This document shows positions 1-64,000 of a stretch of DNA of 64,000 nt, piece by piece. The DNA comes from Bacteroidales bacterium. GTDB lineage: Bacteria > Bacteroidota > Bacteroidia > Bacteroidales > UBA932. The stretch covers positions 1 to 64,000 of the forward strand of contig SUYL01000009.1 in the NCBI GenBank assembly GCA_015060445.1, in the 5' to 3' direction. Both the position numbers and the translations under genes were made by a program. The notes beneath the pieces are model-generated. The model saw nothing but the letters and a program-made list of their open reading frames with translations, did not search any database and had not been told where the DNA came from. Within the stretch, counting starts at the first letter, position 1. Each line of letters opens with the position of its first letter.

Positions 1-302
1 AAGGCACTTAGTGTATTATCACCAACAGATATTGCATTGCTCTTAATAACACGAACCTGTGCATACAGGTCAACTTCTGGAACTGACTCAATCAACTCCT
101 GCCCCAAGCCTATTGTCGTTTCAAATGTCTCAATCGGACATACAGCATAAACGCGTTTGAAATCCTTTCCGTGGTCTATTTCCCATTTGTCAGAAAAGAA
201 AGACAAAAGTGGAATGGTAAAAGCCAAGGCAACACTAATACCTATCACCTCTACGGTGGTATACCATTTATTCCGGAACAGAAAACGCAAGTATTCAAAC
301 AT
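1..302 (-). CDS. ABC transporter permease, N-terminal fragment (MacB/FtsX-like), cut by the window edge
   Basis: The reverse strand opens with ATG at 302 and stays open to position 1, giving about 100 residues beginning MFEYLRFLFRNKWYTTVEV. A transmembrane helix follows (about residues 18-36), then the start of a periplasmic domain. The beginning closely resembles the permease at 43367-45715 (FRFLSRNKLYTAIEVVGFS), so it belongs to the same subfamily of MacB-like exporter permeases. The rest lies outside the window. Upstream are a TGTAAAG palindrome in the leader (317-333), a sigma-54-like promoter (371-386) and another palindrome (441-457), the same arrangement seen at three other exporter genes here. 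The start codon has no strong ribosome site, which is normal for this phylum. Confidence 0.85.
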   Translation of the reverse strand, partial: MFEYLRFLFRNKWYTTVEVIGISVALAFTIPLLSFFSDKWEIDHGKDFKRVYAVCPIETFETTIGLGQELIESVPEVDLYAQVRVIKSNAISVGDNTLSA

Positions 303-316
303 GATTGTATAGGGTC

Positions 317-333
317 TGTAAAGTTTCTTTACA
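317..333. promoter_or_regulatory. Leader palindrome TGTAAAG-TTT-CTTTACA
   Basis: Perfect 7-bp arms with a 3-base centre, between the sigma-54-like promoter and the start codon of the permease fragment. It is the same word as the upstream activator-like sites at 4823, 27574 and 37436. A related palindrome sits in the leader of the 2372-4705 permease at 4709-4723. Confidence 0.6.
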
Positions 334-370
334 CTTTTTTATTAAAATTAAGGTTATACCCATATATCCC

Positions 371-386
371 GACAAAACCGTGCCAA
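371..386 (-). promoter_or_regulatory. Sigma-54-like promoter of the permease at 1-302
   Basis: On the reverse strand it reads TTGGCACGGTTTTGTC. The -24 part TTGGCACG is a consensus match; the -12 part (TTTTGTC) is imperfect. It lies 69 bases upstream of the start codon and 54 bases from the palindrome at 441-457. It has the same form as the site at 4751-4766. Confidence 0.6.
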
Positions 387-440
387 GAAGGGTATTGGCC
401 TTATTCTAAGCAGGTTGCACATTTCTTGAAAAGAAATAAC

Positions 441-457
441 TGTAAAGTTTCCTTACA
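441..457. promoter_or_regulatory. Upstream activator-like palindrome (TGTAAAG-TTT-CCTTACA)
   Basis: One mismatch from the perfect 7-3-7 palindrome. It lies 54 bases upstream of the sigma-54-like -24 element, nearly the same distance as at 4823, 27574 and 37436. More half sites with the arms reversed follow at 459-475. Confidence 0.6.
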
Positions 458-554
458 CTTTACAAAATATGTAAAGGGGTTAAATCAATAAGAAATTTCA
501 AATTCTCCAAGTTTGCTATATCTTCTCACCTCATACAGTAGCATGCAATATTAT

Positions 555-601
555 GCGGCAAAAACAAGCCCTGCAACCTCATCCCGAGACCACAGGGCTT
601 G
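555..601 (-). terminator. Intrinsic terminator behind the PH/transglutaminase group
   Basis: CAAGCCCTG (565-573) pairs with CAGGGCTTG (593-601), a 9-bp stem with a 19-base loop. On the reverse strand the stem is followed by TTTTT. It lies about 70 bases past the last minus-strand stop codon of that group. The stretch 487-672 holds nothing else I recognise. Confidence 0.6.
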
Positions 602-672
602 CCCGACTTAACCTAACTTAAAAAACTATTTCACTTATGTAAACAAGTGTCCCAGCCAAAAGTTCAGGTATT

Positions 673-867
673 TCATTTGTTTTTCAATTTTTCTTTGGTA
701 TATTCCACCAACTCATCCCTTTTCTTGCAGTTGAAAACTATAATTTCATCCGTGCATTTTACAAGTACAAGATCCTTTTTCTCTGTAGCATGCATCGTAT
801 ATAGGCCAAGTGTCTTGTTTTTGAACACACCTACATAATAGCCATCACCTCCAGAACTGTTCCACAT
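673..867 (-). CDS. Short PH-domain-like protein or C-terminal remnant
   Basis: Sixty-four codons from ATG at 867. The residues GYYVGVFKNKTLGLYTMHA and the following VLVKCTDEIIVFNC resemble the last strands of bacterial PH-like domains, including the end of the 158-residue protein at 1778-2254 (GFFGYWGWFKERDLGKYFA). The first half of such a domain and the membrane segments are missing. The start overlaps the end of the transglutaminase-like gene by 23 bases, which would allow translational coupling. It is either a small partner protein or the remains of a second PH gene; I cannot decide which. A longer start at 924 only adds residues read out of frame through the neighbouring gene. Confidence 0.45.
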   Translation of the reverse strand: MWNSSGGDGYYVGVFKNKTLGLYTMHATEKKDLVLVKCTDEIIVFNCKKRDELVEYTKEKLKNK

Positions 868-1771
868 CGTTTGTGGCAACGGAGGTGTGTTTGTGGTACT
901 CTTTGTCAAACGGGTCAAATCCACTTGGTACCAATCCGTAATACTTGTCCCTTAACTCGTGGTTTGGATGGTTGTCGTAATCCTCCTGATAAAATCCCAG
1001 ATTGTTCCAGCATGCAAACCAATATGTATTCTTTGCCATATACTTATAGTAGTAAGTCTTATTGGAGTGGCCATCCTCATAACCTGGGTAGAAATACATT
1101 TCCTTGTCAGCAATGTAATATTCCCTCATTTCTCTCAATGACAGCAATTTGCCCGAGGCATCAGTAACATAGTGTCCACCCATATCGGTATCAATCATTA
1201 CCCATTTGTCCAGTTCCGGAAGCCACACTTCATTTACGACATGGCAATCCCTGTCGTTCTTATCTTCAGGCAGACAAGTTATATATCTTGCCTTTATACC
1301 TGCAGCAGAAAACAGTTCAAAAGCCATTATGCTATGCAGCCTGCAATTGAATGCAGGTTCTACATTTTTTGTGTATTCCCACAGACCTATTGCATCTACA
1401 TTTTTTGGATACACCTTCTGATTTGCATGTGGAATATTGGCCGTAACAAATTTGCCTATTGCAAGAGCCTTGTCCCAAGTATCGTCATCTGCAGAGTATA
1501 AAGTATCCAACTGAAAGTACTCTTTAATTTCGGCTGCTCTCAATGAATCAATTGTTATTTTCATATCGAGATTTGCTGTATCAGCCACATACGGACCAGA
1601 ATTGCGGAGGTACTCCACGTATTCATTATATTGTTTATCTGCTATGTTGAGTCCTATGCTATATCCAACCTTGTTTACCGCTATCAGGAAAAGGACTGTC
1701 AGGAGTCCTATTACAGCAAACACATACACAGCCGTTTTGAAAAGTATTTTTAAGAAACGTTTCATTTTCAT
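845..1771 (-). CDS. Membrane-anchored transglutaminase-like (papain-fold) protein
   Basis: 308 residues. One membrane helix near the N terminus (about 14-33) is followed by a large extracytoplasmic part. The transglutaminase-like core shows the Cys-His-Asp triad in order: Cys in FNCRLHSIMAFELFSAAGIKA, His in DCHVVNEVW and Asp in WVMIDTDMGG. Family members act as proteases, peptide cyclases or cross-linkers; the substrate is unknown here. The gene starts 6 bases after the PH-domain gene at 1778-2254 and overlaps the PH-like fragment at 673-867, so the three are probably cotranscribed. The start could also be the second Met two codons later. Confidence 0.75.
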   Translation of the reverse strand: MKMKRFLKILFKTAVYVFAVIGLLTVLFLIAVNKVGYSIGLNIADKQYNEYVEYLRNSGPYVADTANLDMKITIDSLRAAEIKEYFQLDTLYSADDDTWDKALAIGKFVTANIPHANQKVYPKNVDAIGLWEYTKNVEPAFNCRLHSIMAFELFSAAGIKARYITCLPEDKNDRDCHVVNEVWLPELDKWVMIDTDMGGHYVTDASGKLLSLREMREYYIADKEMYFYPGYEDGHSNKTYYYKYMAKNTYWFACWNNLGFYQEDYDNHPNHELRDKYYGLVPSGFDPFDKEYHKHTSVATNDVEQFWR

Positions 1772-1777
1772 TTATCC

Positions 1778-2254
1778 TTATTGGTTAATTATAGAATTGA
1801 TATACTCCACCATCTTGTGTGGATTCTTGCAGCCAAGCATATATTTGCGGCCATCCTTGAGTTCTACAAGGAAACAGTCACTTGAACGGCCGTAGTAGGC
1901 AAAATATTTGCCCAAATCACGTTCCTTGAACCACCCCCAGTAACCAAAGAAACCACCGCTTCCACAAATGCGTATGGCTCCCATTGTTGGAGAGCACATT
2001 TTAACAGACAGTACATTCTGCAATGGAATAGCCTTTATCTTAAGACTGCGGTTAATGTAGATTGCAGTCTTATCAACAGAAATACTCAGTGGCATATAGA
2101 ACAATGAGGCAAGGATTGTCATACACCAAATAACTCCAAGTGATATTTGTACATATACGGGAGGATTGTTGAAAAACATAAGGCCTGCCAACAGCGCATT
2201 ACTGACAATCGTTGCAATAAGACTGAATGTACTTAAAAATACCCGTTGTTTCAT
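1778..2254 (-). CDS. Membrane protein with bacterial PH-like domain
   Basis: 158 residues. Two hydrophobic helices (about 5-28 and 33-56) precede a soluble domain. It contains the pattern SVDKTAIYIN, then IPLQNVLSVKM and GFFGYWGWFKERDLGKYFAYY, typical of bacterial PH-like (PHb) domains that follow membrane segments. Function is unknown. It leads the small group with the transglutaminase-like gene. A TAACTTTG -7-like box lies at 2271-2278 on the reverse strand. Confidence 0.6.
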   Translation of the reverse strand: MKQRVFLSTFSLIATIVSNALLAGLMFFNNPPVYVQISLGVIWCMTILASLFYMPLSISVDKTAIYINRSLKIKAIPLQNVLSVKMCSPTMGAIRICGSGGFFGYWGWFKERDLGKYFAYYGRSSDCFLVELKDGRKYMLGCKNPHKMVEYINSIINQ

Positions 2255-2293
2255 TATTTTTGGCTTTTTGCAAAGTTATTGATTATTTTTGAC

Positions 2294-2340
2294 TTATGCT
2301 GAAACATATCTCCTTATGCAATTATTTTTCCCGACAATTC
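2294..2340. repeat. 47-bp dispersed direct repeat, copy 1
   Basis: Identical by eye over 47 bases to 5740-5786 in the same orientation. It begins TTATGCTGAAACATATCTCC and ends in TTCCCGACAATTC, so it contains one copy of the abundant TCCCGACA word. Both copies lie just upstream of promoters of minus-strand genes. Confidence 0.9.
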
Positions 2341-2371
2341 CTCCCCACACACAAATCCATTCTGTTATAAC

Positions 2372-4705
2372 TTACTCCTTTTGAAGGATATCTGCCGGAT
2401 CAAGGGTTGAGGCCCTCCAGTATTGGAATGCTACAATAGCCATAGTCAATGTCTGTACGGCAATAAATGCAATGGCAAAAATGATTAATGAAATTCCCGA
2501 ACGCTCTACAAAACTCTCCTGCCAGCCATTTATCAAATGCCATGCAATAGGAGAAGCAGCAATAAAGGATAAACCAACAAGCATAAAATATCTTCCTAGG
2601 CCACTTGTTACAAGCCCTGCGGTCCCCGCTCCATAAACTCTCCTTACTGCAATATCCCTCCTGCGGTAATGCACATCAAGCAATACTTGGCCAAATACGC
2701 CAATCAGCGATAGTGCTGCTGCAAGCAGTGAGAATAATGAAATGATTTTGCCTTGCCTGATTTCAGTATTGTACAGCCCGCCCAAAATTTCATCATACTG
2801 CTTTATTTCAAATGGGTAATCCGGATCCATCTCTGCAAGCGCCGCTTTTATCTTTTCAATGACTTCCTCTTTATTCTCTGCCGAATGTAGCCTTATATAC
2901 ATATAGTCCATTGCTACATATCCACGTGGAAGGAGAATGTAAAGCAACGGTGCAGATTCATTTCTCATGGAGTTTATCCTTACCGGCCCGGACTGACCTG
3001 CAATCACCTCGTTCAGTTCACCTCCCAAATCCTTCACTTTCTGGTTCATTATTGCACAACCTGCAGTGGTAAAGTTGTCCGATTCTGTAAAATTCCTTCC
3101 ATCAACAACAGGAATACCCATTACATCCAGAAAGTTATATGTGCAGTACACTGTAAATACCCGTGTCTCTACCCCATTCAGGTCAAGCGATGTAACACTG
3201 TATGTGTCGGAGCCGCCAATACATTCCAGAGCATATGCAACATCCTCTACTTCCGGCAGCATACGGAGCCTTTCCCTTATCCAATCAGATTTCCCCGACA
3301 CATGCCTTTCCGAAAGTTGGGCAACAAGCACCTGGTCTTTATCAAATCCATGGTCAAAAGAGATCATATAGCCGTTTTGTCTGTAAACAGAAAGGGCAAA
3401 TACCAGCAATACAAACGATATTATATACTGCACGGCCAACATTGTTGTACGGAATTTTCTTCCCGACAGAGAAAATGCCCAATTCCCTTTCAGTGCAAAT
3501 GCGGGCGGCAGCGATGTGACATAGAAACTTGGATAGACTCCTGCACATACTCCAATAAATACGGCAATGCCGGTTGAAAGCAGTACAAGTGGTATCTGCT
3601 CATCAAACTTGAATGACAATTCAAGAAGCCCCTGTGAATATAGCCACTGTGAAACATACCCAATAATTCCCAAAGATACAGCAAATGCCAGGATACAGAA
3701 AAGGACAGCCTCTGTTATGAGATTCATCCGCAGTTTAAAAATGGGGCTTCCAAGTATCTTCTGGGTATTGACAGATTTTACCCTCATAGGGGCAAGTGCA
3801 GTAAAGAAAGTGGAGTAATTTATGCCGCCAATAACCATTACAAGGATGGAAATGCACACAAGCAGCCACATTTGGCTGCGGCTTCCGTTTCTGTATATGG
3901 CACTCCCCTCATCCCCAAAATAGATATCCTCAACAGGTGTCAGTTCAATATCCGTAAGCCACCCGCTCTCCTCTCCGTAATTGAAATTTTTGTTGAAATT
4001 ATCCTCCACCAAAGATTTGTTGTCGGGAGAATCAAGTAAAAGATAACACACGAAATTGGCACCTCCGTAACTCCCCTTATGAAAATTCCCCACATTCCCA
4101 TATATGTGGTTCCTCATCTGTGAATTTGCAGGGAAATCCTTGTAAACTGCCCCAACACTCAATTTTCCGGTGTTTTCACTGTCCCAGAACAAATTGTCCT
4201 TCAGTAAGATTTTCCCCAATGCAGACTCATCCCCAAACAATTTTCTGGCCAATGATTGCGGTATTGCTACCATAGAAAAATCCTTGAGGGCATCAGCATC
4301 CCCTTCAATAAACTCCACACCAAAAACATCAAACATTTCGGGGTATATGAGATCTGAACCGTATTTGAAAGGGACCGGTTTCCCATTCCCTTCCATATAG
4401 GCATAAATGATATCCTCCTCCAGAAAAGGGCAACTTACAGTGCCGGCCACAATATGGGGAGAGGAACCTATAATATCATCTGCATACCCTCTGGGCAAGA
4501 CATTCCTGAAAATGTCATCCTTGTCCACTCCAATCTTGTCAACCCTATATATTCTTCCCGACGTAGGGTGTATCCTGTCAAAACTCTGTTGGTACCCGAC
4601 CTGAATCATAAGAGCCATAAAAGCCGTGAATGCAAGGACAAGTCCGGCAAAGTTCATAACCATTGCTATGGTATATCTCCTGAAAATTGCTATGAAATTT
4701 TTCAT
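2372..4705 (-). CDS. ABC transporter permease, MacB-like with two FtsX modules
   Basis: 777 residues. The order is one helix (about 14-36), a periplasmic domain (40-270), three helices (280-405), a helix at about 425-445, a second periplasmic domain (450-650) and three C-terminal helices (655-775). This is a duplicated MacB-core/FtsX layout. The link between halves, ALKGNWAFSLSGRKFRTTM, and the tail motif RRRDIAVRRVYGA are shared with the permeases at 30546 and 40842. No ATPase gene is adjacent; the nearest is at 39994. Upstream lie a leader palindrome (4709-4723), a sigma-54-like promoter (4751-4766) and two activator-like palindromes (4823-4858), which tie it to the exporter array at 27.7-45.7 kb. 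Confidence 0.85.
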   Translation of the reverse strand: MKNFIAIFRRYTIAMVMNFAGLVLAFTAFMALMIQVGYQQSFDRIHPTSGRIYRVDKIGVDKDDIFRNVLPRGYADDIIGSSPHIVAGTVSCPFLEEDIIYAYMEGNGKPVPFKYGSDLIYPEMFDVFGVEFIEGDADALKDFSMVAIPQSLARKLFGDESALGKILLKDNLFWDSENTGKLSVGAVYKDFPANSQMRNHIYGNVGNFHKGSYGGANFVCYLLLDSPDNKSLVEDNFNKNFNYGEESGWLTDIELTPVEDIYFGDEGSAIYRNGSRSQMWLLVCISILVMVIGGINYSTFFTALAPMRVKSVNTQKILGSPIFKLRMNLITEAVLFCILAFAVSLGIIGYVSQWLYSQGLLELSFKFDEQIPLVLLSTGIAVFIGVCAGVYPSFYVTSLPPAFALKGNWAFSLSGRKFRTTMLAVQYIISFVLLVFALSVYRQNGYMISFDHGFDKDQVLVAQLSERHVSGKSDWIRERLRMLPEVEDVAYALECIGGSDTYSVTSLDLNGVETRVFTVYCTYNFLDVMGIPVVDGRNFTESDNFTTAGCAIMNQKVKDLGGELNEVIAGQSGPVRINSMRNESAPLLYILLPRGYVAMDYMYIRLHSAENKEEVIEKIKAALAEMDPDYPFEIKQYDEILGGLYNTEIRQGKIISLFSLLAAALSLIGVFGQVLLDVHYRRRDIAVRRVYGAGTAGLVTSGLGRYFMLVGLSFIAASPIAWHLINGWQESFVERSGISLIIFAIAFIAVQTLTMAIVAFQYWRASTLDPADILQKE

Positions 4706-4708
4706 AAG

Positions 4709-4723
4709 TGTAAAGCCTTTACA
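4709..4723. promoter_or_regulatory. Leader palindrome TGTAAAG-C-CTTTACA
   Basis: Perfect 7-bp arms with a single central base, ending 4 bases before the start codon of the permease. The half site doubles as the purine-rich ribosome-site region. It is related to 317-333. Confidence 0.5.
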
Positions 4724-4750
4724 TTTTTATAAATATTGCCATAAATATAT

Positions 4751-4766
4751 GACAAAAGTGTGCCAA
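4751..4766 (-). promoter_or_regulatory. Sigma-54-like promoter of permease 2372-4705
   Basis: The reverse strand reads TTGGCACACTTTTGTC: a good -24 element and an imperfect -12 element. It lies 46 bases before the start codon and 56 bases from the palindrome at 4823-4839. Confidence 0.6.
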
Positions 4767-4822
4767 ATTAGTGAATTACTTATAAATCTGGCGTTTATAA
4801 GCAATCCACTAATAAAAATGAA

Positions 4823-4858
4823 TGTAAAGAATCTTTACATGTGTATAGTTATTTTACA
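4823..4858. promoter_or_regulatory. Tandem activator-like palindromes
   Basis: The promoter-proximal site 4823-4839 is TGTAAAG-AAT-CTTTACA, a perfect palindrome. The distal site 4842-4858 is TGTATAGTTATTTTACA, a weaker match. Centres are 19 bases apart, exactly as at 27555-27590 and 37417-37452. Confidence 0.7.
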
Positions 4859-4868
4859 GAAATGCAGG

Positions 4869-5282
4869 TTACTGAAATATCTCATCCTTTGCATACCCCC
4901 TGATAGCATTTTTCTGAGCAAAAAGAAAGAATACAAAATGCAAAGCAAGTCCAATCCCCCACGCTATTGCACCAATATTCAATGATTTCAACGGCTCGGT
5001 ATGCCAACCAATATAAAAGGATGCATATCCCATTGCTATACACAATATGTAAGTAACAAAATGGAATCTGAATCCAATATCATGAATCTGATTCTCCATT
5101 TCATCCTTACCTCCAAAGTACCAGCCGGCACAAAACATCAGCCCAAAATATACAATTGAACAAACCAATGTTACAGGGAGGCTCTCCATCCCTACAGCCA
5201 TATTCAGGGCAAATCGGAAGGCTGCAGTACAAAATAGTGCACAAACGGCAAATTGCCCCAATCTTTGTGTAAATAATCTCAT
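4869..5282 (-). CDS. Four-helix membrane protein paired with a PadR regulator
   Basis: 137 residues, mostly hydrophobic, with about four predicted helices (roughly 8-25, 36-55, 72-90 and 100-120). A short polar loop GGKDEMENQ lies between helices 2 and 3. I do not recognise a family. It follows the PadR-type gene after 3 bases and is surely in the same transcript. PadR regulators are often encoded with a membrane protein whose gene they control, so a role in envelope sensing or transport is possible but unproven. Confidence 0.6.
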   Translation of the reverse strand: MRLFTQRLGQFAVCALFCTAAFRFALNMAVGMESLPVTLVCSIVYFGLMFCAGWYFGGKDEMENQIHDIGFRFHFVTYILCIAMGYASFYIGWHTEPLKSLNIGAIAWGIGLALHFVFFLFAQKNAIRGYAKDEIFQ

Positions 5283-5285
5283 AAC

Positions 5286-5651
5286 TTACTGTGTTAAAAG
5301 GTTAATAATTGATTCTTTTGTAAATATCATGATATTGCGTTCCACAAAACGCTTGAACAGTTCCTCGCCTGTTGGGGTAAGGTAATAGTACTTCCTGTCG
5401 GGACCTTTGCTTACCTTCCTGCTATCATATGCAACTATATCCAGATGCTGGAATTTCCTGAGGTTGCGGTAAAGGCTCTGCTCCTCACAGGTCATTGTCC
5501 CTTCAGATGCCCTCTCCACAAACTCCTTAATCTCCTCCATGCATTTATTGCTCTCTTTCAAAGCCAGGAATACCCAAAAAGTAAGTTGCCCCTTCTTGTA
5601 AGTCTCTTCCCATGCATCAAGCAATTCTTCAATCATAATATCTTTTGCCAT
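5286..5651 (-). CDS. PadR-family transcriptional regulator
   Basis: 121 residues. A winged-helix domain has the PadR features: an N-terminal helical part containing KKGQLTFWVFLAL, the recognition-helix region YRNLRKFQHLDIVA, and the wing SKGPDRKYYYLTPTGEEL. PadR proteins are dimeric repressors. A full Bacteroidota promoter lies upstream on the reverse strand (-7 at 5695-5702, -33 at 5722-5725). A palindrome, TTGTATAATACAA (5685-5697), overlaps the -7 box and start site, the expected place for an autorepression operator. It is the first gene of a two-gene operon with the membrane protein at 4869-5282. Confidence 0.8.
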   Translation of the reverse strand: MAKDIMIEELLDAWEETYKKGQLTFWVFLALKESNKCMEEIKEFVERASEGTMTCEEQSLYRNLRKFQHLDIVAYDSRKVSKGPDRKYYYLTPTGEELFKRFVERNIMIFTKESIINLLTQ

Positions 5652-5684
5652 AACAATAGTATTACTCCTTATGTATTAAACAAC

Positions 5685-5725
5685 TTGTATAATACAAAGG
5701 TAATATAAAAATTTTACCCTCCAAA
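5685..5725 (-). promoter_or_regulatory. PadR operon promoter with overlapping palindromic operator
   Basis: The reverse strand shows TTTG (5722-5725), 19 bases, then TACCTTTG (5695-5702): the Bacteroidota housekeeping consensus. TTGTAT-A-ATACAA style dyad symmetry at 5685-5697 overlaps the -7 box, so a bound repressor would block initiation. Repressor identity is inferred from position. Confidence 0.65.
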
Positions 5726-5739
5726 TAAATATTCAAACT

Positions 5740-5786
5740 TTATGCTGAAACATATCTCCTTATGCAATTATTTTTCCCGACAATTC
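5740..5786. repeat. 47-bp dispersed direct repeat, copy 2
   Basis: Same 47 bases as 2294-2340. It starts just upstream of the PadR promoter and ends next to the nested palindrome at 5796-5951. Confidence 0.9.
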
Positions 5787-5795
5787 ATCCCCCGT

Positions 5796-5951
5796 AGTTC
5801 CTGCAATTCACTGTGGGCAACAAGATGCTACTGAGACTATCTGGGAGGTGATTCCTGCCCACGGTGCAACAAAATTGTTCTGCCGTGGGCGCACACCTTT
5901 GTCGGGAAGCAATCTGGGATAGGGTAGTGCCCACGGTGAATTGCTGGAACT
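5796..5951. repeat. Nested long palindrome in a gene-free stretch
   Basis: A 24-bp outer inverted repeat (5796-5819 with 5928-5951, two mismatches by eye) encloses an inner hairpin GCCCACGG/CCGTGGGC (5857-5864 with 5883-5890). The core word TGCCCACGG recurs several times. The element is GC-richer than its surroundings and fills most of the 5652-6035 gap between padR and proC. The same core word occurs in the 93-bp repeats at 59668. No coding potential was seen. Confidence 0.7.
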
Positions 5952-6035
5952 GCACCCATACTGTTTGACAGTACATAAACAGACCCAGATATATAAAGTA
6001 AATGGTAATTGATACTTAGCCTCCACTTCCGGCAC

Positions 6036-6815
6036 TTACTTCACACACTCCTTGAGGCCCCTTATGACGGCGCTGGTGAAGCCGGCATGCTCCATCTCAT
6101 TGAGGCCGCGGATGGTTATCCCTCCAGGTGTGGTAACTTTATCTATTTCTGTTGCAGGATGGGCATTCTTTGCCAACAGAAGTTTGGCTGCTCCAATCAT
6201 GGTATGCTCCACAATCCTTTGTGCGTCGGCAGCCTTTATTCCAATCTCAACGCCCCCTTGGGCAGATGCCTGTACATAGCGCATTGCAAAGGCAATTCCA
6301 CAGGATGCCAGGGCTGTACATGCGGCCAACTGGCTTTCGGGAACAATCATGGAGTTGCCCAGTTTTGAGAATATGCCGTTTACTGTTGCCACTTCCGGTG
6401 AATTGAGGTCAGATGCCGTTACAAAGGTCATGCTCTCCTGTATCTCAATGGCTGTATTTGGGATAACCCTTACAACAGAAGCACTTCCAAGCCACTCCTC
6501 AAGTTCATCACAGGAGATTCCTGCCGCAACAGAGATGTATATCTGGCGCATTGCATCAAGGGCTGGGTAAACCTGTTCAATAACCTCTTTCATCAGCCAC
6601 GGCTTCACTGCAAAAATAACAATGTCGGCCCCATCTACAGCCTCGCGGTTGTTTGTGGTAAGCCTCATCTGAGGGCAGGTTTCCCTCAATTTATCTAATG
6701 TGGCACCGCTCTTTGCAGTGCAGGTAATGTTGCCCTCTGCCGTAATGTTCACTTTTGCCAACCCCTTGGCAATTGCGCCTCCCATATTTCCGGCACCTAT
6801 AATTGTAATCTTCAT
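6036..6815 (-). CDS. proC: Pyrroline-5-carboxylate reductase
   Basis: 259 residues, the usual length. It catalyses the last step of proline synthesis, NAD(P)H-dependent reduction of pyrroline-5-carboxylate. The N-terminal Rossmann motif is IGAGNMGGAIAKGL (residues 5-18). The family signature near the C terminus is present: TTPGGITIRGLNEME, the conserved substrate and dimer region. The start has a strong ribosome site (AAGGAGG, 7 bases before ATG), unusual here, and a TAACTTTG -7 box at 6844-6851 on the reverse strand. It appears monocistronic. Confidence 0.95.
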   Translation of the reverse strand: MKITIIGAGNMGGAIAKGLAKVNITAEGNITCTAKSGATLDKLRETCPQMRLTTNNREAVDGADIVIFAVKPWLMKEVIEQVYPALDAMRQIYISVAAGISCDELEEWLGSASVVRVIPNTAIEIQESMTFVTASDLNSPEVATVNGIFSKLGNSMIVPESQLAACTALASCGIAFAMRYVQASAQGGVEIGIKAADAQRIVEHTMIGAAKLLLAKNAHPATEIDKVTTPGGITIRGLNEMEHAGFTSAVIRGLKECVK

Positions 6816-6881
6816 TTAAAAACCTCCTTTGTTGGTAATGTTACAAAGTTAAACATTATTGGCTGATATTTATTGACGCCA

Positions 6882-6901
6882 TACCACCTTTTAGGGTGGT
6901 A
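6882..6901 (-). terminator. Weak hairpin between two minus-strand genes
   Basis: TACCACC (6882-6888) pairs with GGTGGTA (6895-6901). It lies downstream of the membrane protein at 6949-7479 and upstream of proC. No T run follows on the reverse strand, so termination is uncertain. Confidence 0.35.
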
Positions 6902-6948
6902 AGTTACCACCGCTCGGGAGTAAGTCTGCCGGCTTGCGGAGGAGTCCC

Positions 6949-7479
6949 TTACATTCCCTTCCTTATCTTCTTGCTTACTTCAAGATACTCTTTATGCGAA
7001 AGATTTCTGTAGGTCTCTACCTTAATTCCCTTGCTTTCCAGAATTGAAACTATTTCTGCATAGTCTTTTGGATCAACCATCAGAATGCCATAAAACAGGC
7101 CACCGCTTTTTTTCCCCCTCTTTGCTATTTCTACTGCTTCAACACTCCAATTGCCAGGCACAGGGAGCCAGAATCTGATACTCCCGATATCATTATAATT
7201 CCTGCTGATTCTGAAAAAAGGGAGAAAGTGATTCTTTACGGTTATTTTATCATCATGCAGGATAATATAAAAGAATTTACCTATATATGAATACCAGATA
7301 GCAACCATAAATAATGAGACTATACCTGATGCTACCCAAGAGGCCCAGTCGCCGGTAAGCAGGCAAGGGAGCAATATGTATTTGCAAAATACAACCAGTG
7401 AAATTATGAATATCAGCAATCCGGCCACTGTAGAAAAAGACAATGTCCTGCTGAAAGCCCTTTTGTAATACTTGATCAT
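6949..7479 (-). CDS. Membrane protein with PH-like domain, unknown function
   Basis: 176 residues from ATG at 7479. A longer start at 7569 would add 30 residues without family-like character. Two helices (about 14-36 and 44-66) are followed by a beta-rich soluble part with YIILHDDKITVKNHFLPFFR, typical of bacterial PH-like modules behind membrane segments, and a helical tail. It resembles in layout, not closely in sequence, the protein at 1778-2254. It stands alone, with no clear partner gene. Function is not known. Confidence 0.55.
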   Translation of the reverse strand: MIKYYKRAFSRTLSFSTVAGLLIFIISLVVFCKYILLPCLLTGDWASWVASGIVSLFMVAIWYSYIGKFFYIILHDDKITVKNHFLPFFRISRNYNDIGSIRFWLPVPGNWSVEAVEIAKRGKKSGGLFYGILMVDPKDYAEIVSILESKGIKVETYRNLSHKEYLEVSKKIRKGM

Positions 7480-7739
7480 ATTTAAGGTGCTATAATTGGT
7501 TATCTGCTTATACAAATGTAAATAAATTATTTGTAAAGCAACTTGCCCAATCGGAGAAATTTGCAGCAATTTTACAATCTGTCAATTTACGGCAACTTAC
7601 GGTATGATGTACGGGTATGCAGATACATAGGTAAAACTCCGTATATTGAAGAATTAGACATATTATATCTATTAATGGTACTATTTTTGTTATTGATATA
7701 CTGATGATAAACGGGATGTGATCAAATAGTTCTGAGCCC

Positions 7740-9539
7740 ATGCTTGACCCTAAAACTATCATTTCCAGAACCGACTATATTGTAAAGATAGTCTCTATAC
7801 TGACATCTATATTTGTAGTCGCAGCCATAATAATTGATTATGGTTTTGTGCTTGATGCCCAAGAGATGTCGTTTATATTGTTGGTATATAACACTGGCTG
7901 GTGGGTATATTTCATGTCATTTGCTTATAAGGTTGTAGTTCATTATAAAGAGGTTTGGCGTAAGGGGATGTCATTTACCCTGGTTTTGGGCATTATGCTT
8001 TGTGCTTCTGCATTGCCCAAATTCTTCCCTACGACCGGTGACAGTCAAATTCTCACTCTCTTATGGTCTTTTCTTACCCATAAATATTTTATCATAAGTG
8101 TCATTGGCCTATTGTCATTGATTACAATATCGCAATGGATAGTGAATTTTGTAAATAAAAGGACAAATCCTGCGCTTTTGATTGTAGTCTGTTTTATGAC
8201 GGTCATAGCCTTTGGAACACTGCTGCTGTTGCTTCCCCGCTCAACATTGGAACATATCAGACTTCCTGTGGCAGATGCACTTTTCATCTCTACAAGTGCG
8301 GTTTGTGTTACAGGTTTAAGTACAGTAGAGATTGCACATACATTTACCATGGAGGGGCAAATAATAATTGCTCTGCTGATTCAGATTGGTGGATTGGGCA
8401 TTATGACAATAACAAGTTTCTTTGCCCTTTTCTACATGGATGGCATAGGATTGTATTCCCAATTTTCACTGAAGAATATGATAGCGTCAAGTTCTGAATC
8501 ACTAAAATCTGTATTGACAAATGTATTGGGATTTACTTTTGTGATAGAGATAATTGGATCTCTTTTCATATGGCTCAGTATACATCCAATAATGGGGATG
8601 TCTCTCAATGATGAAATATTCTTTTCTCTATTTCACTCTGTATCTGCATTCTGTAATGCGGGATTCTCAACGCTGGAGGGGAATCTCGGGAATGATATGA
8701 TATTATACAACCATAACTCGTTTTATCTGGTAATCTCGCTTCTTATAGTTTTGGGTGGTATTGGATTCCCTATACTTATGGGTTTGAAGAGGATTATTTC
8801 ATATTATGGTTCAGAACTTTTACATAAAGTGTTCAGAAAAGATGGACAGAGGTCGCGATATATGCACATTGCCGATATCAACACAAAGATTGTATTATAT
8901 TCATCTCTGGTCCTGATACTCCTCGGAACTGCTGGTATTGCGCTCTTTGAGTGGAATGGGTCGTTTGCCTCATTTTCTCCAGGAGAAAAGGTTGTGCAGT
9001 CTCTGTTTAATGCCGTGGCTCCGCGAACGGCCGGTTTCAACAGTGTTGCACTAAGTGATTTTTCCAGAGTGACTGTTATACTGTATCTGGTGCTGATGTG
9101 GATAGGAGGTGGCTCGCAATCTACGGCAGGAGGTATTAAGGTAAATACATTTGTGGTGGCTCTCGCCTCGTTAAAGTCGCTGATTAAAGGTGAACACTAT
9201 ACAACACTCTTCAATCGGGAAATTTCATATAGTTCTATACGGAGAACATTGGTTGTGGTATTTGGCTCAATTTGTATTATTGCGCTTTTTTATGTAGCAC
9301 TCCTGATTTTGGAGCCTGCCATACCTTCTATGGACTTGCTGTTTGAAAGTGTGTCGGCATTCTCCACTGTAGGCTCAAGTTTGGGTATTACACCGCTTTT
9401 AAGCAATACCAGTAAAATTCTGCTGGTGGTGCTCATGTTCTTGGGACGTGTAGGTTTCATTACCGTACTTATGAGTATAATACCACAAAAGGAGCAACCT
9501 AAATACCGCTTACCTAAAGAAGAGATAATAATAAACTGA
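7740..9539 (+). CDS. TrkH/KtrB-type potassium uptake channel subunit
   Basis: 599 residues, longer than most KtrB (about 450) because of an N-terminal extension of extra helices (about 1-140). The core has the four pore repeats of the Trk/Ktr family, each with a filter glycine: SAVCVTGLS, AFCNAGFS, APRTAGFNS and AFSTVGSS. The protein moves K+ across the inner membrane and needs a cytoplasmic TrkA/KtrA partner, which follows 9 bases downstream (9549-9974). That partner is shortened, which is odd for a working pair. Confidence 0.9.
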   Translation: MLDPKTIISRTDYIVKIVSILTSIFVVAAIIIDYGFVLDAQEMSFILLVYNTGWWVYFMSFAYKVVVHYKEVWRKGMSFTLVLGIMLCASALPKFFPTTGDSQILTLLWSFLTHKYFIISVIGLLSLITISQWIVNFVNKRTNPALLIVVCFMTVIAFGTLLLLLPRSTLEHIRLPVADALFISTSAVCVTGLSTVEIAHTFTMEGQIIIALLIQIGGLGIMTITSFFALFYMDGIGLYSQFSLKNMIASSSESLKSVLTNVLGFTFVIEIIGSLFIWLSIHPIMGMSLNDEIFFSLFHSVSAFCNAGFSTLEGNLGNDMILYNHNSFYLVISLLIVLGGIGFPILMGLKRIISYYGSELLHKVFRKDGQRSRYMHIADINTKIVLYSSLVLILLGTAGIALFEWNGSFASFSPGEKVVQSLFNAVAPRTAGFNSVALSDFSRVTVILYLVLMWIGGGSQSTAGGIKVNTFVVALASLKSLIKGEHYTTLFNREISYSSIRRTLVVVFGSICIIALFYVALLILEPAIPSMDLLFESVSAFSTVGSSLGITPLLSNTSKILLVVLMFLGRVGFITVLMSIIPQKEQPKYRLPKEEIIIN

Positions 9540-9548
9540 TAAAAACGA

Positions 9549-9974
9549 ATGCGTATGAAATACCTTGTAATAGGATTAGGAAATTTTGGAAGTACTCTTG
9601 CCGCTACCCTCACCGATATGGGGCACTCTGTTATTGGAGTTGATAACAATGAGCATTGCATAGAAGAGATTAAAGACAGAATAGACTTGGCATATATTAT
9701 GGACGCAACCGAAAGAGCATCATTACGGAGTTTGCCTTTGGATGAGATTGACTGTGTAATTGTTGCAATAGGGCAGAGTATGGACAATTCATTAAGAGCC
9801 GTAGCTTCATTAAAGGAGTTGAATGTGACTAATATCATTGCACGTGCACTTGATACAACGCACTCCTCTATTCTTAGGGCTATGGACATCAATAAAATTC
9901 TGATTCCCGAGAGTTATGCAGCCAGGATTTTTGCCGAGAAGATACTCTCAAATGAATCAGAAGAACTGTTATAG
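9549..9974 (+). CDS. TrkA/KtrA-type regulatory subunit, RCK_N domain only
   Basis: 141 residues. A Rossmann fold with VIGLGNFGSTLA (about 6-17), then VDNNEHCIEEI and the conserved D in MDATERASL, identifies a nucleotide-binding RCK_N domain that gates TrkH/KtrB channels. Usual KtrA proteins are about 220 residues and carry an RCK_C domain, which is absent here. The frame stops at ILSNESEELL, near the end of the first domain. The next 190 bases contain no clear RCK_C continuation in any frame by eye. It may be a true single-domain form or a truncated gene. The start ATG at 9549 is followed by a second at 9555. Confidence 0.8.
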   Translation: MRMKYLVIGLGNFGSTLAATLTDMGHSVIGVDNNEHCIEEIKDRIDLAYIMDATERASLRSLPLDEIDCVIVAIGQSMDNSLRAVASLKELNVTNIIARALDTTHSSILRAMDINKILIPESYAARIFAEKILSNESEELL

Positions 9975-10122
9975 CATTACCAAGAACAGCAGATAATGTT
10001 CATCAAAGAATATGGAGTATAGCGTTTGGGCAAGGTTACAAAGTTTCTGAGATACATTGAGCCTATGGCTAAAAATTTTTCAGAATTGTTATTTTTGCCC
10101 CAACTGCTGTAGTTTTTTGAAG

Positions 10123-10151
10123 GGTTTGTTGTTTAACGTAGAAAACAAACC
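10123..10151. promoter_or_regulatory. Inverted repeat upstream of the ECF sigma gene
   Basis: GGTTTGTT (10123-10130) and AACAAACC (10144-10151) are perfect 8-bp arms. They end 14 bases before the sigma-factor start codon. It could be an operator or a leader hairpin. Nothing else was found in 9975-10165. Confidence 0.4.
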
Positions 10152-10165
10152 GGATAACCCAATTT

Positions 10166-10639
10166 ATGGACAACAACGAGAAAGAATTTGCGCGGATTGT
10201 GCGGGAGAACAAAAGGAGGATCTATACGGTCTGCTATATGTTCTCCAAGGATGCTGAGCAGGTGAATGACCTGTTCCAGGATATTCTCATAAATATCTGG
10301 AACGGCCTCAAATCCTTTGAGGGGGAGAAGCATCTGAGCACCTGGATATGGCGGGTGAGCCTTAATACCTGCATCAATTACACCAAAAAGAAGAAAAGGG
10401 AGATTCCAACCCTCCCTTTGGATGTGAACTTTAATCTGTATGAGGATACTGATGAAGATTCTATGCAGATAAAGCAACTCTACAACAGAATCAACAAACT
10501 TGGGTTCATTGACAGGAGTATCATCCTCATGTGGCTGGAGAACATGAGCTATGAGGAGATTGGAGCAATCTTGGGAATCACGGCAAACAATGTTTCCGTA
10601 AAGTTGGTGCGGATACGGGAGAAATTGAAACAGATGTAG
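10166..10639 (+). CDS. ECF-type RNA polymerase sigma factor
   Basis: 157 residues. Region 2 covers about 8-80, with the core-binding and -10 recognition helices (LFQDILINIWNGLKSFEG, then LSTWIWRVSLNTCINY). Region 4 covers about 100-155, with a helix-turn-helix containing MSYEEIGAILGITANNVSVK. No region 1 or 3 is present, as in ECF factors. The next gene (10662) encodes a membrane protein with a coiled N terminus, a candidate anti-sigma partner by position. The regulon is unknown. Confidence 0.9.
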   Translation: MDNNEKEFARIVRENKRRIYTVCYMFSKDAEQVNDLFQDILINIWNGLKSFEGEKHLSTWIWRVSLNTCINYTKKKKREIPTLPLDVNFNLYEDTDEDSMQIKQLYNRINKLGFIDRSIILMWLENMSYEEIGAILGITANNVSVKLVRIREKLKQM

Positions 10640-10661
10640 AACCTTCAAAAAGCAGAGCAAG

Positions 10662-11252
10662 ATGAACAATAATGATAATTTTGAAATATCCCAGGAACTG
10701 GAGCAGATGCGCCAGCAGTTCAGTATCCTCTCCAAGAAGGTGGAGGAGCAGAATATTGTTACAGATTCCATATTGGACGTTGCCACATTAAAGGAGAATA
10801 TCTATACAGTTGACAAAAGTCTTGAATACAAGCGTATCATGTGGCGAGTTGTACTCAGTATAATGGTGGCATATTTTATGGTAAAACATATGTATCCTAT
10901 ATGGAGTTGCATTGTAATCCCTGTACTTTGCCTTTTGAATGCAGCTGTATATTATTACAAAAGGAAAACTCAAGATAATCTGTTGGATTATGCAGGAGAC
11001 TTGAAGGAGTTTGTACATAGAGTGAAAATCCTAAAATCACATCATATTTATACGTCAATATTCTCAAATATTATAACTGTGACAGCAGTTGCCTTGTTTG
11101 TATGGGTATACATGGGCCATAACCCTGGCCTTTCACACTCATCCATTACAAACATTGCAATCTTTATCATTGTCTTTATAGGTACACTCATTTGGTATGA
11201 GAGAAAAAAACTAAGCACTTTGAATGAAATTATAAAAGAAATTGAGCAGTAA
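10662..11252 (+). CDS. Membrane protein downstream of ECF sigma, possible anti-sigma partner
   Basis: 196 residues. A charged, Gln/Glu-rich N terminus (about 1-60, coiled-coil-like: ISQELEQMRQQFSILSKKVE) is followed by two pairs of helices (about 65-100 and 130-180) and a short charged tail. It starts 22 bases after the sigma gene, so it is very likely cotranscribed. I see no zinc-binding anti-sigma motif and no known domain, so the anti-sigma idea rests on position and topology only. Its stop codon is followed at once by the start of the GumN-like gene. Confidence 0.6.
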   Translation: MNNNDNFEISQELEQMRQQFSILSKKVEEQNIVTDSILDVATLKENIYTVDKSLEYKRIMWRVVLSIMVAYFMVKHMYPIWSCIVIPVLCLLNAAVYYYKRKTQDNLLDYAGDLKEFVHRVKILKSHHIYTSIFSNIITVTAVALFVWVYMGHNPGLSHSSITNIAIFIIVFIGTLIWYERKKLSTLNEIIKEIEQ

Positions 11253-11253
11253 T

Positions 11254-12126
11254 ATGAAACGCATACTTGTAATTATAGCCTTGTCTCTGCTGGCAGTTCC
11301 GGCAGCCAATGCCCAACTCCTCTGGAAAATATCGGGAAGAGGAGTTGAGAAACCTTCTTATATTTTGGGTACTCATCATGCAGTTCCGTTTACCTATTGT
11401 GATTCTATCCCAGGTCTGATGAAGGCATTTGGGGAGGTTGCCCAGGTGGTAGGGGAGTTTGATATGCTTAAGATGGGTGCAATGACCCCTGCACAGATGC
11501 AGAATATGCAGAGAATGATGATGATGCCTGCAGACACCACCATGGCATCACTTTTCACCCAGGCAGAAATGGATTCCCTGGATACTTACCTCAAGAATAC
11601 CCTGGGTGCCAACTTGCAGATGCTCTCCTCCATGAAACCTATGACCATAATGGTAACCGTTCAGCAGAAGATGCTCATGGAGATTATTCCCGACATTGCT
11701 ACCCATACCGGTATGGACAAATATATGCAGACCCTTGCTGCCGAAAAAGGGAAACAGGTGGGAGGTCTGGAGACAATGGAATACCAGTTGAACCTCCTGT
11801 ACGGAAGTTCTCTGCAGGAACAGGCCGATGCACTTCTGGATATGACCCGCCGCAGCAACAGCAAGGAACTGCTTGTAGAACTGACTGCTGCCTACAAGAC
11901 TCAGGACCTTGGTACTCTCTGGAAAATTTTCCAGGAGCAGATGACCGGCTTGGAATATGATGCATTGGTGAAAACCAGAAATCTCAACTGGCTGGAAGAG
12001 ATGAAAAAACTCCTGCCGTCCCGGAGCACCCTATATGTGGTTGGAGCAGGGCATCTGCCGGGAGATTATGGTATGATCAATTTGCTGCGTGAGGCAGGAT
12101 ATAAAGTGAGGCCGGTGAAAAAATAA
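11254..12126 (+). CDS. Exported TraB/GumN-family protein
   Basis: 290 residues from ATG at 11254; an upstream TTG at 11242 would overlap the preceding gene. A signal peptide (MKRILVIIALSLLAVPAANA) is followed by the GumN/TraB fold. The N-terminal GTHH motif lies in SYILGTHHAVPF, and the C-terminal motif is VVGAGHLPGDYGMINLLREAGY. The paired GTH and GAGH histidine motifs mark a family related to Tiki-type metalloproteases. Activity and substrate are unknown. It is probably the third gene of the ECF operon. Confidence 0.85.
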   Translation: MKRILVIIALSLLAVPAANAQLLWKISGRGVEKPSYILGTHHAVPFTYCDSIPGLMKAFGEVAQVVGEFDMLKMGAMTPAQMQNMQRMMMMPADTTMASLFTQAEMDSLDTYLKNTLGANLQMLSSMKPMTIMVTVQQKMLMEIIPDIATHTGMDKYMQTLAAEKGKQVGGLETMEYQLNLLYGSSLQEQADALLDMTRRSNSKELLVELTAAYKTQDLGTLWKIFQEQMTGLEYDALVKTRNLNWLEEMKKLLPSRSTLYVVGAGHLPGDYGMINLLREAGYKVRPVKK

Positions 12127-12186
12127 CTTTGCACCGGCTCATGCCGGGTTACTGGCCCACGCCAGGGCACCATCCCACGCCGGGTA
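12127..12186. terminator. GC-rich convergent terminator region
   Basis: Sixty bases between convergent genes contain overlapping GC-rich dyads: CCGGCTCATGCCGG, TGGCCCACGCCA and a later CCCACGCCGGG. There is no long T run on either strand. It probably ends transcription from both sides, but the class is uncertain. Confidence 0.4.
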
Positions 12187-13824
12187 TCAGTTTTTCCTCT
12201 CAATCTCCCTGAGGTTCTCCATTTTCTTCTTCTCCAGGAAGTCATACACGCCGCCAAGATGCTCAATCACCCTCTTGTTGGAGAATTCGTAAACCTTGCT
12301 CACAAGGCCGTCCAGAAAGTCGCGGTCATGGGAAACCACAATAAGGGTGCCGTCAAAGTTTTTCAGCGCCTCTTTTAGGATATCTTTTGTCTTCAGGTCC
12401 AGATGGTTGGTGGGCTCATCCAGGATGAGCATGTTTACCGGTTCCAGCAGCAGTTTTATCATTGCAAGTCTGGTCCTTTCTCCTCCCGACAACACCTTCA
12501 CCATCTTCTCTGAATCATCCTTTCCAAACATGAATGCCCCCAGGATATCTCTCAACTTGGTACGGATATCACCCACCGCAACATCATCCACAGTCTTGAA
12601 TACCGTCTTCTCCTCATCCAGCAGCGATGCCTCATTCTGGGCAAAATATCCAATCTTGAGGTTGTGCCCCAGATTCAGTTCCCCCTCAAAATCTATCTCC
12701 CCCATAATTGCCTTTACCATAGTGGATTTTCCCTCTCCGTTCTTCCCGACAAATGCCACCTTGTCACCCCTCTCAATGGTAATTGAGGCATTCCCGAACA
12801 CCTTGTGCTCTCCGTAGGATTTTGCCAGTTCATGGGTTACCACAGGATATGAGCCCGAGCGTGGGGCAGGGGGGAACCTGAGGTTCAGTGCGCTCCGGTC
12901 TTCGGGATCCACCTCCAGAATCTCCAGTTTCTCCAGCATCCTCACCCTCGACTGCACCTGGTTGGTCTTTGAATAGGTCCCCTTGAACCTCTCAATGAAC
13001 TCCTTGGTCTCGGCAATCATCTTCTGCTGGTTATCGTAGGCTGCCTGTTGTTGCTGACGCCGCTCGGCCCTCAGTTCAAGATATTTTGAATAGTTTACCT
13101 TGTAGTCATAAATCTTCCCCATTGTAATCTCAATGGTGCGGGTGGTAATATGGTCCACAAAGGCTTTGTCATGAGAGATTACCATCACCGAGTTGGCGCT
13201 GTTTATGATAAAATCCTCCAGCCACTCAATAGACTCAATATCAAGGTGGTTTGTAGGCTCATCCAGAAGGAGCAGTGTTGGCTTCTGCAACAGAATCTTT
13301 GCCAGTTCTATCCTCATTCTCCATCCTCCCGAGAACTCTGAGGTTTGTCGGGACAAATCACCCCTTACAAATCCGAGTCCCATGAGGGTTCTCTCCACAT
13401 CCTCCTGATAGTTGGTGAGGTCTATCCTGTAGAATTTCTCTGAGAGGGCGGTAACTTTCTCAATGAGAGCCATGTACTCCTCGCTGTCGTAGTCTGTACG
13501 GGTGGTGAGTTCATTGTTGAGGGCCTCAATCTCTCTCTCAATGGCAAACAGGTGCTCAAATGCGAGACATGCCTCCTCAAAGACCGTTCTCCCGTTCTCC
13601 ACCATAAGGTGCTGGGGAAGGTAACCTATCTTGCCGCCGTCCGTTACCGTAACCTTTCCCCTGTTGGGGGTCTTTACCCCGGCAAGGATCTTGAGCATGG
13701 TGGATTTCCCGGCACCGTTCTTACCCATAAGGGCAATCCTGTCCTTGTCATTGATTACAAAAGAGATATCCTTGAAAAGCGTTGTGCCGCTGAATTCTAC
13801 TGTGAGCCCGTCTACTGAAACCAT
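12187..13824 (-). CDS. ABC-F family ATPase (translation factor type)
   Basis: 545 residues from ATG at 13824 (MVSVDGLTVEFSGTTLF); longer upstream starts add non-homologous sequence. Two ABC domains lie in one chain with no membrane segment: Walker A GKNGAGKS and GKNGEGKS, signatures EFSGGWRMR and LSGGERTRL, and Walker B LLLLDEPTNHLD and LILDEPTNHLD. A charged linker between domains (about 245-320, rich in Glu, Arg and Gln) is the family P-site tRNA-interaction motif. Such proteins act on ribosomes; some protect against antibiotics. The sequence alone does not separate housekeeping from resistance types. Confidence 0.9.
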   Translation of the reverse strand: MVSVDGLTVEFSGTTLFKDISFVINDKDRIALMGKNGAGKSTMLKILAGVKTPNRGKVTVTDGGKIGYLPQHLMVENGRTVFEEACLAFEHLFAIEREIEALNNELTTRTDYDSEEYMALIEKVTALSEKFYRIDLTNYQEDVERTLMGLGFVRGDLSRQTSEFSGGWRMRIELAKILLQKPTLLLLDEPTNHLDIESIEWLEDFIINSANSVMVISHDKAFVDHITTRTIEITMGKIYDYKVNYSKYLELRAERRQQQQAAYDNQQKMIAETKEFIERFKGTYSKTNQVQSRVRMLEKLEILEVDPEDRSALNLRFPPAPRSGSYPVVTHELAKSYGEHKVFGNASITIERGDKVAFVGKNGEGKSTMVKAIMGEIDFEGELNLGHNLKIGYFAQNEASLLDEEKTVFKTVDDVAVGDIRTKLRDILGAFMFGKDDSEKMVKVLSGGERTRLAMIKLLLEPVNMLILDEPTNHLDLKTKDILKEALKNFDGTLIVVSHDRDFLDGLVSKVYEFSNKRVIEHLGGVYDFLEKKKMENLREIERKN

Positions 13825-14275
13825 AAAATGCAAATTAACGCCGCGAAGATAATACCATTTCTCCCGGAAACAAATGCCTTCTGTCCCCGAATGGCAGCAG
13901 TTATCGGGAGAACTCGCACCCTCCCCGGACCTTTCTGGCACCCCGCGGCAGGGGGATTTGCATTGTTGGGGAAATTTTTTTTGTGGAACAGATGCATTTA
14001 TTGAAAAAAATAGTTACTTTTGGTCAAATTTTACTGAAAATATACTTAAACATTTTTTAATACTTATGTATTTTACTGTTGGCTAAATAGATGAGGAGAT
14101 TTTTTGTCTTTTTGGGGGTTGCGCATGCGCCATTGCAGCAGTCATCCTGGGGGGATGCAAAAAATATGGGAAACAGCAGTTGCTTGCCGGAAATTCTTTG
14201 TACATATACGGAGAGTTTTTCGGCATGTGTTGTTTATAGCCGTAATCTATAAAACCTGTAACCGCTTACTTGAAA
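13825..14275. other. Gene-poor stretch with a possible broken small lipoprotein gene
   Basis: Between divergent genes. ATG at 14091 opens MRRFFVFLG, then a run of five G. If one base is added in that run, the frame reads on as CAIAAVILGGCKKYGKQQ and ends at 14238. That would be a lipoprotein-like signal with a Cys after GG. As written, the frame does not continue in this way. This is either a small broken lipoprotein gene or chance. No clear promoter for potA was found here. Confidence 0.3.
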
Positions 14276-15673
14276 ATGGAAATTAAAGATTACATTATTG
14301 AACTCAACAACATATCCAAAAGTTTTGGAGACAAGGTGATTTTGGATGATGTCAGCATTAAGGTTAAGAAAGGGGAATTTGTTACTATCCTGGGTCCGTC
14401 GGGATGCGGAAAGACAACTTTGCTAAGGTTGTTGGCAGGTTTTGGGCAGGCTGATAAGGGTGAGATTAAGATTAACGGTAAGGATTATACTGATATTCCT
14501 CCGCATGAGCGTCCTGTGAATACAGTTTTCCAGCGTTATGCCTTGTTCCCTCATCTTGATGTGTATGAGAATATTGCGTTCGGACTCAAGTTGCAGAAGG
14601 TTCCTGCTCCTGAGATTGACAAGTGTGTGAGGAGGGTGCTCAAGATGGTGAGCATGACCGATTATGAGGATAGGGATGTGGAGTCTTTGTCGGGAGGACA
14701 GCAGCAGAGGGTTGCCATTGCAAGGGCTATTGCCAATCAGCCTAAGGTGCTCCTTTTGGATGAGCCGCTGGCTGCCCTTGACCTTAAGATGCGCAAGGAT
14801 ATGCAGATTGAACTTAAGGAGATGCACAAGAAGTTGGGCATTACCTTCATATATGTTACCCATGACCAGGAGGAGGCACTTACCCTTTCAGATACCATTA
14901 TTGTTATGAATGAGGGTAAGATTCAGCAGATAGGTACCCCTACAGATATCTATAATGAGCCTCAGAACTCGTTTGTGGCAGATTTCATTGGCGAGTCCAA
15001 CATTCTTAACGGTACTATGGTAAAGGATAAACTGGTGGAGTTTGCAGGTCATGAGTTTGAGTGTATTGATGAAGGGTTTGGTGAGAATACCCCTGTGGAT
15101 GTGGTGGTGCGTCCGGAGGATATCTATATTGTGAGGAATCTGGAGAGTGCGCAGTTTACCGCTACCGTAAAATCATGTACTTTTAAAGGTGTCCACTATG
15201 AGATGTATGTGGATACAGACAAAGGGTATGAACTTATGATTCAGGACTACAATGCCTTTGCCCCTGAGCAGGAGGTTGGACTTATCATAAGGCCTGCGGA
15301 TATTCAGGTTATGCATAAGGAGCGTACTTGCAATACCTTTGAGGGGGAAGTTGTGGATGAGACTCATGTGAAATTCCTTGGAGAGACCTTTGAGACATTG
15401 CCTCAGGAGGAGTTCAAGCATGGGGAGGAGGTTGACATTCAGGTTGATTTCTCAAAGATAGATCTTATAGACCATGTGGAGGAGGGTATGCTGGAGGGTG
15501 ATGTTCATTTCATCATCTACAAAGGTGACCATTATCATCTTACCATCCTCACCGACAACGGAGACCATATTTGGGTTGATACTACAGACATTTGGGACAA
15601 GGGAGACCTTGTTGGTATTAACATTGCCCCTGCGGACATTAAAATTGTGAAGCGCAATGAGCATAATGACTAA
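14276..15673 (+). CDS. potA: Spermidine/putrescine ABC transporter ATPase
   Basis: 465 residues from ATG at 14276. It is the ATPase of a polyamine importer. Walker A is GPSGCGKTT, the signature [14 protein letters not shown] and Walker [29 protein letters not shown] holds the H-loop. The part after residue 240 is a TOBE-like regulatory region. It is about 100 residues longer than usual PotA (about 370), apparently holding a second TOBE-like copy ([12 protein letters not shown], later [13 protein letters not shown]). It is the first gene of a tight potABCD operon and overlaps potB by 17 bases. Confidence 0.93.
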
Positions 15674-16430
15674 GAGAAGCACTTGGGCATTGCCATACAC
15701 AATTTTCCTGTTGCTGTTTGTTGCGCTGCCCCTGATTATCATCATCCTGTATGCTTTCCAGGATTCGTCGGGAAACTTCTCGTTGGGGAATTTTGCCAAG
15801 TTTTTTACAGATGCTGATGCTATTGGCACATTTGCCCTCTCCCTTGAGGTGGCAATAGAAAATACAATAATCTGTATCCTGTTGGGGTACCCGGCTGCGT
15901 GGATTCTGGCAAACCGGAAACTCAACAGAAGTACAATTACAGTGGTACTGTTCATTATGCCAATGTGGATAAATGCCCTTATGCGTACGCTGGCTACAGC
16001 GGAACTTTTCCATGTTATGGGGATACAGTTGGGCAAAGGGACACTTCTGGTGGGTATGGTTTATGATTATCTGCCGTTTATGATTTATCCTATCTATAAC
16101 ATTCTCAATAAGATGGACAAATCTTATGCGGAGGCGGCATCTGATTTGGGGGCAACCCCTTGGCAGGTGTTCTGGAAGGTGCAGGTTCCACTTTCAATGC
16201 CAGGTGTGGTGAGCGGCATAATGATGGTGTTCATGCCTACTGTAAGTACTTTCGCCATTTCTGAATTCCTTACCAACAACAAGATAAAACTCTTTGGTAC
16301 CATAATACAGGAGAACATAAACTCCTCTATGTGGAACTACGGTGCGGCCCTCTCGTTGGTAATGCTCATAATTATAGGTATCACATCCTTATTGCAGGAC
16401 AATAAGAAAGAAGTTAACGGGATTGTATAG
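15657..16430 (+). CDS. potB: Spermidine/putrescine ABC transporter permease
   Basis: 257 residues with six helices and the EAA loop [20 protein letters not shown] (about 160-180) that contacts PotA. This pattern is typical of PotB/PotH permeases. The start overlaps the end of potA by 17 bases, and an alternative ATG lies 9 bases in. potC follows after 2 bases. Translation is probably coupled. Confidence 0.93.
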
Positions 16431-16432
16431 TT

Positions 16433-17236
16433 ATGAAGAAGTTTTTTGCACAGTGTTATATATGGTTGCTCCTTGTGGTGCTTTATGCCCCAATTGTATT
16501 CATTGGGATTTTCTCCTTTACCGAGAGCAAGGTGTTGGGCAACTGGACCGGTTTTTCAACAAAACTGTATACAAACCTTTTTACGGGTGACATGCAGGGG
16601 ACAGGTTCCCTTATGTCGGCAATTGAGAATACCATTATAATTGCACTCATTGCCGCATCAGTAGCAACCCTGCTGGGAACCATAGCGGCAATTGGAATCC
16701 ACAACATGAGGGGGAGAGGCAAGCAGGCCATCTCTTTCCTCAACAGTATTCCTATTCTTAATCCCGACATAATTACAGGTGTTTCCCTGTTCCTCCTTTT
16801 TGTATTCCTGCACATAAGCCAGGGATATGTTACAGTGGTGCTGGCGCATATCACCCTCTGCACCCCTTATGTGGTGCTGAACGTGTTGCCGAGGCTTACC
16901 CAGATGAACCCCAATATCTATGAGGCGGCCCTTGACCTTGGTGCAACCCCGTTCCAGGCCCTTAAGAAGGTGCTTCTTCCAATGTTGAAACCAGGAATGA
17001 TATCGGGATTCATATTGGCATTCACAATGTCACTGGATGATTTTGCAATCACATTCTTTACCCGTGGAACAGTGGGATTGGATACCCTCTCAACCTACAT
17101 CTACACAGATGCCAGAAAGGGAGGTCTTACCCCTGAACTCCGCCCCCTCATTACACTTATGTTTGTAGGTGTCCTTATCCTGCTTATAGTAATTAACATT
17201 AGGGCAATGCGCAATGCCAAAAACAATGCTCAATGA
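16433..17236 (+). CDS. potC: Spermidine/putrescine ABC transporter permease
   Basis: 267 residues with six helices. The EAA loop is EAALDLGATPFQALKKVLLP. The region SLDDFAITFFTRG is the PotC/PotI hallmark. It pairs with PotB to form the membrane channel. The stop codon overlaps the potD start (ATGATG at 17233). Confidence 0.93.
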   Translation: MKKFFAQCYIWLLLVVLYAPIVFIGIFSFTESKVLGNWTGFSTKLYTNLFTGDMQGTGSLMSAIENTIIIALIAASVATLLGTIAAIGIHNMRGRGKQAISFLNSIPILNPDIITGVSLFLLFVFLHISQGYVTVVLAHITLCTPYVVLNVLPRLTQMNPNIYEAALDLGATPFQALKKVLLPMLKPGMISGFILAFTMSLDDFAITFFTRGTVGLDTLSTYIYTDARKGGLTPELRPLITLMFVGVLILLIVINIRAMRNAKNNAQ

Positions 17237-18546
17237 TGAAGAAACTTATATATTTTATAGCGGCAGCATTGATGTTTGCAGCCTGTTCCAGCGGCAGGGA
17301 CAATATCCTTAAGGTTTACAACTGGGCAGACTATATAGATGAAGATCTCCTTGGCGAGTTTGAGCAGTGGTATTATGAGCAGACCGGAGAGGAGGTGCAG
17401 ATCATATACCAGACCTTTGACATCAATGAGACCATGCTCTCAAAAATTGAGTTGGGGCATGAAGATTATGATGTAGTGTGCCCTTCGGACTATATAATTG
17501 AGAGGATGCTCAGCAATGATCTCCTCATCCCAATAAACAAGGATTTTGGGGATACTCCAAACTATATGGGGAACGTCTCTCCATACATATCGGAGATGTT
17601 CAAACAGATAAAATCAGACGGCAAGGATGCCAACGATTACAGCGTGGGCTACATGTGGGGAACAGTGGGCCTTATATACAACCCAAAATACATACAGGAC
17701 CATGAGGTGGTTACCTGGGATGTGCTCCGTAACCCTGCATACAAAGGCAAGGTGCTTATGAAAGATGCCTTTAGGGATGTATATACCTCATTCCTTGTAG
17801 CACTCAATGGAGAGGCTATAGACAGGGGCGAGAAGGACCTGGGTACCATTGCTTTTGATGACTCGGATGAATCCATTGCACTGGTGGAAGAGTATTTGAA
17901 CACCTTCAAGGAGTCTGTTGCCGGCTGGGAGGCAGACTTTGGAAAAGAACAGATGACCAAGGAACTTGCCTGGATAAACCTTTCATGGAGCGGTGATGCC
18001 CAGTGGGCCATTGATGAGGCTGCAGAAATAGGGATGGAACTCAGATACGCAATCCCACAGACGGGGAGTTCTGTATGGTTTGACGGTTGGGTAATTCCAA
18101 AATATGCCAGGAATGTTAAGGCGGCAAGTTACTTCATTAATTTCATGTGCATGCCCGAAAATGCCCTCCGCAATATGGATATGACCGGTTATGTAAGTGC
18201 AGTAGGTGGAGACCATGTGCTTGAAAACATGCAGGATGAGGAATATGACCCTATAGATGCATCCTATTTCTTTGGTCCAGCCGCAGACAGCGTATGTGTG
18301 AATCCTGTAATGTATCCCGACAAGGCTATCATTGAACGTTGTGCCATGATGCACGATTCCGGTACCGAAAAACTCCTGAGGATGTGGAGCCGCGTTAAAG
18401 GTGACAGCGCCTCTGCATGGACATACATATTGATTTGTCTTGTATTCCTGGGCCTTATTGCGGCAGTTATTGTAAAATACACAAGGAACTATTACCGCCG
18501 GCAGTACTACGCAAAAAAACGCAAGAGAAGGAACCAGAAGAAATAA
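17233..18546 (+). CDS. potD: Polyamine-binding lipoprotein with extra C-terminal membrane helix
   Basis: 437 residues. A lipoprotein signal ends at AACSSG, so the mature protein begins with a lipidated Cys. The PotD/PotF solute-binding fold follows, with LKVYNWADYIDEDLL near the start and WFDGWVIPKYARN later. The usual protein ends near residue 350-390. Here a hydrophobic helix (TYILICLVFLGLIAAVIVKY) and a strongly basic tail (RRQYYAKKRKRRNQKK) are added, placing a second anchor in a membrane with the tail inside by the positive-inside rule. A hairpin terminator follows. It is the last gene of potABCD. Confidence 0.9.
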   Translation: MMKKLIYFIAAALMFAACSSGRDNILKVYNWADYIDEDLLGEFEQWYYEQTGEEVQIIYQTFDINETMLSKIELGHEDYDVVCPSDYIIERMLSNDLLIPINKDFGDTPNYMGNVSPYISEMFKQIKSDGKDANDYSVGYMWGTVGLIYNPKYIQDHEVVTWDVLRNPAYKGKVLMKDAFRDVYTSFLVALNGEAIDRGEKDLGTIAFDDSDESIALVEEYLNTFKESVAGWEADFGKEQMTKELAWINLSWSGDAQWAIDEAAEIGMELRYAIPQTGSSVWFDGWVIPKYARNVKAASYFINFMCMPENALRNMDMTGYVSAVGGDHVLENMQDEEYDPIDASYFFGPAADSVCVNPVMYPDKAIIERCAMMHDSGTEKLLRMWSRVKGDSASAWTYILICLVFLGLIAAVIVKYTRNYYRRQYYAKKRKRRNQKK

Positions 18547-18551
18547 TTATC

Positions 18552-18590
18552 CGGGGAAGGCTCAAATGCTTTCCCCGTTTTGTTTTCTTG
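18552..18590 (+). terminator. Intrinsic terminator of potABCD
   Basis: A nine-pair stem (CGGGGAAGG with CTTTCCCCG, one G-T pair, 18552-18560 with 18569-18577) has an 8-base loop. TTTTGTTTT follows directly. Confidence 0.8.
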
Positions 18591-18701
18591 TGCTTCCCGA
18601 CAAAAGCTCCCTCCAGTTAAATTATCCATTTGCAGAATTTTCCACTGCAGAGAAATAAAGGTCTGGTTCCGCCTTTCACCCGGCTGGCAACCTATTGCAT
18701 C

Positions 18702-18763
18702 TGTGCCTGGTTCAGGAACTCGACAACTGCGTTGTCTCAAACATGCCTGAACCGGCCGGCACA
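18702..18763. repeat. 62-base nested hairpin
   Basis: Outer TGTGCC/GGCACA, middle GGTTCAGG/CCTGAACC and inner GACAAC/GTTGTC arms lie inside one another. All three arm pairs are perfect. Confidence 0.65.
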
Positions 18764-19053
18764 TCTGCAATGGTTGCTTACGCCGTTCCAGGAGTCACCG
18801 GACCTTTATTCCCTTCCGTTGCAAATTCTGCAAATATATTATTTACTGAACATTACCATTGGTCTGGACATTCGTGGAGGGAACAAGTATCTGAGTGATT
18901 TCCCGGAACAGCCGAGCAGCCTCTGACGGGCATGAACGAAGGTACTCGTTCCATCCACGAAAGTGCAGGTAAATGTCAACTGGGTCTAAAATGGCTGATT
19001 TGCATTTCGTTGTCCTTACAATGTTATGCCATAACTACGCTGAATGGTTGTCA

Positions 19054-19091
19054 ATAAGGATAACGGGACAATATGGGCCCGTTATCCTTAT
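19054..19091. terminator. Strong 14-bp hairpin downstream of the plug-like protein gene
   Basis: ATAAGGATAACGGG pairs perfectly with CCCGTTATCCTTAT around a 10-base loop. It may end transcription of the minus-strand gene at 19259-19774, though no long T run follows on that strand. Confidence 0.5.
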
Positions 19092-19162
19092 ACAGTTTTT
19101 GAAACCCTGTTGAAACACATTTGCAAAGCATATTTCCATAATATTGCAAGGACAATGAATTG

Positions 19163-19230
19163 CAGCACTGAACCTGAATGTCTTCAGCACTGAACCTGAA
19201 CGTATTCCAGCACTGAATCTGAACGTATTC
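19163..19230. repeat. Three tandem copies of a 22/23-base repeat
   Basis: Units start at 19163, 19185 and 19208, each beginning CAGCACTGAA, with a short fourth start CAGCAAT at 19231. Units are adjacent without spacers, so this is not a CRISPR. Confidence 0.85.
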
Positions 19231-19258
19231 CAGCAATTAGGCTCAACGGGAGGAGGGA

Positions 19259-19774
19259 TTATTTCAGTTCAATGACAATGACGCCGCCGGAGGTGTCTCC
19301 CCATTTGCTGAAATCCCTCTTTGCATCCTCATTTTTTATAACAGTAACAGATTTGATTGTTTGCGGCTGGATTTTTTTCATATCGTCAATGACTTCTGTC
19401 TTGCCGTCTGGACTTTTTACTATTACAAGAGGTTCAGGAGAGCCTTCTGCATTCCGGATAGAGATACTTTTTACCCTTTTATCTCCAAGTATTTTTTGTA
19501 TGCCCACGGCAGATCCTGTGGTGTCAGCCACATCTGTTTTCCTAACCCCTTTAACTACCACTACCTTATTTTCATTTTTCTTTGTGTTTACAACCACAAC
19601 ATTCTCTATCTTCTTTATTACATTCATATTTTTTATAATGTCAGAAGGCAATGAATCCAGGGCCGCTTTTGTGGCAACTTGGCCGTCAATTATATAAACT
19701 GTTTTCTCCTGTGTCTGCGCCATTGCAATGTCAGCCGATATTGCAAGGATGGCAATGATGAGCAATTTTTTCAT
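19259..19774 (-). CDS. Exported protein with TonB-plug-like repeats
   Basis: 171 residues with a signal peptide (MKKLLIIAILAISADIAMA). The mature part looks like one or two small modules resembling TonB-receptor plug segments: YIIDGQVATKAALDSL early, then a C-terminal stretch IKSVTVIKNEDAK ending DTSGGVIVIELK. Such plug-like domains occur in periplasmic parts of Bacteroidota envelope proteins. A partner is not known. It is divergent from the histidine kinase at 19944. The shared intergenic region holds the GTTAA repeats, so the two-component system may control it. A TACCTTTG -7 box lies at 19825-19832 on the reverse strand. Confidence 0.6.
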   Translation of the reverse strand: MKKLLIIAILAISADIAMAQTQEKTVYIIDGQVATKAALDSLPSDIIKNMNVIKKIENVVVVNTKKNENKVVVVKGVRKTDVADTTGSAVGIQKILGDKRVKSISIRNAEGSPEPLVIVKSPDGKTEVIDDMKKIQPQTIKSVTVIKNEDAKRDFSKWGDTSGGVIVIELK

Positions 19775-19824
19775 TTCAATGTTTTTTTTTGATTGTACAT
19801 AAAACTTAAACCGGTTTTGCTCTG

Positions 19825-19832
19825 CAAAGGTA
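19825..19832 (-). promoter_or_regulatory. -7 box of the plug-like protein gene
   Basis: TACCTTTG on the reverse strand. The expected -33 position (about 19852-19855) has no TTTG and instead falls at the edge of the GTTAA repeat array, as for an activator-dependent promoter. Confidence 0.5.
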
Positions 19833-19854
19833 ATCTGCGGCGCAGGTGTTTCAT

Positions 19855-19890
19855 GTTAACACAAAGTTAAGGAATGTTAACTAATGTTAA
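19855..19890. promoter_or_regulatory. Four helically phased GTTAA repeats, likely OmpR-type operator
   Basis: GTTAA begins at 19855, 19866, 19876 and 19886, steps of 11, 10 and 10 bases in one orientation. Direct repeats at one helical turn are how OmpR/PhoB-family regulators bind. The cognate gene is next door (21187-21912). The site lies between divergent promoters. Confidence 0.6.
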
Positions 19891-19917
19891 TTGTAAATGA
19901 GGGGCCCTGAATTTGAT

Positions 19918-19925
19918 TATTTTTG
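19918..19925 (+). promoter_or_regulatory. -7 box of the sensor kinase operon
   Basis: TATTTTTG, 18 bases before the start codon. No TTTG at the -33 spacing. The GTTAA array ends 27 bases upstream. Confidence 0.45.
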
Positions 19926-19943
19926 TAATGGCAAGAGAATCGT

Positions 19944-21200
19944 ATGAACAGAAATTTTTTCAAGAATATATCAATTCTGGCAATTGTGTCATTAGTTCTT
20001 CTGGCAACCGTGCAATGTATATGGGTTGTAAGGATGTACAATGATCAGGTTTCAGATTTCTGCCGTAGGGTTGAGTCTGCTGCCTACAAGAGCATATATA
20101 AGGCGTTCCGTATGGATGCGGTTCCCGGGATACACAAGGCGGAGCGGATAAATATAGATTTGGAAGAGTTTGCCCTCCATTTTGTTCCCAATCTGCTTGA
20201 ACTGGATATTGTGGAGCCATATTACGCGGAAATTCTGAGTCTCCCTACCGATGCAGGTGAGGGGAAGGGGAGTGATTCTGAAAAACTCATCCTTATGCGT
20301 AAGGGGGAGAGTGAAATTCTCAGTGGAAAGGTTCATACAACAGAAATCATTATTGATGATGATTTTATGTTCGCCCTGCGCCTTTCAATTGGAATCCCCT
20401 ACATGGAATTCTGGAGCAGGCTCCAATGGATAGTATTGTCTTCCGTTGCAATTGTGGCACTTCTGGCTACCGTCCTTATATATCTTCTCAAAACCATGTT
20501 CCACCAGAGGTCATTGGAGCAGATGAGACGCGATTTTACCCACAATATTACCCATGAACTGAAAACCCCAATTGCAGTAGCATCTGCAGCCACAGATGCC
20601 CTTACAAACTTTTCTGCGGAGGCAAATCCGGAGAGGAGGGGGAGATATCTGGAAATTGTCGGGAAGCAGTTGGGGCAACTCTCTGCAATGGTGGAGAGGA
20701 TTCTTTCAGTTTCGGTTGATGGGAGGGAAGAAAAAATGGATATGGAATCTTTCAAACTCTACCCTATAATCAATTCTGTAATTGAAGAGATTTTTATTGG
20801 ATTGGAAAGCCCTCCACAAATTGAGGTGTGTTGTCGGGAGGAAATTGGAGTTTATGGAGACAAGTTCCATCTGCAGAATGTGATTGCCACAATGGTTGAC
20901 AATGCTGTAAAATACGGGGGGGATAAAATAAGGATTGATGTTTGTGAGCATATGAAGGTTGTAGCCATTTCAATCGCCGATAATGGCCCCGGAATTTCCA
21001 AGGGGCATCTGCAGCATATATTTGAGAAGTATTACAGGGTGCCTCAGGGGGATTTGCATAAAGTCCGCGGGTATGGGCTCGGGCTCTATTATGCCCAAAA
21101 GGTTGTGGAGCAGCACTCGGGTACAATCAGAGCAGAAAGCAAATCTGGAGAAGGCTCTGTATTTACAATAACTTTACCTTTGGAACATGATGGACAATAA
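19944..21200 (+). CDS. Sensor histidine kinase
   Basis: 418 residues. Two membrane helices (about 8-30 and 160-185) flank a periplasmic sensor part of about 130 residues. The cytoplasmic part has the H box HNITHELKTPIAVAS, an N box with VDNAVKYGG, and G boxes ADNGPGIS and GYGLGLYYA. It autophosphorylates on the His of HELKTP and passes phosphate to the response regulator encoded with a 14-base overlap downstream. The signal is unknown. Overall layout matches RprX-like kinases of Bacteroides, but I would not assign that name. Confidence 0.9.
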   Translation: MNRNFFKNISILAIVSLVLLATVQCIWVVRMYNDQVSDFCRRVESAAYKSIYKAFRMDAVPGIHKAERINIDLEEFALHFVPNLLELDIVEPYYAEILSLPTDAGEGKGSDSEKLILMRKGESEILSGKVHTTEIIIDDDFMFALRLSIGIPYMEFWSRLQWIVLSSVAIVALLATVLIYLLKTMFHQRSLEQMRRDFTHNITHELKTPIAVASAATDALTNFSAEANPERRGRYLEIVGKQLGQLSAMVERILSVSVDGREEKMDMESFKLYPIINSVIEEIFIGLESPPQIEVCCREEIGVYGDKFHLQNVIATMVDNAVKYGGDKIRIDVCEHMKVVAISIADNGPGISKGHLQHIFEKYYRVPQGDLHKVRGYGLGLYYAQKVVEQHSGTIRAESKSGEGSVFTITLPLEHDGQ

Positions 21201-21912
21201 AATTAAGATATTGCTTGTAGAAGATGAAAGGATGCTTGCTGAAATCCTTTCGGATACCTTGTCTGACAGGAATTTTGAGATATCACTTGCCTACGATGGG
21301 GCACAGGGGCTGGAAATGGCATCCAAAGGGGAGTATGATGTAATTGTTGCTGATGTGATGATGCCCAAAATGGACGGCTTTACAATGGTGAAGAAACTCA
21401 GGGGGAAAGGGTGCCGGGTTCCGGTCCTGTTCCTTACTGCCAGGTGTGCTACTGAGGATGTGGTAAAGGGGTTTGACATGGGCGGTAACGATTATCTGAA
21501 GAAGCCGTTTGCCATAGATGAACTTATTGCCAGGATAAGATCCCTGTCCGGCAGGAACAGGGCGTCAGGTACTGTTGTGGAGAAGCAGCGGTACAGCCTT
21601 GGTGAATATGAATTTTACCCCTCAAAGGGAATCTTGGGCAATACTGCAAACGGGGAGAATATAAAACTTGCAGCAAGAGAGAGTGCTGTGCTGGAATATC
21701 TTTGCCGCAATATGGGAAATACAGTAGCGGCTTCCGCTATTCTGAATGATTTGTGGGGAGACGACAATTTTTTCAACCTCAGGAGCCTCAATGTATATAT
21801 AACCCGTCTGCGTGGGCATTTGAAAGTGGCTCAAGGGGTTGAGATTATAAGCGTAAGGGGAATAGGGTACAGACTGGAGACAGGTACTGCCCTGTCTCCT
21901 CACCAGCAATGA
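21187..21912 (+). CDS. OmpR/PhoB-family response regulator
   Basis: 241 residues. The receiver domain (about 6-120) has the acidic pair in LLVEDERM, the phosphorylation Asp in VIVADVMMPKMDG, Thr in FLTAR and Lys in YLKKPF. The winged-helix DNA-binding domain (about 145-235) includes LAARESAVLEYLCRN and LRSLNVYITRLRGHL. It overlaps the kinase gene by 14 bases. It probably binds the phased GTTAA repeats at 19855-19890 (inference). The stop lies 3 bases from the end of the convergent aldehyde dehydrogenase gene. Confidence 0.9.
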   Translation: MMDNKIKILLVEDERMLAEILSDTLSDRNFEISLAYDGAQGLEMASKGEYDVIVADVMMPKMDGFTMVKKLRGKGCRVPVLFLTARCATEDVVKGFDMGGNDYLKKPFAIDELIARIRSLSGRNRASGTVVEKQRYSLGEYEFYPSKGILGNTANGENIKLAARESAVLEYLCRNMGNTVAASAILNDLWGDDNFFNLRSLNVYITRLRGHLKVAQGVEIISVRGIGYRLETGTALSPHQQ

Positions 21913-21915
21913 CAT

Positions 21916-23325
21916 TTACATTAACCTCCTTATAAGGGAAAACATCTTATAAGGGGTGTACCTGAAAGGGAGGTCGAGGCGGGGTTTGTTTACCAGAACG
22001 GATCTGGTGTGTGTGAAACATCTGAAACTCTCCTTGCCGTGGTAGTGTCCCATTCCGGAATTTCCTACCCCTCCAAAAGGGAGGTTGCCGTTTGCTATGT
22101 GCATTATCACATCATTTATGCATCCTCCTCCCGACGAAGTGTGCTGCACAACTTCCCATCCCTTCTCTTCATCTCCAAAGTAATATAGGGCAAGAGGCTT
22201 CTCCCTTGATGTTATGAAATCAATTGCCTTTTGGTTGAAGGAGGTGCCGTTGTCATCCATTACAATCATTGGGAAGATGGGGCCGAAAATTTCCTCTTCC
22301 ATTACTGGGGAGTCCAATGGAACATCTTCCAGCAGGGTGGGTTCTATACAGCGGGTGCTTGGGTTGCTTCTTCCGCCGTAGGCCACTTTGCCGTATTTCA
22401 TGTAACTGCATACCCTCCGGAACGCCTTTTCATTTACCATGTGCACATAGTGGGGGCTCTCCAGGATGTCGTTGCCGTGCATTTCCTTTATTCTCTTCCC
22501 GAAAGCATCTATGAATGCCCCCTTTACATCTTTGTGGATGATGATGTAGTCCGGGGCTATGCAGGTCTGGCCGCTGTTGAGGGTCTTGCCCCACGCTATC
22601 CGTCGGGAAGCGGTTTCTATATCTGCAGTGGAGTCAATTATACAAGGACTTTTACCTCCCAGTTCCAGTAGCACAGGGGTGAGGTTGCGGGCAGCCGCAG
22701 CCATTACTGTTTTCCCAAGGGCCGGGCTTCCGGTAAAGAAAATCATGTCCCAGCGCTGCTCCAGCAGTTGTTCATTGGTATCTCTGTGTCCCTGGATAAC
22801 CTTTATATATTTGGCCTCAAATATTGTCCCTATCATCTCCTCCAGTACCCTGGATACATTTGGTACATAAGGTGAAGGCTTGAGGACTGCTGTGCAACCT
22901 GCCGAGATTGCCCCTACAAGGGGTGCCAGAAGCAGTTGTACGGGGTAGTTCCATGGGGCAATAATGAGGGCGGTGCCCAATGGCTCCTTTACAAGATACG
23001 ATTTTGAAGGGAGAAGTGTGGCAGGGGTAGATACCCTTTTGGTGCGGGCCCATTTGTGGAGGTTCTTCAGGTGTCCCTTTATCTCCTCTTTAACTATGCT
23101 TATCTCTGTGAGGTATGCCTCCTCTGTACATTTGTGCAAATCTTCCCACAAGGCCTTGGAAAGTTCCTCCTCCCACTGTTCTACGGCATTGTAGAGCCTG
23201 TGCAGCATCTGCCTGCGGAATTTTATGCTCAAGGTTGCACCGCTTCTGAAGAACTTGCGCTGCTCCTCTACAGTTGCGGGGATATCCACAGGCGGGTATT
23301 GGCTTTTTTCTGAAGTTGTATCCAT
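21916..23325 (-). CDS. Aldehyde dehydrogenase, class 3-like
   Basis: 469 residues. It oxidises aldehydes to acids with NAD(P)+. Catalytic residues are visible: Glu in LLELGGKSPCI and the nucleophile Cys in NSGQTCIAPDY. The NPV-type substrate and cofactor region is APWNYPVQLLLAPLVGAI. The length and the C-terminal FTHTRSVL match the ALDH3 group (fatty or aromatic aldehydes). It is probably a single-gene transcript, ending next to the response regulator. The physiological substrate cannot be read from the sequence. Confidence 0.92.
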   Translation of the reverse strand: MDTTSEKSQYPPVDIPATVEEQRKFFRSGATLSIKFRRQMLHRLYNAVEQWEEELSKALWEDLHKCTEEAYLTEISIVKEEIKGHLKNLHKWARTKRVSTPATLLPSKSYLVKEPLGTALIIAPWNYPVQLLLAPLVGAISAGCTAVLKPSPYVPNVSRVLEEMIGTIFEAKYIKVIQGHRDTNEQLLEQRWDMIFFTGSPALGKTVMAAAARNLTPVLLELGGKSPCIIDSTADIETASRRIAWGKTLNSGQTCIAPDYIIIHKDVKGAFIDAFGKRIKEMHGNDILESPHYVHMVNEKAFRRVCSYMKYGKVAYGGRSNPSTRCIEPTLLEDVPLDSPVMEEEIFGPIFPMIVMDDNGTSFNQKAIDFITSREKPLALYYFGDEEKGWEVVQHTSSGGGCINDVIMHIANGNLPFGGVGNSGMGHYHGKESFRCFTHTRSVLVNKPRLDLPFRYTPYKMFSLIRRLM

Positions 23326-23428
23326 ATGAGGGAAGAATTATATATACATATACAATTTGCGTTGTAATCTGTTCAATCCGGGTACTCAGCCAGGGGGCAA
23401 ATAGGTTAATAAGGGTACTGAACCCGAT

Positions 23429-23920
23429 TTATCGTATCTGTTCAATCAATCCGCTGCACCCCTGAAGAACATCCCGGTAGGTCTGCTCAAAATCTCCTGT
23501 GTACCAAGGGTCGGCCACGTCTCGGGATTTACCGGCAAACTCCATCATCAGGTGTACCTTCCCATTGATTCCGGAATCCTGGAGGGCTACCCCGGCAGGG
23601 GCGTCTTCCCAGTTTGGAACAATGTGGCCAAGGAGCCTCTGGTTGGAACGGTCCATAAGGATGACAAGGTCCTGCTGTGCAAACTCGTCGGGAGTAATCT
23701 TGTGTGCTGCATGGCGGGAGAATTGCACCCCCTTCTCGTGGAGTTTCCTCTTTGCAGGGGGATAGATGTCATTCCCAATCTCCTCGGTGGAAACCGCTCC
23801 CGAAGTTATCTCAAACTCATTTTCCAGCCCGGCTTTGCGTACAAGGTCCTTCATTACATATTCTGCCATTGGGCTGCGGCAGATATTGCCGTGGCAGACA
23901 AATATTATTCTCTTTTTCAT
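23429..23920 (-). CDS. Low-molecular-weight protein tyrosine phosphatase
   Basis: 163 residues, the normal size. The P-loop CHGNICRS (about 9-16) is the C-x5-R active site, and the general acid Asp lies in VADPWYTGDFEQTY. These cytosolic phosphatases act on phosphotyrosine and in bacteria often on polysaccharide-export kinases, but no such kinase is near. The 103 bases between it and the aldehyde dehydrogenase hold no gene. Confidence 0.92.
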   Translation of the reverse strand: MKKRIIFVCHGNICRSPMAEYVMKDLVRKAGLENEFEITSGAVSTEEIGNDIYPPAKRKLHEKGVQFSRHAAHKITPDEFAQQDLVILMDRSNQRLLGHIVPNWEDAPAGVALQDSGINGKVHLMMEFAGKSRDVADPWYTGDFEQTYRDVLQGCSGLIEQIR

Positions 23921-24024
23921 GGTGCAAAGATACTAATTCTTACATGAACTTTCCATCCCGGAAATCTTATTGGTATCCCGAGACAGCGGGAATGATTCAT
24001 CCCAATAAAGTATTATGCACGGAA

Positions 24025-24055
24025 TTTGCTGTTTGTTGTGATTTGTGTATATTTG
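24025..24055 (+). promoter_or_regulatory. Consensus Bacteroidota promoter
   Basis: TTTG (24025-24028), 19 bases, TATATTTG (24048-24055), a perfect match to the -33/-7 consensus. It lies 20 bases before the start of the thioredoxin-like gene. Confidence 0.85.
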
Positions 24056-24075
24056 GACATAATTAATTGAAGAAT

Positions 24076-25122
24076 ATGAGAACATTCAGAGTTTTTGTGA
24101 TGCTGGTGGCAGCAGTGTTGTGTCTGGCAGGAAATGCAAATTGTCAGGAACCTACAAAGTTTACCCTTAAAGGAGATATCGGTTATATTCTTAAAATGTA
24201 TGGTAGTGGGGCTGTAATTGAGTCGGTGGCTTTAAGACAATATCCGAACATGAAACTTATCAGTAATGGAGGAAGCGAAATCTCCCATTATGGGGTTTTT
24301 GACGGCCGGCCTCAGGTAGCGGAACTGGTGGTGGATCTCACTGTGCCGGGTGGTTCCGGGACTACAAGCCTCGTTTTTGTGCTTGAGGAGGGGACACTGG
24401 TTTTTGACGGTGGAATTGTTCCTCAGGGAGGCAAGTTGAACAATGCCCTCCGGACTCTGACAGGTGACCTTCAAAAGATGAAGGAGAAGGATGCTATGGG
24501 TGCTATAAAGGAGTTTGTTTCCAAGGAAGAGAATGCCCCGGCATCGGTGATATTGCTCACTGTAGCAAAGCAGTATGTAGGTGCTGAGAATGCATTTAAT
24601 CTTGTTATGGAAGCCCCAGAGAAGGTGAGGACCCATTGGGTAATAAAGTCTATGATGCAGAGGTTGGGTGCCGATGCAATGATGGAGAGCAATCAGAAAT
24701 CTACTGCCAAGGGGATGATGTTCAAGGATTTTTCTGTGTTCTGTGACGGTAAGATGCAGAACCTTTCCGATTACGTTGGAAAGGGCAAATATGTTCTGGT
24801 TGATTTCTGGGCAAGTTGGTGTGGCCCGTGCATGCAGGAGATTCCAAATCTGGTGGCGCTGCATGAGAAGTATGCAGGGGAGAATTTTGAGATTGTGGGT
24901 GTGGCATTGAATGACAAGACCGAGAACACCAAAAAGGCAATACAGGAGAAGGGGATGAAGTATCCGCAGATTATTGGGGTTGGGAGTGAGGTCTCTGCAA
25001 TTTATGGTATAAATGCAATCCCACACCTTATCCTGTTTGCTCCCGACGGCACAATTGTACAGAGGGGGATGCGTGGCCCACAGATTGAGGAGGCAGTGAA
25101 AAAGGCACTTAAACTGAAATGA
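24076..25122 (+). CDS. Exported TlpA/thioredoxin-like protein
   Basis: 348 residues from ATG at 24076. A signal peptide ends near NANCQ, so the protein is periplasmic or lipid-anchored. An N-terminal beta-rich domain (DUF4369-like, about 25-130) and a helical middle precede a thioredoxin domain (about 215-345) with the redox motif WASWCGPCMQEIP and cis-Pro in INAIPHLILF. It probably reduces or exchanges disulfides in the envelope. The stop overlaps the start region of the deformylase-peptidase gene, so the two are cotranscribed. Confidence 0.88.
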   Translation: MRTFRVFVMLVAAVLCLAGNANCQEPTKFTLKGDIGYILKMYGSGAVIESVALRQYPNMKLISNGGSEISHYGVFDGRPQVAELVVDLTVPGGSGTTSLVFVLEEGTLVFDGGIVPQGGKLNNALRTLTGDLQKMKEKDAMGAIKEFVSKEENAPASVILLTVAKQYVGAENAFNLVMEAPEKVRTHWVIKSMMQRLGADAMMESNQKSTAKGMMFKDFSVFCDGKMQNLSDYVGKGKYVLVDFWASWCGPCMQEIPNLVALHEKYAGENFEIVGVALNDKTENTKKAIQEKGMKYPQIIGVGSEVSAIYGINAIPHLILFAPDGTIVQRGMRGPQIEEAVKKALKLK

Positions 25123-25136
25123 TTGGAGGAAACCAT

Positions 25137-27431
25137 ATGAAAAGGGTATTCATTTTTGTATTGGCGGCGTTTGCTGCATTTCTCATGATATCCTGTGGAA
25201 CTGCAGCAGGTGGTTTTACGGAGGCAGAGAAGGAGATTATAAATGCTTCTCCCGATGATATACTCAAGGTCTTGACTGTCGGGAGTGAAGAGGAACTCTC
25301 CGTGTTGAGGAGGGTTTCAGAAGATCTTTCTCATGAGGAACTTGAGGGGGAACTTTATGGGTTGCTGGCCAGGAGAATGGTTGAGACCGTTTCAGATTCC
25401 ACTGTAGATGGTGTTGGGCTGGCCGCTCCCCAGATAGGGATAAACAGGAATATAGTGGCTGTGCAGAGGTTCGACAAGCCAGGTGCCCCGTTTGAGGTTT
25501 ATCCCAATATCTCTATTGTAGAGTATTCAGATTCGCTGGCATTGGGGCCTGAGGGGTGCCTTTCGGTTCCGGGCCGCAGACATGATGTGGAGCGTTCAAC
25601 AGGGGTTACAATCAGATATTATTCCCTTGAGGCCGGTGCTATGGTTGAGGAGAAGATTGAGGGGTTTACAGCAGTGATTTTCCAGCATGAGGTGGATCAT
25701 CTTGGAGGAGTCCTGTATATAGACCGCCTTCCCGAATTTCTTACTTATGCAGAGGAGACCATGTTCCGCAAGACCCCAAAATATGATCAGACTATGGCCT
25801 TTTTCCACCGTCTGGAGGAGTATTCTCCGATGGTTAATGTAACCTCCTTTGGAGAATCTCCACTTGGCAGGGAATTGCCCCTGGTGATTGTAGATAAGGA
25901 TGGGTTGCGTTCGCCTGAGAAGATACGTGCAAAAGGGAGGGTGATTATTCTTGTGGAGTCTTGTATCCATTCTGGGGAGCCTGATGGGAAGGATGCCTCA
26001 ATGATATTTTTGAGGGATCTGGTTGCGGGAAAGAGGAATATTGGATTGCTGGATGATGTGAGTTTCCTGTTCATTCCAATCTTCAATGTTGACGGGCATG
26101 AGAATTTTACCGCACTCAACAGAATTAACCAGAATGGTCCCGACGAGTTGGGTACCAGGAACACCTCGCAGCAGTTGAACCTTAACCGCGATTTCCTTAA
26201 GGCGGATGCCCCCGAAATGAGGGCATGGCTGCAGATGTACAACTATTGGCTTCCGGAACTCTTTATAGATGTGCATGTTACAAATGGTGCAGATTTCCAG
26301 TATGTGATGACCTACGCCATTGACAACATGACAGGCAATATGGAGCCTGGGATTACCCGTTGGAGCCGTGATGTTTATGAGAAGCAGTTGTGCGGAATGA
26401 TGGAACAGGCGGGATACCCTATATTTCCGTATGGTTCCTTCAAGAAATATAATGCTCCCGAGAGCGGTTTTGTGCCGGATACTTTTGATCCGCGCTACTC
26501 CCAGGGGTATGCTGCAGCCCATAACAGGTTGGGACTCCTCATAGAGAACCATATCTATAAGCCTTATGGCCAGAGGGTTGATGCTACCGTAAAGGCCCTC
26601 TGGGCAAGTGCCCGCATTCTGGCAGAAAATAAAGGGTCTCTGGTGGAGACTTTGGCTGCGGCTGATGCTTTTGTTTCATCCCCTGCCTCCAGAAAGGAAC
26701 CTTTCGGGTTCAGGTACAGATCTACAGAAGATTCCCCTGTGATAGTGGATTATTTGAGTTGGGGCCGTGATACCGTTTTGAGTGATTTGAGCGGTGGGGA
26801 GTGGGTTACTCATGACTATTCAGACCCAATAACCATGAGGATACCGTTCTACCCGTCTTTTGCTCCGGCGGATTCTGTGTATCTCCCTAAGGCTTATATA
26901 CTTATGCCACAATGGAAAGAGGTTGTGGATCTGCTTGCCCTCCATGGGGTGAAATACTCCGTTCTACCTGAGTCTGGAGAGGTGGAGGTGGAAACTTACC
27001 GTTATACCGGAGGAAAATTCTCTTCCCGACAAAGTGAGGGGCGCATTACGGTAACTCCACAATTTACTGCCCAGATTGAGAAACTGCAGTATCCTGCAGG
27101 GAGCATCTATATAGATATGGACCAGCCTGCTTCCAGGGTTGCCATGTGGCTCCTGGAGCCTGCCGCTCCCGGTTCCCTTACCTATTGGGGTTTCTTTAAT
27201 GTATGCGTACAGGCCGGCAACGAGTTCTGGATCCGTCCCCAGTATATGGAGGTGAAAGGGCGCGAAATGCTTGCCTCAGACCCTGCCCTGAAGGCCGAAT
27301 TTGAAAAGAAATTGCGTGAAGACCGCTCCTTTGCCTCTTCTCCTCAGGCAATTCTCGGCTACTTCTACGATATAGTCCGCAAACGTGCCCATCAGAACAA
27401 TGAACTTCATCCTGCTTGGCGTGTATTGTGA
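25137..27431 (+). CDS. Exported peptide deformylase fused to M14 metallocarboxypeptidase
   Basis: 764 residues from ATG at 25137, which has a good ribosome site (GGAGG). A lipoprotein signal ends at Cys20 (LMISC). The first domain has all three peptide deformylase motifs: GVGLAAPQ (92-99), EGCLS (139-143, metal Cys141) and HEVDH (184-188). The second has the M14 zinc site: HSGE (His278, Glu281), His380 in FIDVHV, Arg351 in LNRDF, and a candidate catalytic Glu470 in LLIENH. A beta-rich tail follows. Deformylases normally act on nascent chains in the cytosol; an exported copy joined to a carboxypeptidase would act on free N-formylated peptides outside (inference). The stop codon lies inside the left arm of a palindromic element. 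Confidence 0.85.
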   Translation: MKRVFIFVLAAFAAFLMISCGTAAGGFTEAEKEIINASPDDILKVLTVGSEEELSVLRRVSEDLSHEELEGELYGLLARRMVETVSDSTVDGVGLAAPQIGINRNIVAVQRFDKPGAPFEVYPNISIVEYSDSLALGPEGCLSVPGRRHDVERSTGVTIRYYSLEAGAMVEEKIEGFTAVIFQHEVDHLGGVLYIDRLPEFLTYAEETMFRKTPKYDQTMAFFHRLEEYSPMVNVTSFGESPLGRELPLVIVDKDGLRSPEKIRAKGRVIILVESCIHSGEPDGKDASMIFLRDLVAGKRNIGLLDDVSFLFIPIFNVDGHENFTALNRINQNGPDELGTRNTSQQLNLNRDFLKADAPEMRAWLQMYNYWLPELFIDVHVTNGADFQYVMTYAIDNMTGNMEPGITRWSRDVYEKQLCGMMEQAGYPIFPYGSFKKYNAPESGFVPDTFDPRYSQGYAAAHNRLGLLIENHIYKPYGQRVDATVKALWASARILAENKGSLVETLAAADAFVSSPASRKEPFGFRYRSTEDSPVIVDYLSWGRDTVLSDLSGGEWVTHDYSDPITMRIPFYPSFAPADSVYLPKAYILMPQWKEVVDLLALHGVKYSVLPESGEVEVETYRYTGGKFSSRQSEGRITVTPQFTAQIEKLQYPAGSIYIDMDQPASRVAMWLLEPAAPGSLTYWGFFNVCVQAGNEFWIRPQYMEVKGREMLASDPALKAEFEKKLREDRSFASSPQAILGYFYDIVRKRAHQNNELHPAWRVL

Positions 27432-27554
27432 CGTTGTCTTTTTGTACAATTGTTTGGTTTCCAAACAATTGCAAAATGAGGTGCATGGAATTTCCAGCAC
27501 CTCATTTTTTTATTTTGCTGAAAATCAGCAAAATGTACAAAATCACGTCGTGAT
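27428..27554. repeat. Cloverleaf palindromic element a (127 bp)
   Basis: The closing stem (27428-27448 with 27534-27554) has a decayed left arm. Three hairpins lie inside: ATTGTTTGG/CCAAACAAT (27449-27469), AAAATGAGGTGC/GCACCTCATTTT (27473-27508, with an added inner TGGAA/TTCCA stem) and ATTTTGCTGA/TCAGCAAAAT (27512-27534). The left arm contains the stop codon of the deformylase-peptidase gene. The right arm runs straight into the activator-like palindromes at 27555. The middle hairpin plus TTTTTTT may also end transcription. Confidence 0.85.
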
Positions 27555-27590
27555 TGTAAGATTCCCTTACACCTGTAAAGTTTCTTTACA
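27555..27590. promoter_or_regulatory. Tandem activator-like palindromes upstream of tolC
   Basis: Distal TGTAAGATTCCCTTACA (27555-27571) and proximal TGTAAAG-TTT-CTTTACA (27574-27590) have centres 19 bases apart. They lie 55 bases upstream of the -24 element. The block is nearly identical to 37417-37452. Confidence 0.75.
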
Positions 27591-27645
27591 CTTTTTATTA
27601 TGTGATTATTTATGTAAGTAACATATATACAGATTGTTAAGATGT

Positions 27646-27662
27646 TTGGCACGGGCATTGTG
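27646..27662 (+). promoter_or_regulatory. Sigma-54-like promoter of the tolC operon
   Basis: TTGGCACG-GGCA-TTGTG: a consensus -24, and a -12 of TTGT in place of TTGC, with the right GG to G(C) spacing. It lies 37 bases before the start codon. Confidence 0.75.
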
Positions 27663-27699
27663 CCAAGAGAGGGGAAAACGGTAAAAGTGTAAAGGAATT

Positions 27700-29127
27700 A
27701 TGATTAAAAAGTCAATAATATCGGTTATTTGGGGAGCGATGGCGGTGGTGATGCTGTCGGGAAGAGGTACAGTATATGCACAGGAGAAGGTTTATACCCT
27801 AAAGGAGTGTATGGAGTATGCGGTTTCCAATTCAACTCAAATGAGGATACAGCAAGCCAATACAAGGGATGCCCAAGTGGAGAGGAGGAGTGCGATACTT
27901 CAGGCGTTTACACCGGCAGTTTCAGCAGGTACTTATGCATATTACAATTTTGGACGCTCGGTGGATCCGGAGACCAATACCTATAAATCTACAACATCGT
28001 TCCAGAACGGTTATTCGGCCTCGGGTTCCATAACCCTTTTCAATGGGTTTGAAGCGTTGAACAACCTTAAAATCTCCAAAACTGCCGCCGCTATGGGGCT
28101 GAGCCTGGAGCAGCAGACAAGGGACGGGATTTGCCTGGCCACAATGGAGGCTTACTATAATGTCATTTACCATCACCAGATGTGCAAGGCATTGACTCAG
28201 GAGGTGGAGGCTGCAGCCAAGGCGGCCCATCTTGCAAAAAGGGAAGAGGAACTGGGGAGGAAAGGTTATGCGGATGTGGTGCAGATTGAGGCTGATCTTG
28301 CAGCAAAGGAGTACAGGCTTACCACTACCAGAAATATGTACAACGATGCCCTGATGACTCTTAAAGATGTGATGTTCTGGCCTTTGGATGAGGAACTGAA
28401 TATAGATTTTACCATTGCAGATGACTCCCTGCTTGCAAATGCGGAAGAGTTGGTGTATGGCGGTTCATTGGATGATTGTCGGGAAGAAATTATTGAAAAT
28501 GCGGTGAATAACCTTCCTGCAGCAGCATTGGCAAAAGGGGAGATGATGAATGCCAAACGGGCACTCAGCACCGCCAGGATGCAGTTGCTCCCCTCTTTAA
28601 GCCTCAATGGCGGTTGGAGTACCAGTTATTTCACTTATCCCGACGAAAAAGGTTACAAGGCAGTCCCTTTCAAGGACCAGTTCTCAAATAATATGGGTGA
28701 ATATATACAATTGTCTATGTCTATACCTATTTATGGTCGTCTGAACAGACAGGCAAACATTTCACGCAAGAAAAATGCATATGTGAGGGCAACAGCCCAG
28801 TATGAGCAGAAAACGAGGGAGATAGAGGCGGAAGTAACTCGTGCCCTTCAGGATAAGGAAGGTGCCCAGGCGGCTCTGCTGCAGGCTTGCAGGCAAGCCG
28901 AAGTTCAGCAGGAGGCTTACAAATACAGTACCCGAAAGTTTGAGCAAGGGCTGATTTCCCCTATTGAATACCAGACCTCTTCCGGCAACTGGCTTGCAGC
29001 CAAAGCCGAACAGATCAACGCATTGCTAATGTTTTATTTGAAGAGTAGTGTTGTGGAGTATTACAGCGGCGTACCTTACCTGGAGCAGAAAGTCGGTGAC
29101 CGACTTAACTCGGGGACCGAGTTTTAA
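27700..29127 (+). CDS. TolC-family outer membrane efflux protein
   Basis: 475 residues with a signal peptide ending near VYAQ. The long helical barrel has two repeats, with YTLKECMEYAVSNSTQMRI at the start and FTPAVSAGTYAYYNFGRS and LLPSLSLNGGWSTSYF as the strand segments of each half. It forms the outer membrane duct for the HlyD-like adaptor that follows. The start has AAAGGAATT upstream; the half site GTGTAAAG overlaps this ribosome-site region. The end of the gene contains two back-to-back palindromes (29090-29123). It is the first gene of the sigma-54-like operon. Confidence 0.92.
   Translation: MIKKSIISVIWGAMAVVMLSGRGTVYAQEKVYTLKECMEYAVSNSTQMRIQQANTRDAQVERRSAILQAFTPAVSAGTYAYYNFGRSVDPETNTYKSTTSFQNGYSASGSITLFNGFEALNNLKISKTAAAMGLSLEQQTRDGICLATMEAYYNVIYHHQMCKALTQEVEAAAKAAHLAKREEELGRKGYADVVQIEADLAAKEYRLTTTRNMYNDALMTLKDVMFWPLDEELNIDFTIADDSLLANAEELVYGGSLDDCREEIIENAVNNLPAAALAKGEMMNAKRALSTARMQLLPSLSLNGGWSTSYFTYPDEKGYKAVPFKDQFSNNMGEYIQLSMSIPIYGRLNRQANISRKKNAYVRATAQYEQKTREIEAEVTRALQDKEGAQAALLQACRQAEVQQEAYKYSTRKFEQGLISPIEYQTSSGNWLAAKAEQINALLMFYLKSSVVEYYSGVPYLEQKVGDRLNSGTEF
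29090..29123. repeat. Twin palindromes at the tolC/hlyD junction
   Basis: AAGTCGGT-G-ACCGACTT (29090-29106) is followed directly by AACTCGG-GGA-CCGAGTT (29107-29123), in the last codons of tolC. The second shares AACTCGGGGACCGA with the reverse complement of the repeats at 39911-39951. Confidence 0.75.
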
Positions 29128-29160
29128 AAATTGATTTTGAAAAATAATAAAATTTGTTAT

Positions 29161-30417
29161 ATGGATAAGATTATAGAAAAGAAGAAAGGTTTGGCGGCGG
29201 CGTTTACCGGAAGGGCTTTGCCGTATTGGTTGGGGGCATTTGTTGTGGTTTTTGTCTTGTGGCTAATATTTAGGGACAATTCAAGTACTTTGAGGGTGAA
29301 TGGAGAGACACTTTCGTATGGGAATGTGGTCAGAGGGGAGTTCAATGATTATATAAGGGTTACAGGGCAGGTGCAGCCTATGACAACAATACATATATCA
29401 CCTCTTGAGGGTGGAGTTGTGCAGGAGATTGTTACGGAAGAAGGTTCAAAAGTAAAGAAGGGGGATGTGATTCTGGTGCTGAGCAATGAGAGCCTCGATC
29501 TCCAGATTCTCAACTCGGAGGCTGAACTGGCGGAGAAAGAGAACATACTCCGCAATACCATGATCTCAATGGAGCAGCAGAAGTTGAGCGTGCATCAGGA
29601 GATGCTCCAGTTGAGGATTGAGGTGCGAAGGAGCCGCAGGGCTTATGAGAGTGCCAAGGAATTGTATGCGGAGAAACTTATTTCCCGAGAGGAGTGGCTG
29701 AAGGCTGAGGAGGATTTCATGCTGGCGTCGGACCGTCTGGAACTGGTGGAGACACGTGCCAAACAGGACAGCCTGTACAGGGATGTTGAGATTACCCAGA
29801 TGAGGGAGAGTCTGGACAATATGCGCCTTAATATGAGGATGATCCGCAAGAGAAAGGAGAATCTTACCATAAAGGCCCCTATAGATGGGGAACTTGGTTT
29901 GCTGGATGTTGCTCTTGGACAGAGTATTGCGGCCGGTACCAAGGTGGGGCAGATAAACAATTTGGATTCCTATAAGATTGAGGCACTTGTGGATGAGCAT
30001 TATATAGACAGGGTAACTGCTGGCCTCATGGCCCAATTTGAGAGACAGGACGAGAAATACAATACTGTTATCCGCAAGGTTTATCCGGAGGTGCGTGACG
30101 GCAAGTTCAAGACCGATTTCAAATTCAGCGGGGAGCAGCCTGCCAACATCCGTACCGGCCAGACCTATTACCTGAACCTTCAGTTGGGCCAGCCTGAGGA
30201 GGCGGTTATGATACCTCGCGGAACATTCTACCAGAAAACAGGGGGCCGTTGGATCTATGTAGTCTCAGAAGACGGAACCAGCGCCGTAAAACGCCCAATC
30301 CGTATTGGCCGCCAGAACCCTCAATACTACGAGGTACTTGAAGGCCTGGAGCCTGGCGAAAGGGTTGTAGTAAGCGGGTATGACAACTTTGGGGACAATG
30401 AATTATTAGTGTTTTAA
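29161..30417 (+). CDS. HlyD/RND-type membrane fusion protein
   Basis: 418 residues from ATG at 29161. One N-terminal helix (about 18-36) anchors it in the inner membrane. A lipoyl-like half site (VEGGVVQEIVTEEGSKVKKGD type, seen here as SPLEGGVVQEIVTEEG) precedes a long coiled-coil hairpin (about 125-225) and the second half IKAPIDGELGLLDVALGQ. Beta-barrel and membrane-proximal domains end the protein. It links inner membrane permeases to TolC. Its stop codon overlaps the first base of palindromic element b. Confidence 0.9.
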   Translation: MDKIIEKKKGLAAAFTGRALPYWLGAFVVVFVLWLIFRDNSSTLRVNGETLSYGNVVRGEFNDYIRVTGQVQPMTTIHISPLEGGVVQEIVTEEGSKVKKGDVILVLSNESLDLQILNSEAELAEKENILRNTMISMEQQKLSVHQEMLQLRIEVRRSRRAYESAKELYAEKLISREEWLKAEEDFMLASDRLELVETRAKQDSLYRDVEITQMRESLDNMRLNMRMIRKRKENLTIKAPIDGELGLLDVALGQSIAAGTKVGQINNLDSYKIEALVDEHYIDRVTAGLMAQFERQDEKYNTVIRKVYPEVRDGKFKTDFKFSGEQPANIRTGQTYYLNLQLGQPEEAVMIPRGTFYQKTGGRWIYVVSEDGTSAVKRPIRIGRQNPQYYEVLEGLEPGERVVVSGYDNFGDNELLVF

Positions 30418-30533
30418 TCACGTCGCAATTTTGTACAATTTGCTGAAAATTAAGTATGTAGTAAATGAAGGTTTTTTAAGGTGATTTTTTAATAGTTTGA
30501 TTCTGAGTTAATTGTACAAAATTGTGACGTGAT
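30417..30533. repeat. Palindromic element b (117 bp)
   Basis: Outer arms of 24 bp (30417-30440 with 30510-30533), ATCACGTCGC... with one G-T pair. The interior is AT-rich without clear hairpins and nearly identical to element c. It starts at the last base of the adaptor stop codon and ends 12 bases before the next gene. Confidence 0.85.
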
Positions 30534-30545
30534 AATAGAAAAACT

Positions 30546-32936
30546 ATGCTTAAGAACTTTTTGATGACACTCAAACGCTACAAGGTGGCGGGGATGTTGA
30601 ATATACTGGGACTTACTTTGGCGTTCACAGCGTTTTATGTGATAGCGTCGCAGGTGTGGTATTCTGTAACCTACAACAGACCGTTGAAGGATTCGGATAG
30701 GGTGTATATGATTTCGGCACTGTGGGGTGGTTCTTTCGGGGAGGAAAATGCGGAATGGAGTTCCAGTTCGCCAAATCCTGTAACCCGAGAAACGGTGGAG
30801 ATGTTTCCGCAGGCTGAAACGTTTACCCACTTCAGGGAATATATGCAGCCCCATAGGGTATGGGGAAAAACAGTACAGGGAGATTTCCAGAAGTACAATA
30901 TGGGCAGTTATGATATGTCTCCCGACGGTTTGGAGGTATTTGGATTTGATATAATTGCCGGGGATGCCATGCAGATTGCCCAGCCCAATACTGTTGTAAT
31001 TTCCGAGAGTGCAGCCGGCAGGATGAGTATAGGAGTGGGAGAGCAAATCTGGTTTGAGGGGGGAGAGTGGAACAGCAATATGAAACCGGAACTTCCGCAG
31101 ACCGTTGTGGCAATTTTCAAGGATTTCCCAAAGAATACTTTTCTGTATAACCACCATGTGTTCAGAAGTGACAATTGCAAAGATGGGAGTGGTAACAACA
31201 ATTGGAACTACAATCATTATGTGAAACTTGAAGAGGATGCGGATATAGAGCTGTTCAAGAAAATCTGGATGGACAAGTATGCACAGTGGATGTTGGGAAT
31301 GGTTGAAGAGTGGAAAGTGAAGTATCCCGACGAAGAAATTTATGAGGAGGGTGATGAGATCCTGCCAATTAGACTTATCCCTTTAGATAAAATGTATTAT
31401 GAAGGGAATCTCAACAGTGCCAATTATGAAGCCGGTACTGTGGGCTCCACAGTTACCCTTGCAGCTATAGCATTGCTGATTGTGGTTATAGCATTCATAA
31501 ATTTTGTCAATTTCTTCATGGCACTTGTACCTGTAAGGATGCGCTCTGTAAATATCTGCAAGGTATTTGGCGCAGGGCAGGGTGTCTTGAGGCTCAATTT
31601 CCTTTTTGAGGCTATAGGGCTGGTAGTTGTAGCATTTTTATTGGCCCTGGCTATTATACAGGCTTTGCAGGGAAGTTTCATTACAGAGTATGTAACATCA
31701 TCCCTTGCCTTAAAAGACAATATTGCCGTGTTGCTCATCATTTTGGTATTGATGCTTTTGTTGGCAGTTATTTCTGCAATTTACCCAGCCTTTTTCATTA
31801 CAAGATTCAATGCTTCTCTGGCGGTGAAGGGTGGATATGCCAATTCTTTGTCGGGAAGGAGAATGAGGACAATTTTGGCAGGCTTCCAGTTTTCTGTGGC
31901 TATGGTGCTCATTATTGTGGCTGCCTCTTTCTGGATGCAGTACAAGTATATGGCCAACTTTGATATTGGGCTGGAGAGGGAGAATATTCTTACTTTTACT
32001 GCGTTTGATGTGCGTAAAAGCGGGGAGGCTGTGGTGGAGAAGTTGCAGCAGTACCCCCAGGTGGAAGACGTTACAGCGTGTACCAGCCCTATTACAAAGA
32101 CCTGGAGCAGATGGGGCAAGGTTTATAACGGTAAAGAATATATGTTGAATGTCTGGAGTGTAAGGTGGAACTTGCCGGAGTTTTTTGGAATAGGAGTTGT
32201 GGAAGGTGAGGGCTTTACAGAGCAGTCGCATAGTAGGGGAGATATGTTGATTACAAAGAAACTGCATGCTGAAGTAGGTATTCCGTTAGGACACGTGGAA
32301 AATAATTATACGGCCGTTGGAGTTATTAAGGATGTGAAACTTGCCCCTGCAAATGATGGTATATCCTATATAGCGCTATATTGTGGCCCACATGGATGGG
32401 GTACCTATTATATCCGCTTGCGGCCAGGGGCAGATATAGCTGCTTTCTCCAAATATGTGAAGGAACTGGTACAGGAGTTTGCTCCGGGAGCCGACGAACC
32501 GGAGGTTGAGTTCTTTGATCAGGCAATAGGAAACCTCTATAATTCCACAAAAAAGTCTGCCGTTACCATTGCACTTTTTGCTCTGTTGGCAGTAGTTATA
32601 GCCCTTATGGGTGTATTTGGAATTGTGATGTTTGAAACCCAGCACCGCCGCAGCGAGATTGCCATCCGCAAGGTTTACGGTGCAGAGCCGGCCCAACTAG
32701 TGGGGATGCTCAACAACCGCTATGTGTTTACAGTCATTGTATGTTTCATCATTGCCGCCCCTGTTGCATGGATTGTTGTTTCCCGATGGCTGGAACAGTT
32801 TGCCAACCGCATTGCAATGCCTTGGTGGATTTTCCTGGCCTCACTGGCAGCAGTACTTGTTGTAACCATTGGCCTGGTAACCCTCCGCTCCTGGAGAGCC
32901 GCATGTGAAAATCCGGCGGAGGTAGTGAGGCAGTAA
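30546..32936 (+). CDS. ABC transporter permease, MacB-like
   Basis: 796 residues with the duplicated layout: helix (about 16-38), periplasmic domain, three helices (about 300-425), a helix near 440-462, a second periplasmic domain and three C-terminal helices. The shared link is LAVKGGYANSLSGRRMRT, and the FtsX tail motif is RRSEIAIRKVYGA. It likely works with TolC, the adaptor and the single ATPase at 39994. It is third in the tolC operon, with element b in front and element c behind. Confidence 0.9.
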   Translation: MLKNFLMTLKRYKVAGMLNILGLTLAFTAFYVIASQVWYSVTYNRPLKDSDRVYMISALWGGSFGEENAEWSSSSPNPVTRETVEMFPQAETFTHFREYMQPHRVWGKTVQGDFQKYNMGSYDMSPDGLEVFGFDIIAGDAMQIAQPNTVVISESAAGRMSIGVGEQIWFEGGEWNSNMKPELPQTVVAIFKDFPKNTFLYNHHVFRSDNCKDGSGNNNWNYNHYVKLEEDADIELFKKIWMDKYAQWMLGMVEEWKVKYPDEEIYEEGDEILPIRLIPLDKMYYEGNLNSANYEAGTVGSTVTLAAIALLIVVIAFINFVNFFMALVPVRMRSVNICKVFGAGQGVLRLNFLFEAIGLVVVAFLLALAIIQALQGSFITEYVTSSLALKDNIAVLLIILVLMLLLAVISAIYPAFFITRFNASLAVKGGYANSLSGRRMRTILAGFQFSVAMVLIIVAASFWMQYKYMANFDIGLERENILTFTAFDVRKSGEAVVEKLQQYPQVEDVTACTSPITKTWSRWGKVYNGKEYMLNVWSVRWNLPEFFGIGVVEGEGFTEQSHSRGDMLITKKLHAEVGIPLGHVENNYTAVGVIKDVKLAPANDGISYIALYCGPHGWGTYYIRLRPGADIAAFSKYVKELVQEFAPGADEPEVEFFDQAIGNLYNSTKKSAVTIALFALLAVVIALMGVFGIVMFETQHRRSEIAIRKVYGAEPAQLVGMLNNRYVFTVIVCFIIAAPVAWIVVSRWLEQFANRIAMPWWIFLASLAAVLVVTIGLVTLRSWRAACENPAEVVRQ

Positions 32937-32945
32937 CTAATTTTA

Positions 32946-33062
32946 ATCACGTCGCATTTTTGTACAATTTGCTGAAAATTAAGTATGTAGTAAATAAAGG
33001 TTTTTTAAGGTGATTTTTTAATAGTTTGATTCTGAGTTGATTGTACAAAAATGCGACGTGAT
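32946..33062. repeat. Palindromic element c (117 bp)
   Basis: Perfect 23-bp outer arms (32946-32968 with 33040-33062). The interior matches element b apart from a few bases. The arm differs from b by an A-to-T change that is matched by T-to-A in the other arm. It lies between the permease stop and the response regulator promoter, flanked by TA on both sides. Confidence 0.88.
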
Positions 33063-33073
33063 TAAAAAAATTG

Positions 33074-33081
33074 TATATTTG
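33074..33081 (+). promoter_or_regulatory. -7 box directly before the NtrC-type gene
   Basis: TATATTTG ends 7 bases before the ATG at 33089, so the mRNA would be leaderless or nearly so. No TTTG at -33 spacing was found. It suggests constitutive expression of the regulator apart from the sigma-54-like operons. Confidence 0.55.
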
Positions 33082-33088
33082 CGTAATT

Positions 33089-34510
33089 ATGGCAACAAAG
33101 ACTAAAGGGAAAATATTGGTTGTTGATGACAATGCAGGGATAAGGGGGGCACTGAAGGTGCTGCTCCCTTTGCATTTTGAGCAGGTGGAACTGATTGCCT
33201 CACCAAAGGAACTTATGGCAAAGATGAACCAGTTCAGGCCAAATGTGGTGCTGCTGGACATGAATTTCCATACAGATATAAATACCGGGAACGAGGGGCT
33301 GTACTGGGTGGCGGAACTCAAGAAGTATTTTCCGCAGACTGAGGTTGTCCTCTTTACAGCGTATGCCGATATCCAGTTGGCGGTGGAGGGGATGAAGCGC
33401 GGGGCGTTTGATTTTGTTGTAAAGCCATGGGATAATGCAAAACTTGTGGAGATACTTGCCAAGGCGGTGGAGAAGAACCGCAAGGAGCAGAAACAGAGCC
33501 CTCAGCAGGTTCAGCAACAGGTTCTTCCCGACAAAATGATCTGGGGAGAGTCTCCGCAGATGCAGGCAATACGGAGGACAGTGGAGAAGATTGCCCCTAC
33601 AGAAGCCACAGTGCTCATTACCGGAGAGAACGGTACAGGAAAGGATGTCCTTGCAGGGGAGATTCACAGCAGGAGCAGCAGATGCAGCAGGCAGATGGTG
33701 AGCGTGGATGTTGGAGCCCTCACCGAGACCCTTTTTGAAAGCGAACTGTTCGGGCATGTGAAAGGGGCCTTTACGGATGCCCATGCAGACCATACCGGCA
33801 AGTTTGAGCAGGCCAACGGTGGAACCCTCTTTCTGGATGAAATAGGTAATATCCCAATCCATCTGCAGGGGAAACTCCTGAGGGTGCTGCAGAACAGGTG
33901 CATTACCAGAGTGGGAGATACCCGTCAGATTCCTATAGATATCCGCCTGATTTGTGCCACCAATATGGATCTGGAGCAGATGATCAGGGACGGCAAGTTC
34001 AGGGAAGACCTTTACTACCGCATAAATACCATGCATATTGTATTGCCTTCATTGAGGGAGCGTATGGATGAGATCAAGCATCTGGCAGAGCAGTTCATGA
34101 CAAGATATGCCCAGAAATACGGGAGGAATGTGAAACACATAGACCATCAGGCACTCTCGGCCCTAAAACTCCACCGCTGGAGGGGAAACATTAGGGAACT
34201 CAAGAATGCAATTGAAAAGGCTGTTATTATGAGTGAAGGGGAGACTCTTACCCTCCAGGATCTGCAGATGAGCATTTCTCTTCCCGACAACTCCCTATCT
34301 TCCCACAGTCCAATGTCTTTGGGTGGTGGAGCATCGCATGCACAAGGAAAAGGGGAACAGGAATATAACGGGGAGACCCTTGAAATGCAGGAGGAGAGGA
34401 CAATCCGGGCAGCAATGGAGAAATGCGGAGGCAATCTCTCCCTGGTTGCCAAGACCCTCAACATCTCCCGTCCTACATTGTACTCAAAATTGAAAAAATA
34501 CAACATTTGA
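33089..34510 (+). CDS. NtrC-family sigma-54-dependent response regulator
   Basis: 473 residues from ATG at 33089. The receiver domain has Asp57 in VVLLDMNF, a Thr in LFTAYA and Lys in VVKPWD. The AAA+ domain has Walker A GENGTGKD (179-186), the sigma-54 contact loop GAFTDA (226-231, in place of the textbook GAFTGA) and Walker B GGTLFLDEIGN. A Fis-type helix-turn-helix is near the C terminus (NLSLVAKTLNISRPTLYSKL). It very probably binds the TGTAAAG-N3-CTTTACA sites and activates the four sigma-54-like promoters (inference). The kinase gene follows after 8 bases. Confidence 0.93.
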   Translation: MATKTKGKILVVDDNAGIRGALKVLLPLHFEQVELIASPKELMAKMNQFRPNVVLLDMNFHTDINTGNEGLYWVAELKKYFPQTEVVLFTAYADIQLAVEGMKRGAFDFVVKPWDNAKLVEILAKAVEKNRKEQKQSPQQVQQQVLPDKMIWGESPQMQAIRRTVEKIAPTEATVLITGENGTGKDVLAGEIHSRSSRCSRQMVSVDVGALTETLFESELFGHVKGAFTDAHADHTGKFEQANGGTLFLDEIGNIPIHLQGKLLRVLQNRCITRVGDTRQIPIDIRLICATNMDLEQMIRDGKFREDLYYRINTMHIVLPSLRERMDEIKHLAEQFMTRYAQKYGRNVKHIDHQALSALKLHRWRGNIRELKNAIEKAVIMSEGETLTLQDLQMSISLPDNSLSSHSPMSLGGGASHAQGKGEQEYNGETLEMQEERTIRAAMEKCGGNLSLVAKTLNISRPTLYSKLKKYNI

Positions 34511-34518
34511 TTGTCGGG

Positions 34519-35730
34519 ATGCTGAAAGTGATTCTCATATTGCTGGTTATTGCGCTGGTGTGCTTCCTGTACACTGTCTATTTGTGGCACAAGACCAATG
34601 AGAAACTCACTTTCATGCTGGATTCCTTGGATAATGACGATGTAAATTTCAGGTTCCGGGAGAGGCTTTTCTTCAATGCCTCACTTAACCGTACACTCAA
34701 CCGCCTCAGGGGGATTTATGAGAAGAGGCAGAATGAACTGCGGGAACAGGAGCAGTATTTTGCCCGTATGCTGGAGAATGTGCAAACCGGAATTGTGGTA
34801 GTTGAAGAGTTGCATGGAAGGATACTTTTCTACAATAATTTTGCAAAAGTGCTGCTGGGAATGGAGCAGGTGTCGCACCTGAGGCAGATAAAGCGCTTGA
34901 ATGAGCAACTTTATGATGCCTTCATTGCAGTAAAGCCGGGAACGAACCTCAAGGCCTCCTACTACAATGAGAGCGCATCTGTAAATATCCTCCTTTCGGC
35001 CTCCTATGCATCGCTGAAAGGGAAAGATGTGAAGATTGTGGCTGTGAGCAACATTGACCCGCAGTTGAGTGAGAACCAGGAAGAGAGTTGGAACAAACTC
35101 ACCAGAGTCCTTACCCACGAGATTATGAACACAATTACCCCAATTGTTTCGCTGAGCGATACCCTCAACCAGTGTGCGGTGGAGGATAAATTGGATTCCA
35201 ATTACATCTCCGGGCTGGAGACAATTTCCGCTTCATCCAAAGGGCTGCTCAGTTTTGTGGAGTCTTACAGGAGCCTCACCAGGGTGGCTGCCCCTATCAG
35301 AAAATCTTTCCTTGTGAGTGAACTGGTAGAGAGGGTGTTCCAACTTACCGCCCCTTACACTTCTGATGTTGGGATTGGGACAGTTTACATAGAGAAGACC
35401 GAGGATGTAATCCTTTGGGCAGATGAGAACCAGATAGCCCAGATACTTATAAACCTTGTGAAGAATGCGGCGCAGGCCGGGGCCACCCGCATAGAGATTT
35501 CTGTTGAACTGGATTCCCTTGAAAATGTGGTGATTGAGGTCTTCAATAATGGCGCCCCAATTAGCGCAGAAGGGCGCGAAGAGATTTTTGTCCCGTTCTA
35601 CACCACCAAACAGGAGGGTACCGGCATAGGTCTCTCCCTCTCCCGACAAATCATGCGACTTCACAACGGCTCCCTCACCCTTTCCCGCAGTGACGAAAAG
35701 GGGACGGCATTCAAATTGAGGTTTTCGTGA
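34519..35730 (+). CDS. Sensor histidine kinase partner of the NtrC-type regulator
   Basis: 403 residues from ATG at 34519. One N-terminal helix (about 3-23) without a large periplasmic part suggests sensing at or inside the membrane. A PAS-like region (about 80-170, ENVQTGIVVVEELHGRILFY) precedes the H box LTHEIMNTITPIVSLSD, N box LINLVKNAAQAG and G boxes FNNGAPI and GTGIGLSLS, an NtrY/AtoS-like arrangement. Adjacent to the regulator gene, so a cognate pair. Its stop codon sits in a half copy of the palindromic element (35727-35736). Confidence 0.9.
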   Translation: MLKVILILLVIALVCFLYTVYLWHKTNEKLTFMLDSLDNDDVNFRFRERLFFNASLNRTLNRLRGIYEKRQNELREQEQYFARMLENVQTGIVVVEELHGRILFYNNFAKVLLGMEQVSHLRQIKRLNEQLYDAFIAVKPGTNLKASYYNESASVNILLSASYASLKGKDVKIVAVSNIDPQLSENQEESWNKLTRVLTHEIMNTITPIVSLSDTLNQCAVEDKLDSNYISGLETISASSKGLLSFVESYRSLTRVAAPIRKSFLVSELVERVFQLTAPYTSDVGIGTVYIEKTEDVILWADENQIAQILINLVKNAAQAGATRIEISVELDSLENVVIEVFNNGAPISAEGREEIFVPFYTTKQEGTGIGLSLSRQIMRLHNGSLTLSRSDEKGTAFKLRFS

Positions 35731-35736
35731 CGTGAT
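35727..35736. repeat. Half element d (right arm only)
   Basis: GTGACGTGAT is identical to the right end of element b and overlaps the kinase stop codon. No matching left arm was found. Confidence 0.4.
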
Positions 35737-35740
35737 TATA

Positions 35741-35748
35741 TATCTTTG
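35741..35748 (+). promoter_or_regulatory. -7 box of the nucleotidase gene
   Basis: TATCTTTG ends 4 bases before ATG at 35753. This again predicts a leaderless mRNA. TTG at 35716-35718 is near -33 spacing. Confidence 0.45.
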
Positions 35749-35752
35749 GGGT

Positions 35753-37351
35753 ATGAAAATAGAAGCAAGATTATTATGCCTGCTGGCTGTGCTTTTTGTG
35801 GTGGGATTTGCCAAAAGCGACAAGGGGACTCAGTTGCCACAGAGCCCTGTGGTGATATTGTTTGAGAATGATGTCCATTGTGCGGTGGAGGGATATGCGA
35901 AGATGGCGGCCCTTAAGGCAGAGGAACAGGTACATACACCATATGTTACAGTGGTGTCATCAGGAGATTTTGTACAGGGGGATGTGATAGGTTCCGTTAC
36001 AGAAGGGGAGTCCATAGTTGGTATAATGAACAGGGTAGGATATGATTTTGTGGCCCCTGGAAACCATGAGTTTGATTTTGGAATGGAGCGGCTGCAGGAG
36101 ATTGCACGTGATTTGCAGGCAGAAGAGTTATGCGCAAATTTCACCTCAAATAAAACTCAAGAGCCTGTATTCAAGCCATATGGCATTGTGGATTATGGAG
36201 GTTGCCAGGTAGCATTCATAGGGCTGATTACCCCATCAACCGCAACATCTGTAATTCCAAAGACTTTCCAGGATGAGGAGGGGAATGTTGCCTACGGATT
36301 CAATTCCGCCAATCTCTTTACCTGTGCCCAACAGTGGATAGACAAGTCCAGGAGTGAGGGGGCAGATTACGTGATAGTGTTGTCCCATCTTGGGGATATC
36401 AAGGAGGGGGATTACCCTACATCTGTAGAGTTTATCGGGAATACAACTGGGGTAGATGTGGTGCTGGATGGCCATTCCCACACTGTTATTCCCGACAGTC
36501 TTGTGTTGGATAAGGAGGGGCGGCAGGTGCTGCTGGCTTCTACCGGAAGCAGGTTTGAATTTGTCGGGAAACTGGAACTCTCTGTTGAAGGAAAATTCTC
36601 TTCAGAACTCCTGCCGGCAGAGACTTTGCAGGATGCTCCGGAGGTTGCGGCATTTGTGGAGGAGTTGAAGGAGGGGGTACTTGCTGCAGGGGAGAGGATT
36701 GTAGGGCATCTTGAGGAGGATCTGCTTGCACTGGATTCCAACGGCGACTGGCTTGTGAGGGACAGGCAGATGCCTATTGGAACTTTTTGTGCCGATGCTT
36801 TCCGGGAAGTGCTGGGTACCGATATTGCCATGATAAATGGCGGAGGCATAAGGAACAACCTTTATGCAGGAGATATCTCCTACAATGATCTTCTCTCTGT
36901 GTTTCCTTTTGGAAACAATGCCTGCACCGTTTCACTAACAGGAGCGCAACTGGCAGATATACTTGAGGCCTCTGTAAGGTCTCTTCCTCTGCCCAGCGGC
37001 AGTTTCATGCAGGTGAGTGGGGTGCGCTACAATTGTGATGTGTCTGTGGCTTCTCCTGTAGAGTTGGATGACAGCGGCCTTTTCCTTGGTATCCGCCCGG
37101 GGGCCTCCCGACGAGTCTCAGATGTTCAGGTACTTGACAAATCCACAGGGAATTATCTTCCGGTAAACCCCTCTGCAACATATACCCTTGGCGGAATAGA
37201 CTACAACCTCGCCAACCTCGGCTCTGACGGCATGTTCCGCTACACCAAACTTCTACGGAGTAACCAGGGGCTGGATGTGGATGTATTGTCCCAATTTTTA
37301 TCACGACGCGATTTTGTACAATTGTTTGGTTCCCAAACAATTGCAAAATGA
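35753..37351 (+). CDS. Exported 5'-nucleotidase/2',3'-cyclic phosphodiesterase family protein
   Basis: 532 residues from ATG at 35753. A signal-like N terminus (KIEARLLCLLAVLFVVGFA) is followed by the metallophosphatase domain (about 30-280), with metal motifs FENDVHC, SSGDFVQG, PGNHEFDFG, VLSHLGD and DGHSHT. The UshA-type C-terminal domain (about 325-500) contains MINGGGIRNN. It should hydrolyse nucleotides or related phosphoesters in the periplasm. The last 17 codons and the stop are read from palindromic element e, so the C-terminal tail is element-derived. Confidence 0.88.
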   Translation: MKIEARLLCLLAVLFVVGFAKSDKGTQLPQSPVVILFENDVHCAVEGYAKMAALKAEEQVHTPYVTVVSSGDFVQGDVIGSVTEGESIVGIMNRVGYDFVAPGNHEFDFGMERLQEIARDLQAEELCANFTSNKTQEPVFKPYGIVDYGGCQVAFIGLITPSTATSVIPKTFQDEEGNVAYGFNSANLFTCAQQWIDKSRSEGADYVIVLSHLGDIKEGDYPTSVEFIGNTTGVDVVLDGHSHTVIPDSLVLDKEGRQVLLASTGSRFEFVGKLELSVEGKFSSELLPAETLQDAPEVAAFVEELKEGVLAAGERIVGHLEEDLLALDSNGDWLVRDRQMPIGTFCADAFREVLGTDIAMINGGGIRNNLYAGDISYNDLLSVFPFGNNACTVSLTGAQLADILEASVRSLPLPSGSFMQVSGVRYNCDVSVASPVELDDSGLFLGIRPGASRRVSDVQVLDKSTGNYLPVNPSATYTLGGIDYNLANLGSDGMFRYTKLLRSNQGLDVDVLSQFLSRRDFVQLFGSQTIAK

Positions 37352-37416
37352 GGTTCCAAGAACCTCATTTTTTATTTTGCTGAGAATCAGCAAAATGTAC
37401 AAAATCGCGTCGTGAT
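37300..37416. repeat. Cloverleaf palindromic element e (117 bp)
   Basis: A perfect 21-bp closing stem (37300-37320 with 37396-37416) encloses three perfect hairpins: 37321-37341 (ATTGTTTGG/CCAAACAAT), 37345-37371 (12-bp stem, loop CAA) and 37374-37396 (ATTTTGCTGA/TCAGCAAAAT). Almost every base is in a stem. The left part overlaps the 3' end of the nucleotidase gene. Confidence 0.92.
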
Positions 37417-37452
37417 TGTAAGATTCCCTTACACCTGTAAAGTTTCTTTACA
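37417..37452. promoter_or_regulatory. Tandem activator-like palindromes upstream of the second permease operon
   Basis: TGTAAGATTCCCTTACA (37417-37433) and TGTAAAG-TTT-CTTTACA (37436-37452) have centres 19 bases apart. They lie 55 bases upstream of the -24 element. Same block as 27555-27590. Confidence 0.75.
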
Positions 37453-37507
37453 CTTTTTATTTGGTGACAATAGGTGTAAATAGCAGTAAAACAGTTGTTT
37501 ACATTCT

Positions 37508-37524
37508 TTGGCACGGCCGTTGCT
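37508..37524 (+). promoter_or_regulatory. Consensus sigma-54 promoter of permease operon 37565
   Basis: TTGGCACG-GCCG-TTGCT is a full match to the -24/-12 consensus. It lies 40 bases before the start codon. Confidence 0.85.
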
Positions 37525-37564
37525 CCTGTAATGGCATAGATGTAAAAGTGTAAAGAAATAACTT

Positions 37565-39907
37565 ATGAAACTGAAAAGGGATATTGTTAAAATTCTCTCG
37601 CTTGCTTTGGGGCTGGCTGTGGGGGTAGTGCTGATTGCAAAGGTGTGTTTTGAACTCCAGTATGACAGTTTTTACGAAGACAGGGAGCGTGTATATAAAA
37701 TTATGACCGGAGTGGTGAGGCATGATGAGGATCCGTTGAATGCAGACCAGATCAGCGGGGCGGTGGCACCGGGATTCAAGGAGTTTGTGCCGGGAGTGGA
37801 AGCGGCAACCAGGGTTACACCGGTATTCAACAACAGCACATACTATACAGAGGATAATAACAAGTTTACTGCGGCGCTCCTGCTGGCAGATACAAGTTTT
37901 TTTGACATTTTCACAAGGGAGATATATGCAGGAGACCCCCACAAGGCATTCAGTGAGTGGGGAAAAGTTATGGTTTCCCTCTCTTTTGCCCAGAAGTTGG
38001 GGGGGACAGAAGAAGTTGTCGGGAAGACAATATATAATGAATCGCTCCCGAAGGCAAAATTCACCATTGAAGGGGTATATGAAGATTTTCCCAAGAACAG
38101 TACTTTTGCAGGGACAGATATCCTATTGAGTCTCCCTACATATGCCAAAAACAGTACTGAGAACTGGTTGGGAAACGACCGTTACTATGGGTATGTAAAA
38201 CTGGAACCAGGTGTTGATCCCGACAATCTTGCAGATGCCATACATGCAATGCAGGAGAAGAACCAGCCTCTGGAGGAACTGGAGCAGAGCGGACTGAAAT
38301 TGTGGTACTGGCTGCAGAGGGCAGACAGGCAGCATCTCCTCTATTCCAGCACCAACAGGAATATGGTAATAATGCTCTCAATTGTAGCACTCCTCCTTAT
38401 TGCAGCGGCCTCTGTGAACTATATCCTCAATACCATATCTTCAGTTGTGCAGAGGGCCAAGGAGATAGGGGTAAGGAAATGTTACGGTGCCGGGAGCGGC
38501 AGCATAATGGGGCTGATTCTCAGGGAAGCAGCAACTAATGTGGTAATATCAGCAGTTCTGGCTATAGGAATGGTTCTGGCAATGCAGAAGATGGTAGAGA
38601 GATTGCTCGATGCCTCTCTTGCCTCATTGTTCACTCCGGTGTCAATAGCAAGTGCGGTGGCTGTGTACGGGGTAATGCTGTTGGTATCGGGACTCATCCC
38701 TGCAAAAATATTTATGGGAATTCCGGTCTCAACTGCATTCAGGAACTATCGGGAAACAAAAAGGAGATGGAAACTCATTTTCCTTGGGGTGCAGTTTACA
38801 TTTACAGTGTTTCTGGCGTGTGCAGTTGCAATTTTCGGGAAGCAGTACAATATGATGCTCAATGAGGATATGGGGTATGAGTATGACAATCTCCTGGTGG
38901 CATATCTGCCTGGGACTCCAACTGAAGATTTCTTTAAGGTGCAGGACAAGTTGGCCTCAATGCCTGAGGTTGTGGGGTGTGAACTTGTATCGGACATTCC
39001 AATGTTTGGGTCGTCGGGAAACAATGTGTATCTCCCTGGTGCAGAGAAGGAACTGTTCAATATTTCAGACCAGTATTATTCAACAGAAGGTACTGCGGAA
39101 CTCCTTGGAATAGAGTTTATTGAAGGTGGGGAGGCACAGACTCCAAAGGAGATTGCCGTAAGCCGCTCATTTGTGGAAAAGATGCAGCAGTTTACAGACT
39201 GGAGCGATGGTGCCATTGGAAAGGCGGTGATCATGACCGAGCACAGTGCCCATAAGGATGACATCTATATCATTTGCGGAGTATATGAGGATTACAAGAT
39301 AGGTGCGTTGGTATCGGATGACAGGCCAAGTGTGAGATTCGGTGCCCTGCAGGGAGATGGAAATGTCTATTTCAACTTTATACTCGTAAAACTTTCCCGT
39401 ATGGATGCAAATGCAATTGGCCGTGTGCAGGGGGCAATCAATGAGATGCTTCCCGACAAATCCCTTGAAATTGCCTCCTACAGGGAGGGGATGCTGGAGC
39501 AGTTCTCAGATGTAAAGAAAGTGAAGGATTCCATCCTCCTTGGCGGACTGGTATCCCTGATCATCTCCCTCATGGGACTTATAGGATACATAAAGGATGA
39601 AACTTCCCGCCGCAGTTCCGAGATGGCCATCCGAAAAATCAACGGTGCCCTTCCGGGGGAAATAATGGGGCTGTTTGTAAAAGGCATTATACCATTGGTG
39701 GTTGTGGCTTCCCTTTTGGGCAACATTGCTGCCCACCTTGCCTCCGACATAGCCCTTGAAATGTTTGAGCAGAAAACCCATATAGGCTTATGGATTTATA
39801 TCATCTGCGATATTGCAGTAATACTAATTGTACTCGCAACCGTAATAATTAACAGTATACGCGTCTCGCGGGCCAACCCTGTGGTATCACTCTCTAAAGG
39901 CGAATAA
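37565..39907 (+). CDS. ABC transporter permease, MacB-like
   Basis: 780 residues. The N terminus is short (first helix about 8-30), followed by a periplasmic domain, three helices (about 260-385), a helix at about 400-420, a second periplasmic domain and three helices at the end. The tail motif is RRSSEMAIRKINGALPGE. It is more distant from the other permeases, lacking the SLSGR link. It leads the operon with the ATPase and two more permeases. The leader GTGTAAAGAAATAACTT carries the regulatory half site near the ribosome site. Confidence 0.88.
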   Translation: MKLKRDIVKILSLALGLAVGVVLIAKVCFELQYDSFYEDRERVYKIMTGVVRHDEDPLNADQISGAVAPGFKEFVPGVEAATRVTPVFNNSTYYTEDNNKFTAALLLADTSFFDIFTREIYAGDPHKAFSEWGKVMVSLSFAQKLGGTEEVVGKTIYNESLPKAKFTIEGVYEDFPKNSTFAGTDILLSLPTYAKNSTENWLGNDRYYGYVKLEPGVDPDNLADAIHAMQEKNQPLEELEQSGLKLWYWLQRADRQHLLYSSTNRNMVIMLSIVALLLIAAASVNYILNTISSVVQRAKEIGVRKCYGAGSGSIMGLILREAATNVVISAVLAIGMVLAMQKMVERLLDASLASLFTPVSIASAVAVYGVMLLVSGLIPAKIFMGIPVSTAFRNYRETKRRWKLIFLGVQFTFTVFLACAVAIFGKQYNMMLNEDMGYEYDNLLVAYLPGTPTEDFFKVQDKLASMPEVVGCELVSDIPMFGSSGNNVYLPGAEKELFNISDQYYSTEGTAELLGIEFIEGGEAQTPKEIAVSRSFVEKMQQFTDWSDGAIGKAVIMTEHSAHKDDIYIICGVYEDYKIGALVSDDRPSVRFGALQGDGNVYFNFILVKLSRMDANAIGRVQGAINEMLPDKSLEIASYREGMLEQFSDVKKVKDSILLGGLVSLIISLMGLIGYIKDETSRRSSEMAIRKINGALPGEIMGLFVKGIIPLVVVASLLGNIAAHLASDIALEMFEQKTHIGLWIYIICDIAVILIVLATVIINSIRVSRANPVVSLSKGE

Positions 39908-39910
39908 TAG

Positions 39911-39951
39911 AAAGTCGGTCCCCGAGTTACTATAAAGTCGGTCCCCGAGTT
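39911..39951. repeat. Twin 18-base direct repeats at a permease/ATPase junction
   Basis: AAAGTCGGTCCCCGAGTT at 39911-39928 and 39934-39951, 23 bases apart. They are related in reverse complement to the palindrome ending tolC (29107-29123). Confidence 0.8.
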
Positions 39952-39993
39952 TATATAAAAAATAGTATCATTAAAATTTAAAAAATAATAGTT

Positions 39994-40674
39994 ATGATTA
40001 AAGTTACTGATTTAAGCAAGGTTTTTAGAACTGAAGAGATTGAGACAACTGCTCTCAACGGTGTTTCATTTGAGATCAATGAAGGTGAGTTTGTGGCAAT
40101 TATGGGCCCTTCCGGATGCGGAAAATCTACATTGCTGAATATTATAGGATTGCTGGACAATCCGTCGGGAGGAAGTTATATGTTGCTTGGCAGTGAGGTT
40201 GGCCAGTTGAAGGAGAAGGACCGCACCAAGTTCCGCAAGGGCAACATTGGTTTTGTGTTCCAGAGTTTCAATTTGATTGATGAACTCAATGTGTTTGAGA
40301 ATGTGGAACTTCCGCTAAGGTATCTGAACATCTCTGCCGGTGAGCGCAAGCAGAGGGTTACCGAAATCCTCAAGAGAATGGGAATTTCCCATCGTGCAAA
40401 ACACTTCCCTCAGCAACTTTCTGGAGGTCAGCAGCAGAGGGTAGCCATTGCCCGCGCAGTGGTTTCAAATCCAAAACTTATCCTCGCCGACGAGCCTACA
40501 GGTAACTTGGATTCAAAGAACGGCAAGGAGGTTATGGACCTTTTGAGCGAACTGAACGCCGAGGGAACCACCATTGTAATGGTAACCCACTCCCAAAAAG
40601 ATGCCGCTGTAGCCCAGAGGGTGATCAACCTCTTCGACGGCCAGATAGTTGGGGATGTGAAGAATGAGTTGTAA
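39994..40674 (+). CDS. ABC transporter ATP-binding protein (LolD/MacB type)
   Basis: 226 residues, a single ABC domain. Walker A is GPSGCGKST (38-46), signature [14 protein letters not shown] and Walker B LILADEPTGNLD. This is the usual partner for MacB/FtsX-type permeases, where ATP hydrolysis drives mechanical transmission rather than transmembrane transport. It is the only ABC exporter ATPase in the array, although four full permeases are encoded here and two more lie at the left end, so it may serve several of them. Confidence 0.92.
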   Translation: MIKVTDLSKVFRTEEIETTALNGVSFEINEGEFVAIMGPSGCGKSTLLNIIGLLDNPSGGSYMLLGSEVGQLKEKDRTKFRKGNIGFVFQSFNLIDELNVFENVELPLRYLNISAGERKQRVTEILKRMGISHRAKHFPQQLSGGQQQRVAIARAVVSNPKLILADEPTGNLDSKNGKEVMDLLSELNAEGTTIVMVTHSQKDAAVAQRVINLFDGQIVGDVKNEL

Positions 40675-40699
40675 TTTGTTACAAAATCACTGTTACAAA

Positions 40700-40826
40700 A
40701 TCACGTCGTGATTTTGTACAATTGCTTGCAAATGAGAATGTTGTAAATTGCCAAGGCTTAAAGTTTACAAAATGCTATTTTGTAAAGTGTTGAAGATTAA
40801 TAATTTGTACAAAATTGCGTCGTGAT
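40700..40826. repeat. Palindromic element f (127 bp)
   Basis: Imperfect 22-bp outer arms (40700-40721 with 40805-40826). Inner hairpins are TTGC/GCAA, GCC/GGC and a 10-bp TTTACAAAAT/ATTTTGTAAA, so a cloverleaf-type fold is possible. A second copy of the arm start (GTTACAAAATCAC) lies just outside at 40678-40690. Confidence 0.75.
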
Positions 40827-40841
40827 TAAAATTGAATATTT

Positions 40842-43229
40842 ATGAAAAGGTTATTTAAAGGCTCGGGGCTCCTTAATTTGTTGGGAATGACAACAGCTTT
40901 CGCTGCACTGTATATCCTGTTGGTGCAGGTGTACTATGATCTGTCATACAACAAGCAGATAGAGAATGTTGAGCGTGTATATATAATGGCTACTCCAAGC
41001 TGGTTTGAGCAGGGGCAGTGGCAGGTGAATCTTAACCGCCCGTTGCAGAAGGCAATACTGGAGAGTGCCGGCATGGTGGAGAGCAGTGGTGTGGCCTATA
41101 TTGGAGGTGACGGCAAGAATACTATCCGGATTGGAGAGGGTGAACAGCAGCGTGAGTATCAGGTAGGCTTTTCACAATTGACCAGAGGGGCCCTTGATGT
41201 GTTTGGATTTACCCCTGTGGTGGGTTCATTTGATGGGATGGAGAAGGATGAGACTGTAGCCATAAGTGAGTCTGCTGCCAAACTTATGCAGGTGGGTGTG
41301 GGTGATGCAATTTATGTAGGTCCTAAAGCCAAAGCTCCCATGACAATTGTGGCAGTGTATGAAGATATGCCAAACAACTCGGACCTCAACAATATCCACG
41401 CACTTTTCTGTTACCAGCTGCAGGAGAATGGAATAGACGACTTCAGCGAATGGGGTTACCACCATTTTGTAAAGCTTAATGCTCCCGATAGCAAAGAGGC
41501 TTTTGAAGCCCACGCAAAAAAGGTGGTGGAGGAGTTCTGGAAGATGAGGATGGAAAGTGCACCTGAGGAGGTGAGGGGCAGCGTAAGCCAGAGCATGATT
41601 GACGAGCAGATAAGCAGATGTACAGTTACCCTTCTGCCGTTTGATCAGATGTACTACAACGAGCAGATTTATTCACCTGCAGGGCGCACCGGCAACAAGA
41701 CCACTACAATCACTTTGCTGGTTGTTGCAATCCTCATTGTGGCAATTACCCTCATCAACTTTGTCAATTTCTTTATGGCTCAGGTGCCAAAGAGAATAAA
41801 AGGGGTGAATACACGCAAGATTCTGGGAAGTTCCAGAGCAGCACTTGTTGGGAATATGATGCTGGAAAGTGGTGTACTGGTTGCAGTTTCGCTGTGTGCG
41901 GCGGTTGCGGTTATTCTGCTGTTCAAGAGTTCCACCTATGCAAACCTTATCAGCTGTACATTGGCGTTTGAACACAATTTGCCGGTTATCGGGATTACAA
42001 TCATGGCGGCCCTTGTTATGACAATTGCTTCAAGTGTTTATCCTGCTCTTTATATCACTTCATTTCCTCCGGCTCTTGCCATAAAGGGTACATTTGGAAC
42101 AACCCAAAAAGGGAGGACATTGAGGTATGCACTCATTTGCCTGCAGTTTGTAATATCAATTGCATTTGTAATTTCTGCAATCTTTGTAAAGAGACAGCAC
42201 TCTTATATGATGAACTATGATATGGGATTCGATAAGGAGTATCTCCTTACAGCAAGCATTGGTGTGGGAACAGCAGAAAGGGATGCCTTTTCAGATGAGC
42301 TGCTCAAGTCTCCGCACATCAAGGATGTGGCATGGGCTGCAGGTCCACTTGTGAGTCCCGGCAGAATGGGATGGGGCAGAACCTTTAAAGGGGAGCAGAT
42401 CAATATTGATTCTTATCCTGTTTCCTGGAACTTCCTCCGTTTTATGGGAATTGATGTTGTGGAGGGTAGGGATTTTACCCAGGCAGATGAGCAGAGCGAG
42501 CATGGTGTATTTATCTTTAACAAGATGGCAAAGGAGAAGTATGGCTTTACTTTGGAGGATAAACTCAAAGGCCATAGCGATGCTACGGAGATTGCCGGCT
42601 TCTGTGAGAATTTCCAGTTCCGCCCGTTGCAGTATGAGCTTAACCCGTTTGCGTTCTATATTTTTGGAAAGAATCCATGGTGGGACCTTAACCATCTTTA
42701 CATAAGGACGGAGGCTGGTGCACCTTATAAAGAGGTTGAAGCAGCAGTTAAGGATGTTATCCTCAAGTTTAATCCGGGGGCAAATGGCCTTAAACTCAAC
42801 TTCTTTGAACAGGAGCTTGGTGCCCAATACTATAAGGAGAAACAGCTTACTACAATGGTAACCCTGTTTACAGTGCTTGCAATCATCATTTCCCTTATGG
42901 GTGTATTTGGTATGGTAATCTTTGAGACCCAGTACCGCCGCAAGGAGATAGGTGTGCGCAGGGTGCACGGATCATCGGTAATGGATATTCTGGTAATGTT
43001 CAACAAGAAGTTTGTCAAGCTGCTGCTGATTTCATTTGTGGTTGCTTCATTCATAAGCCTGCGCATAATAGATTACTATTACAGCACCTTTGCCTACAGC
43101 GCAGAGATTTCTCTATGGGTATTCCTGTTGGCATTATTGCTTGTAGCAGCCATAGTGTTCATTGTTGTAACCATTGGAAGCTGGCGTGCCGCAACGGAAA
43201 ACCCGGTGAGTTCATTAAAAAGTGAATAA
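40842..43229 (+). CDS. ABC transporter permease, MacB-like
   Basis: 795 residues with the duplicated layout as at 30546: first helix about 14-32, periplasmic domain, helices at about 290-420, a helix at about 430-450, a second periplasmic domain and C-terminal helices. The link is LAIKGTFGTTQKGRTLRY, and the tail motif RRKEIGVRRVHGS. It is closest by eye to the proteins at 30546 and 2372. Element f lies in front and element g behind. Confidence 0.9.
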   Translation: MKRLFKGSGLLNLLGMTTAFAALYILLVQVYYDLSYNKQIENVERVYIMATPSWFEQGQWQVNLNRPLQKAILESAGMVESSGVAYIGGDGKNTIRIGEGEQQREYQVGFSQLTRGALDVFGFTPVVGSFDGMEKDETVAISESAAKLMQVGVGDAIYVGPKAKAPMTIVAVYEDMPNNSDLNNIHALFCYQLQENGIDDFSEWGYHHFVKLNAPDSKEAFEAHAKKVVEEFWKMRMESAPEEVRGSVSQSMIDEQISRCTVTLLPFDQMYYNEQIYSPAGRTGNKTTTITLLVVAILIVAITLINFVNFFMAQVPKRIKGVNTRKILGSSRAALVGNMMLESGVLVAVSLCAAVAVILLFKSSTYANLISCTLAFEHNLPVIGITIMAALVMTIASSVYPALYITSFPPALAIKGTFGTTQKGRTLRYALICLQFVISIAFVISAIFVKRQHSYMMNYDMGFDKEYLLTASIGVGTAERDAFSDELLKSPHIKDVAWAAGPLVSPGRMGWGRTFKGEQINIDSYPVSWNFLRFMGIDVVEGRDFTQADEQSEHGVFIFNKMAKEKYGFTLEDKLKGHSDATEIAGFCENFQFRPLQYELNPFAFYIFGKNPWWDLNHLYIRTEAGAPYKEVEAAVKDVILKFNPGANGLKLNFFEQELGAQYYKEKQLTTMVTLFTVLAIIISLMGVFGMVIFETQYRRKEIGVRRVHGSSVMDILVMFNKKFVKLLLISFVVASFISLRIIDYYYSTFAYSAEISLWVFLLALLLVAAIVFIVVTIGSWRAATENPVSSLKSE

Positions 43230-43238
43230 TCAACAATA

Positions 43239-43365
43239 ATCACGTCGCAATTTTGTACAACTTGCTCATTATGAAGGTTGTATAAAATTGCAAAAGTGAG
43301 AATAATGAGATGAAGATTTTATAAAGTGTTAATAGTTAATAAGTTGTACAAAATTGCGACGTGAT
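43239..43365. repeat. Palindromic element g (127 bp)
   Basis: Perfect 25-bp outer arms (43239-43263 with 43341-43365). Inner complementary segments CTCATTAT/ATAATGAG and TATAAAAT/ATTTTATA interleave, so they would form a pseudoknot rather than separate hairpins. Flanked by TA on both sides. The element ends one base before the next start codon. Confidence 0.85.
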
Positions 43366-43366
43366 T

Positions 43367-45715
43367 ATGAAAAGTTATTTCAGATTCCTTTCCCGCAACA
43401 AACTCTACACTGCCATTGAGGTGGTGGGGTTCAGCATTGCCCTGGCGTTTGTAGTCTTCATTGCCACTTTTGTAGCAGGGGAGTTGGGGTATGACAAGAA
43501 TCTTAAAGGTACGGAGAACATATTTGTAGGTCATGAGGATCACTTCTCAATTATGAGTTATACTGTGGGTGATATTGTAAAGGAGACCTGCCCCGAGGTG
43601 GAGGAGGTGTGCAGTTTCCTTGCAACCTCAGTAATTGGTGGTGTGGCAATGGAGAAGAGTGTGGGGGAGGAGACAACCCCACAGAATGCAATAATAGCGG
43701 ATACCTCTTTTTTCAGGTTCTTCACATTTCCGTTTGTGGAGGGGAGAAGGGAGGATGCCCTTTCGCAGCCGGATGCGGTGGTGGTGAGCGAGTCGTTTGC
43801 CAACGCACATTGGGGAGAGAAATCTCCAATAGGGGAGAAGGTTCAGATTATTGTAGGAAAAGAGAAAAGGGACCTATTTATAACCGGAGTATATGAGGAT
43901 ATCAAAAGGTCGGTTTTCCCTAAGGCGGATATAATCTATGGTATGCACCACATAAAGGATATGTATCCCAATCTCATTAGAGAAGGTAACGGTACGGCAG
44001 TAAACTTCTACAGGATAACTGAGGGGGCAGATCTGGAACAGGCACAGGAGAAGGCCCTTGCAAAACTTAAGGAGTCGGATATTCTGTATGAGGTTGGTCT
44101 TATGAAGAACTTCTATTTCTCCCCATTCTCTCAGATACATTATGGGGTGAGCGTGCAGAGTTTTCCTTTTGAGGGGACAATTAACTTCAATTTTGTAATG
44201 TTGTTCCTGGCTGCAGGAATCCTGCTGTTGGCATTTGCGCTGCTCAACTATATCTCCCTCACCGTTGCCCAGATAGGATTCAGGGCAAATGAGATGGCCA
44301 CCCGCAGACTTCTCGGAGAGCAGAAATGGGAAATTGCTTCCCGATATATCAAGGAGGCCCTTCTGCTCACAGTGTTTTCCTTCGTGTTGGCACTCCTGCT
44401 CATAGAGGTATTCGGCCCTGTTGCAAAGGAACTTGTCGGGAAGGAGATCTCCCTTAAGGATAATCTTGGTATATGGGAAATTGTACTTATGGTGGCATTT
44501 GTGTTTGGAGTGTCGCTGCTGGCGGGAGTCATTCCTGCCCTGCTTGTGGCAAAATACAAACCAATTGATGTGGTGAAAGGGGAGTATGCCGTGCAGGGAA
44601 GGATGTTGCTGGGGAAAGTTTTCATTGGGGTGCAGAATGTTGTGGCAATAGCAACCTTGTGCATATCGCTGGCAATGTTCATGCAGTTTCATCACCTTTT
44701 GGCGCGGGACAGCGGCTACAATAAAGACAATATCATTGCCCTTGAGGGGGCACAGAGGGGTGCAGATTATTATCCCGACGAACTTTTGCAGTTGCCTTTT
44801 GTAGAGGAACTGGGTTGGGTACAGGCCTCCCCTGCCCATCGCGACAGGAGCGGTATGGGAATGTTCCATAGAGGGGAGCAGGTGCAGTTGGAGGGGGTAT
44901 ATGGCGACAGTACCGCCTTCAGGATGCTTGGGTTCAATGTGGTTTCCCTGAATGGGGATGTACACCCCGCAGACGGCACATTATGGCTCACTGAGGGGGC
45001 TATGAAGGGGTTGGGGCTGGATTATTCTGAGAAAGAAGTGATATTCGGTTCCGGTGCCAATGATTCCCATGGCATTTGCGGTGTGATACGGGATTTCCAG
45101 AAAGGGGACCGTACCATGGAGGATTGTGCTTCTTCAAATATAATCTGGTGGAACATGGAGTATAAGGGGGAGGAGTCGTTCCCTTATTTGAGACGCATAT
45201 TGCTTAAGGTGAGCGGCGATGAGGATGTTGCTGCGGCTGAATTGGAAAAATTCTACCAGAAGCATGACAACGGTATTCATGTATATCCTCTGAACGGGCT
45301 TTATAGGGGCTATTTCAACTCCGAGGAGAATAATTTGAAACTGATTACAGCCTTTACCTTACTGGTAATCCTGCTCTCTGCAATGGCCATGCTGGCTATG
45401 AGCACCTACTACACCCGTCAGCAGTCGCGCAACTGGTCTGTCCGTAAGGTATTTGGCTGCAGCAGGGGAGAAGTGTTCCTGAATATGGCCATGGGCTTCC
45501 TTAAAGTTGTAGCCGTAGCAGCAGTTATTGCCGTTCCTCTTGGCTGGCTCGTTGTAGATAATTGGCTTGCCGGCTACTCCTACAGGATAGAAAACTACTG
45601 GTGGCTCTATGCAATTGCCCTGCTTCTTATTTCCCTTGTGGCTGTAGTCTCCATCTCATGGCAGGCTGTGCGGCTGATGAATTCCAATCCGGTTAAGGAG
45701 CTTAAAAAGATTTAA
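43367..45715 (+). CDS. ABC transporter permease, MacB-like (second subfamily)
   Basis: 782 residues from ATG at 43367; a GTG at 43361 inside element g is an alternative start. The N terminus MKSYFRFLSRNKLYTAIEVVG matches the permease fragment at 1-302. Layout: helix about 15-38, periplasmic domain, helices about 275-400, a helix near 420-440, a second periplasmic domain and C-terminal helices. The tail motif is SRNWSVRKVFGCSRGE. It is the last gene of the array; its stop codon runs into element h. Confidence 0.9.
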   Translation: MKSYFRFLSRNKLYTAIEVVGFSIALAFVVFIATFVAGELGYDKNLKGTENIFVGHEDHFSIMSYTVGDIVKETCPEVEEVCSFLATSVIGGVAMEKSVGEETTPQNAIIADTSFFRFFTFPFVEGRREDALSQPDAVVVSESFANAHWGEKSPIGEKVQIIVGKEKRDLFITGVYEDIKRSVFPKADIIYGMHHIKDMYPNLIREGNGTAVNFYRITEGADLEQAQEKALAKLKESDILYEVGLMKNFYFSPFSQIHYGVSVQSFPFEGTINFNFVMLFLAAGILLLAFALLNYISLTVAQIGFRANEMATRRLLGEQKWEIASRYIKEALLLTVFSFVLALLLIEVFGPVAKELVGKEISLKDNLGIWEIVLMVAFVFGVSLLAGVIPALLVAKYKPIDVVKGEYAVQGRMLLGKVFIGVQNVVAIATLCISLAMFMQFHHLLARDSGYNKDNIIALEGAQRGADYYPDELLQLPFVEELGWVQASPAHRDRSGMGMFHRGEQVQLEGVYGDSTAFRMLGFNVVSLNGDVHPADGTLWLTEGAMKGLGLDYSEKEVIFGSGANDSHGICGVIRDFQKGDRTMEDCASSNIIWWNMEYKGEESFPYLRRILLKVSGDEDVAAAELEKFYQKHDNGIHVYPLNGLYRGYFNSEENNLKLITAFTLLVILLSAMAMLAMSTYYTRQQSRNWSVRKVFGCSRGEVFLNMAMGFLKVVAVAAVIAVPLGWLVVDNWLAGYSYRIENYWWLYAIALLLISLVAVVSISWQAVRLMNSNPVKELKKI

Positions 45716-45832
45716 TCACGTCGCAATTTTGTACAATTGTTTGGTAACCAAACAATTGCAAAATGAGGTTCAATTGAACCTCATTTTTTATTTTGCTGGG
45801 AATCAGCAAAATGTACAAAATTGCGACGTGAC
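45715..45832. repeat. Cloverleaf palindromic element h (118 bp)
   Basis: The closing stem of 20-21 bp (45715-45735 with 45812-45832; the last pair is A-C) encloses three hairpins: 45736-45756 (ATTGTTTGG arms), a perfect 28-base palindrome at 45760-45787, and ATTTTGCTG/CAGCAAAAT at 45790-45812. Same plan as element e with compensating arm changes. It probably also ends the permease operon. Confidence 0.9.
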
Positions 45833-45902
45833 TGAACTTTTTCTCCCCCTTTGATGTTATGCTCAAGAGCAGGATAATCTGCTTCTTTAAACAGACAGAC
45901 TT

Positions 45903-47423
45903 ATGGAAAAGGAGAAAAGCAACCACAACCAGCAGGAGGAGAGACGCCGCACAGCGCTCACCTCATCAAACGGAAGGCCGGTGGCCGACAATCAGAATGT
46001 ACAGACAGCGGGGCAGCGCGGCCCAATGGTGCTGCAGGACCCGTGGTTCCTGGAGAAACTTGCCCATTTCGACAGGGAGGTGATACCCGAGAGACGCATG
46101 CATGCCAAAGGCTCCGGGGCGTACGGCACATTTACCGTAACACATGATATCACCCAATACACCCGCGCCTCAATCTTCAGCCATATCGGGAAGCAGACTG
46201 AGTGCTTTGTAAGGTTCTCAACTGTAGCCGGGGAGCGTGGCGCAGCAGATGCGGAGAGGGATATCCGGGGATTTGCCATGAAATTCTATACCGATACCGG
46301 AAACTGGGACCTTGTGGGGAACAACACTCCGGTGTTTTTCCTTCGTGACCCTCTAAAATTCCCAGACCTGAACCACGCCATAAAGAGGGATCCCCGCACC
46401 AATATGCGCAGTGCCAACAGCAACTGGGATTTCTGGACACTCCTTCCGGAGGCCCTCCACCAGGTTACAATTACCATGAGTTCCCGGGGAATACCATATT
46501 CGTACCGCCACATGCACGGCTTTGGGAGCCATACCTACAGTTTTATAAATGCGGCAAATGTCCGCACTTGGGTGAAATTCCACCTCCGCACCATGCAAGG
46601 TATAAAGAACCTCACAGACCAGGAGGCGGCAGCCATCATTGCAAAAGACAGGGAATCGCACCAGAGAGACCTCTACGAGAGTATAGAGCGTGGAGACTAC
46701 CCACGCTGGAAATTCCAGATACAACTTATGACCCAGAAGGAGGCGGAGACCTACCGCATAAACCCTTTTGACCTCACCAAAGTGTGGCCGCACGGAGATT
46801 TTCCACTCCATGATGTGGGAATCCTGGAACTCAACCGTAATCCCGACAACTATTTTGCAGAGGTGGAGCAATCGGCCTTCAACCCGCAGAACATCATAGA
46901 CGGTATAGGTTTTTCTCCCGACAAGATGCTCCAGGGACGCCTCTTCTCATACGGGGATGCGCAGAGATACCGCCTTGGGGTAAACCTTGAGCAGATTCCG
47001 GTAAACCGTCCCCGTTGCCCTGTACACTCATACCATAGGGATGGAGCGATGCGTGTCGACGGCAACTATGGCAGTACACTTGGGTATGAACCCAACAGTT
47101 ACGGGGAGTGGAAAGACAATCCTGAACTGAAGGATCCCCCTTTGAGGGTGACCGGCAGTGCCTGTGCCCACTCATCGGTGAAGAGTATCGGTGCAGATGT
47201 ATATAACTACAACGAGAGGGAGTACGATGATGACTACTACTCACAACCGGGAGATCTCTTCCGCCTTATGCCGCCTGAAGAAAAACAACTCCTCTTTGAA
47301 AATACCGCCCGGGCAATGGAGGGTTGCGCCGAATTCATTAAGATTCGCCACGCCCGCAACTGCTACAAGGCAGATCCCGCCTACGGCAAGGGGATAGCAA
47401 AAGCGCTTGGTGTAGTACTGTAA
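45903..47423 (+). CDS. katA: Monofunctional heme catalase
   Basis: 506 residues, the small-subunit clade. It removes hydrogen peroxide. The catalytic His is in [12 protein letters not shown], the distal Asn in [11 protein letters not shown] and the heme-ligand Tyr in [14 protein letters not shown]. It lacks the large-subunit flavodoxin-like tail. It stands alone between element h and a terminator. No OxyR-like site was recognised upstream. The symbol follows usage for this type in Bacteroides. Confidence 0.93.
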
Positions 47424-47452
47424 CGTAGATAACGTCACTTTAAATAAAACAG

Positions 47453-47480
47453 AAAAAGCAGCCCGAAAGGACTGCTTTTC
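47453..47480. terminator. Bidirectional terminator between catalase and tRNA-Leu
   Basis: AAAAGCAG (47454-47461) pairs with CTGCTTTT (47472-47479) around a 10-base loop, with A and T runs on the two sides. It serves the catalase gene on the plus strand and the tRNA on the minus strand. Confidence 0.8.
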
Positions 47481-47483
47481 TGC

Positions 47484-47570
47484 TGGTGCCCAGAACAAGA
47501 CTCGAACTTGCACACCGTAACCGGCACCACCCCCTCAAAGTGGCGTGTCTACCAATTTCACCATCTGGGC
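47484..47570 (-). tRNA. tRNA-Leu (anticodon GAG)
   Basis: 87 bases including encoded CCA. The reverse strand starts GCCCAGATGG and ends CTGGGCACCA, with a 7-bp acceptor stem. The anticodon arm CCACT-TTGAGGG-GGTGG gives GAG, reading CUY Leu codons. A long variable arm (TGCCGGTTACGGTGT region) and the T arm GTTCGAGTC are present, as in class II leucine tRNAs. Confidence 0.95.
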
Positions 47571-47582
47571 TTGATTCGGGTG

Positions 47583-47613
47583 CAAATGTAGTATATTTTT
47601 TTTCTCCTGCAAA
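47583..47613 (-). promoter_or_regulatory. tRNA-Leu promoter
   Basis: On the reverse strand TTTG (47610-47613), 19 bases, TACATTTG (47583-47590), 12 bases before the tRNA. Perfect Bacteroidota consensus. Confidence 0.85.
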
Positions 47614-47676
47614 ACGTTTTTACAGAAAAATTGGTTATATTAGCAGACTATAACGAACAATTAAAATAATCTAGCG

Positions 47677-48444
47677 ATGGTAGAACTGTACGAAAGCCAA
47701 ATTAACCAGACTGAAGACTTGATTGATATTGCTGATTTCCTCACTGAAGATCCACAGTACAAGAAGAGTGTCCTCAAGTATATCAACAATCCGTATGATG
47801 CGGATATTGAGCGTATAGGGAAAGGTACATTCACCTTGGGCATTTCAAAGGCCGAGTCCCCTTCTTTGGACAAGTTTGATCCTGCCCAGGCTGTTACCAA
47901 GGCTACTACTGAGGCCCTTGCAAAATTGGCATGTACCGGAGCCCGTTTCCTTACTACCAAAAATGTTGATGACCGCAGGATAAATGCCCTGGGACTTGTA
48001 AAGGACAAGAAGAGAGTTACCTCCATGGCGTTTGATGCCAAGGGTGATACCATATATGTTGTAGGGCAGGTAGATGATGAGAGCGATTTCCAGATTAACA
48101 ACCGTACTTTGGATGCTTTGCTTAAGGCCATTGAGAATGACCTTGTTACCAGTGCACACCATATCTCCTCAAACGGTCTGTTCATCTCATTGCTCGAGTG
48201 CTGTGCCCCAAATGAACTGGGATTTGACATTACCGGTGATGCCGAGGTTGAGGACAAGGAGTTCCTTTTTGGCAGGAGCAGGCATCTTGCAATAATTACA
48301 GTAAATGATGCCCAGGAGAATGACTTTGTAGATTTTCTGTTCAATGAAGGTATTCCGGTAACGCTTCTGGGACATGTTACAAAGGGTGAACTTAGGTTGG
48401 ATGACCTGTCGTTCGGATATATAAACGATTATATCCATGAATAA
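47677..48444 (+). CDS. PurM/PurL C-terminal-like (AIRS_C) protein
   Basis: 255 residues. The second half resembles the ATP-binding C-terminal half of PurL/PurM-type enzymes: HHISSNGLFISLLECC, then FLFGRSRHLAIITVND and IPVTLLGHV, at the usual spacing. The N-terminal nucleotide domain and the glutaminase domain of full PurL are missing. It is therefore not a complete purine enzyme, and its role is unknown. The gene overlaps menG/ubiE downstream by 8 bases. Confidence 0.65.
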   Translation: MVELYESQINQTEDLIDIADFLTEDPQYKKSVLKYINNPYDADIERIGKGTFTLGISKAESPSLDKFDPAQAVTKATTEALAKLACTGARFLTTKNVDDRRINALGLVKDKKRVTSMAFDAKGDTIYVVGQVDDESDFQINNRTLDALLKAIENDLVTSAHHISSNGLFISLLECCAPNELGFDITGDAEVEDKEFLFGRSRHLAIITVNDAQENDFVDFLFNEGIPVTLLGHVTKGELRLDDLSFGYINDYIHE

Positions 48445-49234
48445 CGGAAGCGGCATGCGGCACAGGGATGTTGTCCCCAACTCCAGAAGACTCAATAAGG
48501 ATACGGGGACAATTTCAACCATGTTCAACGGGATAGCGCACAGTTATGATATGTTGAACCATATCTTTTCGCTCAATATAGACAAATACTGGCGCAGGCA
48601 GATGGTGAAGTTCCTCAGGGCTTCAACTCGGGAGAGGCAGCCCAAGGTGCTCGATATTGCCTGTGGCACGGGAGATTCTTCCATTGCCCTCTACAAGGCG
48701 GGGATGAATGTCTCTGGAATGGATATTGCCCAGAAGATGCTTGATATTGCAGTGGAGAAGAATGCCCCCCTGAAAAGGAAGGCGGCCAAGTACGATGCAA
48801 GGCATCCCGAAGCCCCTCTTCCCCCTCTTCCCGACTACATATTTGCCAGTGCCGAGAAACTGCCGTTTGAAACCGGAAAGTTTGATGCGGTTACAATATC
48901 TTTCGGGATAAGGAATTTCAACAGGAGAAGTTCATGCCTTGCAGAGATTTACAGGGTAATAAAACCCGGAGGGGTGTTGGCAATTCTGGAGTTTGCAAAA
49001 CCGCAGAATCCTGTGATACGTTTCTTCTATAACCTGTATTTCAATAATGTGTTGCCGTTTGTCGGGAAACTGGTTTCAAAAGATAAGGATGCATACAAAT
49101 ATCTTTCAACCTCTGTGGAGGCGTTCCCTAAATTTGATGCATTTGCGCAGGAATTGAGGGATGCCGGTTTCAGGGAGGTGAATTTCAGGAAGATGACATT
49201 CGGAATTTGTGTCTTATATACTGGAGTTAAATAA
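48437..49234 (+). CDS. menG: Demethylmenaquinone methyltransferase
   Basis: 265 residues. SAM-dependent class I methyltransferase of the UbiE/MenG family: motif I VLDIACGTGDSSIALYK, the family signature YRVIKPGGVLAILEF, and the conserved N-terminal FNGIAHSYDMLNHIFSL. In Bacteroidota, which use menaquinone, it makes the last ring methylation. An insert of about 15 residues (KYDARHPEAPLPPLPD) lies between motifs I and II. The start overlaps the previous gene; cardiolipin synthase follows after 2 bases. Confidence 0.92.
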   Translation: MNNGSGMRHRDVVPNSRRLNKDTGTISTMFNGIAHSYDMLNHIFSLNIDKYWRRQMVKFLRASTRERQPKVLDIACGTGDSSIALYKAGMNVSGMDIAQKMLDIAVEKNAPLKRKAAKYDARHPEAPLPPLPDYIFASAEKLPFETGKFDAVTISFGIRNFNRRSSCLAEIYRVIKPGGVLAILEFAKPQNPVIRFFYNLYFNNVLPFVGKLVSKDKDAYKYLSTSVEAFPKFDAFAQELRDAGFREVNFRKMTFGICVLYTGVK

Positions 49235-49236
49235 AT

Positions 49237-50715
49237 ATGTTTGAAAGTGGCTGGCAGATCATTTCGGCGGTTCTGTATGTGATGAACCTGTGTTTGGCAG
49301 TTTACGCCGCCACTTCAATGATTATGCGCCGTCAGGACCCTGTAAAGACCCTCTCGTGGGTTACAGTCCTTATACTCCTCCCTTATTTTGGCCTTATTCT
49401 CTATTTCTTTTTTGGTATGCATTACAGGAAAAGGAGGCTGTACAAGTTCAAGGGAAATGCAGAGTACAGGTACCGCAAGGAGACCTCCCTCATGCAGAGC
49501 GAGTATATAAAACAGAATCCGGGCATTCTGGGAGACCTGCAGCCATACAAAAAGATTATTTTCCAGAATCTGCGCAACAGTTATACTGTTGTTGAGAATA
49601 ACAGTTCCGTGGAATTCTATTTTACCGGAAGGGAGGCCCTTGATGCCATGTACAGATGTATGGAGGGGGCAAAATCCCATATACACCTCCAATCATACAT
49701 TTTTGCAGATGACAGCACAGGTGAGAAGTTTGCCTCACTCCTTATGCAGAAGGCCCGTGAAGGGGTTGAGGTTAGGGTCATATACGATGGTGTGGGAAGT
49801 TTTTCCCTCAAGAAAGAGTTTGTAGGGAAGATGGTTGCTGCCGGGGTGGAGATGCTCTGTTTTGCAAAGGTGACACTCTCGCTCCCTGCCTCAAGGGTAA
49901 ATTACCGCAACCACAGGAAAATACTGGTTGTAGATGGCCGGACAGGTTTTTTGGGTGGGGTTAACATTGCAGACCGGTACTACATTGGGAATGCCCTTGG
50001 ACAGTGGCACGATACACATCTTAAGATTGTGGGTGAGGCTGTCTCCTCATTGCAGACCAGTTTCCTCCTTGACCGTTACTTCATTCTGAACAGGAAACTC
50101 AAGAAGAGAAAAAAATATTATCCGCAACTTGACATCACTTCCAACGGTGACGGGAGCGGGGAGAAGAATATTGCAACCCAGACCCTTGTATGTGGTCCCG
50201 ACAGCAACTGGGCAAGCATCATGCAGTGCTTCTTCAGCGCAATAACTTTGGCGAGGAAACATATTTACATAGTTTCACCATATTTTACACCAAATGAATC
50301 TGTGCTGAATGCTATAAAGATTGCCGCCCTGGGAAACATTGATGTGAGGATTATGCTTCCCGAAAGATCTGATACCAGGATTGCCCATTACAGTACAATG
50401 TCATATGTGAGTGAACTGCTGGAGGCTGGGGTGAAGATATACCTTTTCAAGAAAGGGTTCAACCATTCAAAGGTGGTGAGTATAGATGGGGAGGTGAGCA
50501 TTGTGGGGTCGGCCAATATGGATATGAGGAGTTTTGAGCACAATTTTGAGATTTTGTCTGTCATTTATGACAAAGGCTCTACTGATATAATAGAAAGACA
50601 GTTCCTCAGAGACCTTTCTGCCTGCACCCAGTTGGGGGCTGCCAGATGGGCAAAAAGGGAGAAACGCCAGAAAGTGGCCGAGAGCGTGTCGCGTCTGCTT
50701 TCGCCCCTTTTGTAA
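49237..50715 (+). CDS. cls: Cardiolipin synthase (phospholipase D superfamily)
   Basis: 492 residues. Two N-terminal helices (about 5-28 and 40-62) are followed by two PLD catalytic domains with HKD motifs: NHRKILVVDGRTGFLGG and NHSKVVSIDGEVSIVGSAN. It joins two phosphatidylglycerols into cardiolipin at the inner membrane. Cotranscribed with menG, judging by a 2-base gap. Confidence 0.93.
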   Translation: MFESGWQIISAVLYVMNLCLAVYAATSMIMRRQDPVKTLSWVTVLILLPYFGLILYFFFGMHYRKRRLYKFKGNAEYRYRKETSLMQSEYIKQNPGILGDLQPYKKIIFQNLRNSYTVVENNSSVEFYFTGREALDAMYRCMEGAKSHIHLQSYIFADDSTGEKFASLLMQKAREGVEVRVIYDGVGSFSLKKEFVGKMVAAGVEMLCFAKVTLSLPASRVNYRNHRKILVVDGRTGFLGGVNIADRYYIGNALGQWHDTHLKIVGEAVSSLQTSFLLDRYFILNRKLKKRKKYYPQLDITSNGDGSGEKNIATQTLVCGPDSNWASIMQCFFSAITLARKHIYIVSPYFTPNESVLNAIKIAALGNIDVRIMLPERSDTRIAHYSTMSYVSELLEAGVKIYLFKKGFNHSKVVSIDGEVSIVGSANMDMRSFEHNFEILSVIYDKGSTDIIERQFLRDLSACTQLGAARWAKREKRQKVAESVSRLLSPLL

Positions 50716-50786
50716 CACTCTGCAGCGTGTTGTCCGGTGCCAGGGCTGCAGTGTGTCACCCCATACTCGAGTTCATGTTTTTTTTA

Positions 50787-50794
50787 TACATTTG
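50787..50794 (+). promoter_or_regulatory. -7 box of the sugar porter operon
   Basis: TACATTTG, 56 bases before the start codon at 50851. No TTTG at the exact -33 spacing. Confidence 0.5.
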
Positions 50795-50850
50795 TAGAAT
50801 CATTATTGGAAACGATACAACAATTATAAATAAACTTAACATTAAAAATT

Positions 50851-52134
50851 ATGGAAACAACAAAGAAAAATTATGTATTGCCTATAGCAATCATGTTTGC
50901 TTTGTTCTTTATGATTGCATTTGTTACAGGATTGCAGAATCCCTTTGGAGTAATTGTAAAGAACCAGTTTGGCGCAAGTGACTTCCTTTCACAGTTGGGA
51001 AACCTTGCAAACTTTATTGCATACGCCTGTATGGGTATCCCTGCAGGTTATATGCTCAGCAAAATAGGGTATAAGAAGACAGCCCTTCTTGCAGTTGTAA
51101 TTGGTTTTGCCGGTGTTGCCGTAACATTTGTTTCCGGCAAGGCAGAGAGTTTCGGCATCTACCTCTGCGGTGCATTTGTGTCGGGATTCTCAATGTGTAT
51201 GCTCAATACTGTTGTAAATCCTATGCTCAATACTTTGGGAGGCGGTGGAAACAGGGGAAACCAGTTGATCCAGTTTGCAGGTGTTTGCAACTCGTCGGCT
51301 GCTACCATTGTTCCGGTGCTTGTAGGTTATCTTATGGGTTCAAATGAGGCTGCCAGAACAATTGCAAAAGCAAACCCAGCCCTGTTCATTGCAATGGGCA
51401 TTTTTGCATTGGCATTTGTAGTGCTTGCAGTTTCAAACATTCCGGAACCGGCATACGAGTCTGCCAAAACAGATTCAAAACCTGCTGCAGACGGCAAGAA
51501 ATACAGTGCAATGAGTTTCCGTCACTTTGTGCTGGGTATTGTTGCAATCTTCATTTATGTTGGAGTTGAGGTTGGTATTCCAAATATCAGCAACCTCTAT
51601 ATGACCCAGGAGCTGGGTATCGACCCTGCCATGGCAGGAAGTCTTGTAGGCACATACTGGTTCCTTATGCTGGTAGGACGTCTTGTTGGAGGTTCAATTG
51701 CCGGTAAGGTTTCAAGTAAAGCAATGTTGTCGGGAGTAAGTATAATTGGATTGTGCCTTGTACTTGCTGCAATCTTCACTGCCCCTACAAATGAGGTTAT
51801 GATGCCTGTGTTCAAGTCGGACATTTCGTTCGGTATGGTAAGTGTCCCTGCAAATATCATGTTCCTTGTACTTTGCGGTTTGTGTACCTCTGTAATGTGG
51901 GGTGGCATCTTCAACCTTGCAGTTGAGGGATTGGGTAAATTTACTGCAGCCGCTTCGGGTATCTTTATGGTAATGGTGTGCGGTGGCGGTATACTTCCTG
52001 CAATCCAGGGATTCATTGCAGATGCAACATCTTACATGACAAGTTACTGGGTAATAGTTGCAGGTCTTGCATATCTGCTGTTCTATGCATTGGTAGGCTC
52101 AAAGAATGTGAACAAGGATATCCCTACAGAGTAA
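50851..52134 (+). CDS. FucP/GluP-family sugar:proton symporter
   Basis: 427 residues with 12 helices (major facilitator superfamily). The start MFALFFMIAFVTGLQNPFG and the segment LNTVVNPMLNTLGGGG match the fucose/glucose-galactose permease family, which imports hexoses with protons. The next gene, a ROK sugar kinase, starts directly after the stop, so glucose or a related hexose is a likely substrate. The specific sugar cannot be assigned from sequence by eye. Confidence 0.88.
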   Translation: METTKKNYVLPIAIMFALFFMIAFVTGLQNPFGVIVKNQFGASDFLSQLGNLANFIAYACMGIPAGYMLSKIGYKKTALLAVVIGFAGVAVTFVSGKAESFGIYLCGAFVSGFSMCMLNTVVNPMLNTLGGGGNRGNQLIQFAGVCNSSAATIVPVLVGYLMGSNEAARTIAKANPALFIAMGIFALAFVVLAVSNIPEPAYESAKTDSKPAADGKKYSAMSFRHFVLGIVAIFIYVGVEVGIPNISNLYMTQELGIDPAMAGSLVGTYWFLMLVGRLVGGSIAGKVSSKAMLSGVSIIGLCLVLAAIFTAPTNEVMMPVFKSDISFGMVSVPANIMFLVLCGLCTSVMWGGIFNLAVEGLGKFTAAASGIFMVMVCGGGILPAIQGFIADATSYMTSYWVIVAGLAYLLFYALVGSKNVNKDIPTE

Positions 52135-52149
52135 ATGTTTCAGTGTAAA

Positions 52150-53115
52150 ATGGAAAATATGGAAAATAAGGAATACGTAGTTGGTGTGGATATTGGAGGC
52201 CAGACCACAAAGATTGGAATAGTTGACAGAAGGGGAAACATAGTTGTACAGACAGTAATCAACTCAAAATACAAGGCAGGTGAAGCAGGCATATTTATCC
52301 AGTCTGTTTGTGATACAATAAGGGAACTTGCAAAAGAGGTTGGCTTTGAAAATATTCAGGGTATAGGTATAGGTGCCCCTAACGGCAACTACTATAAAGG
52401 TACCATTGAGGATGCTGCAAACCTTGAGTGGGCAAAAGGTATTGTTGTAGAGTTGGCTAAGGAGGTCTCACTCGCATTGGACAATCTTCCTGTTACAGTT
52501 ACCAACGATGCCAATGCGGCGGCAGTGGGTGAGATGACATACGGTGCAGCCCGCGGCATGAAGAACTTCATTATGATAACCCTTGGTACAGGTGTAGGAA
52601 GCGGTATTATCATTAACGGAGAACTTGTTTACGGACATGACGGGTTTGCTGGGGAGTTGGGCCACGTTACCGCAGTAAGGCATAATGGCCGCCCTTGCGG
52701 TTGCGGCAAGAAAGGGTGCCTTGAGACCTACTGCTCGGCAATAGGTGTTGCCAGAACAGCAGGCGAGTGGCTTGAACTTTCAGATGAGCCTTCACTTTTG
52801 AGGGAAGTTGACAACATAACTTCAAAAGATGTGTTTGAGGCTGCGCAGAAGGGTGATGCTTTGGCTCTTAAGATATTTGAGTTTACCGGCAGGAAACTTG
52901 GCGAGTCATTCGCAGATTTTGTTGCATTCAGTGCCCCTGAGGCTATTGTGGTGTTCGGAGGACTTGCCCGTGCCGGAGAATTCATCTTCAAACCTATACG
53001 CGAGGCAATGGAGGCCAATATGGTATCCATCTGGAAAGGTAAGGTAAAACTCCTCCCAAGTGCCCTCAAGGAATCAGATGCTGCAATACTTGGCGCTTCT
53101 GCACTGGCTTGGTAA
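52150..53115 (+). CDS. ROK-family sugar kinase (glucokinase-like)
   Basis: 321 residues from ATG at 52150; ATG at 52135 (directly after the porter stop) and 52159 are alternatives. The phosphate-binding motif is VGVDIGGQTTKIGIVD, the ROK signature includes ELGHVTAVRHNGRPCGCGKKG, and the zinc-binding pattern is CGCGKKGCLE. It phosphorylates hexoses entering through the adjacent porter (inference). The stop is followed at once by palindromic element i. Confidence 0.9.
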   Translation: MENMENKEYVVGVDIGGQTTKIGIVDRRGNIVVQTVINSKYKAGEAGIFIQSVCDTIRELAKEVGFENIQGIGIGAPNGNYYKGTIEDAANLEWAKGIVVELAKEVSLALDNLPVTVTNDANAAAVGEMTYGAARGMKNFIMITLGTGVGSGIIINGELVYGHDGFAGELGHVTAVRHNGRPCGCGKKGCLETYCSAIGVARTAGEWLELSDEPSLLREVDNITSKDVFEAAQKGDALALKIFEFTGRKLGESFADFVAFSAPEAIVVFGGLARAGEFIFKPIREAMEANMVSIWKGKVKLLPSALKESDAAILGASALAW

Positions 53116-53116
53116 A

Positions 53117-53243
53117 ATCACGTTGCAATTTTGTACAAGTAACTGAATAACAGTATTTTGTAAAATAGACATTCCGTAAATATACGGGGTGTCTATTTTT
53201 ATTTATTTGATAATCAATTGTTTGTACAAAATCACGACGTGAT
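53117..53243. repeat. Cloverleaf palindromic element i (127 bp)
   Basis: Outer 22-bp arms (53117-53138 with 53222-53243, a few mismatches). Three inner hairpins have sequences unlike those of a, e and h: ACTG/CAGT, a long AAAATAGACA/TGTCTATTTT with inner CCGTA/TACGG, and TTGAT/ATCAA. The fold is kept although the arm sequences differ. Confidence 0.78.
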
Positions 53244-53275
53244 AAAAAAAATATGTGTGGAATAAAAAAAAATGC

Positions 53276-53283
53276 TAAATTTG
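53276..53283 (+). promoter_or_regulatory. -7 box of the nadBCA operon
   Basis: TAAATTTG, 21 bases before the nadB start codon. The -33 element is weak. Confidence 0.5.
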
Positions 53284-53304
53284 TTCAAATTTACCCAAAC
53301 TAAA

Positions 53305-54942
53305 ATGCAAAAGTTTGATTACATAGTTGTAGGTAGCGGACTTGCAGGGTTGTATGCGGCATATAAGGCCTCATTCAAGGGGAGTGTTGCCGTAGTAACA
53401 AAATCATTTGTAAGAGAGAGCAATTCATTCAATGCCCAGGGCGGAATTGCAGCCGTTACATCTTTTGAGGATGATCCTCAGATTCACAAATCAGATACTT
53501 TAATTGCCGGAAGGGGCTTGTGTGAAGACAGCGCAGTTGATGTCCTGGTAAATGAGGGTCCCGATAGGATTCAGGAGATAATTGCCGATGGAATGCAGTT
53601 TGATACCGAGAACGGGGCTCTGGCACTTGGCCTTGAAGGGGGACACCATAAAAGGAGGATACTTCATGCAGGTGGAGATTCTACCGGGCGCTGGATTACA
53701 GAGTTTGTAATTTCAAAGGTAGAACAGAAGGAGAACATAACCGTTTATGAGAACACTTCATTGCTGGATCTCCTTGTTGCAGATGGAGTGTGTTATGGAG
53801 TGCGTTGCTGGAGTGAGAATCCTGCCTTTGGCACACCTCTGCATGAGAAGGAGAAAGGGAAGGAGGTACTCCTTTATGCAAATAATGTTTTCCTTACATC
53901 GGGAGGAACATCAGCAATATATGCCAGGACAACAAATCCGCAGACAACAATAGGAGACGGTCTGGCGGTTGCCTACAAGAACGGTTGCCGCATAATGGAT
54001 ACTGAGTTCATCCAGTTCCATCCGTCGGGATTATACATAAAGGATTCTGCAAAGGCATTCCTTATCAGTGAGGCTGTAAGGGGTGAGGGTGCACATCTTC
54101 TTGGAAAGGACGGCAAGAGGTTTATGGTTCCAATCCATGAACTTGCAGAACTGGCTCCAAGGGATATTGTAGCCCGTTCTATATACAAACAGATGTATAA
54201 GGACAATATGCCTTATGTTATCCTGTCACTCAAACATTTGAACAAGGAGGAGATACTGGGCCGGTTCCCGTCAATAAATGCAAAATGCAAGGAGTTCGGT
54301 TATGACCTTACAAACGAGATTCCTGTTGCACCTGCAGCCCATTATACCGTAGGTGGTGTAGTTTCAAATCTGAACGGCCGCACAGATATTCAGAGGCTGT
54401 ATGTGTGCGGAGAGATTGCCGCTACCGGAATTATGGGGGCAAACAGACTCGCTTCAAATTCATTGATAGAGTGTCTTGTATTTGCCAATAGGGCCGTTGA
54501 GGATTCTGTGAAGAACGGGGCTCCTGAACGTCTCCCTGCCTTTAAGGAGGAGTACTACAGGGACGAGACCAATGCAGAGTCATACAATGAACTTAAGGTT
54601 AAGGTTTCTGAAATCATGAATGCACATGCCGGCATTGTGAGGAGTGAAGAGGGACTCAAGGAGGGGTTGCGCAAGATTGAGGCCCTTGCCACTGAACTTA
54701 TGATGAGCCGCAAGGTGGTAAGTACCGTTCCTGTTAAGGAGTATTATGAGGATGCGGCATGGAGGCTCCTGATAGTGGCTTCACTGATAATGAATCCTGC
54801 CCTTATGAGAAAGGAGAGCCGTGGAGGCCATTATAGGGAGGATTACCCTTGTGCAGACGAATCTTATGAACTGCATTCAATACAGCAGATGGGTCAGGAG
54901 ATGACCACTGCACCGGTTAATAAAGATTATTTGAACTTTTAA
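53305..54942 (+). CDS. nadB: L-aspartate oxidase
   Basis: 545 residues from ATG at 53305 (MQKFDYIVVGSGLAGLYAA). It oxidises aspartate to iminoaspartate, the first step of de novo NAD synthesis. The FAD-binding motif VGSGLAGLYAA is at the N terminus; active-site segments GGHHKRRILHAGG, EFIQFHPSGLY and APAAHYTVGG are present, and the C-terminal helical domain starts near 430. First gene of nadB-nadC-nadA with gaps of 3-4 bases. Confidence 0.95.
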   Translation: MQKFDYIVVGSGLAGLYAAYKASFKGSVAVVTKSFVRESNSFNAQGGIAAVTSFEDDPQIHKSDTLIAGRGLCEDSAVDVLVNEGPDRIQEIIADGMQFDTENGALALGLEGGHHKRRILHAGGDSTGRWITEFVISKVEQKENITVYENTSLLDLLVADGVCYGVRCWSENPAFGTPLHEKEKGKEVLLYANNVFLTSGGTSAIYARTTNPQTTIGDGLAVAYKNGCRIMDTEFIQFHPSGLYIKDSAKAFLISEAVRGEGAHLLGKDGKRFMVPIHELAELAPRDIVARSIYKQMYKDNMPYVILSLKHLNKEEILGRFPSINAKCKEFGYDLTNEIPVAPAAHYTVGGVVSNLNGRTDIQRLYVCGEIAATGIMGANRLASNSLIECLVFANRAVEDSVKNGAPERLPAFKEEYYRDETNAESYNELKVKVSEIMNAHAGIVRSEEGLKEGLRKIEALATELMMSRKVVSTVPVKEYYEDAAWRLLIVASLIMNPALMRKESRGGHYREDYPCADESYELHSIQQMGQEMTTAPVNKDYLNF

Positions 54943-54945
54943 GAT

Positions 54946-55800
54946 ATGATGCAATACGAGAATTTGATAGACAAACTTATAGACCTTGGTCTTGAGGAAG
55001 ACATCAATACAGGTGATGTTACAACTGATTCCATTATCCCTGAGTCTATGAATGCAGTTGCAACAATGACTGCAAAACAGGATGGTGTTATATCGGGAAT
55101 AGAGGTAATAAAGAAGGTATATGAGAGATTCCAGAAGGATATAGTGTATATTCCTTATTTCAAGAATGGCGATTCTGTAAAGAAAGGAGATGTACTTTTG
55201 CGTATTGAGGCTTCATATCCTACCCTTCTCAAGGGAGAGAGGCTTTCGTTGAACATTTTCCAGAGGATGTGCGGTATTGCAACCGAGACAGCAAAATATG
55301 TTAAGGAACTTGAAGGGACTTCAACTGAACTTCTGGATACCCGCAAGACCGCTCCAGGTCTGAGAGTGCTTGACAAGATGGCTGTAAAGGATGGTGGCGG
55401 AACAAACCACAGGATGGGCCTATATGATATGGCAATGATCAAGGACAACCACATTAAGATGGCCGGAGGCATTGCCAAGGCAGTTGAGCAGGTGAGGGGA
55501 AATATCCCTGCAACCATTAAAATTGAGGTTGAGACTACAAATATCCCTGAGGTTCATGAGGCAATTGCTGCAGGCGCAGACATAATTATGCTGGACAACA
55601 TGGACAATGCAACCATGGCTGAGGCTGTAAAGATTATCAAGGCTTCAGGCAAGGCCATAAAGACAGAGGCATCGGGCAACATGAGCATTCCTCGCCTTGT
55701 TGAGGTTGCTGCAACAGGTGTAGACTACATTAGTGTAGGTGCCCTTACCCATACCGTAAAGGGAATGGATATAAGTATGAACATTCAAGTAGAAAAGTAA
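54946..55800 (+). CDS. nadC: Nicotinate-nucleotide pyrophosphorylase (carboxylating)
   Basis: 284 residues (second ATG at 54949 possible). It converts quinolinate and PRPP to nicotinate mononucleotide. Motifs LDTRKTAPGLR, HRMGLYDMAMIKDNHI and IKIEVETTN match the quinolinate phosphoribosyltransferase fold. Middle gene of the nad operon. Confidence 0.95.
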   Translation: MMQYENLIDKLIDLGLEEDINTGDVTTDSIIPESMNAVATMTAKQDGVISGIEVIKKVYERFQKDIVYIPYFKNGDSVKKGDVLLRIEASYPTLLKGERLSLNIFQRMCGIATETAKYVKELEGTSTELLDTRKTAPGLRVLDKMAVKDGGGTNHRMGLYDMAMIKDNHIKMAGGIAKAVEQVRGNIPATIKIEVETTNIPEVHEAIAAGADIIMLDNMDNATMAEAVKIIKASGKAIKTEASGNMSIPRLVEVAATGVDYISVGALTHTVKGMDISMNIQVEK

Positions 55801-55804
55801 ATAT

Positions 55805-56728
55805 ATGACAAGAGAAGAACTTGTACAGAAGATTGAGGAACTGAAGAAGCAGAAAAATGCAATAGTGCTTGCCCACTACTACTCAAACCCTGAGGTTCAG
55901 GATGTTGCCGATTTTCTTGGCGATTCCCTTGAACTTTCGAGGAAGGCCGGCACAGCAGATGCTGATATCATTGTCTTTGCAGGTGTCCATTTTATGGCAG
56001 AGACTGCAGCCCTCATTTCTCCTAAGAAGAAAGTTCTGGTTCCCGCACTTGGCGCCGGCTGCACTTTGGCAGACGGGGTATGCGGCAAGAACCTGGCTGA
56101 GTGGAAAACTGCCAATCCAAATGGAATGGTTGTCAGTTATGTAAACACCACAGCGGAGGTGAAAAGCCATACAGACATCTGCTGCACCAGTGCAAATGCC
56201 CTTTCAATTGTAAAGGGGCTTCCACAGGATACAAAAGTTTTCTTTGTTCCCGACAAAAACCTGGGAGCCTATATCATTTCCCAGACCGGACGCGATATGG
56301 AACTTTATGACGGGTGCTGCAAGGTGCACGACCAGGTTACAACATCCATGGTTCAGGAGATGATGGCAAAATACCCTGAGGCGGATGTCCTCATACACCC
56401 TGAGAGTGCATGCTCAAGCGATCCTGCAATACTGGAGAACCCCAACTGCTACATGTATTCTACATCGGGAATATTGAAACATGCTGCAGCAAGTGAAAAG
56501 AAACAGTTCATCATTGCTACTGAGGTGGGGACCCTCCACAAACTGCGCAAGGACAATCCCGGCAAGGAGTTCATTCCGGTTTCGGAGAAGATAGTCTGCG
56601 AGTATATGAAACTTGCCACACTTGAGAAGGTATATGAGGCGTTGCGGGATGAAAAATTTGAGGTTAAGGTGCCCGAAGAGATATCGGGAAGGGCATTGGA
56701 ACCAATAACCCTGATGATGAGCAAATAA
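55805..56728 (+). CDS. nadA: Quinolinate synthase A
   Basis: 307 residues. It condenses iminoaspartate and dihydroxyacetone phosphate to quinolinate with a [4Fe-4S] cluster. LAHYYSNPEVQDVADFLGDS is the N-terminal signature. Candidate cluster Cys are in GAGCTLADGVCG, DGCCKVHD or HTDICCTSAN, and HPESACSSDPA. The C-terminal IIATEVGTLHKL is conserved. Last gene of the operon; a terminator follows. Confidence 0.95.
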   Translation: MTREELVQKIEELKKQKNAIVLAHYYSNPEVQDVADFLGDSLELSRKAGTADADIIVFAGVHFMAETAALISPKKKVLVPALGAGCTLADGVCGKNLAEWKTANPNGMVVSYVNTTAEVKSHTDICCTSANALSIVKGLPQDTKVFFVPDKNLGAYIISQTGRDMELYDGCCKVHDQVTTSMVQEMMAKYPEADVLIHPESACSSDPAILENPNCYMYSTSGILKHAAASEKKQFIIATEVGTLHKLRKDNPGKEFIPVSEKIVCEYMKLATLEKVYEALRDEKFEVKVPEEISGRALEPITLMMSK

Positions 56729-56744
56729 ATTGATAAATTCCATT

Positions 56745-56780
56745 TTCCCGACAGGCAACTGTCGGGAATAAATTTTTTTG
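56745..56780 (+). terminator. Terminator made of an inverted TCCCGACA pair
   Basis: TTCCCGACAG (56745-56754), loop GCAA, CTGTCGGGAA (56759-56768), then TAAATTTTTTTG. The stem consists of two inverted copies of the abundant genome word, and the loop is a GNRA tetraloop. Confidence 0.8.
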
Positions 56781-56783
56781 AAT

Positions 56784-57713
56784 ATGAGAAAGATAGTTTT
56801 TTTGGATGCCGACACTATAGGAGGTGATATCTCCCTTGAGCCTATTGCTGCACAGGGCGAGTTGGTTACATACCCTTTTACCAAACCTGAAGAGGTGTTT
56901 GAAAGGATTCAGGGATTTGATGTAATCATTACAAATAAGGTTATAATAGGGAAGGAGCAGATTGATGCTTGCCCAACACTAAAACTTATTTGTGTTGCGG
57001 CAACCGGAACAAACAATGTGGATATCCCGTATGCAAACAGCAAGGGAATTCCGGTAAAGAATGCAATTGGGTACTCAACTGAGAGTGTTGTGCAGGTGAC
57101 ATTTGGAATGGTTCTTTCAATGGTTGGCCAGATGCAGTATTTTGATTATGCCGTAAAGAGCGGAAACTACTCAAAAGGGCCTTCATTTACAGATGTAAGC
57201 AAATGTTTCTGGGAACTTAAAGGAAAAAGATACGGTGTTGTAGGTTTGGGTAATATTGGAGGCAAGGTTGCCAGGATTGCACAGGCATTCGGAATGGAGG
57301 TGGTTTACTACTCAACCAGCGGCAAAGCACACTCAGAAGAGTTTAAGGCCGTTTCCCTTGAGGAACTTATGGGCACTTGTGATGTTATCTCCGTACACTG
57401 TCCTCTAAACGAGCGTACAAATAACCTCATCACTTATGACAAACTGGCGCTGATGAAGAAGAGTGCATATATCTTCAACCTGGGACGCGGCGGCATCATA
57501 AATGAGGCAGATCTGGTTAAGGCACTCAATGACGGATGCCTTGCAGGTGCAGGAGTTGATGTATTTGCAAAAGAGCCGCTTCCGCTCGATTCCCCTTATT
57601 TCAAGGTGGAGGACCCATCGAAGATCCTGCTGACCCCTCATATCGGTTGGGCAAGCCAGGAGGCCAGAAAATGCCTTGTGGAGAAGATAGCAGAGAATAT
57701 TGCGAATAACTGA
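56784..57713 (+). CDS. D-2-hydroxyacid dehydrogenase (glycerate dehydrogenase-like)
   Basis: 309 residues from ATG at 56784. NAD-dependent oxidoreductase with the Rossmann motif VGLGNIGGKVARIAQAFG (about 150-167). The catalytic Arg is in NLGRGGIINE, Glu in DVFAKEPLP and His in LTPHIGWAS. It may interconvert glycerate and hydroxypyruvate or act on a related 2-hydroxyacid. Monocistronic, between two terminators. Confidence 0.88.
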   Translation: MRKIVFLDADTIGGDISLEPIAAQGELVTYPFTKPEEVFERIQGFDVIITNKVIIGKEQIDACPTLKLICVAATGTNNVDIPYANSKGIPVKNAIGYSTESVVQVTFGMVLSMVGQMQYFDYAVKSGNYSKGPSFTDVSKCFWELKGKRYGVVGLGNIGGKVARIAQAFGMEVVYYSTSGKAHSEEFKAVSLEELMGTCDVISVHCPLNERTNNLITYDKLALMKKSAYIFNLGRGGIINEADLVKALNDGCLAGAGVDVFAKEPLPLDSPYFKVEDPSKILLTPHIGWASQEARKCLVEKIAENIANN

Positions 57714-57733
57714 ATATATTTTTAGAAAAAAGA

Positions 57734-57770
57734 AAAAACTTGCAGTTGATGCTGCAAGTTTTTCTTTTTT
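57734..57770 (+). terminator. Intrinsic terminator
   Basis: AAAAACTTGCAG (57734-57745) pairs perfectly with CTGCAAGTTTTT (57752-57763); CTTTTTT follows. Confidence 0.9.
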
Positions 57771-57833
57771 TGGCCTTGTGTTAAGTAAAATATTCCTAAT
57801 TTGCGTGCGGTAATGAACAATGGATATTGTGCT

Positions 57834-58372
57834 ATGGAAAAACAGGAGACCATTAAAGTTTTTGAAGAAAAGAGAATCCGTACCATGTGGGATGATGAGC
57901 AGGAAAAGTGGTATTTTTCTGTTGTGGATGTTGTTCAGGTATTGACTGGTAGCGTCAATCCTACAGATTATCTGAAAAAGATGAGGAAGAGAGATCCGGA
58001 ACTGGGCATATTTCTGGGGACAAATTGTCCCCAGGTAACAATGATGACAGATTCTGGGAAAAAACGGCTTACTCTGGCTGCAGATACAATGCAGATTTTA
58101 AGGATTATACAGTCAATCCCTTCCCCTAAGGCTGAACCTTTCAAATTATGGATGGCGCAAGTTGCATCTGAAAGGCTAGAACAATATCAGGATCCAGAAC
58201 TGTCAATCAATCAGGCTATGCAAGATTATAAACGTTTGGGGTACGTTTGGAATTGGAAGCAAAAACTGGGAAACCAGTAATTTCTGCACTGAATTCTAAA
58301 AGTGAATTTCAAAATGAAGGATTCTTTATAAATGAATTCCATAACAATAAAGAGAATGAAAATGAAGTTTAA
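57834..58372 (+). pseudogene. BRO-N family protein gene, apparently frameshifted
   Basis: From ATG at 57834 the first 148 codons to the stop at 58280 encode a BRO-N/antirepressor-like domain: IRTMWDDEQEKWYFSVVDVV, then IIQSIPSPKAEPFKLWMAQV. After DYKRLG (in TTTGGGG, near 58235) the frame ends as YVWNWKQKLGNQ. Shifting one base at that G run continues as VRLELEAKTGKPVISALNSK to a stop at 58372, which resembles the following segment of such proteins. So the gene looks broken by a single-base change, or the read has an error. BRO-N genes are common in phages and mobile DNA, but no other phage genes are near. Starts at 57801 and 57813 are also possible. Confidence 0.7.
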
Positions 58373-59654
58373 GTATTTATTATCGTTAATTTCACTTTTA
58401 CCATTTCTTGTATCTGCACAGAGTGCAGACAAGCACGGCTACTATAAAGATGTATTTATGGATAGCGGTGTGAAACTCTATGACCGCAAGCATCTTATTG
58501 CGGCAGATTCACTTGGCCTGGAACTGGAGGTATTCCTCGCAACCAAAAATGACCGTAATGACACCCTAATGCAGCACAGGTGTTTCGTAGGGTGGGAGCA
58601 GGACCGCAACGGAGCGCTTCTTTATCCCGACGGGGCTCCCCGTTTCAGAGTCCTTTATGTAAATGGAGGGCTTGCCGGTTCCCATGGAAGATCTTTGGGT
58701 GAAGATGGTAGGGAGGCAATCAGGAAATATGTTGCGGCAGGTGGTTCCTATCTGGGAACTTGTGCAGGGGCATTTATGGCATCGTCGGGATACTACAATG
58801 ATGACAACATCTACAGGAAAAACAACAATTACCTTGGAATCTGGCCGGGCAGGGTGAGGGATACATATCTGCAGGACAAATACTTTACAATGTATATGGA
58901 TGAAGATTGTCCGCTTCTAAAATACAATGATTTTGGAGGGGACAGAAAAGTTGAGGGGATATATCATCTCAACGGGCCGCATGCTGCCCTTCAGCCGCAG
59001 GATTCAGTACCTGCCGGCACCATGCCGTTGCTCAGGGTAGATTATGATACAATTCCTCCTGTAGGGCCAAGTATTGACAATGCCGTATTGTGTTGGGCTT
59101 ACAAGTCTTCAGACCAGGCAGGAACAGTAATATCCATGTCTTCCCATCCGGAAGACATAACTACAGGGGAGAGGCTTCATCTGATGGAGGCATTCCTGCT
59201 GTACGCAATGGACAACACCGGAACACCACAGATTAAGGGGAATTTGGTTCCAGGACAGGTGCGTGAAATGAACAGGTCTACAGAAGATGGAGAGCCGCTT
59301 TTCACGGGGATTGGAGACCGCCAGTACCATCATTTTACAGTGGATGTTCCCCGCAGGACCAAAAAGGTTGTGGTGACATTGGAAGGATATGAGGGGGCAG
59401 ACAATTTTGACCTTTCACTTGCTGCACTTGAAGGGGATTTTGCATTCCATAATGCTGCGGCAAAAGTCAATGCTGACCCTGGCTGCAACAAGTCTCTTGT
59501 TCTCAAAAAACCTGCTGCTGGCAAACTCTATATCTCGGTATTTTGTGAAACCACAGTAACTTCCACCTTCGGCGAAAACGGCTTTGAATACTCCGGCCGC
59601 ACAGATGTATTGAATGGGGTTCCGTATAAGATAAAAGTGGAGGTGAAGGAGTAA
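58356..59654 (+). CDS. Exported BPL_N/glutamine amidotransferase-like protein with PPC-like tail
   Basis: 432 residues (or from ATG at 58362). A signal peptide ends near LVSAQS. The main domain is class I amidotransferase-like, of the biotin-protein-ligase N-terminal (BPL_N) kind, with the nucleophile-elbow sequence GGSYLGTCAGAFMAS (Cys) near residue 140. The C-terminal 110 residues (from GEPLFTGIG) look like a pre-peptidase C-terminal beta domain. Function is unknown; exported members occur in Bacteroidota. The start overlaps the end of the broken BRO-N frame. Confidence 0.75.
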   Translation: MKMKFKYLLSLISLLPFLVSAQSADKHGYYKDVFMDSGVKLYDRKHLIAADSLGLELEVFLATKNDRNDTLMQHRCFVGWEQDRNGALLYPDGAPRFRVLYVNGGLAGSHGRSLGEDGREAIRKYVAAGGSYLGTCAGAFMASSGYYNDDNIYRKNNNYLGIWPGRVRDTYLQDKYFTMYMDEDCPLLKYNDFGGDRKVEGIYHLNGPHAALQPQDSVPAGTMPLLRVDYDTIPPVGPSIDNAVLCWAYKSSDQAGTVISMSSHPEDITTGERLHLMEAFLLYAMDNTGTPQIKGNLVPGQVREMNRSTEDGEPLFTGIGDRQYHHFTVDVPRRTKKVVVTLEGYEGADNFDLSLAALEGDFAFHNAAAKVNADPGCNKSLVLKKPAAGKLYISVFCETTVTSTFGENGFEYSGRTDVLNGVPYKIKVEVKE

Positions 59655-59667
59655 ATAAACGGTCGCT

Positions 59668-59860
59668 TGGGCACAAAAAGGTGCTCCGGTGTGCCCACTG
59701 GGGTGCAGGCGGGCACATTTTAGGGGGCAAACGTGCCCACGGAGGAAAATACCGGCCGCCTGGGCACAAAAAGGTGCTCCGGTGTGCCCACTGGGGTGCA
59801 GGCGGGCACATTTTGGGGGGCAAACGTGCCCACGGAGGAAAATACCGGCCGCCTGGGCAC
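59668..59860. repeat. 93-bp tandem repeat, two copies plus a partial third
   Basis: Copies at 59668-59760 and 59761-59853 differ at one base by eye (A or G in the G run after CATTTT). A third begins TGGGCACAAAAA at 59854 and runs into a terminator. Each unit is GC-rich and contains GTGCCC...GGGCAC dyads and the core GTGCCCACGG also found at 5796-5951. The length is a multiple of three, so open frames appear by chance. Confidence 0.9.
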
Positions 59861-59891
59861 AAAAAAAGCGACTATTACAGTCGCTTTTTTT
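59861..59891. terminator. Bidirectional terminator
   Basis: AAAAAAAGCGACT (59861-59873) pairs with AGTCGCTTTTTTT (59879-59891) around a 5-base loop, between convergent genes. It overlaps the last codon of the minus-strand SDR gene by a base. Confidence 0.9.
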
Positions 59892-60724
59892 TATTTCAAC
59901 GGAGAATCCGGTTCGCTCTTCATGTACTGGTACTCCAATCTGTCAACCAGTCTTGGGAAGAACTTGTTCAACCATACGGTGAGTTTCCCAATAGGGGTGA
60001 GGACAATCTGGGCTTTCCTCTTGTAAACACCTTTTACAAGGCGTTCGGCAACAGCCTCTGCACTCATCATCTTTCCTTCGTCCCTTGGGGTCTCTCCCTG
60101 AGCAGAACCGTCTGCTGTAAGGGCTGTAAATCTGATGTTTGAGGCTGTGAAGCCAGGGGCAAACACCATTACATGCAGCCCGTCATGCAGATGCTCTACA
60201 CGGAGTGTGTCCAGGAAGCCGTAGATTGCAAATTTGGATGAACTGTAGCCTGTCCTGGCAGGGAGCCCCTTGAATCCGGCAATTGAGATTACACCTACAA
60301 CTGAACCTTTGGCCTCAAGAAGGTAAGGGAGGGCATATTTTGTACAATATACAGTTCCCCAGAAGTTTACATCCATGAGGTTTTTGATAACGCTCAAATC
60401 CAAGTCCTTGAACATTGCCCTCATTGAGATTCCGGCGTTGTTTACAAGTACATCTATTCTGCCGTAGGCTTCAACTGTACGGGCAATGAGGTTTTTGCAA
60501 TCCTCTTCCTTTACTACATCGGTTTCAACGGCAAGGAATCTTGGAACTTTTTTCTCGCCAAGCCTTGCCTGCTCTCCGTGCAGGTTCTGCAGAACGGTAA
60601 CTGTGCTTTTGAGTTTTTCAATGTTTCTGGCTGCGAGGACAACGCAATCACCTTTGGCGGCAAAAGCCTTTGCACTGGCCAAACCTATACCTGAACTGGC
60701 TCCTGTTATTATTACTACTTTCAT
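59891..60724 (-). CDS. Short-chain dehydrogenase/reductase, probable 3-ketosphinganine or 3-ketocapnine reductase
   Basis: 277 residues. NAD(P)-binding motif TGASSGIGLASA (7-18), NNAGIS, catalytic Ser in VISIAGF and YSSSK (Tyr-x3-Lys). Length and a hydrophobic C-terminal stretch are like 3-ketodihydrosphingosine reductases. The neighbouring upstream gene is an alpha-oxoamine synthase, whose product is a 3-keto long-chain base. The pair would thus make sphinganine or, with cysteate, capnine. That assignment is by context. Confidence 0.8.
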   Translation of the reverse strand: MKVVIITGASSGIGLASAKAFAAKGDCVVLAARNIEKLKSTVTVLQNLHGEQARLGEKKVPRFLAVETDVVKEEDCKNLIARTVEAYGRIDVLVNNAGISMRAMFKDLDLSVIKNLMDVNFWGTVYCTKYALPYLLEAKGSVVGVISIAGFKGLPARTGYSSSKFAIYGFLDTLRVEHLHDGLHVMVFAPGFTASNIRFTALTADGSAQGETPRDEGKMMSAEAVAERLVKGVYKRKAQIVLTPIGKLTVWLNKFFPRLVDRLEYQYMKSEPDSPLK

Positions 60725-60802
60725 AATCTATGATATAAAAGGGTCCCCCTTACCGTTACCCTTCTGCAAGGTGGGGCGGGGGACCTTAAGTGTAAGAAAA
60801 TA

Positions 60803-62059
60803 CTAGTAAATGGCCATATCCTGAATGTCGGTAGAACCTTTGTATGCACCTGCCTCAAGTTTGGCTTTACAAGCCTCAAATGCTTTAAGGGTGTACTCTA
60901 CATGCTCCATTTCGTGCATTGCTGTAGGGATAAGGCGGTACATTATAACACCTTTTGGTACTACAGGGTAAACTACACAAGAACAGAAGATACCGTGGTT
61001 CTCTCTAAGATCTACAAGCATATTGGTTGCTTCAGGAACATCTCCCTTCAAGAATACAGGGGTGATACAAGCCTCGGCAACACCAATGTCAAAGCCTCTC
61101 TCTCTCAAACCGTCCTGCAAAGCGCGGGTAATCTTGAAGAGTTTCTCACGTCTGTCGTGACCTTTTCTGATCATATCCAATCTCTTCAAACAGCCCTCTA
61201 CAATTGGCATAGGGAGTGATTTTGCGTAAATCTGTGAACGGAGGTTATATCTCAAGTACTCAATAATCTCTTTGTCACCTGCAACGAAACCGCCGATACA
61301 AGCCATTGATTTTGCATAAGCACCAAAGTAAAGGTCTACCTGATCCATTACACCGTAGTGCTCAGAGGTACCTCTACCGTTAGGGCCCATTGAACCGAAA
61401 CCGTGTGCATCGTCAATAAGGATTCTAAAGTTGTATTTTTTCTTCAACTCGCAGATAAGGTCGAGACGGCCAAGACCACCGGTCATACCGTAAACACCCT
61501 CAGTAATGAGAAGGATACCGCCACCGGTCTTCTCAGTAAGTTTAGTAGCCCTCTGAAGTGCTTTCTCGCAACGCTCAATATCATTATGAGGATATACAAT
61601 TCTCTGTCCCATGTGGAGGCGTACACCGTCCATAATACAAGCATGAGCCTCTGAATCGTACACGATAACGTCATGTCTTGTAACAAGGGCGTCAATTGTA
61701 GAGATCATTCCCTGGTAGCCGAAGTTGAACAGATAAGCATCCTCTTTGCACTCAAACTCTGCAAGTTCTCTCTCCAACTGCTCGTGAAGAGAAGTGTGTC
61801 CACTCATCATGCGGGCACCCATAGGATATGCTAAGCCCCATTTCGCTGCAGCCTCTGCATCAACTTTTCTAACCTCAGGGTCATTTGCAAGACCAAGGTA
61901 GTTGTTGAATGTCCATGCAAGAACCTTCTTGCCGTTGAATGTCATGTAAGGTCCAATCTCACCTTCCAATTTAGGGAACATGAAATATCCGTGAGCTTTT
62001 TTTCTGTACTGGCCAAGGGATCCACCCGAGTCCTTTTTGATTCTTTCAAAAATATCCAT
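60803..62059 (-). CDS. Alpha-oxoamine synthase family enzyme (serine or cysteate acyltransferase)
   Basis: 418 residues from ATG at 62059 (MDIFERIKKDSGG); a longer start at 62104 overlaps the next gene. PLP-dependent fold type I: TFNNYLGLANDP, GARMMSGHTSLHEQLE, DDAHGFGSMG and the Schiff-base Lys in GAYAKSMACIGGFVAGD. The family joins an acyl thioester to an amino acid: serine palmitoyltransferase, cysteate acyltransferase, or glycine/alanine enzymes. With the SDR gene next to it, sphingolipid or sulfonolipid base synthesis is most likely; sequence by eye does not separate the two. Confidence 0.82.
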   Translation of the reverse strand: MDIFERIKKDSGGSLGQYRKKAHGYFMFPKLEGEIGPYMTFNGKKVLAWTFNNYLGLANDPEVRKVDAEAAAKWGLAYPMGARMMSGHTSLHEQLERELAEFECKEDAYLFNFGYQGMISTIDALVTRHDVIVYDSEAHACIMDGVRLHMGQRIVYPHNDIERCEKALQRATKLTEKTGGGILLITEGVYGMTGGLGRLDLICELKKKYNFRILIDDAHGFGSMGPNGRGTSEHYGVMDQVDLYFGAYAKSMACIGGFVAGDKEIIEYLRYNLRSQIYAKSLPMPIVEGCLKRLDMIRKGHDRREKLFKITRALQDGLRERGFDIGVAEACITPVFLKGDVPEATNMLVDLRENHGIFCSCVVYPVVPKGVIMYRLIPTAMHEMEHVEYTLKAFEACKAKLEAGAYKGSTDIQDMAIY

Positions 62060-62078
62060 AGTTCTTAAATTAAAATAT

Positions 62079-64000
<1,922 letters not shown>

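Follow-up and report, generated by a model that had tools for sequence, protein, structure and literature searches.

The 64,000-nt stretch of contig SUYL01000009.1 analyzed here (hereafter the window, to which coordinates without a locus name refer; the genome under study is G000) carries a series of palindromic elements placed behind stop codons, which raises the question of what these elements are. An earlier note on this DNA knew of no named element of this form. However, REPINs, which are REP doublets that form hairpins and are served by RAYT transposases, fit the elements. Very probably, then, these are REPINs, namely non-autonomous pairs of inverted ends that a RAYT (TnpA-REP, Y1/HUH), its gene adjoining copies, moves as single strands able to form hairpins.

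Structure of the elements in the window

Eight full elements are present where they had originally been placed: a (27428..27554, 127 bp), b (30417..30533, 117 bp), c (32946..33062, 117 bp), e (37300..37416, 117 bp), f (40700..40826, 127 bp), g (43239..43365, 127 bp), h (45715..45832, 118 bp), and i (53117..53243, 127 bp). They consist of two conserved ends in inverted orientation that form one unit, and the spacer is of conserved length, capable of forming hairpins, and marked by compensatory changes, with the hairpins decayed in several copies. In DNA folding, a, e, and h (z of -9.2, -14.1, and -12.7, respectively) yielded the proposed closing stem with three long hairpins; e and h have the full stem and all three hairpins, and the outer stem of a is partly broken because its left and right outer ends mismatch each other. 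The same cloverleaf had been described for i, in which the closing stem and a strong central hairpin were recovered but the side hairpins are weak, and had been suggested for f, where it lacks support since mainly the closing stem is kept. Elements b, c, and g likewise retain mainly the closing stem, which is intact in b above decayed inner hairpins; b and c share 94% identity.

The hairpin arms covary, in line with the complementarity described in the earlier note. Paired cells amounted to 76.1% in 49 elements, compared with 67.9% in shuffled and 39-45% in slid controls, and to 82.6% in 33 elements of several end types, compared with 58.6% and 38-45%. Alignment A1 comprised 49 of the 52 elements with a length of 127 bp. 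Both A1 and the length and arm analysis excluded L012, which duplicates L011 in inverted orientation, and five long elements were excluded from the arm comparison. The covariation supports pairing, which might operate at the RNA level or in a DNA cruciform.

Family size and adjoining RAYT genes

Further copies were found in the genome, far above control, and the family is common to related species of gut Bacteroidales. In G000, there are 31 forward and 32 reverse end matches (0 and 6 in the reversed control). Copies are dispersed and mainly extragenic, with 66 of 77 elements in five genomes located between called genes and 11 inside called ORFs. Parsing of five genomes gave 76 elements, of which 60 are 126-128 bp long, 11 are 117-118 bp, and five are longer, with none of 119-125 bp. 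Among the matches listed, G006 and G023 also have some of 91, 129, and 132 bp, and where the end type is another, copies measure about 106 to 129 bp. Within the 127-bp copies of G000, G007, and G009, the outer 22 bp are 85-95% identical, and the variable core positions have a mean identity of 37-41%, compared with 32-33% when shuffled. Other species have the same core with different ends. A search of 198 genomes of the order with model R2 and stricter filters returned G000 and five further genomes, in each of which one or two matches were seen, with 3.8e-10 in G154 as the strongest outside the genus. Follow-up of G154, G213, and G173 gave few further weak matches, with Y1_Tnp matches in G154 alone, and thus the family is not shown outside the genus.

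A Y1/HUH transposase gene is flanked by the same ends. The RAYT gene of G007 has full elements on both sides, and those of G006, G009, and G000 each have one element 47-86 bp upstream. In G000, two contig ends each carry part of the RAYT gene, which an insertion sequence appears to have interrupted, and current activity in this genome is therefore doubtful. The model search placed elements at 9 of 30 RAYT loci, and a list of known ends placed element ends at 9 of 21, nine of the 30 loci being excluded there as the ORF filter yielded no protein. In G049, G004, G003, G045, and G048, the flanks of other RAYTs carry other end types. Genomes G023 and G016 hold many copies, yet the RAYT locus examined in each (L122 and L121, respectively; for G016 a single locus, with a second, weaker match left out) has no element, and a cognate RAYT was not found. 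Every genus genome in which the model matched 10 times or more also has a Y1_Tnp match (13 of 13), compared with 8 of the 18 genomes that had no model match (Fisher p 0.0013, with cut-offs picked after the tables had been viewed).

The NCBIfam REP transposase model matched all six RAYTs scanned, although below its cut-off (22-53 bits against 80). The six nearest RAYT proteins carry NHAH or NHCH together with YILxNP (YILRNA in G009). An AlphaFold model of the G007 RAYT (mean pLDDT 63, pTM 0.54) is too weak to lean on, and a sequence search of solved structures returned one irrelevant match (E 0.37). The RAYT would recognize the roughly 22-bp end as an address, cut there, and transfer strands, and the G007 protein would be expected to bind and cut single-stranded GTNACGTTGTCTTTTTGTACAA ends. 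A protein complex that holds both ends would underlie the two narrow classes of length (127 or 117 bp).

Insertion, loss, and change of ends

Comparison of orthologous junctions identified one empty site, in two relatives: element g is an insertion relative to G007 and G006, neither of which holds an element there. Occupancy also varies at other junctions, as the place of f is occupied in G007, G009, and G023 and empty of an element in G006, that of c has no such element in G007 and G009, and that of b has a 127-bp element in both of these genomes. The ten bases GTGACGTGAT at 35727..35736, formerly taken for a half element, read instead as a deletion scar, since G007 has a full 204-bp element at the site (L038:3712-3915); relative to G007, the left flank aligns at 96% with nothing unaligned and the right flank at 93% after 57 unaligned bases of the G007 flank next to the element. 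A scar-like remnant, GTAACGTAGATAACGTCAC, lies at 47420..47438, where G007 has a full 127-bp element (L038:15481-15607), with the left flank at 92% and the right flank at 81% after 66 unaligned bases. The upstream reading frame, which ends at 47423, has its stop in the TAA within this remnant. The remnant was absent from the original list of elements. Overall there are three deletion scars, one of them clean, where copies appear to have been lost with remnants left behind.

Among eight copies shared by G000 and G007, 11 of 16 ends have changed in place; these orthologous pairs were hand-picked from 19 elements, and the copy at L002:900, which has two new-type ends and a core identity of 0.68 (close to the 0.69 of i), was excluded, its inclusion giving 13 of 18. 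Both ends of h have changed in place relative to G007, and both ends of e and of i differ from those of G007. Element a (G007 orthologue at L043:1395-1521) has a left end of the G007 type, GTGACGTTGTCT, and a right end of the new type, ATCACGACGTGA. Between orthologous copies of the two genomes, the outer 12 bp differ systematically and the next 10 bp hardly differ. The RAYT proteins of G000 and G007 share 68% identity, compared with 98% for a neighboring protein. In the G000 lineage, the majority of the shared copies that were compared appear to have had their address changed in place, from GTNACGTTGTCT to ATCACGTCGCAA and variants, alongside divergence of the RAYT protein. Tentatively, and with somewhat less than an even chance of being right, we propose a modular element with a conserved three-hairpin core and a swappable address end, in which RAYT divergence led existing REPINs to be re-addressed in place, end by end, through strand transfer by the RAYT or conversion between copies, and not through new insertions.

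Known systems and alternative explanations

The comparisons below draw on the available portions of the cited papers. REPINs are REP doublets in which the length and hairpin capacity of the spacer seem to matter (Bertels and Rainey, 2011; PMC3116915), and the present elements resemble them in their conserved inverted ends, compensatory changes, extragenic location, and nearby RAYT, as well as in excision that leaves part of an end. Unlike those REPINs, the ends here are about 22 bp long without GTAG and have changed at orthologous copies, and the ACG-type copies have a 73- or 83-bp spacer, three hairpins when intact, and conserved positions of their own. Another close counterpart is TnpA-Y1 subclass 2.6 (RAYT group 5) of Bacteroidetes, whose RAYTs are flanked by structures with genomic copies and no GT[AG]G, described in the available text as “atypical secondary structures” (PMC6006769); its proteins carry NH[LIV]H and YIH[QN]NP, in place of which the six nearest proteins here have the motifs given above. 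By inspection, the GT[AG]G foot that marks canonical REPs is absent from the end sequences, and the elements are therefore not filed as canonical GTAG REPs.

Enterobacterial RU-1 elements are known as ERIC. They are likewise 127 bp long, intergenic, and MITE-like (PMC2759123), a match of length only. TIRtrons (TIRYT), which carry a GGGGWSAS motif, also have inverted repeats that flank RAYT-like genes and can form dispersed families (Di Nocera, 2013; PMC3733652), whereas most parsed repeats here are paired, with a narrow length and a structured core. The same source reports CGTC-tagged REPs, including in Bacteroidetes, in which CGTC marks a single end of a stem of 8-9 bp and none of the repeats flanked a transposase gene (PMC3733652). 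CGTC occurs in many of the present ends but lies inside the 22-bp paired end next to a RAYT, not as an unpaired tag. The BrickBuilt MITEs of Porphyromonas gingivalis are small intergenic inverted-repeat elements of another member of Bacteroidales, although they end in sequences similar to insertion sequences of the same species, they contain 23-nt tandem repeats, and the paper mentions RAYTs zero times (PMC4596501); a second P. gingivalis paper does not mention RAYTs either in the passages checked. Within a literature search covering few subscription papers, and in the text available, none but PMC6006769 describes RAYT-linked Bacteroidales elements. Integron attC-like and Xer-like sites were also candidates, abandoned when the RAYT flanks became apparent, and no plasmid match was found for 27000-40000.

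The stop-codon adjacency first noted in the window holds, as a, b, c, e, f, g, h, and i lie -4, -1, 9, -52, 25, 9, -1, and 1 bp from the upstream frame, that of e overlapping the element by 52 bp. Of 79 flanking gene 3′ ends, 72 overlap an element or are within 30 bp of one, and e and h are terminator-like on both strands, which together with the compensatory changes would suit a structured intercistronic RNA, that is, bidirectional terminators or mRNA 3′ stabilizers kept for function. This explanation, compatible with the elements being REPINs, is in itself very unlikely: b, c, f, and g have no long central hairpin yet keep their ends and length, copies get lost, and terminator calls over 27000-46900 are not above shuffles overall (22 against 18.7, sd 4.2). 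Moreover, 34 of 53 flanking 5′ ends are also within 30 bp, and part of the adjacency thus reflects short intergenic gaps. Rfam scans of five sources found no family at gathering score on the elements, only a tRNA at 47487-47570, and at seven further loci only 5S rRNA in L013 and L022. Host-selected binding sites of a DNA-binding protein, possibly a domesticated RAYT, could account for the clustering of lengths at 126-128 and 117-118 bp, for ends that remain alike while cores diverge, and for the same direction of end change at many loci, with helical-turn spacing and in-place end change being co-evolution of the binding site and not traces of transposition. We regard this account as unlikely, though it too is compatible with REPINs, as close relatives differ by patchy occupancy, losses, and an insertion, a duplex-binding protein needs no self-complementary, covarying cores, and a constraint on spacer length is reported for REPINs as well in the available text (PMC3116915).

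The suggestion of a MITE-like mobile element in the earlier note was right as to kind, given the dispersed copies, the empty site in two relatives, and the remnants of losses. It is nevertheless extremely improbable that the elements are ordinary MITEs belonging to an insertion sequence of the DDE type, duplicating TA at the target and copied by a transposase that shares the end sequence. The 22-bp inverted ends, the dispersal, and TA on both flanks of several copies, namely c and g as first observed and three copies outside the window (L002:900, L009, and L011), would accord with such MITEs, but the other copies have no such flanks, and TA target duplication is therefore not established. Furthermore, RAYT genes are flanked by elements with matching ends in several species, and the end matches of G000 revealed no gene-sized element with such ends on both sides, although single ends at contig ends could hide one.

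Copies persist for the most part immediately downstream of stop codons, within a few bases, where a central hairpin that is still intact could terminate or protect transcripts. As a kind, REPINs and RAYTs are already known; the sequences fit a new variant with narrow length classes, a four-stem fold, ends that differ between species, and apparent in-place end change. This gives an anatomy to non-GTAG, RAYT-linked Bacteroidales elements, for which the available text of PMC6006769 mentions atypical structures only. Re-addressing of existing copies, if true, would account for a joint change of specificity in a transposase gene and dozens of dispersed sites, and REPIN populations would be a visible record of change in RAYT specificity. 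The two lineages form a natural pair of states, before and after the change, against which RAYT specificity, end exchange, and any influence on gene 3′ ends can be tested, which bears on how REPINs and their RAYT stay matched and why hosts retain both.

Copies, fold and gene context of the elements

The eight full elements (a, b, c, e, f, g, h, and i) that the earlier note had described in the window were all confirmed in place, with lengths of 117, 118, or 127 bp. The genome to which the window belongs, G000, comprises 2.18 Mb on 67 contigs and is 87% complete, and a search of all of it with the end pattern CACGTCGYNNTTTTGTACAA (up to 3 mismatches) returned 31 forward and 32 reverse matches; the reversed pattern gave 0 and 6. 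Complete elements, lone ends, and half elements located 3′ of 5S rRNA also occur beyond the window. The half elements (one end plus hairpin) in loci L013, L014, L015, and L022 (contigs C15, C34, C35, and C16) follow a hairpin trailing the 5S rRNA; Rfam calls the 5S gene in L013 and L022 and gives none in L014 and L015, both of which are bounded by a contig end. The copies in L011 and L012 (C24:23450 and C24:68371) are the same element with the same flanks, inverted and ~45 kb apart, to be explained either by a large inverted repeat or by misassembly.

Among relatives, the end pattern (up to 2 mismatches) matched in 11 of 41 genomes, several of these having only one or two matches, as in the control, and many matches occurred in G007, G009, G006, and G023, all of the same genus as G000. 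Stretches of these four genomes and G000 yielded 77 end pairings, of which 76 were kept after removal of one duplicate: 117 bp (8), 118 bp (3), 126 bp (5), 127 bp (51), 128 bp (4), and five longer ones (154–374 bp), with none of 119–125 bp. The two length classes are about one helical turn apart. The rule is limited to the parsed copies with ACG-type ends, because lengths of 91, 129, and 132 bp appear among the G006 and G023 matches listed for the covariance model R1, built from the 127-bp elements, and elements of other end types span ~106 to 129 bp.

Forty-nine 127-bp elements form an alignment without gaps, the conserved positions of which are mirror-symmetric (T2, ACG 4–6, G9, TTTT 13–16, GTACAA 17–22, YTGA 27–30, CA 35–36, T43, and AAA 46–48). 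Within one genome (G000, G007, or G009), the outer 22 bp of the copies are 85–95% identical, and the variable core positions have a mean identity of 37–41% vs. 32–33% when shuffled. A closing stem with three hairpins pairs 76.1% of the alignment cells, compared with 67.9% in shuffled and 39–45% in slid alignments, and its covariation score is 0.290 vs. 0.159. In DNA folding, the predicted cloverleaf was recovered for a, e, and h, as well as for copies in L002 and L011 (z −9.2 to −17.3), but not for f, which had been considered a possible case; b, c, f, and g retain mainly the closing stem. The two outer arms of one element agree better with each other than with arms of other elements in G000, G007, and G006 (permutations reaching as low a value: 16, 42, and 49 of 5000), and no such agreement beyond chance was found in G009 and G023 (1603 and 4253 of 5000). 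In three longer elements (L004:1065-1309, L038:3712-3915, and L052:1387-1593), the central hairpin contains a GC-rich module, oriented either way, whose arms resemble TACCTTTGAAAAC ... GTTTTCAAAGGTA; the module also occurs downstream of the end at L007:975 and looks like a second repeat nested inside the first.

Gene context was taken from a simple ORF caller for 77 elements. Eleven lie inside called ORFs, some of these calls being doubtful, and 66 lie between genes, at 35 codirectional, 22 convergent, and 9 divergent junctions (background at the same loci: 150, 50, and 38). In this set 72 of 79 flanking 3′ ends overlap the element or lie within 30 bp (median −1 bp); for flanking 5′ ends the count is 34 of 53 (median 24 bp). 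In element a and both window remnants, the upstream frame terminates with the TGA or TAA that occupies end positions 2–4. Elements e and h are terminator-like on both strands. The ten window proteins scanned include an outer membrane efflux protein, an HlyD-like protein, four MacB/FtsX permeases, and an ABC ATPase, the others being a sigma-54 response regulator, a histidine kinase, and a deformylase/carboxypeptidase protein.

RAYT genes and place among known systems

A search of relatives with R1, a check suggested in the earlier note, was positive (E ≤ 0.01) for 21 of 39 genus genomes, the same copy often being scored on both strands. In other species the inner positions are similar and the ends quite different (e.g., GGGGCGATGGTGC, GCAGGCTGGATTTTGC, CTGCCGCTTA, and GCGTTTTTGGCAA). 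Across 33 elements of mixed end types, the paired share of cells is 82.6%, compared with 58.6% after shuffling and 38–45% after sliding, a count biased by the many rows found with a structure model. Given these similar inner positions and pairing with unlike ends, the core is common to the species and the end differs. Outside the genus, genome G213, which has no Y1_Tnp match, contains one weak match (L160, 1501-1595) with a similar-looking core and other ends.

A Y1_Tnp (PF01797) search for genes of RAYTs (REP-associated tyrosine transposases, Y1/HUH) matched 27 of the 39 genus genomes at E ≤ 0.001. Each of the seven RAYTs scanned exceeds the Pfam cut-off for Y1_Tnp, all six compared with the NCBIfam REP-associated tyrosine transposase model match it below its cut-off, and in an alignment of 14 proteins the two HUH histidines never vary and the tyrosine hardly does. 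In raw counts, uncorrected for genome completeness, Y1_Tnp matches occur in 13 of 13 genomes with at least ten R1 matches and in 8 of 18 with none, the comparison leaving out eight genomes with 1–9.

In G007 a full element stands on each side of the RAYT gene, at distances of 80 and 83 bp, and element ends lie upstream of the gene by 86 bp in G009, 47 bp in G006, and 66 bp in G000. R1 (E ≤ 1) matches at 9 of 30 returned RAYT loci (L107, L118, L117, L113, L132, L133, L112, L108, and L109), and by a list of known ends, ends adjoin the gene at 9 of 21 loci, four of them ACG-type. The other five of the nine have three elements of GGTTGTGG type (a G049 locus), GCTGCCGCTTAA ends (G004 and G003), or GTGGCGGCTAA-like ends (G045 and G048). 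At two further loci, in G047 and G054, candidate end pairs were read by eye. No element of the listed end types was found at the remaining ten RAYT loci (a second one of G049, G052, G044, G017, G050, G016, G023, G021, G015, and the second of G004). The G000 gene is in two pieces, the 5′ part on C13 and the 3′ part at the end of C62, the contig of the window, ~68 kb beyond it. Both pieces break off at CATT..TGTCCGGTAAAA ends in inverted orientation, with TCTGTTTAT repeated; by eye this looks like an insertion sequence within the gene. As in G007, the gene is flanked by full elements, one at C13:6900-7016 and the other at C62:131521-131647.

The earlier note knew of no named element of this form; comparison with the literature places the elements and the RAYT as a REPIN/RAYT system, a kind already known, without the GTAG mark of canonical REPs. 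As described in PMC3116915, REPINs are inverted doublets of REP ends with RAYT neighbors and compensatory changes, in which spacer length and hairpin seem to matter. Other sources describe atypical flanking structures without GT[AG]G for Bacteroidetes subclass 2.6 genes (PMC6006769), TIRtrons and CGTC repeats (PMC3733652), two TnpA-REP groups that co-evolve with their REPs (PMC8266576), and REPIN persistence (PMC8049555).

Gain and loss of copies

Comparison of orthologous junctions for empty sites, as proposed at the outset, found element g missing without footprint in G007 and G006. At three places G000 holds short remnants where G007 has a full element: GTGACGTGAT at window 35727, previously taken for a half element (57 bp of right flank unaligned to G007); GTAACGTAGATAACGTCAC at window 47420 (66 bp of right flank unaligned); and GTGACGTTGTAAT on contig C44, bordered on either side by sequence that aligns (95 and 91%) right up to the remnant. 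A tRNA gene (Rfam; window 47487-47570, minus strand) adjoins the second. PMC3116915 describes a REPIN excision after which ~6 bp of one end stay behind. The remnants show loss and not its agent, because replication deletion between short repeats would give similar remnants.

At other shared places (b, f, L002 twice, L008, L009, and L011), core identity to G007 is 0.53–0.68, near the mean of 0.49–0.51 for unrelated copies, and therefore the orthology of these copies is uncertain. For 23 of 26 elements of other genomes, no G000 junction was found among the G000 loci compared. One element appears to be divided between two contig ends (L003, end of C20; L006, start of C50) by a sequence labelled IS3-like on inspection, and the flanks match those of G007 L050. 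In place of element c (window 32946), the orthologous G009 locus (L060, ~7044-7298) has two copies of another palindrome with GGGACGTCGTCCC or similar, and that of G007 (L038:517-1073) has a 557-bp insert with small reading frames seen by eye. In G023 (L082) and G016 (L099), elements precede the orthologue of the gene behind c, and the upstream gene is different.

Ends changed in place

Eight elements (a, e, h, i, and those in L004, L007, L017, and L023) were judged orthologous between G000 and G007 by flank and core. Their 16 ends in G000 are of a new type in 11 cases and of the G007 type in 5. Over all 16 ends, the outer 12 bp differ from G007 at 63 of 192 positions and the next 10 bp at 2 of 160, and the cores differ at 92 of 718. 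The G000 type is probably derived, since ends in G009, G006, and G023 contain GTC like those of G007; a few ATC-type ends also occur within G007.

The RAYT is more divergent than the neighbor protein encoded between the next two elements in all three pairs compared: 68% identity (237 G000 residues compared) vs. 98% for G000–G007, 65 vs. 84% for G007–G009, and 60 vs. 92% for G007–G006. The end change is compatible with selection for a new specificity as well as with conversion or strand exchange among the copies. This replacement of ends at elements that stay in place is the aspect of the system worth following.
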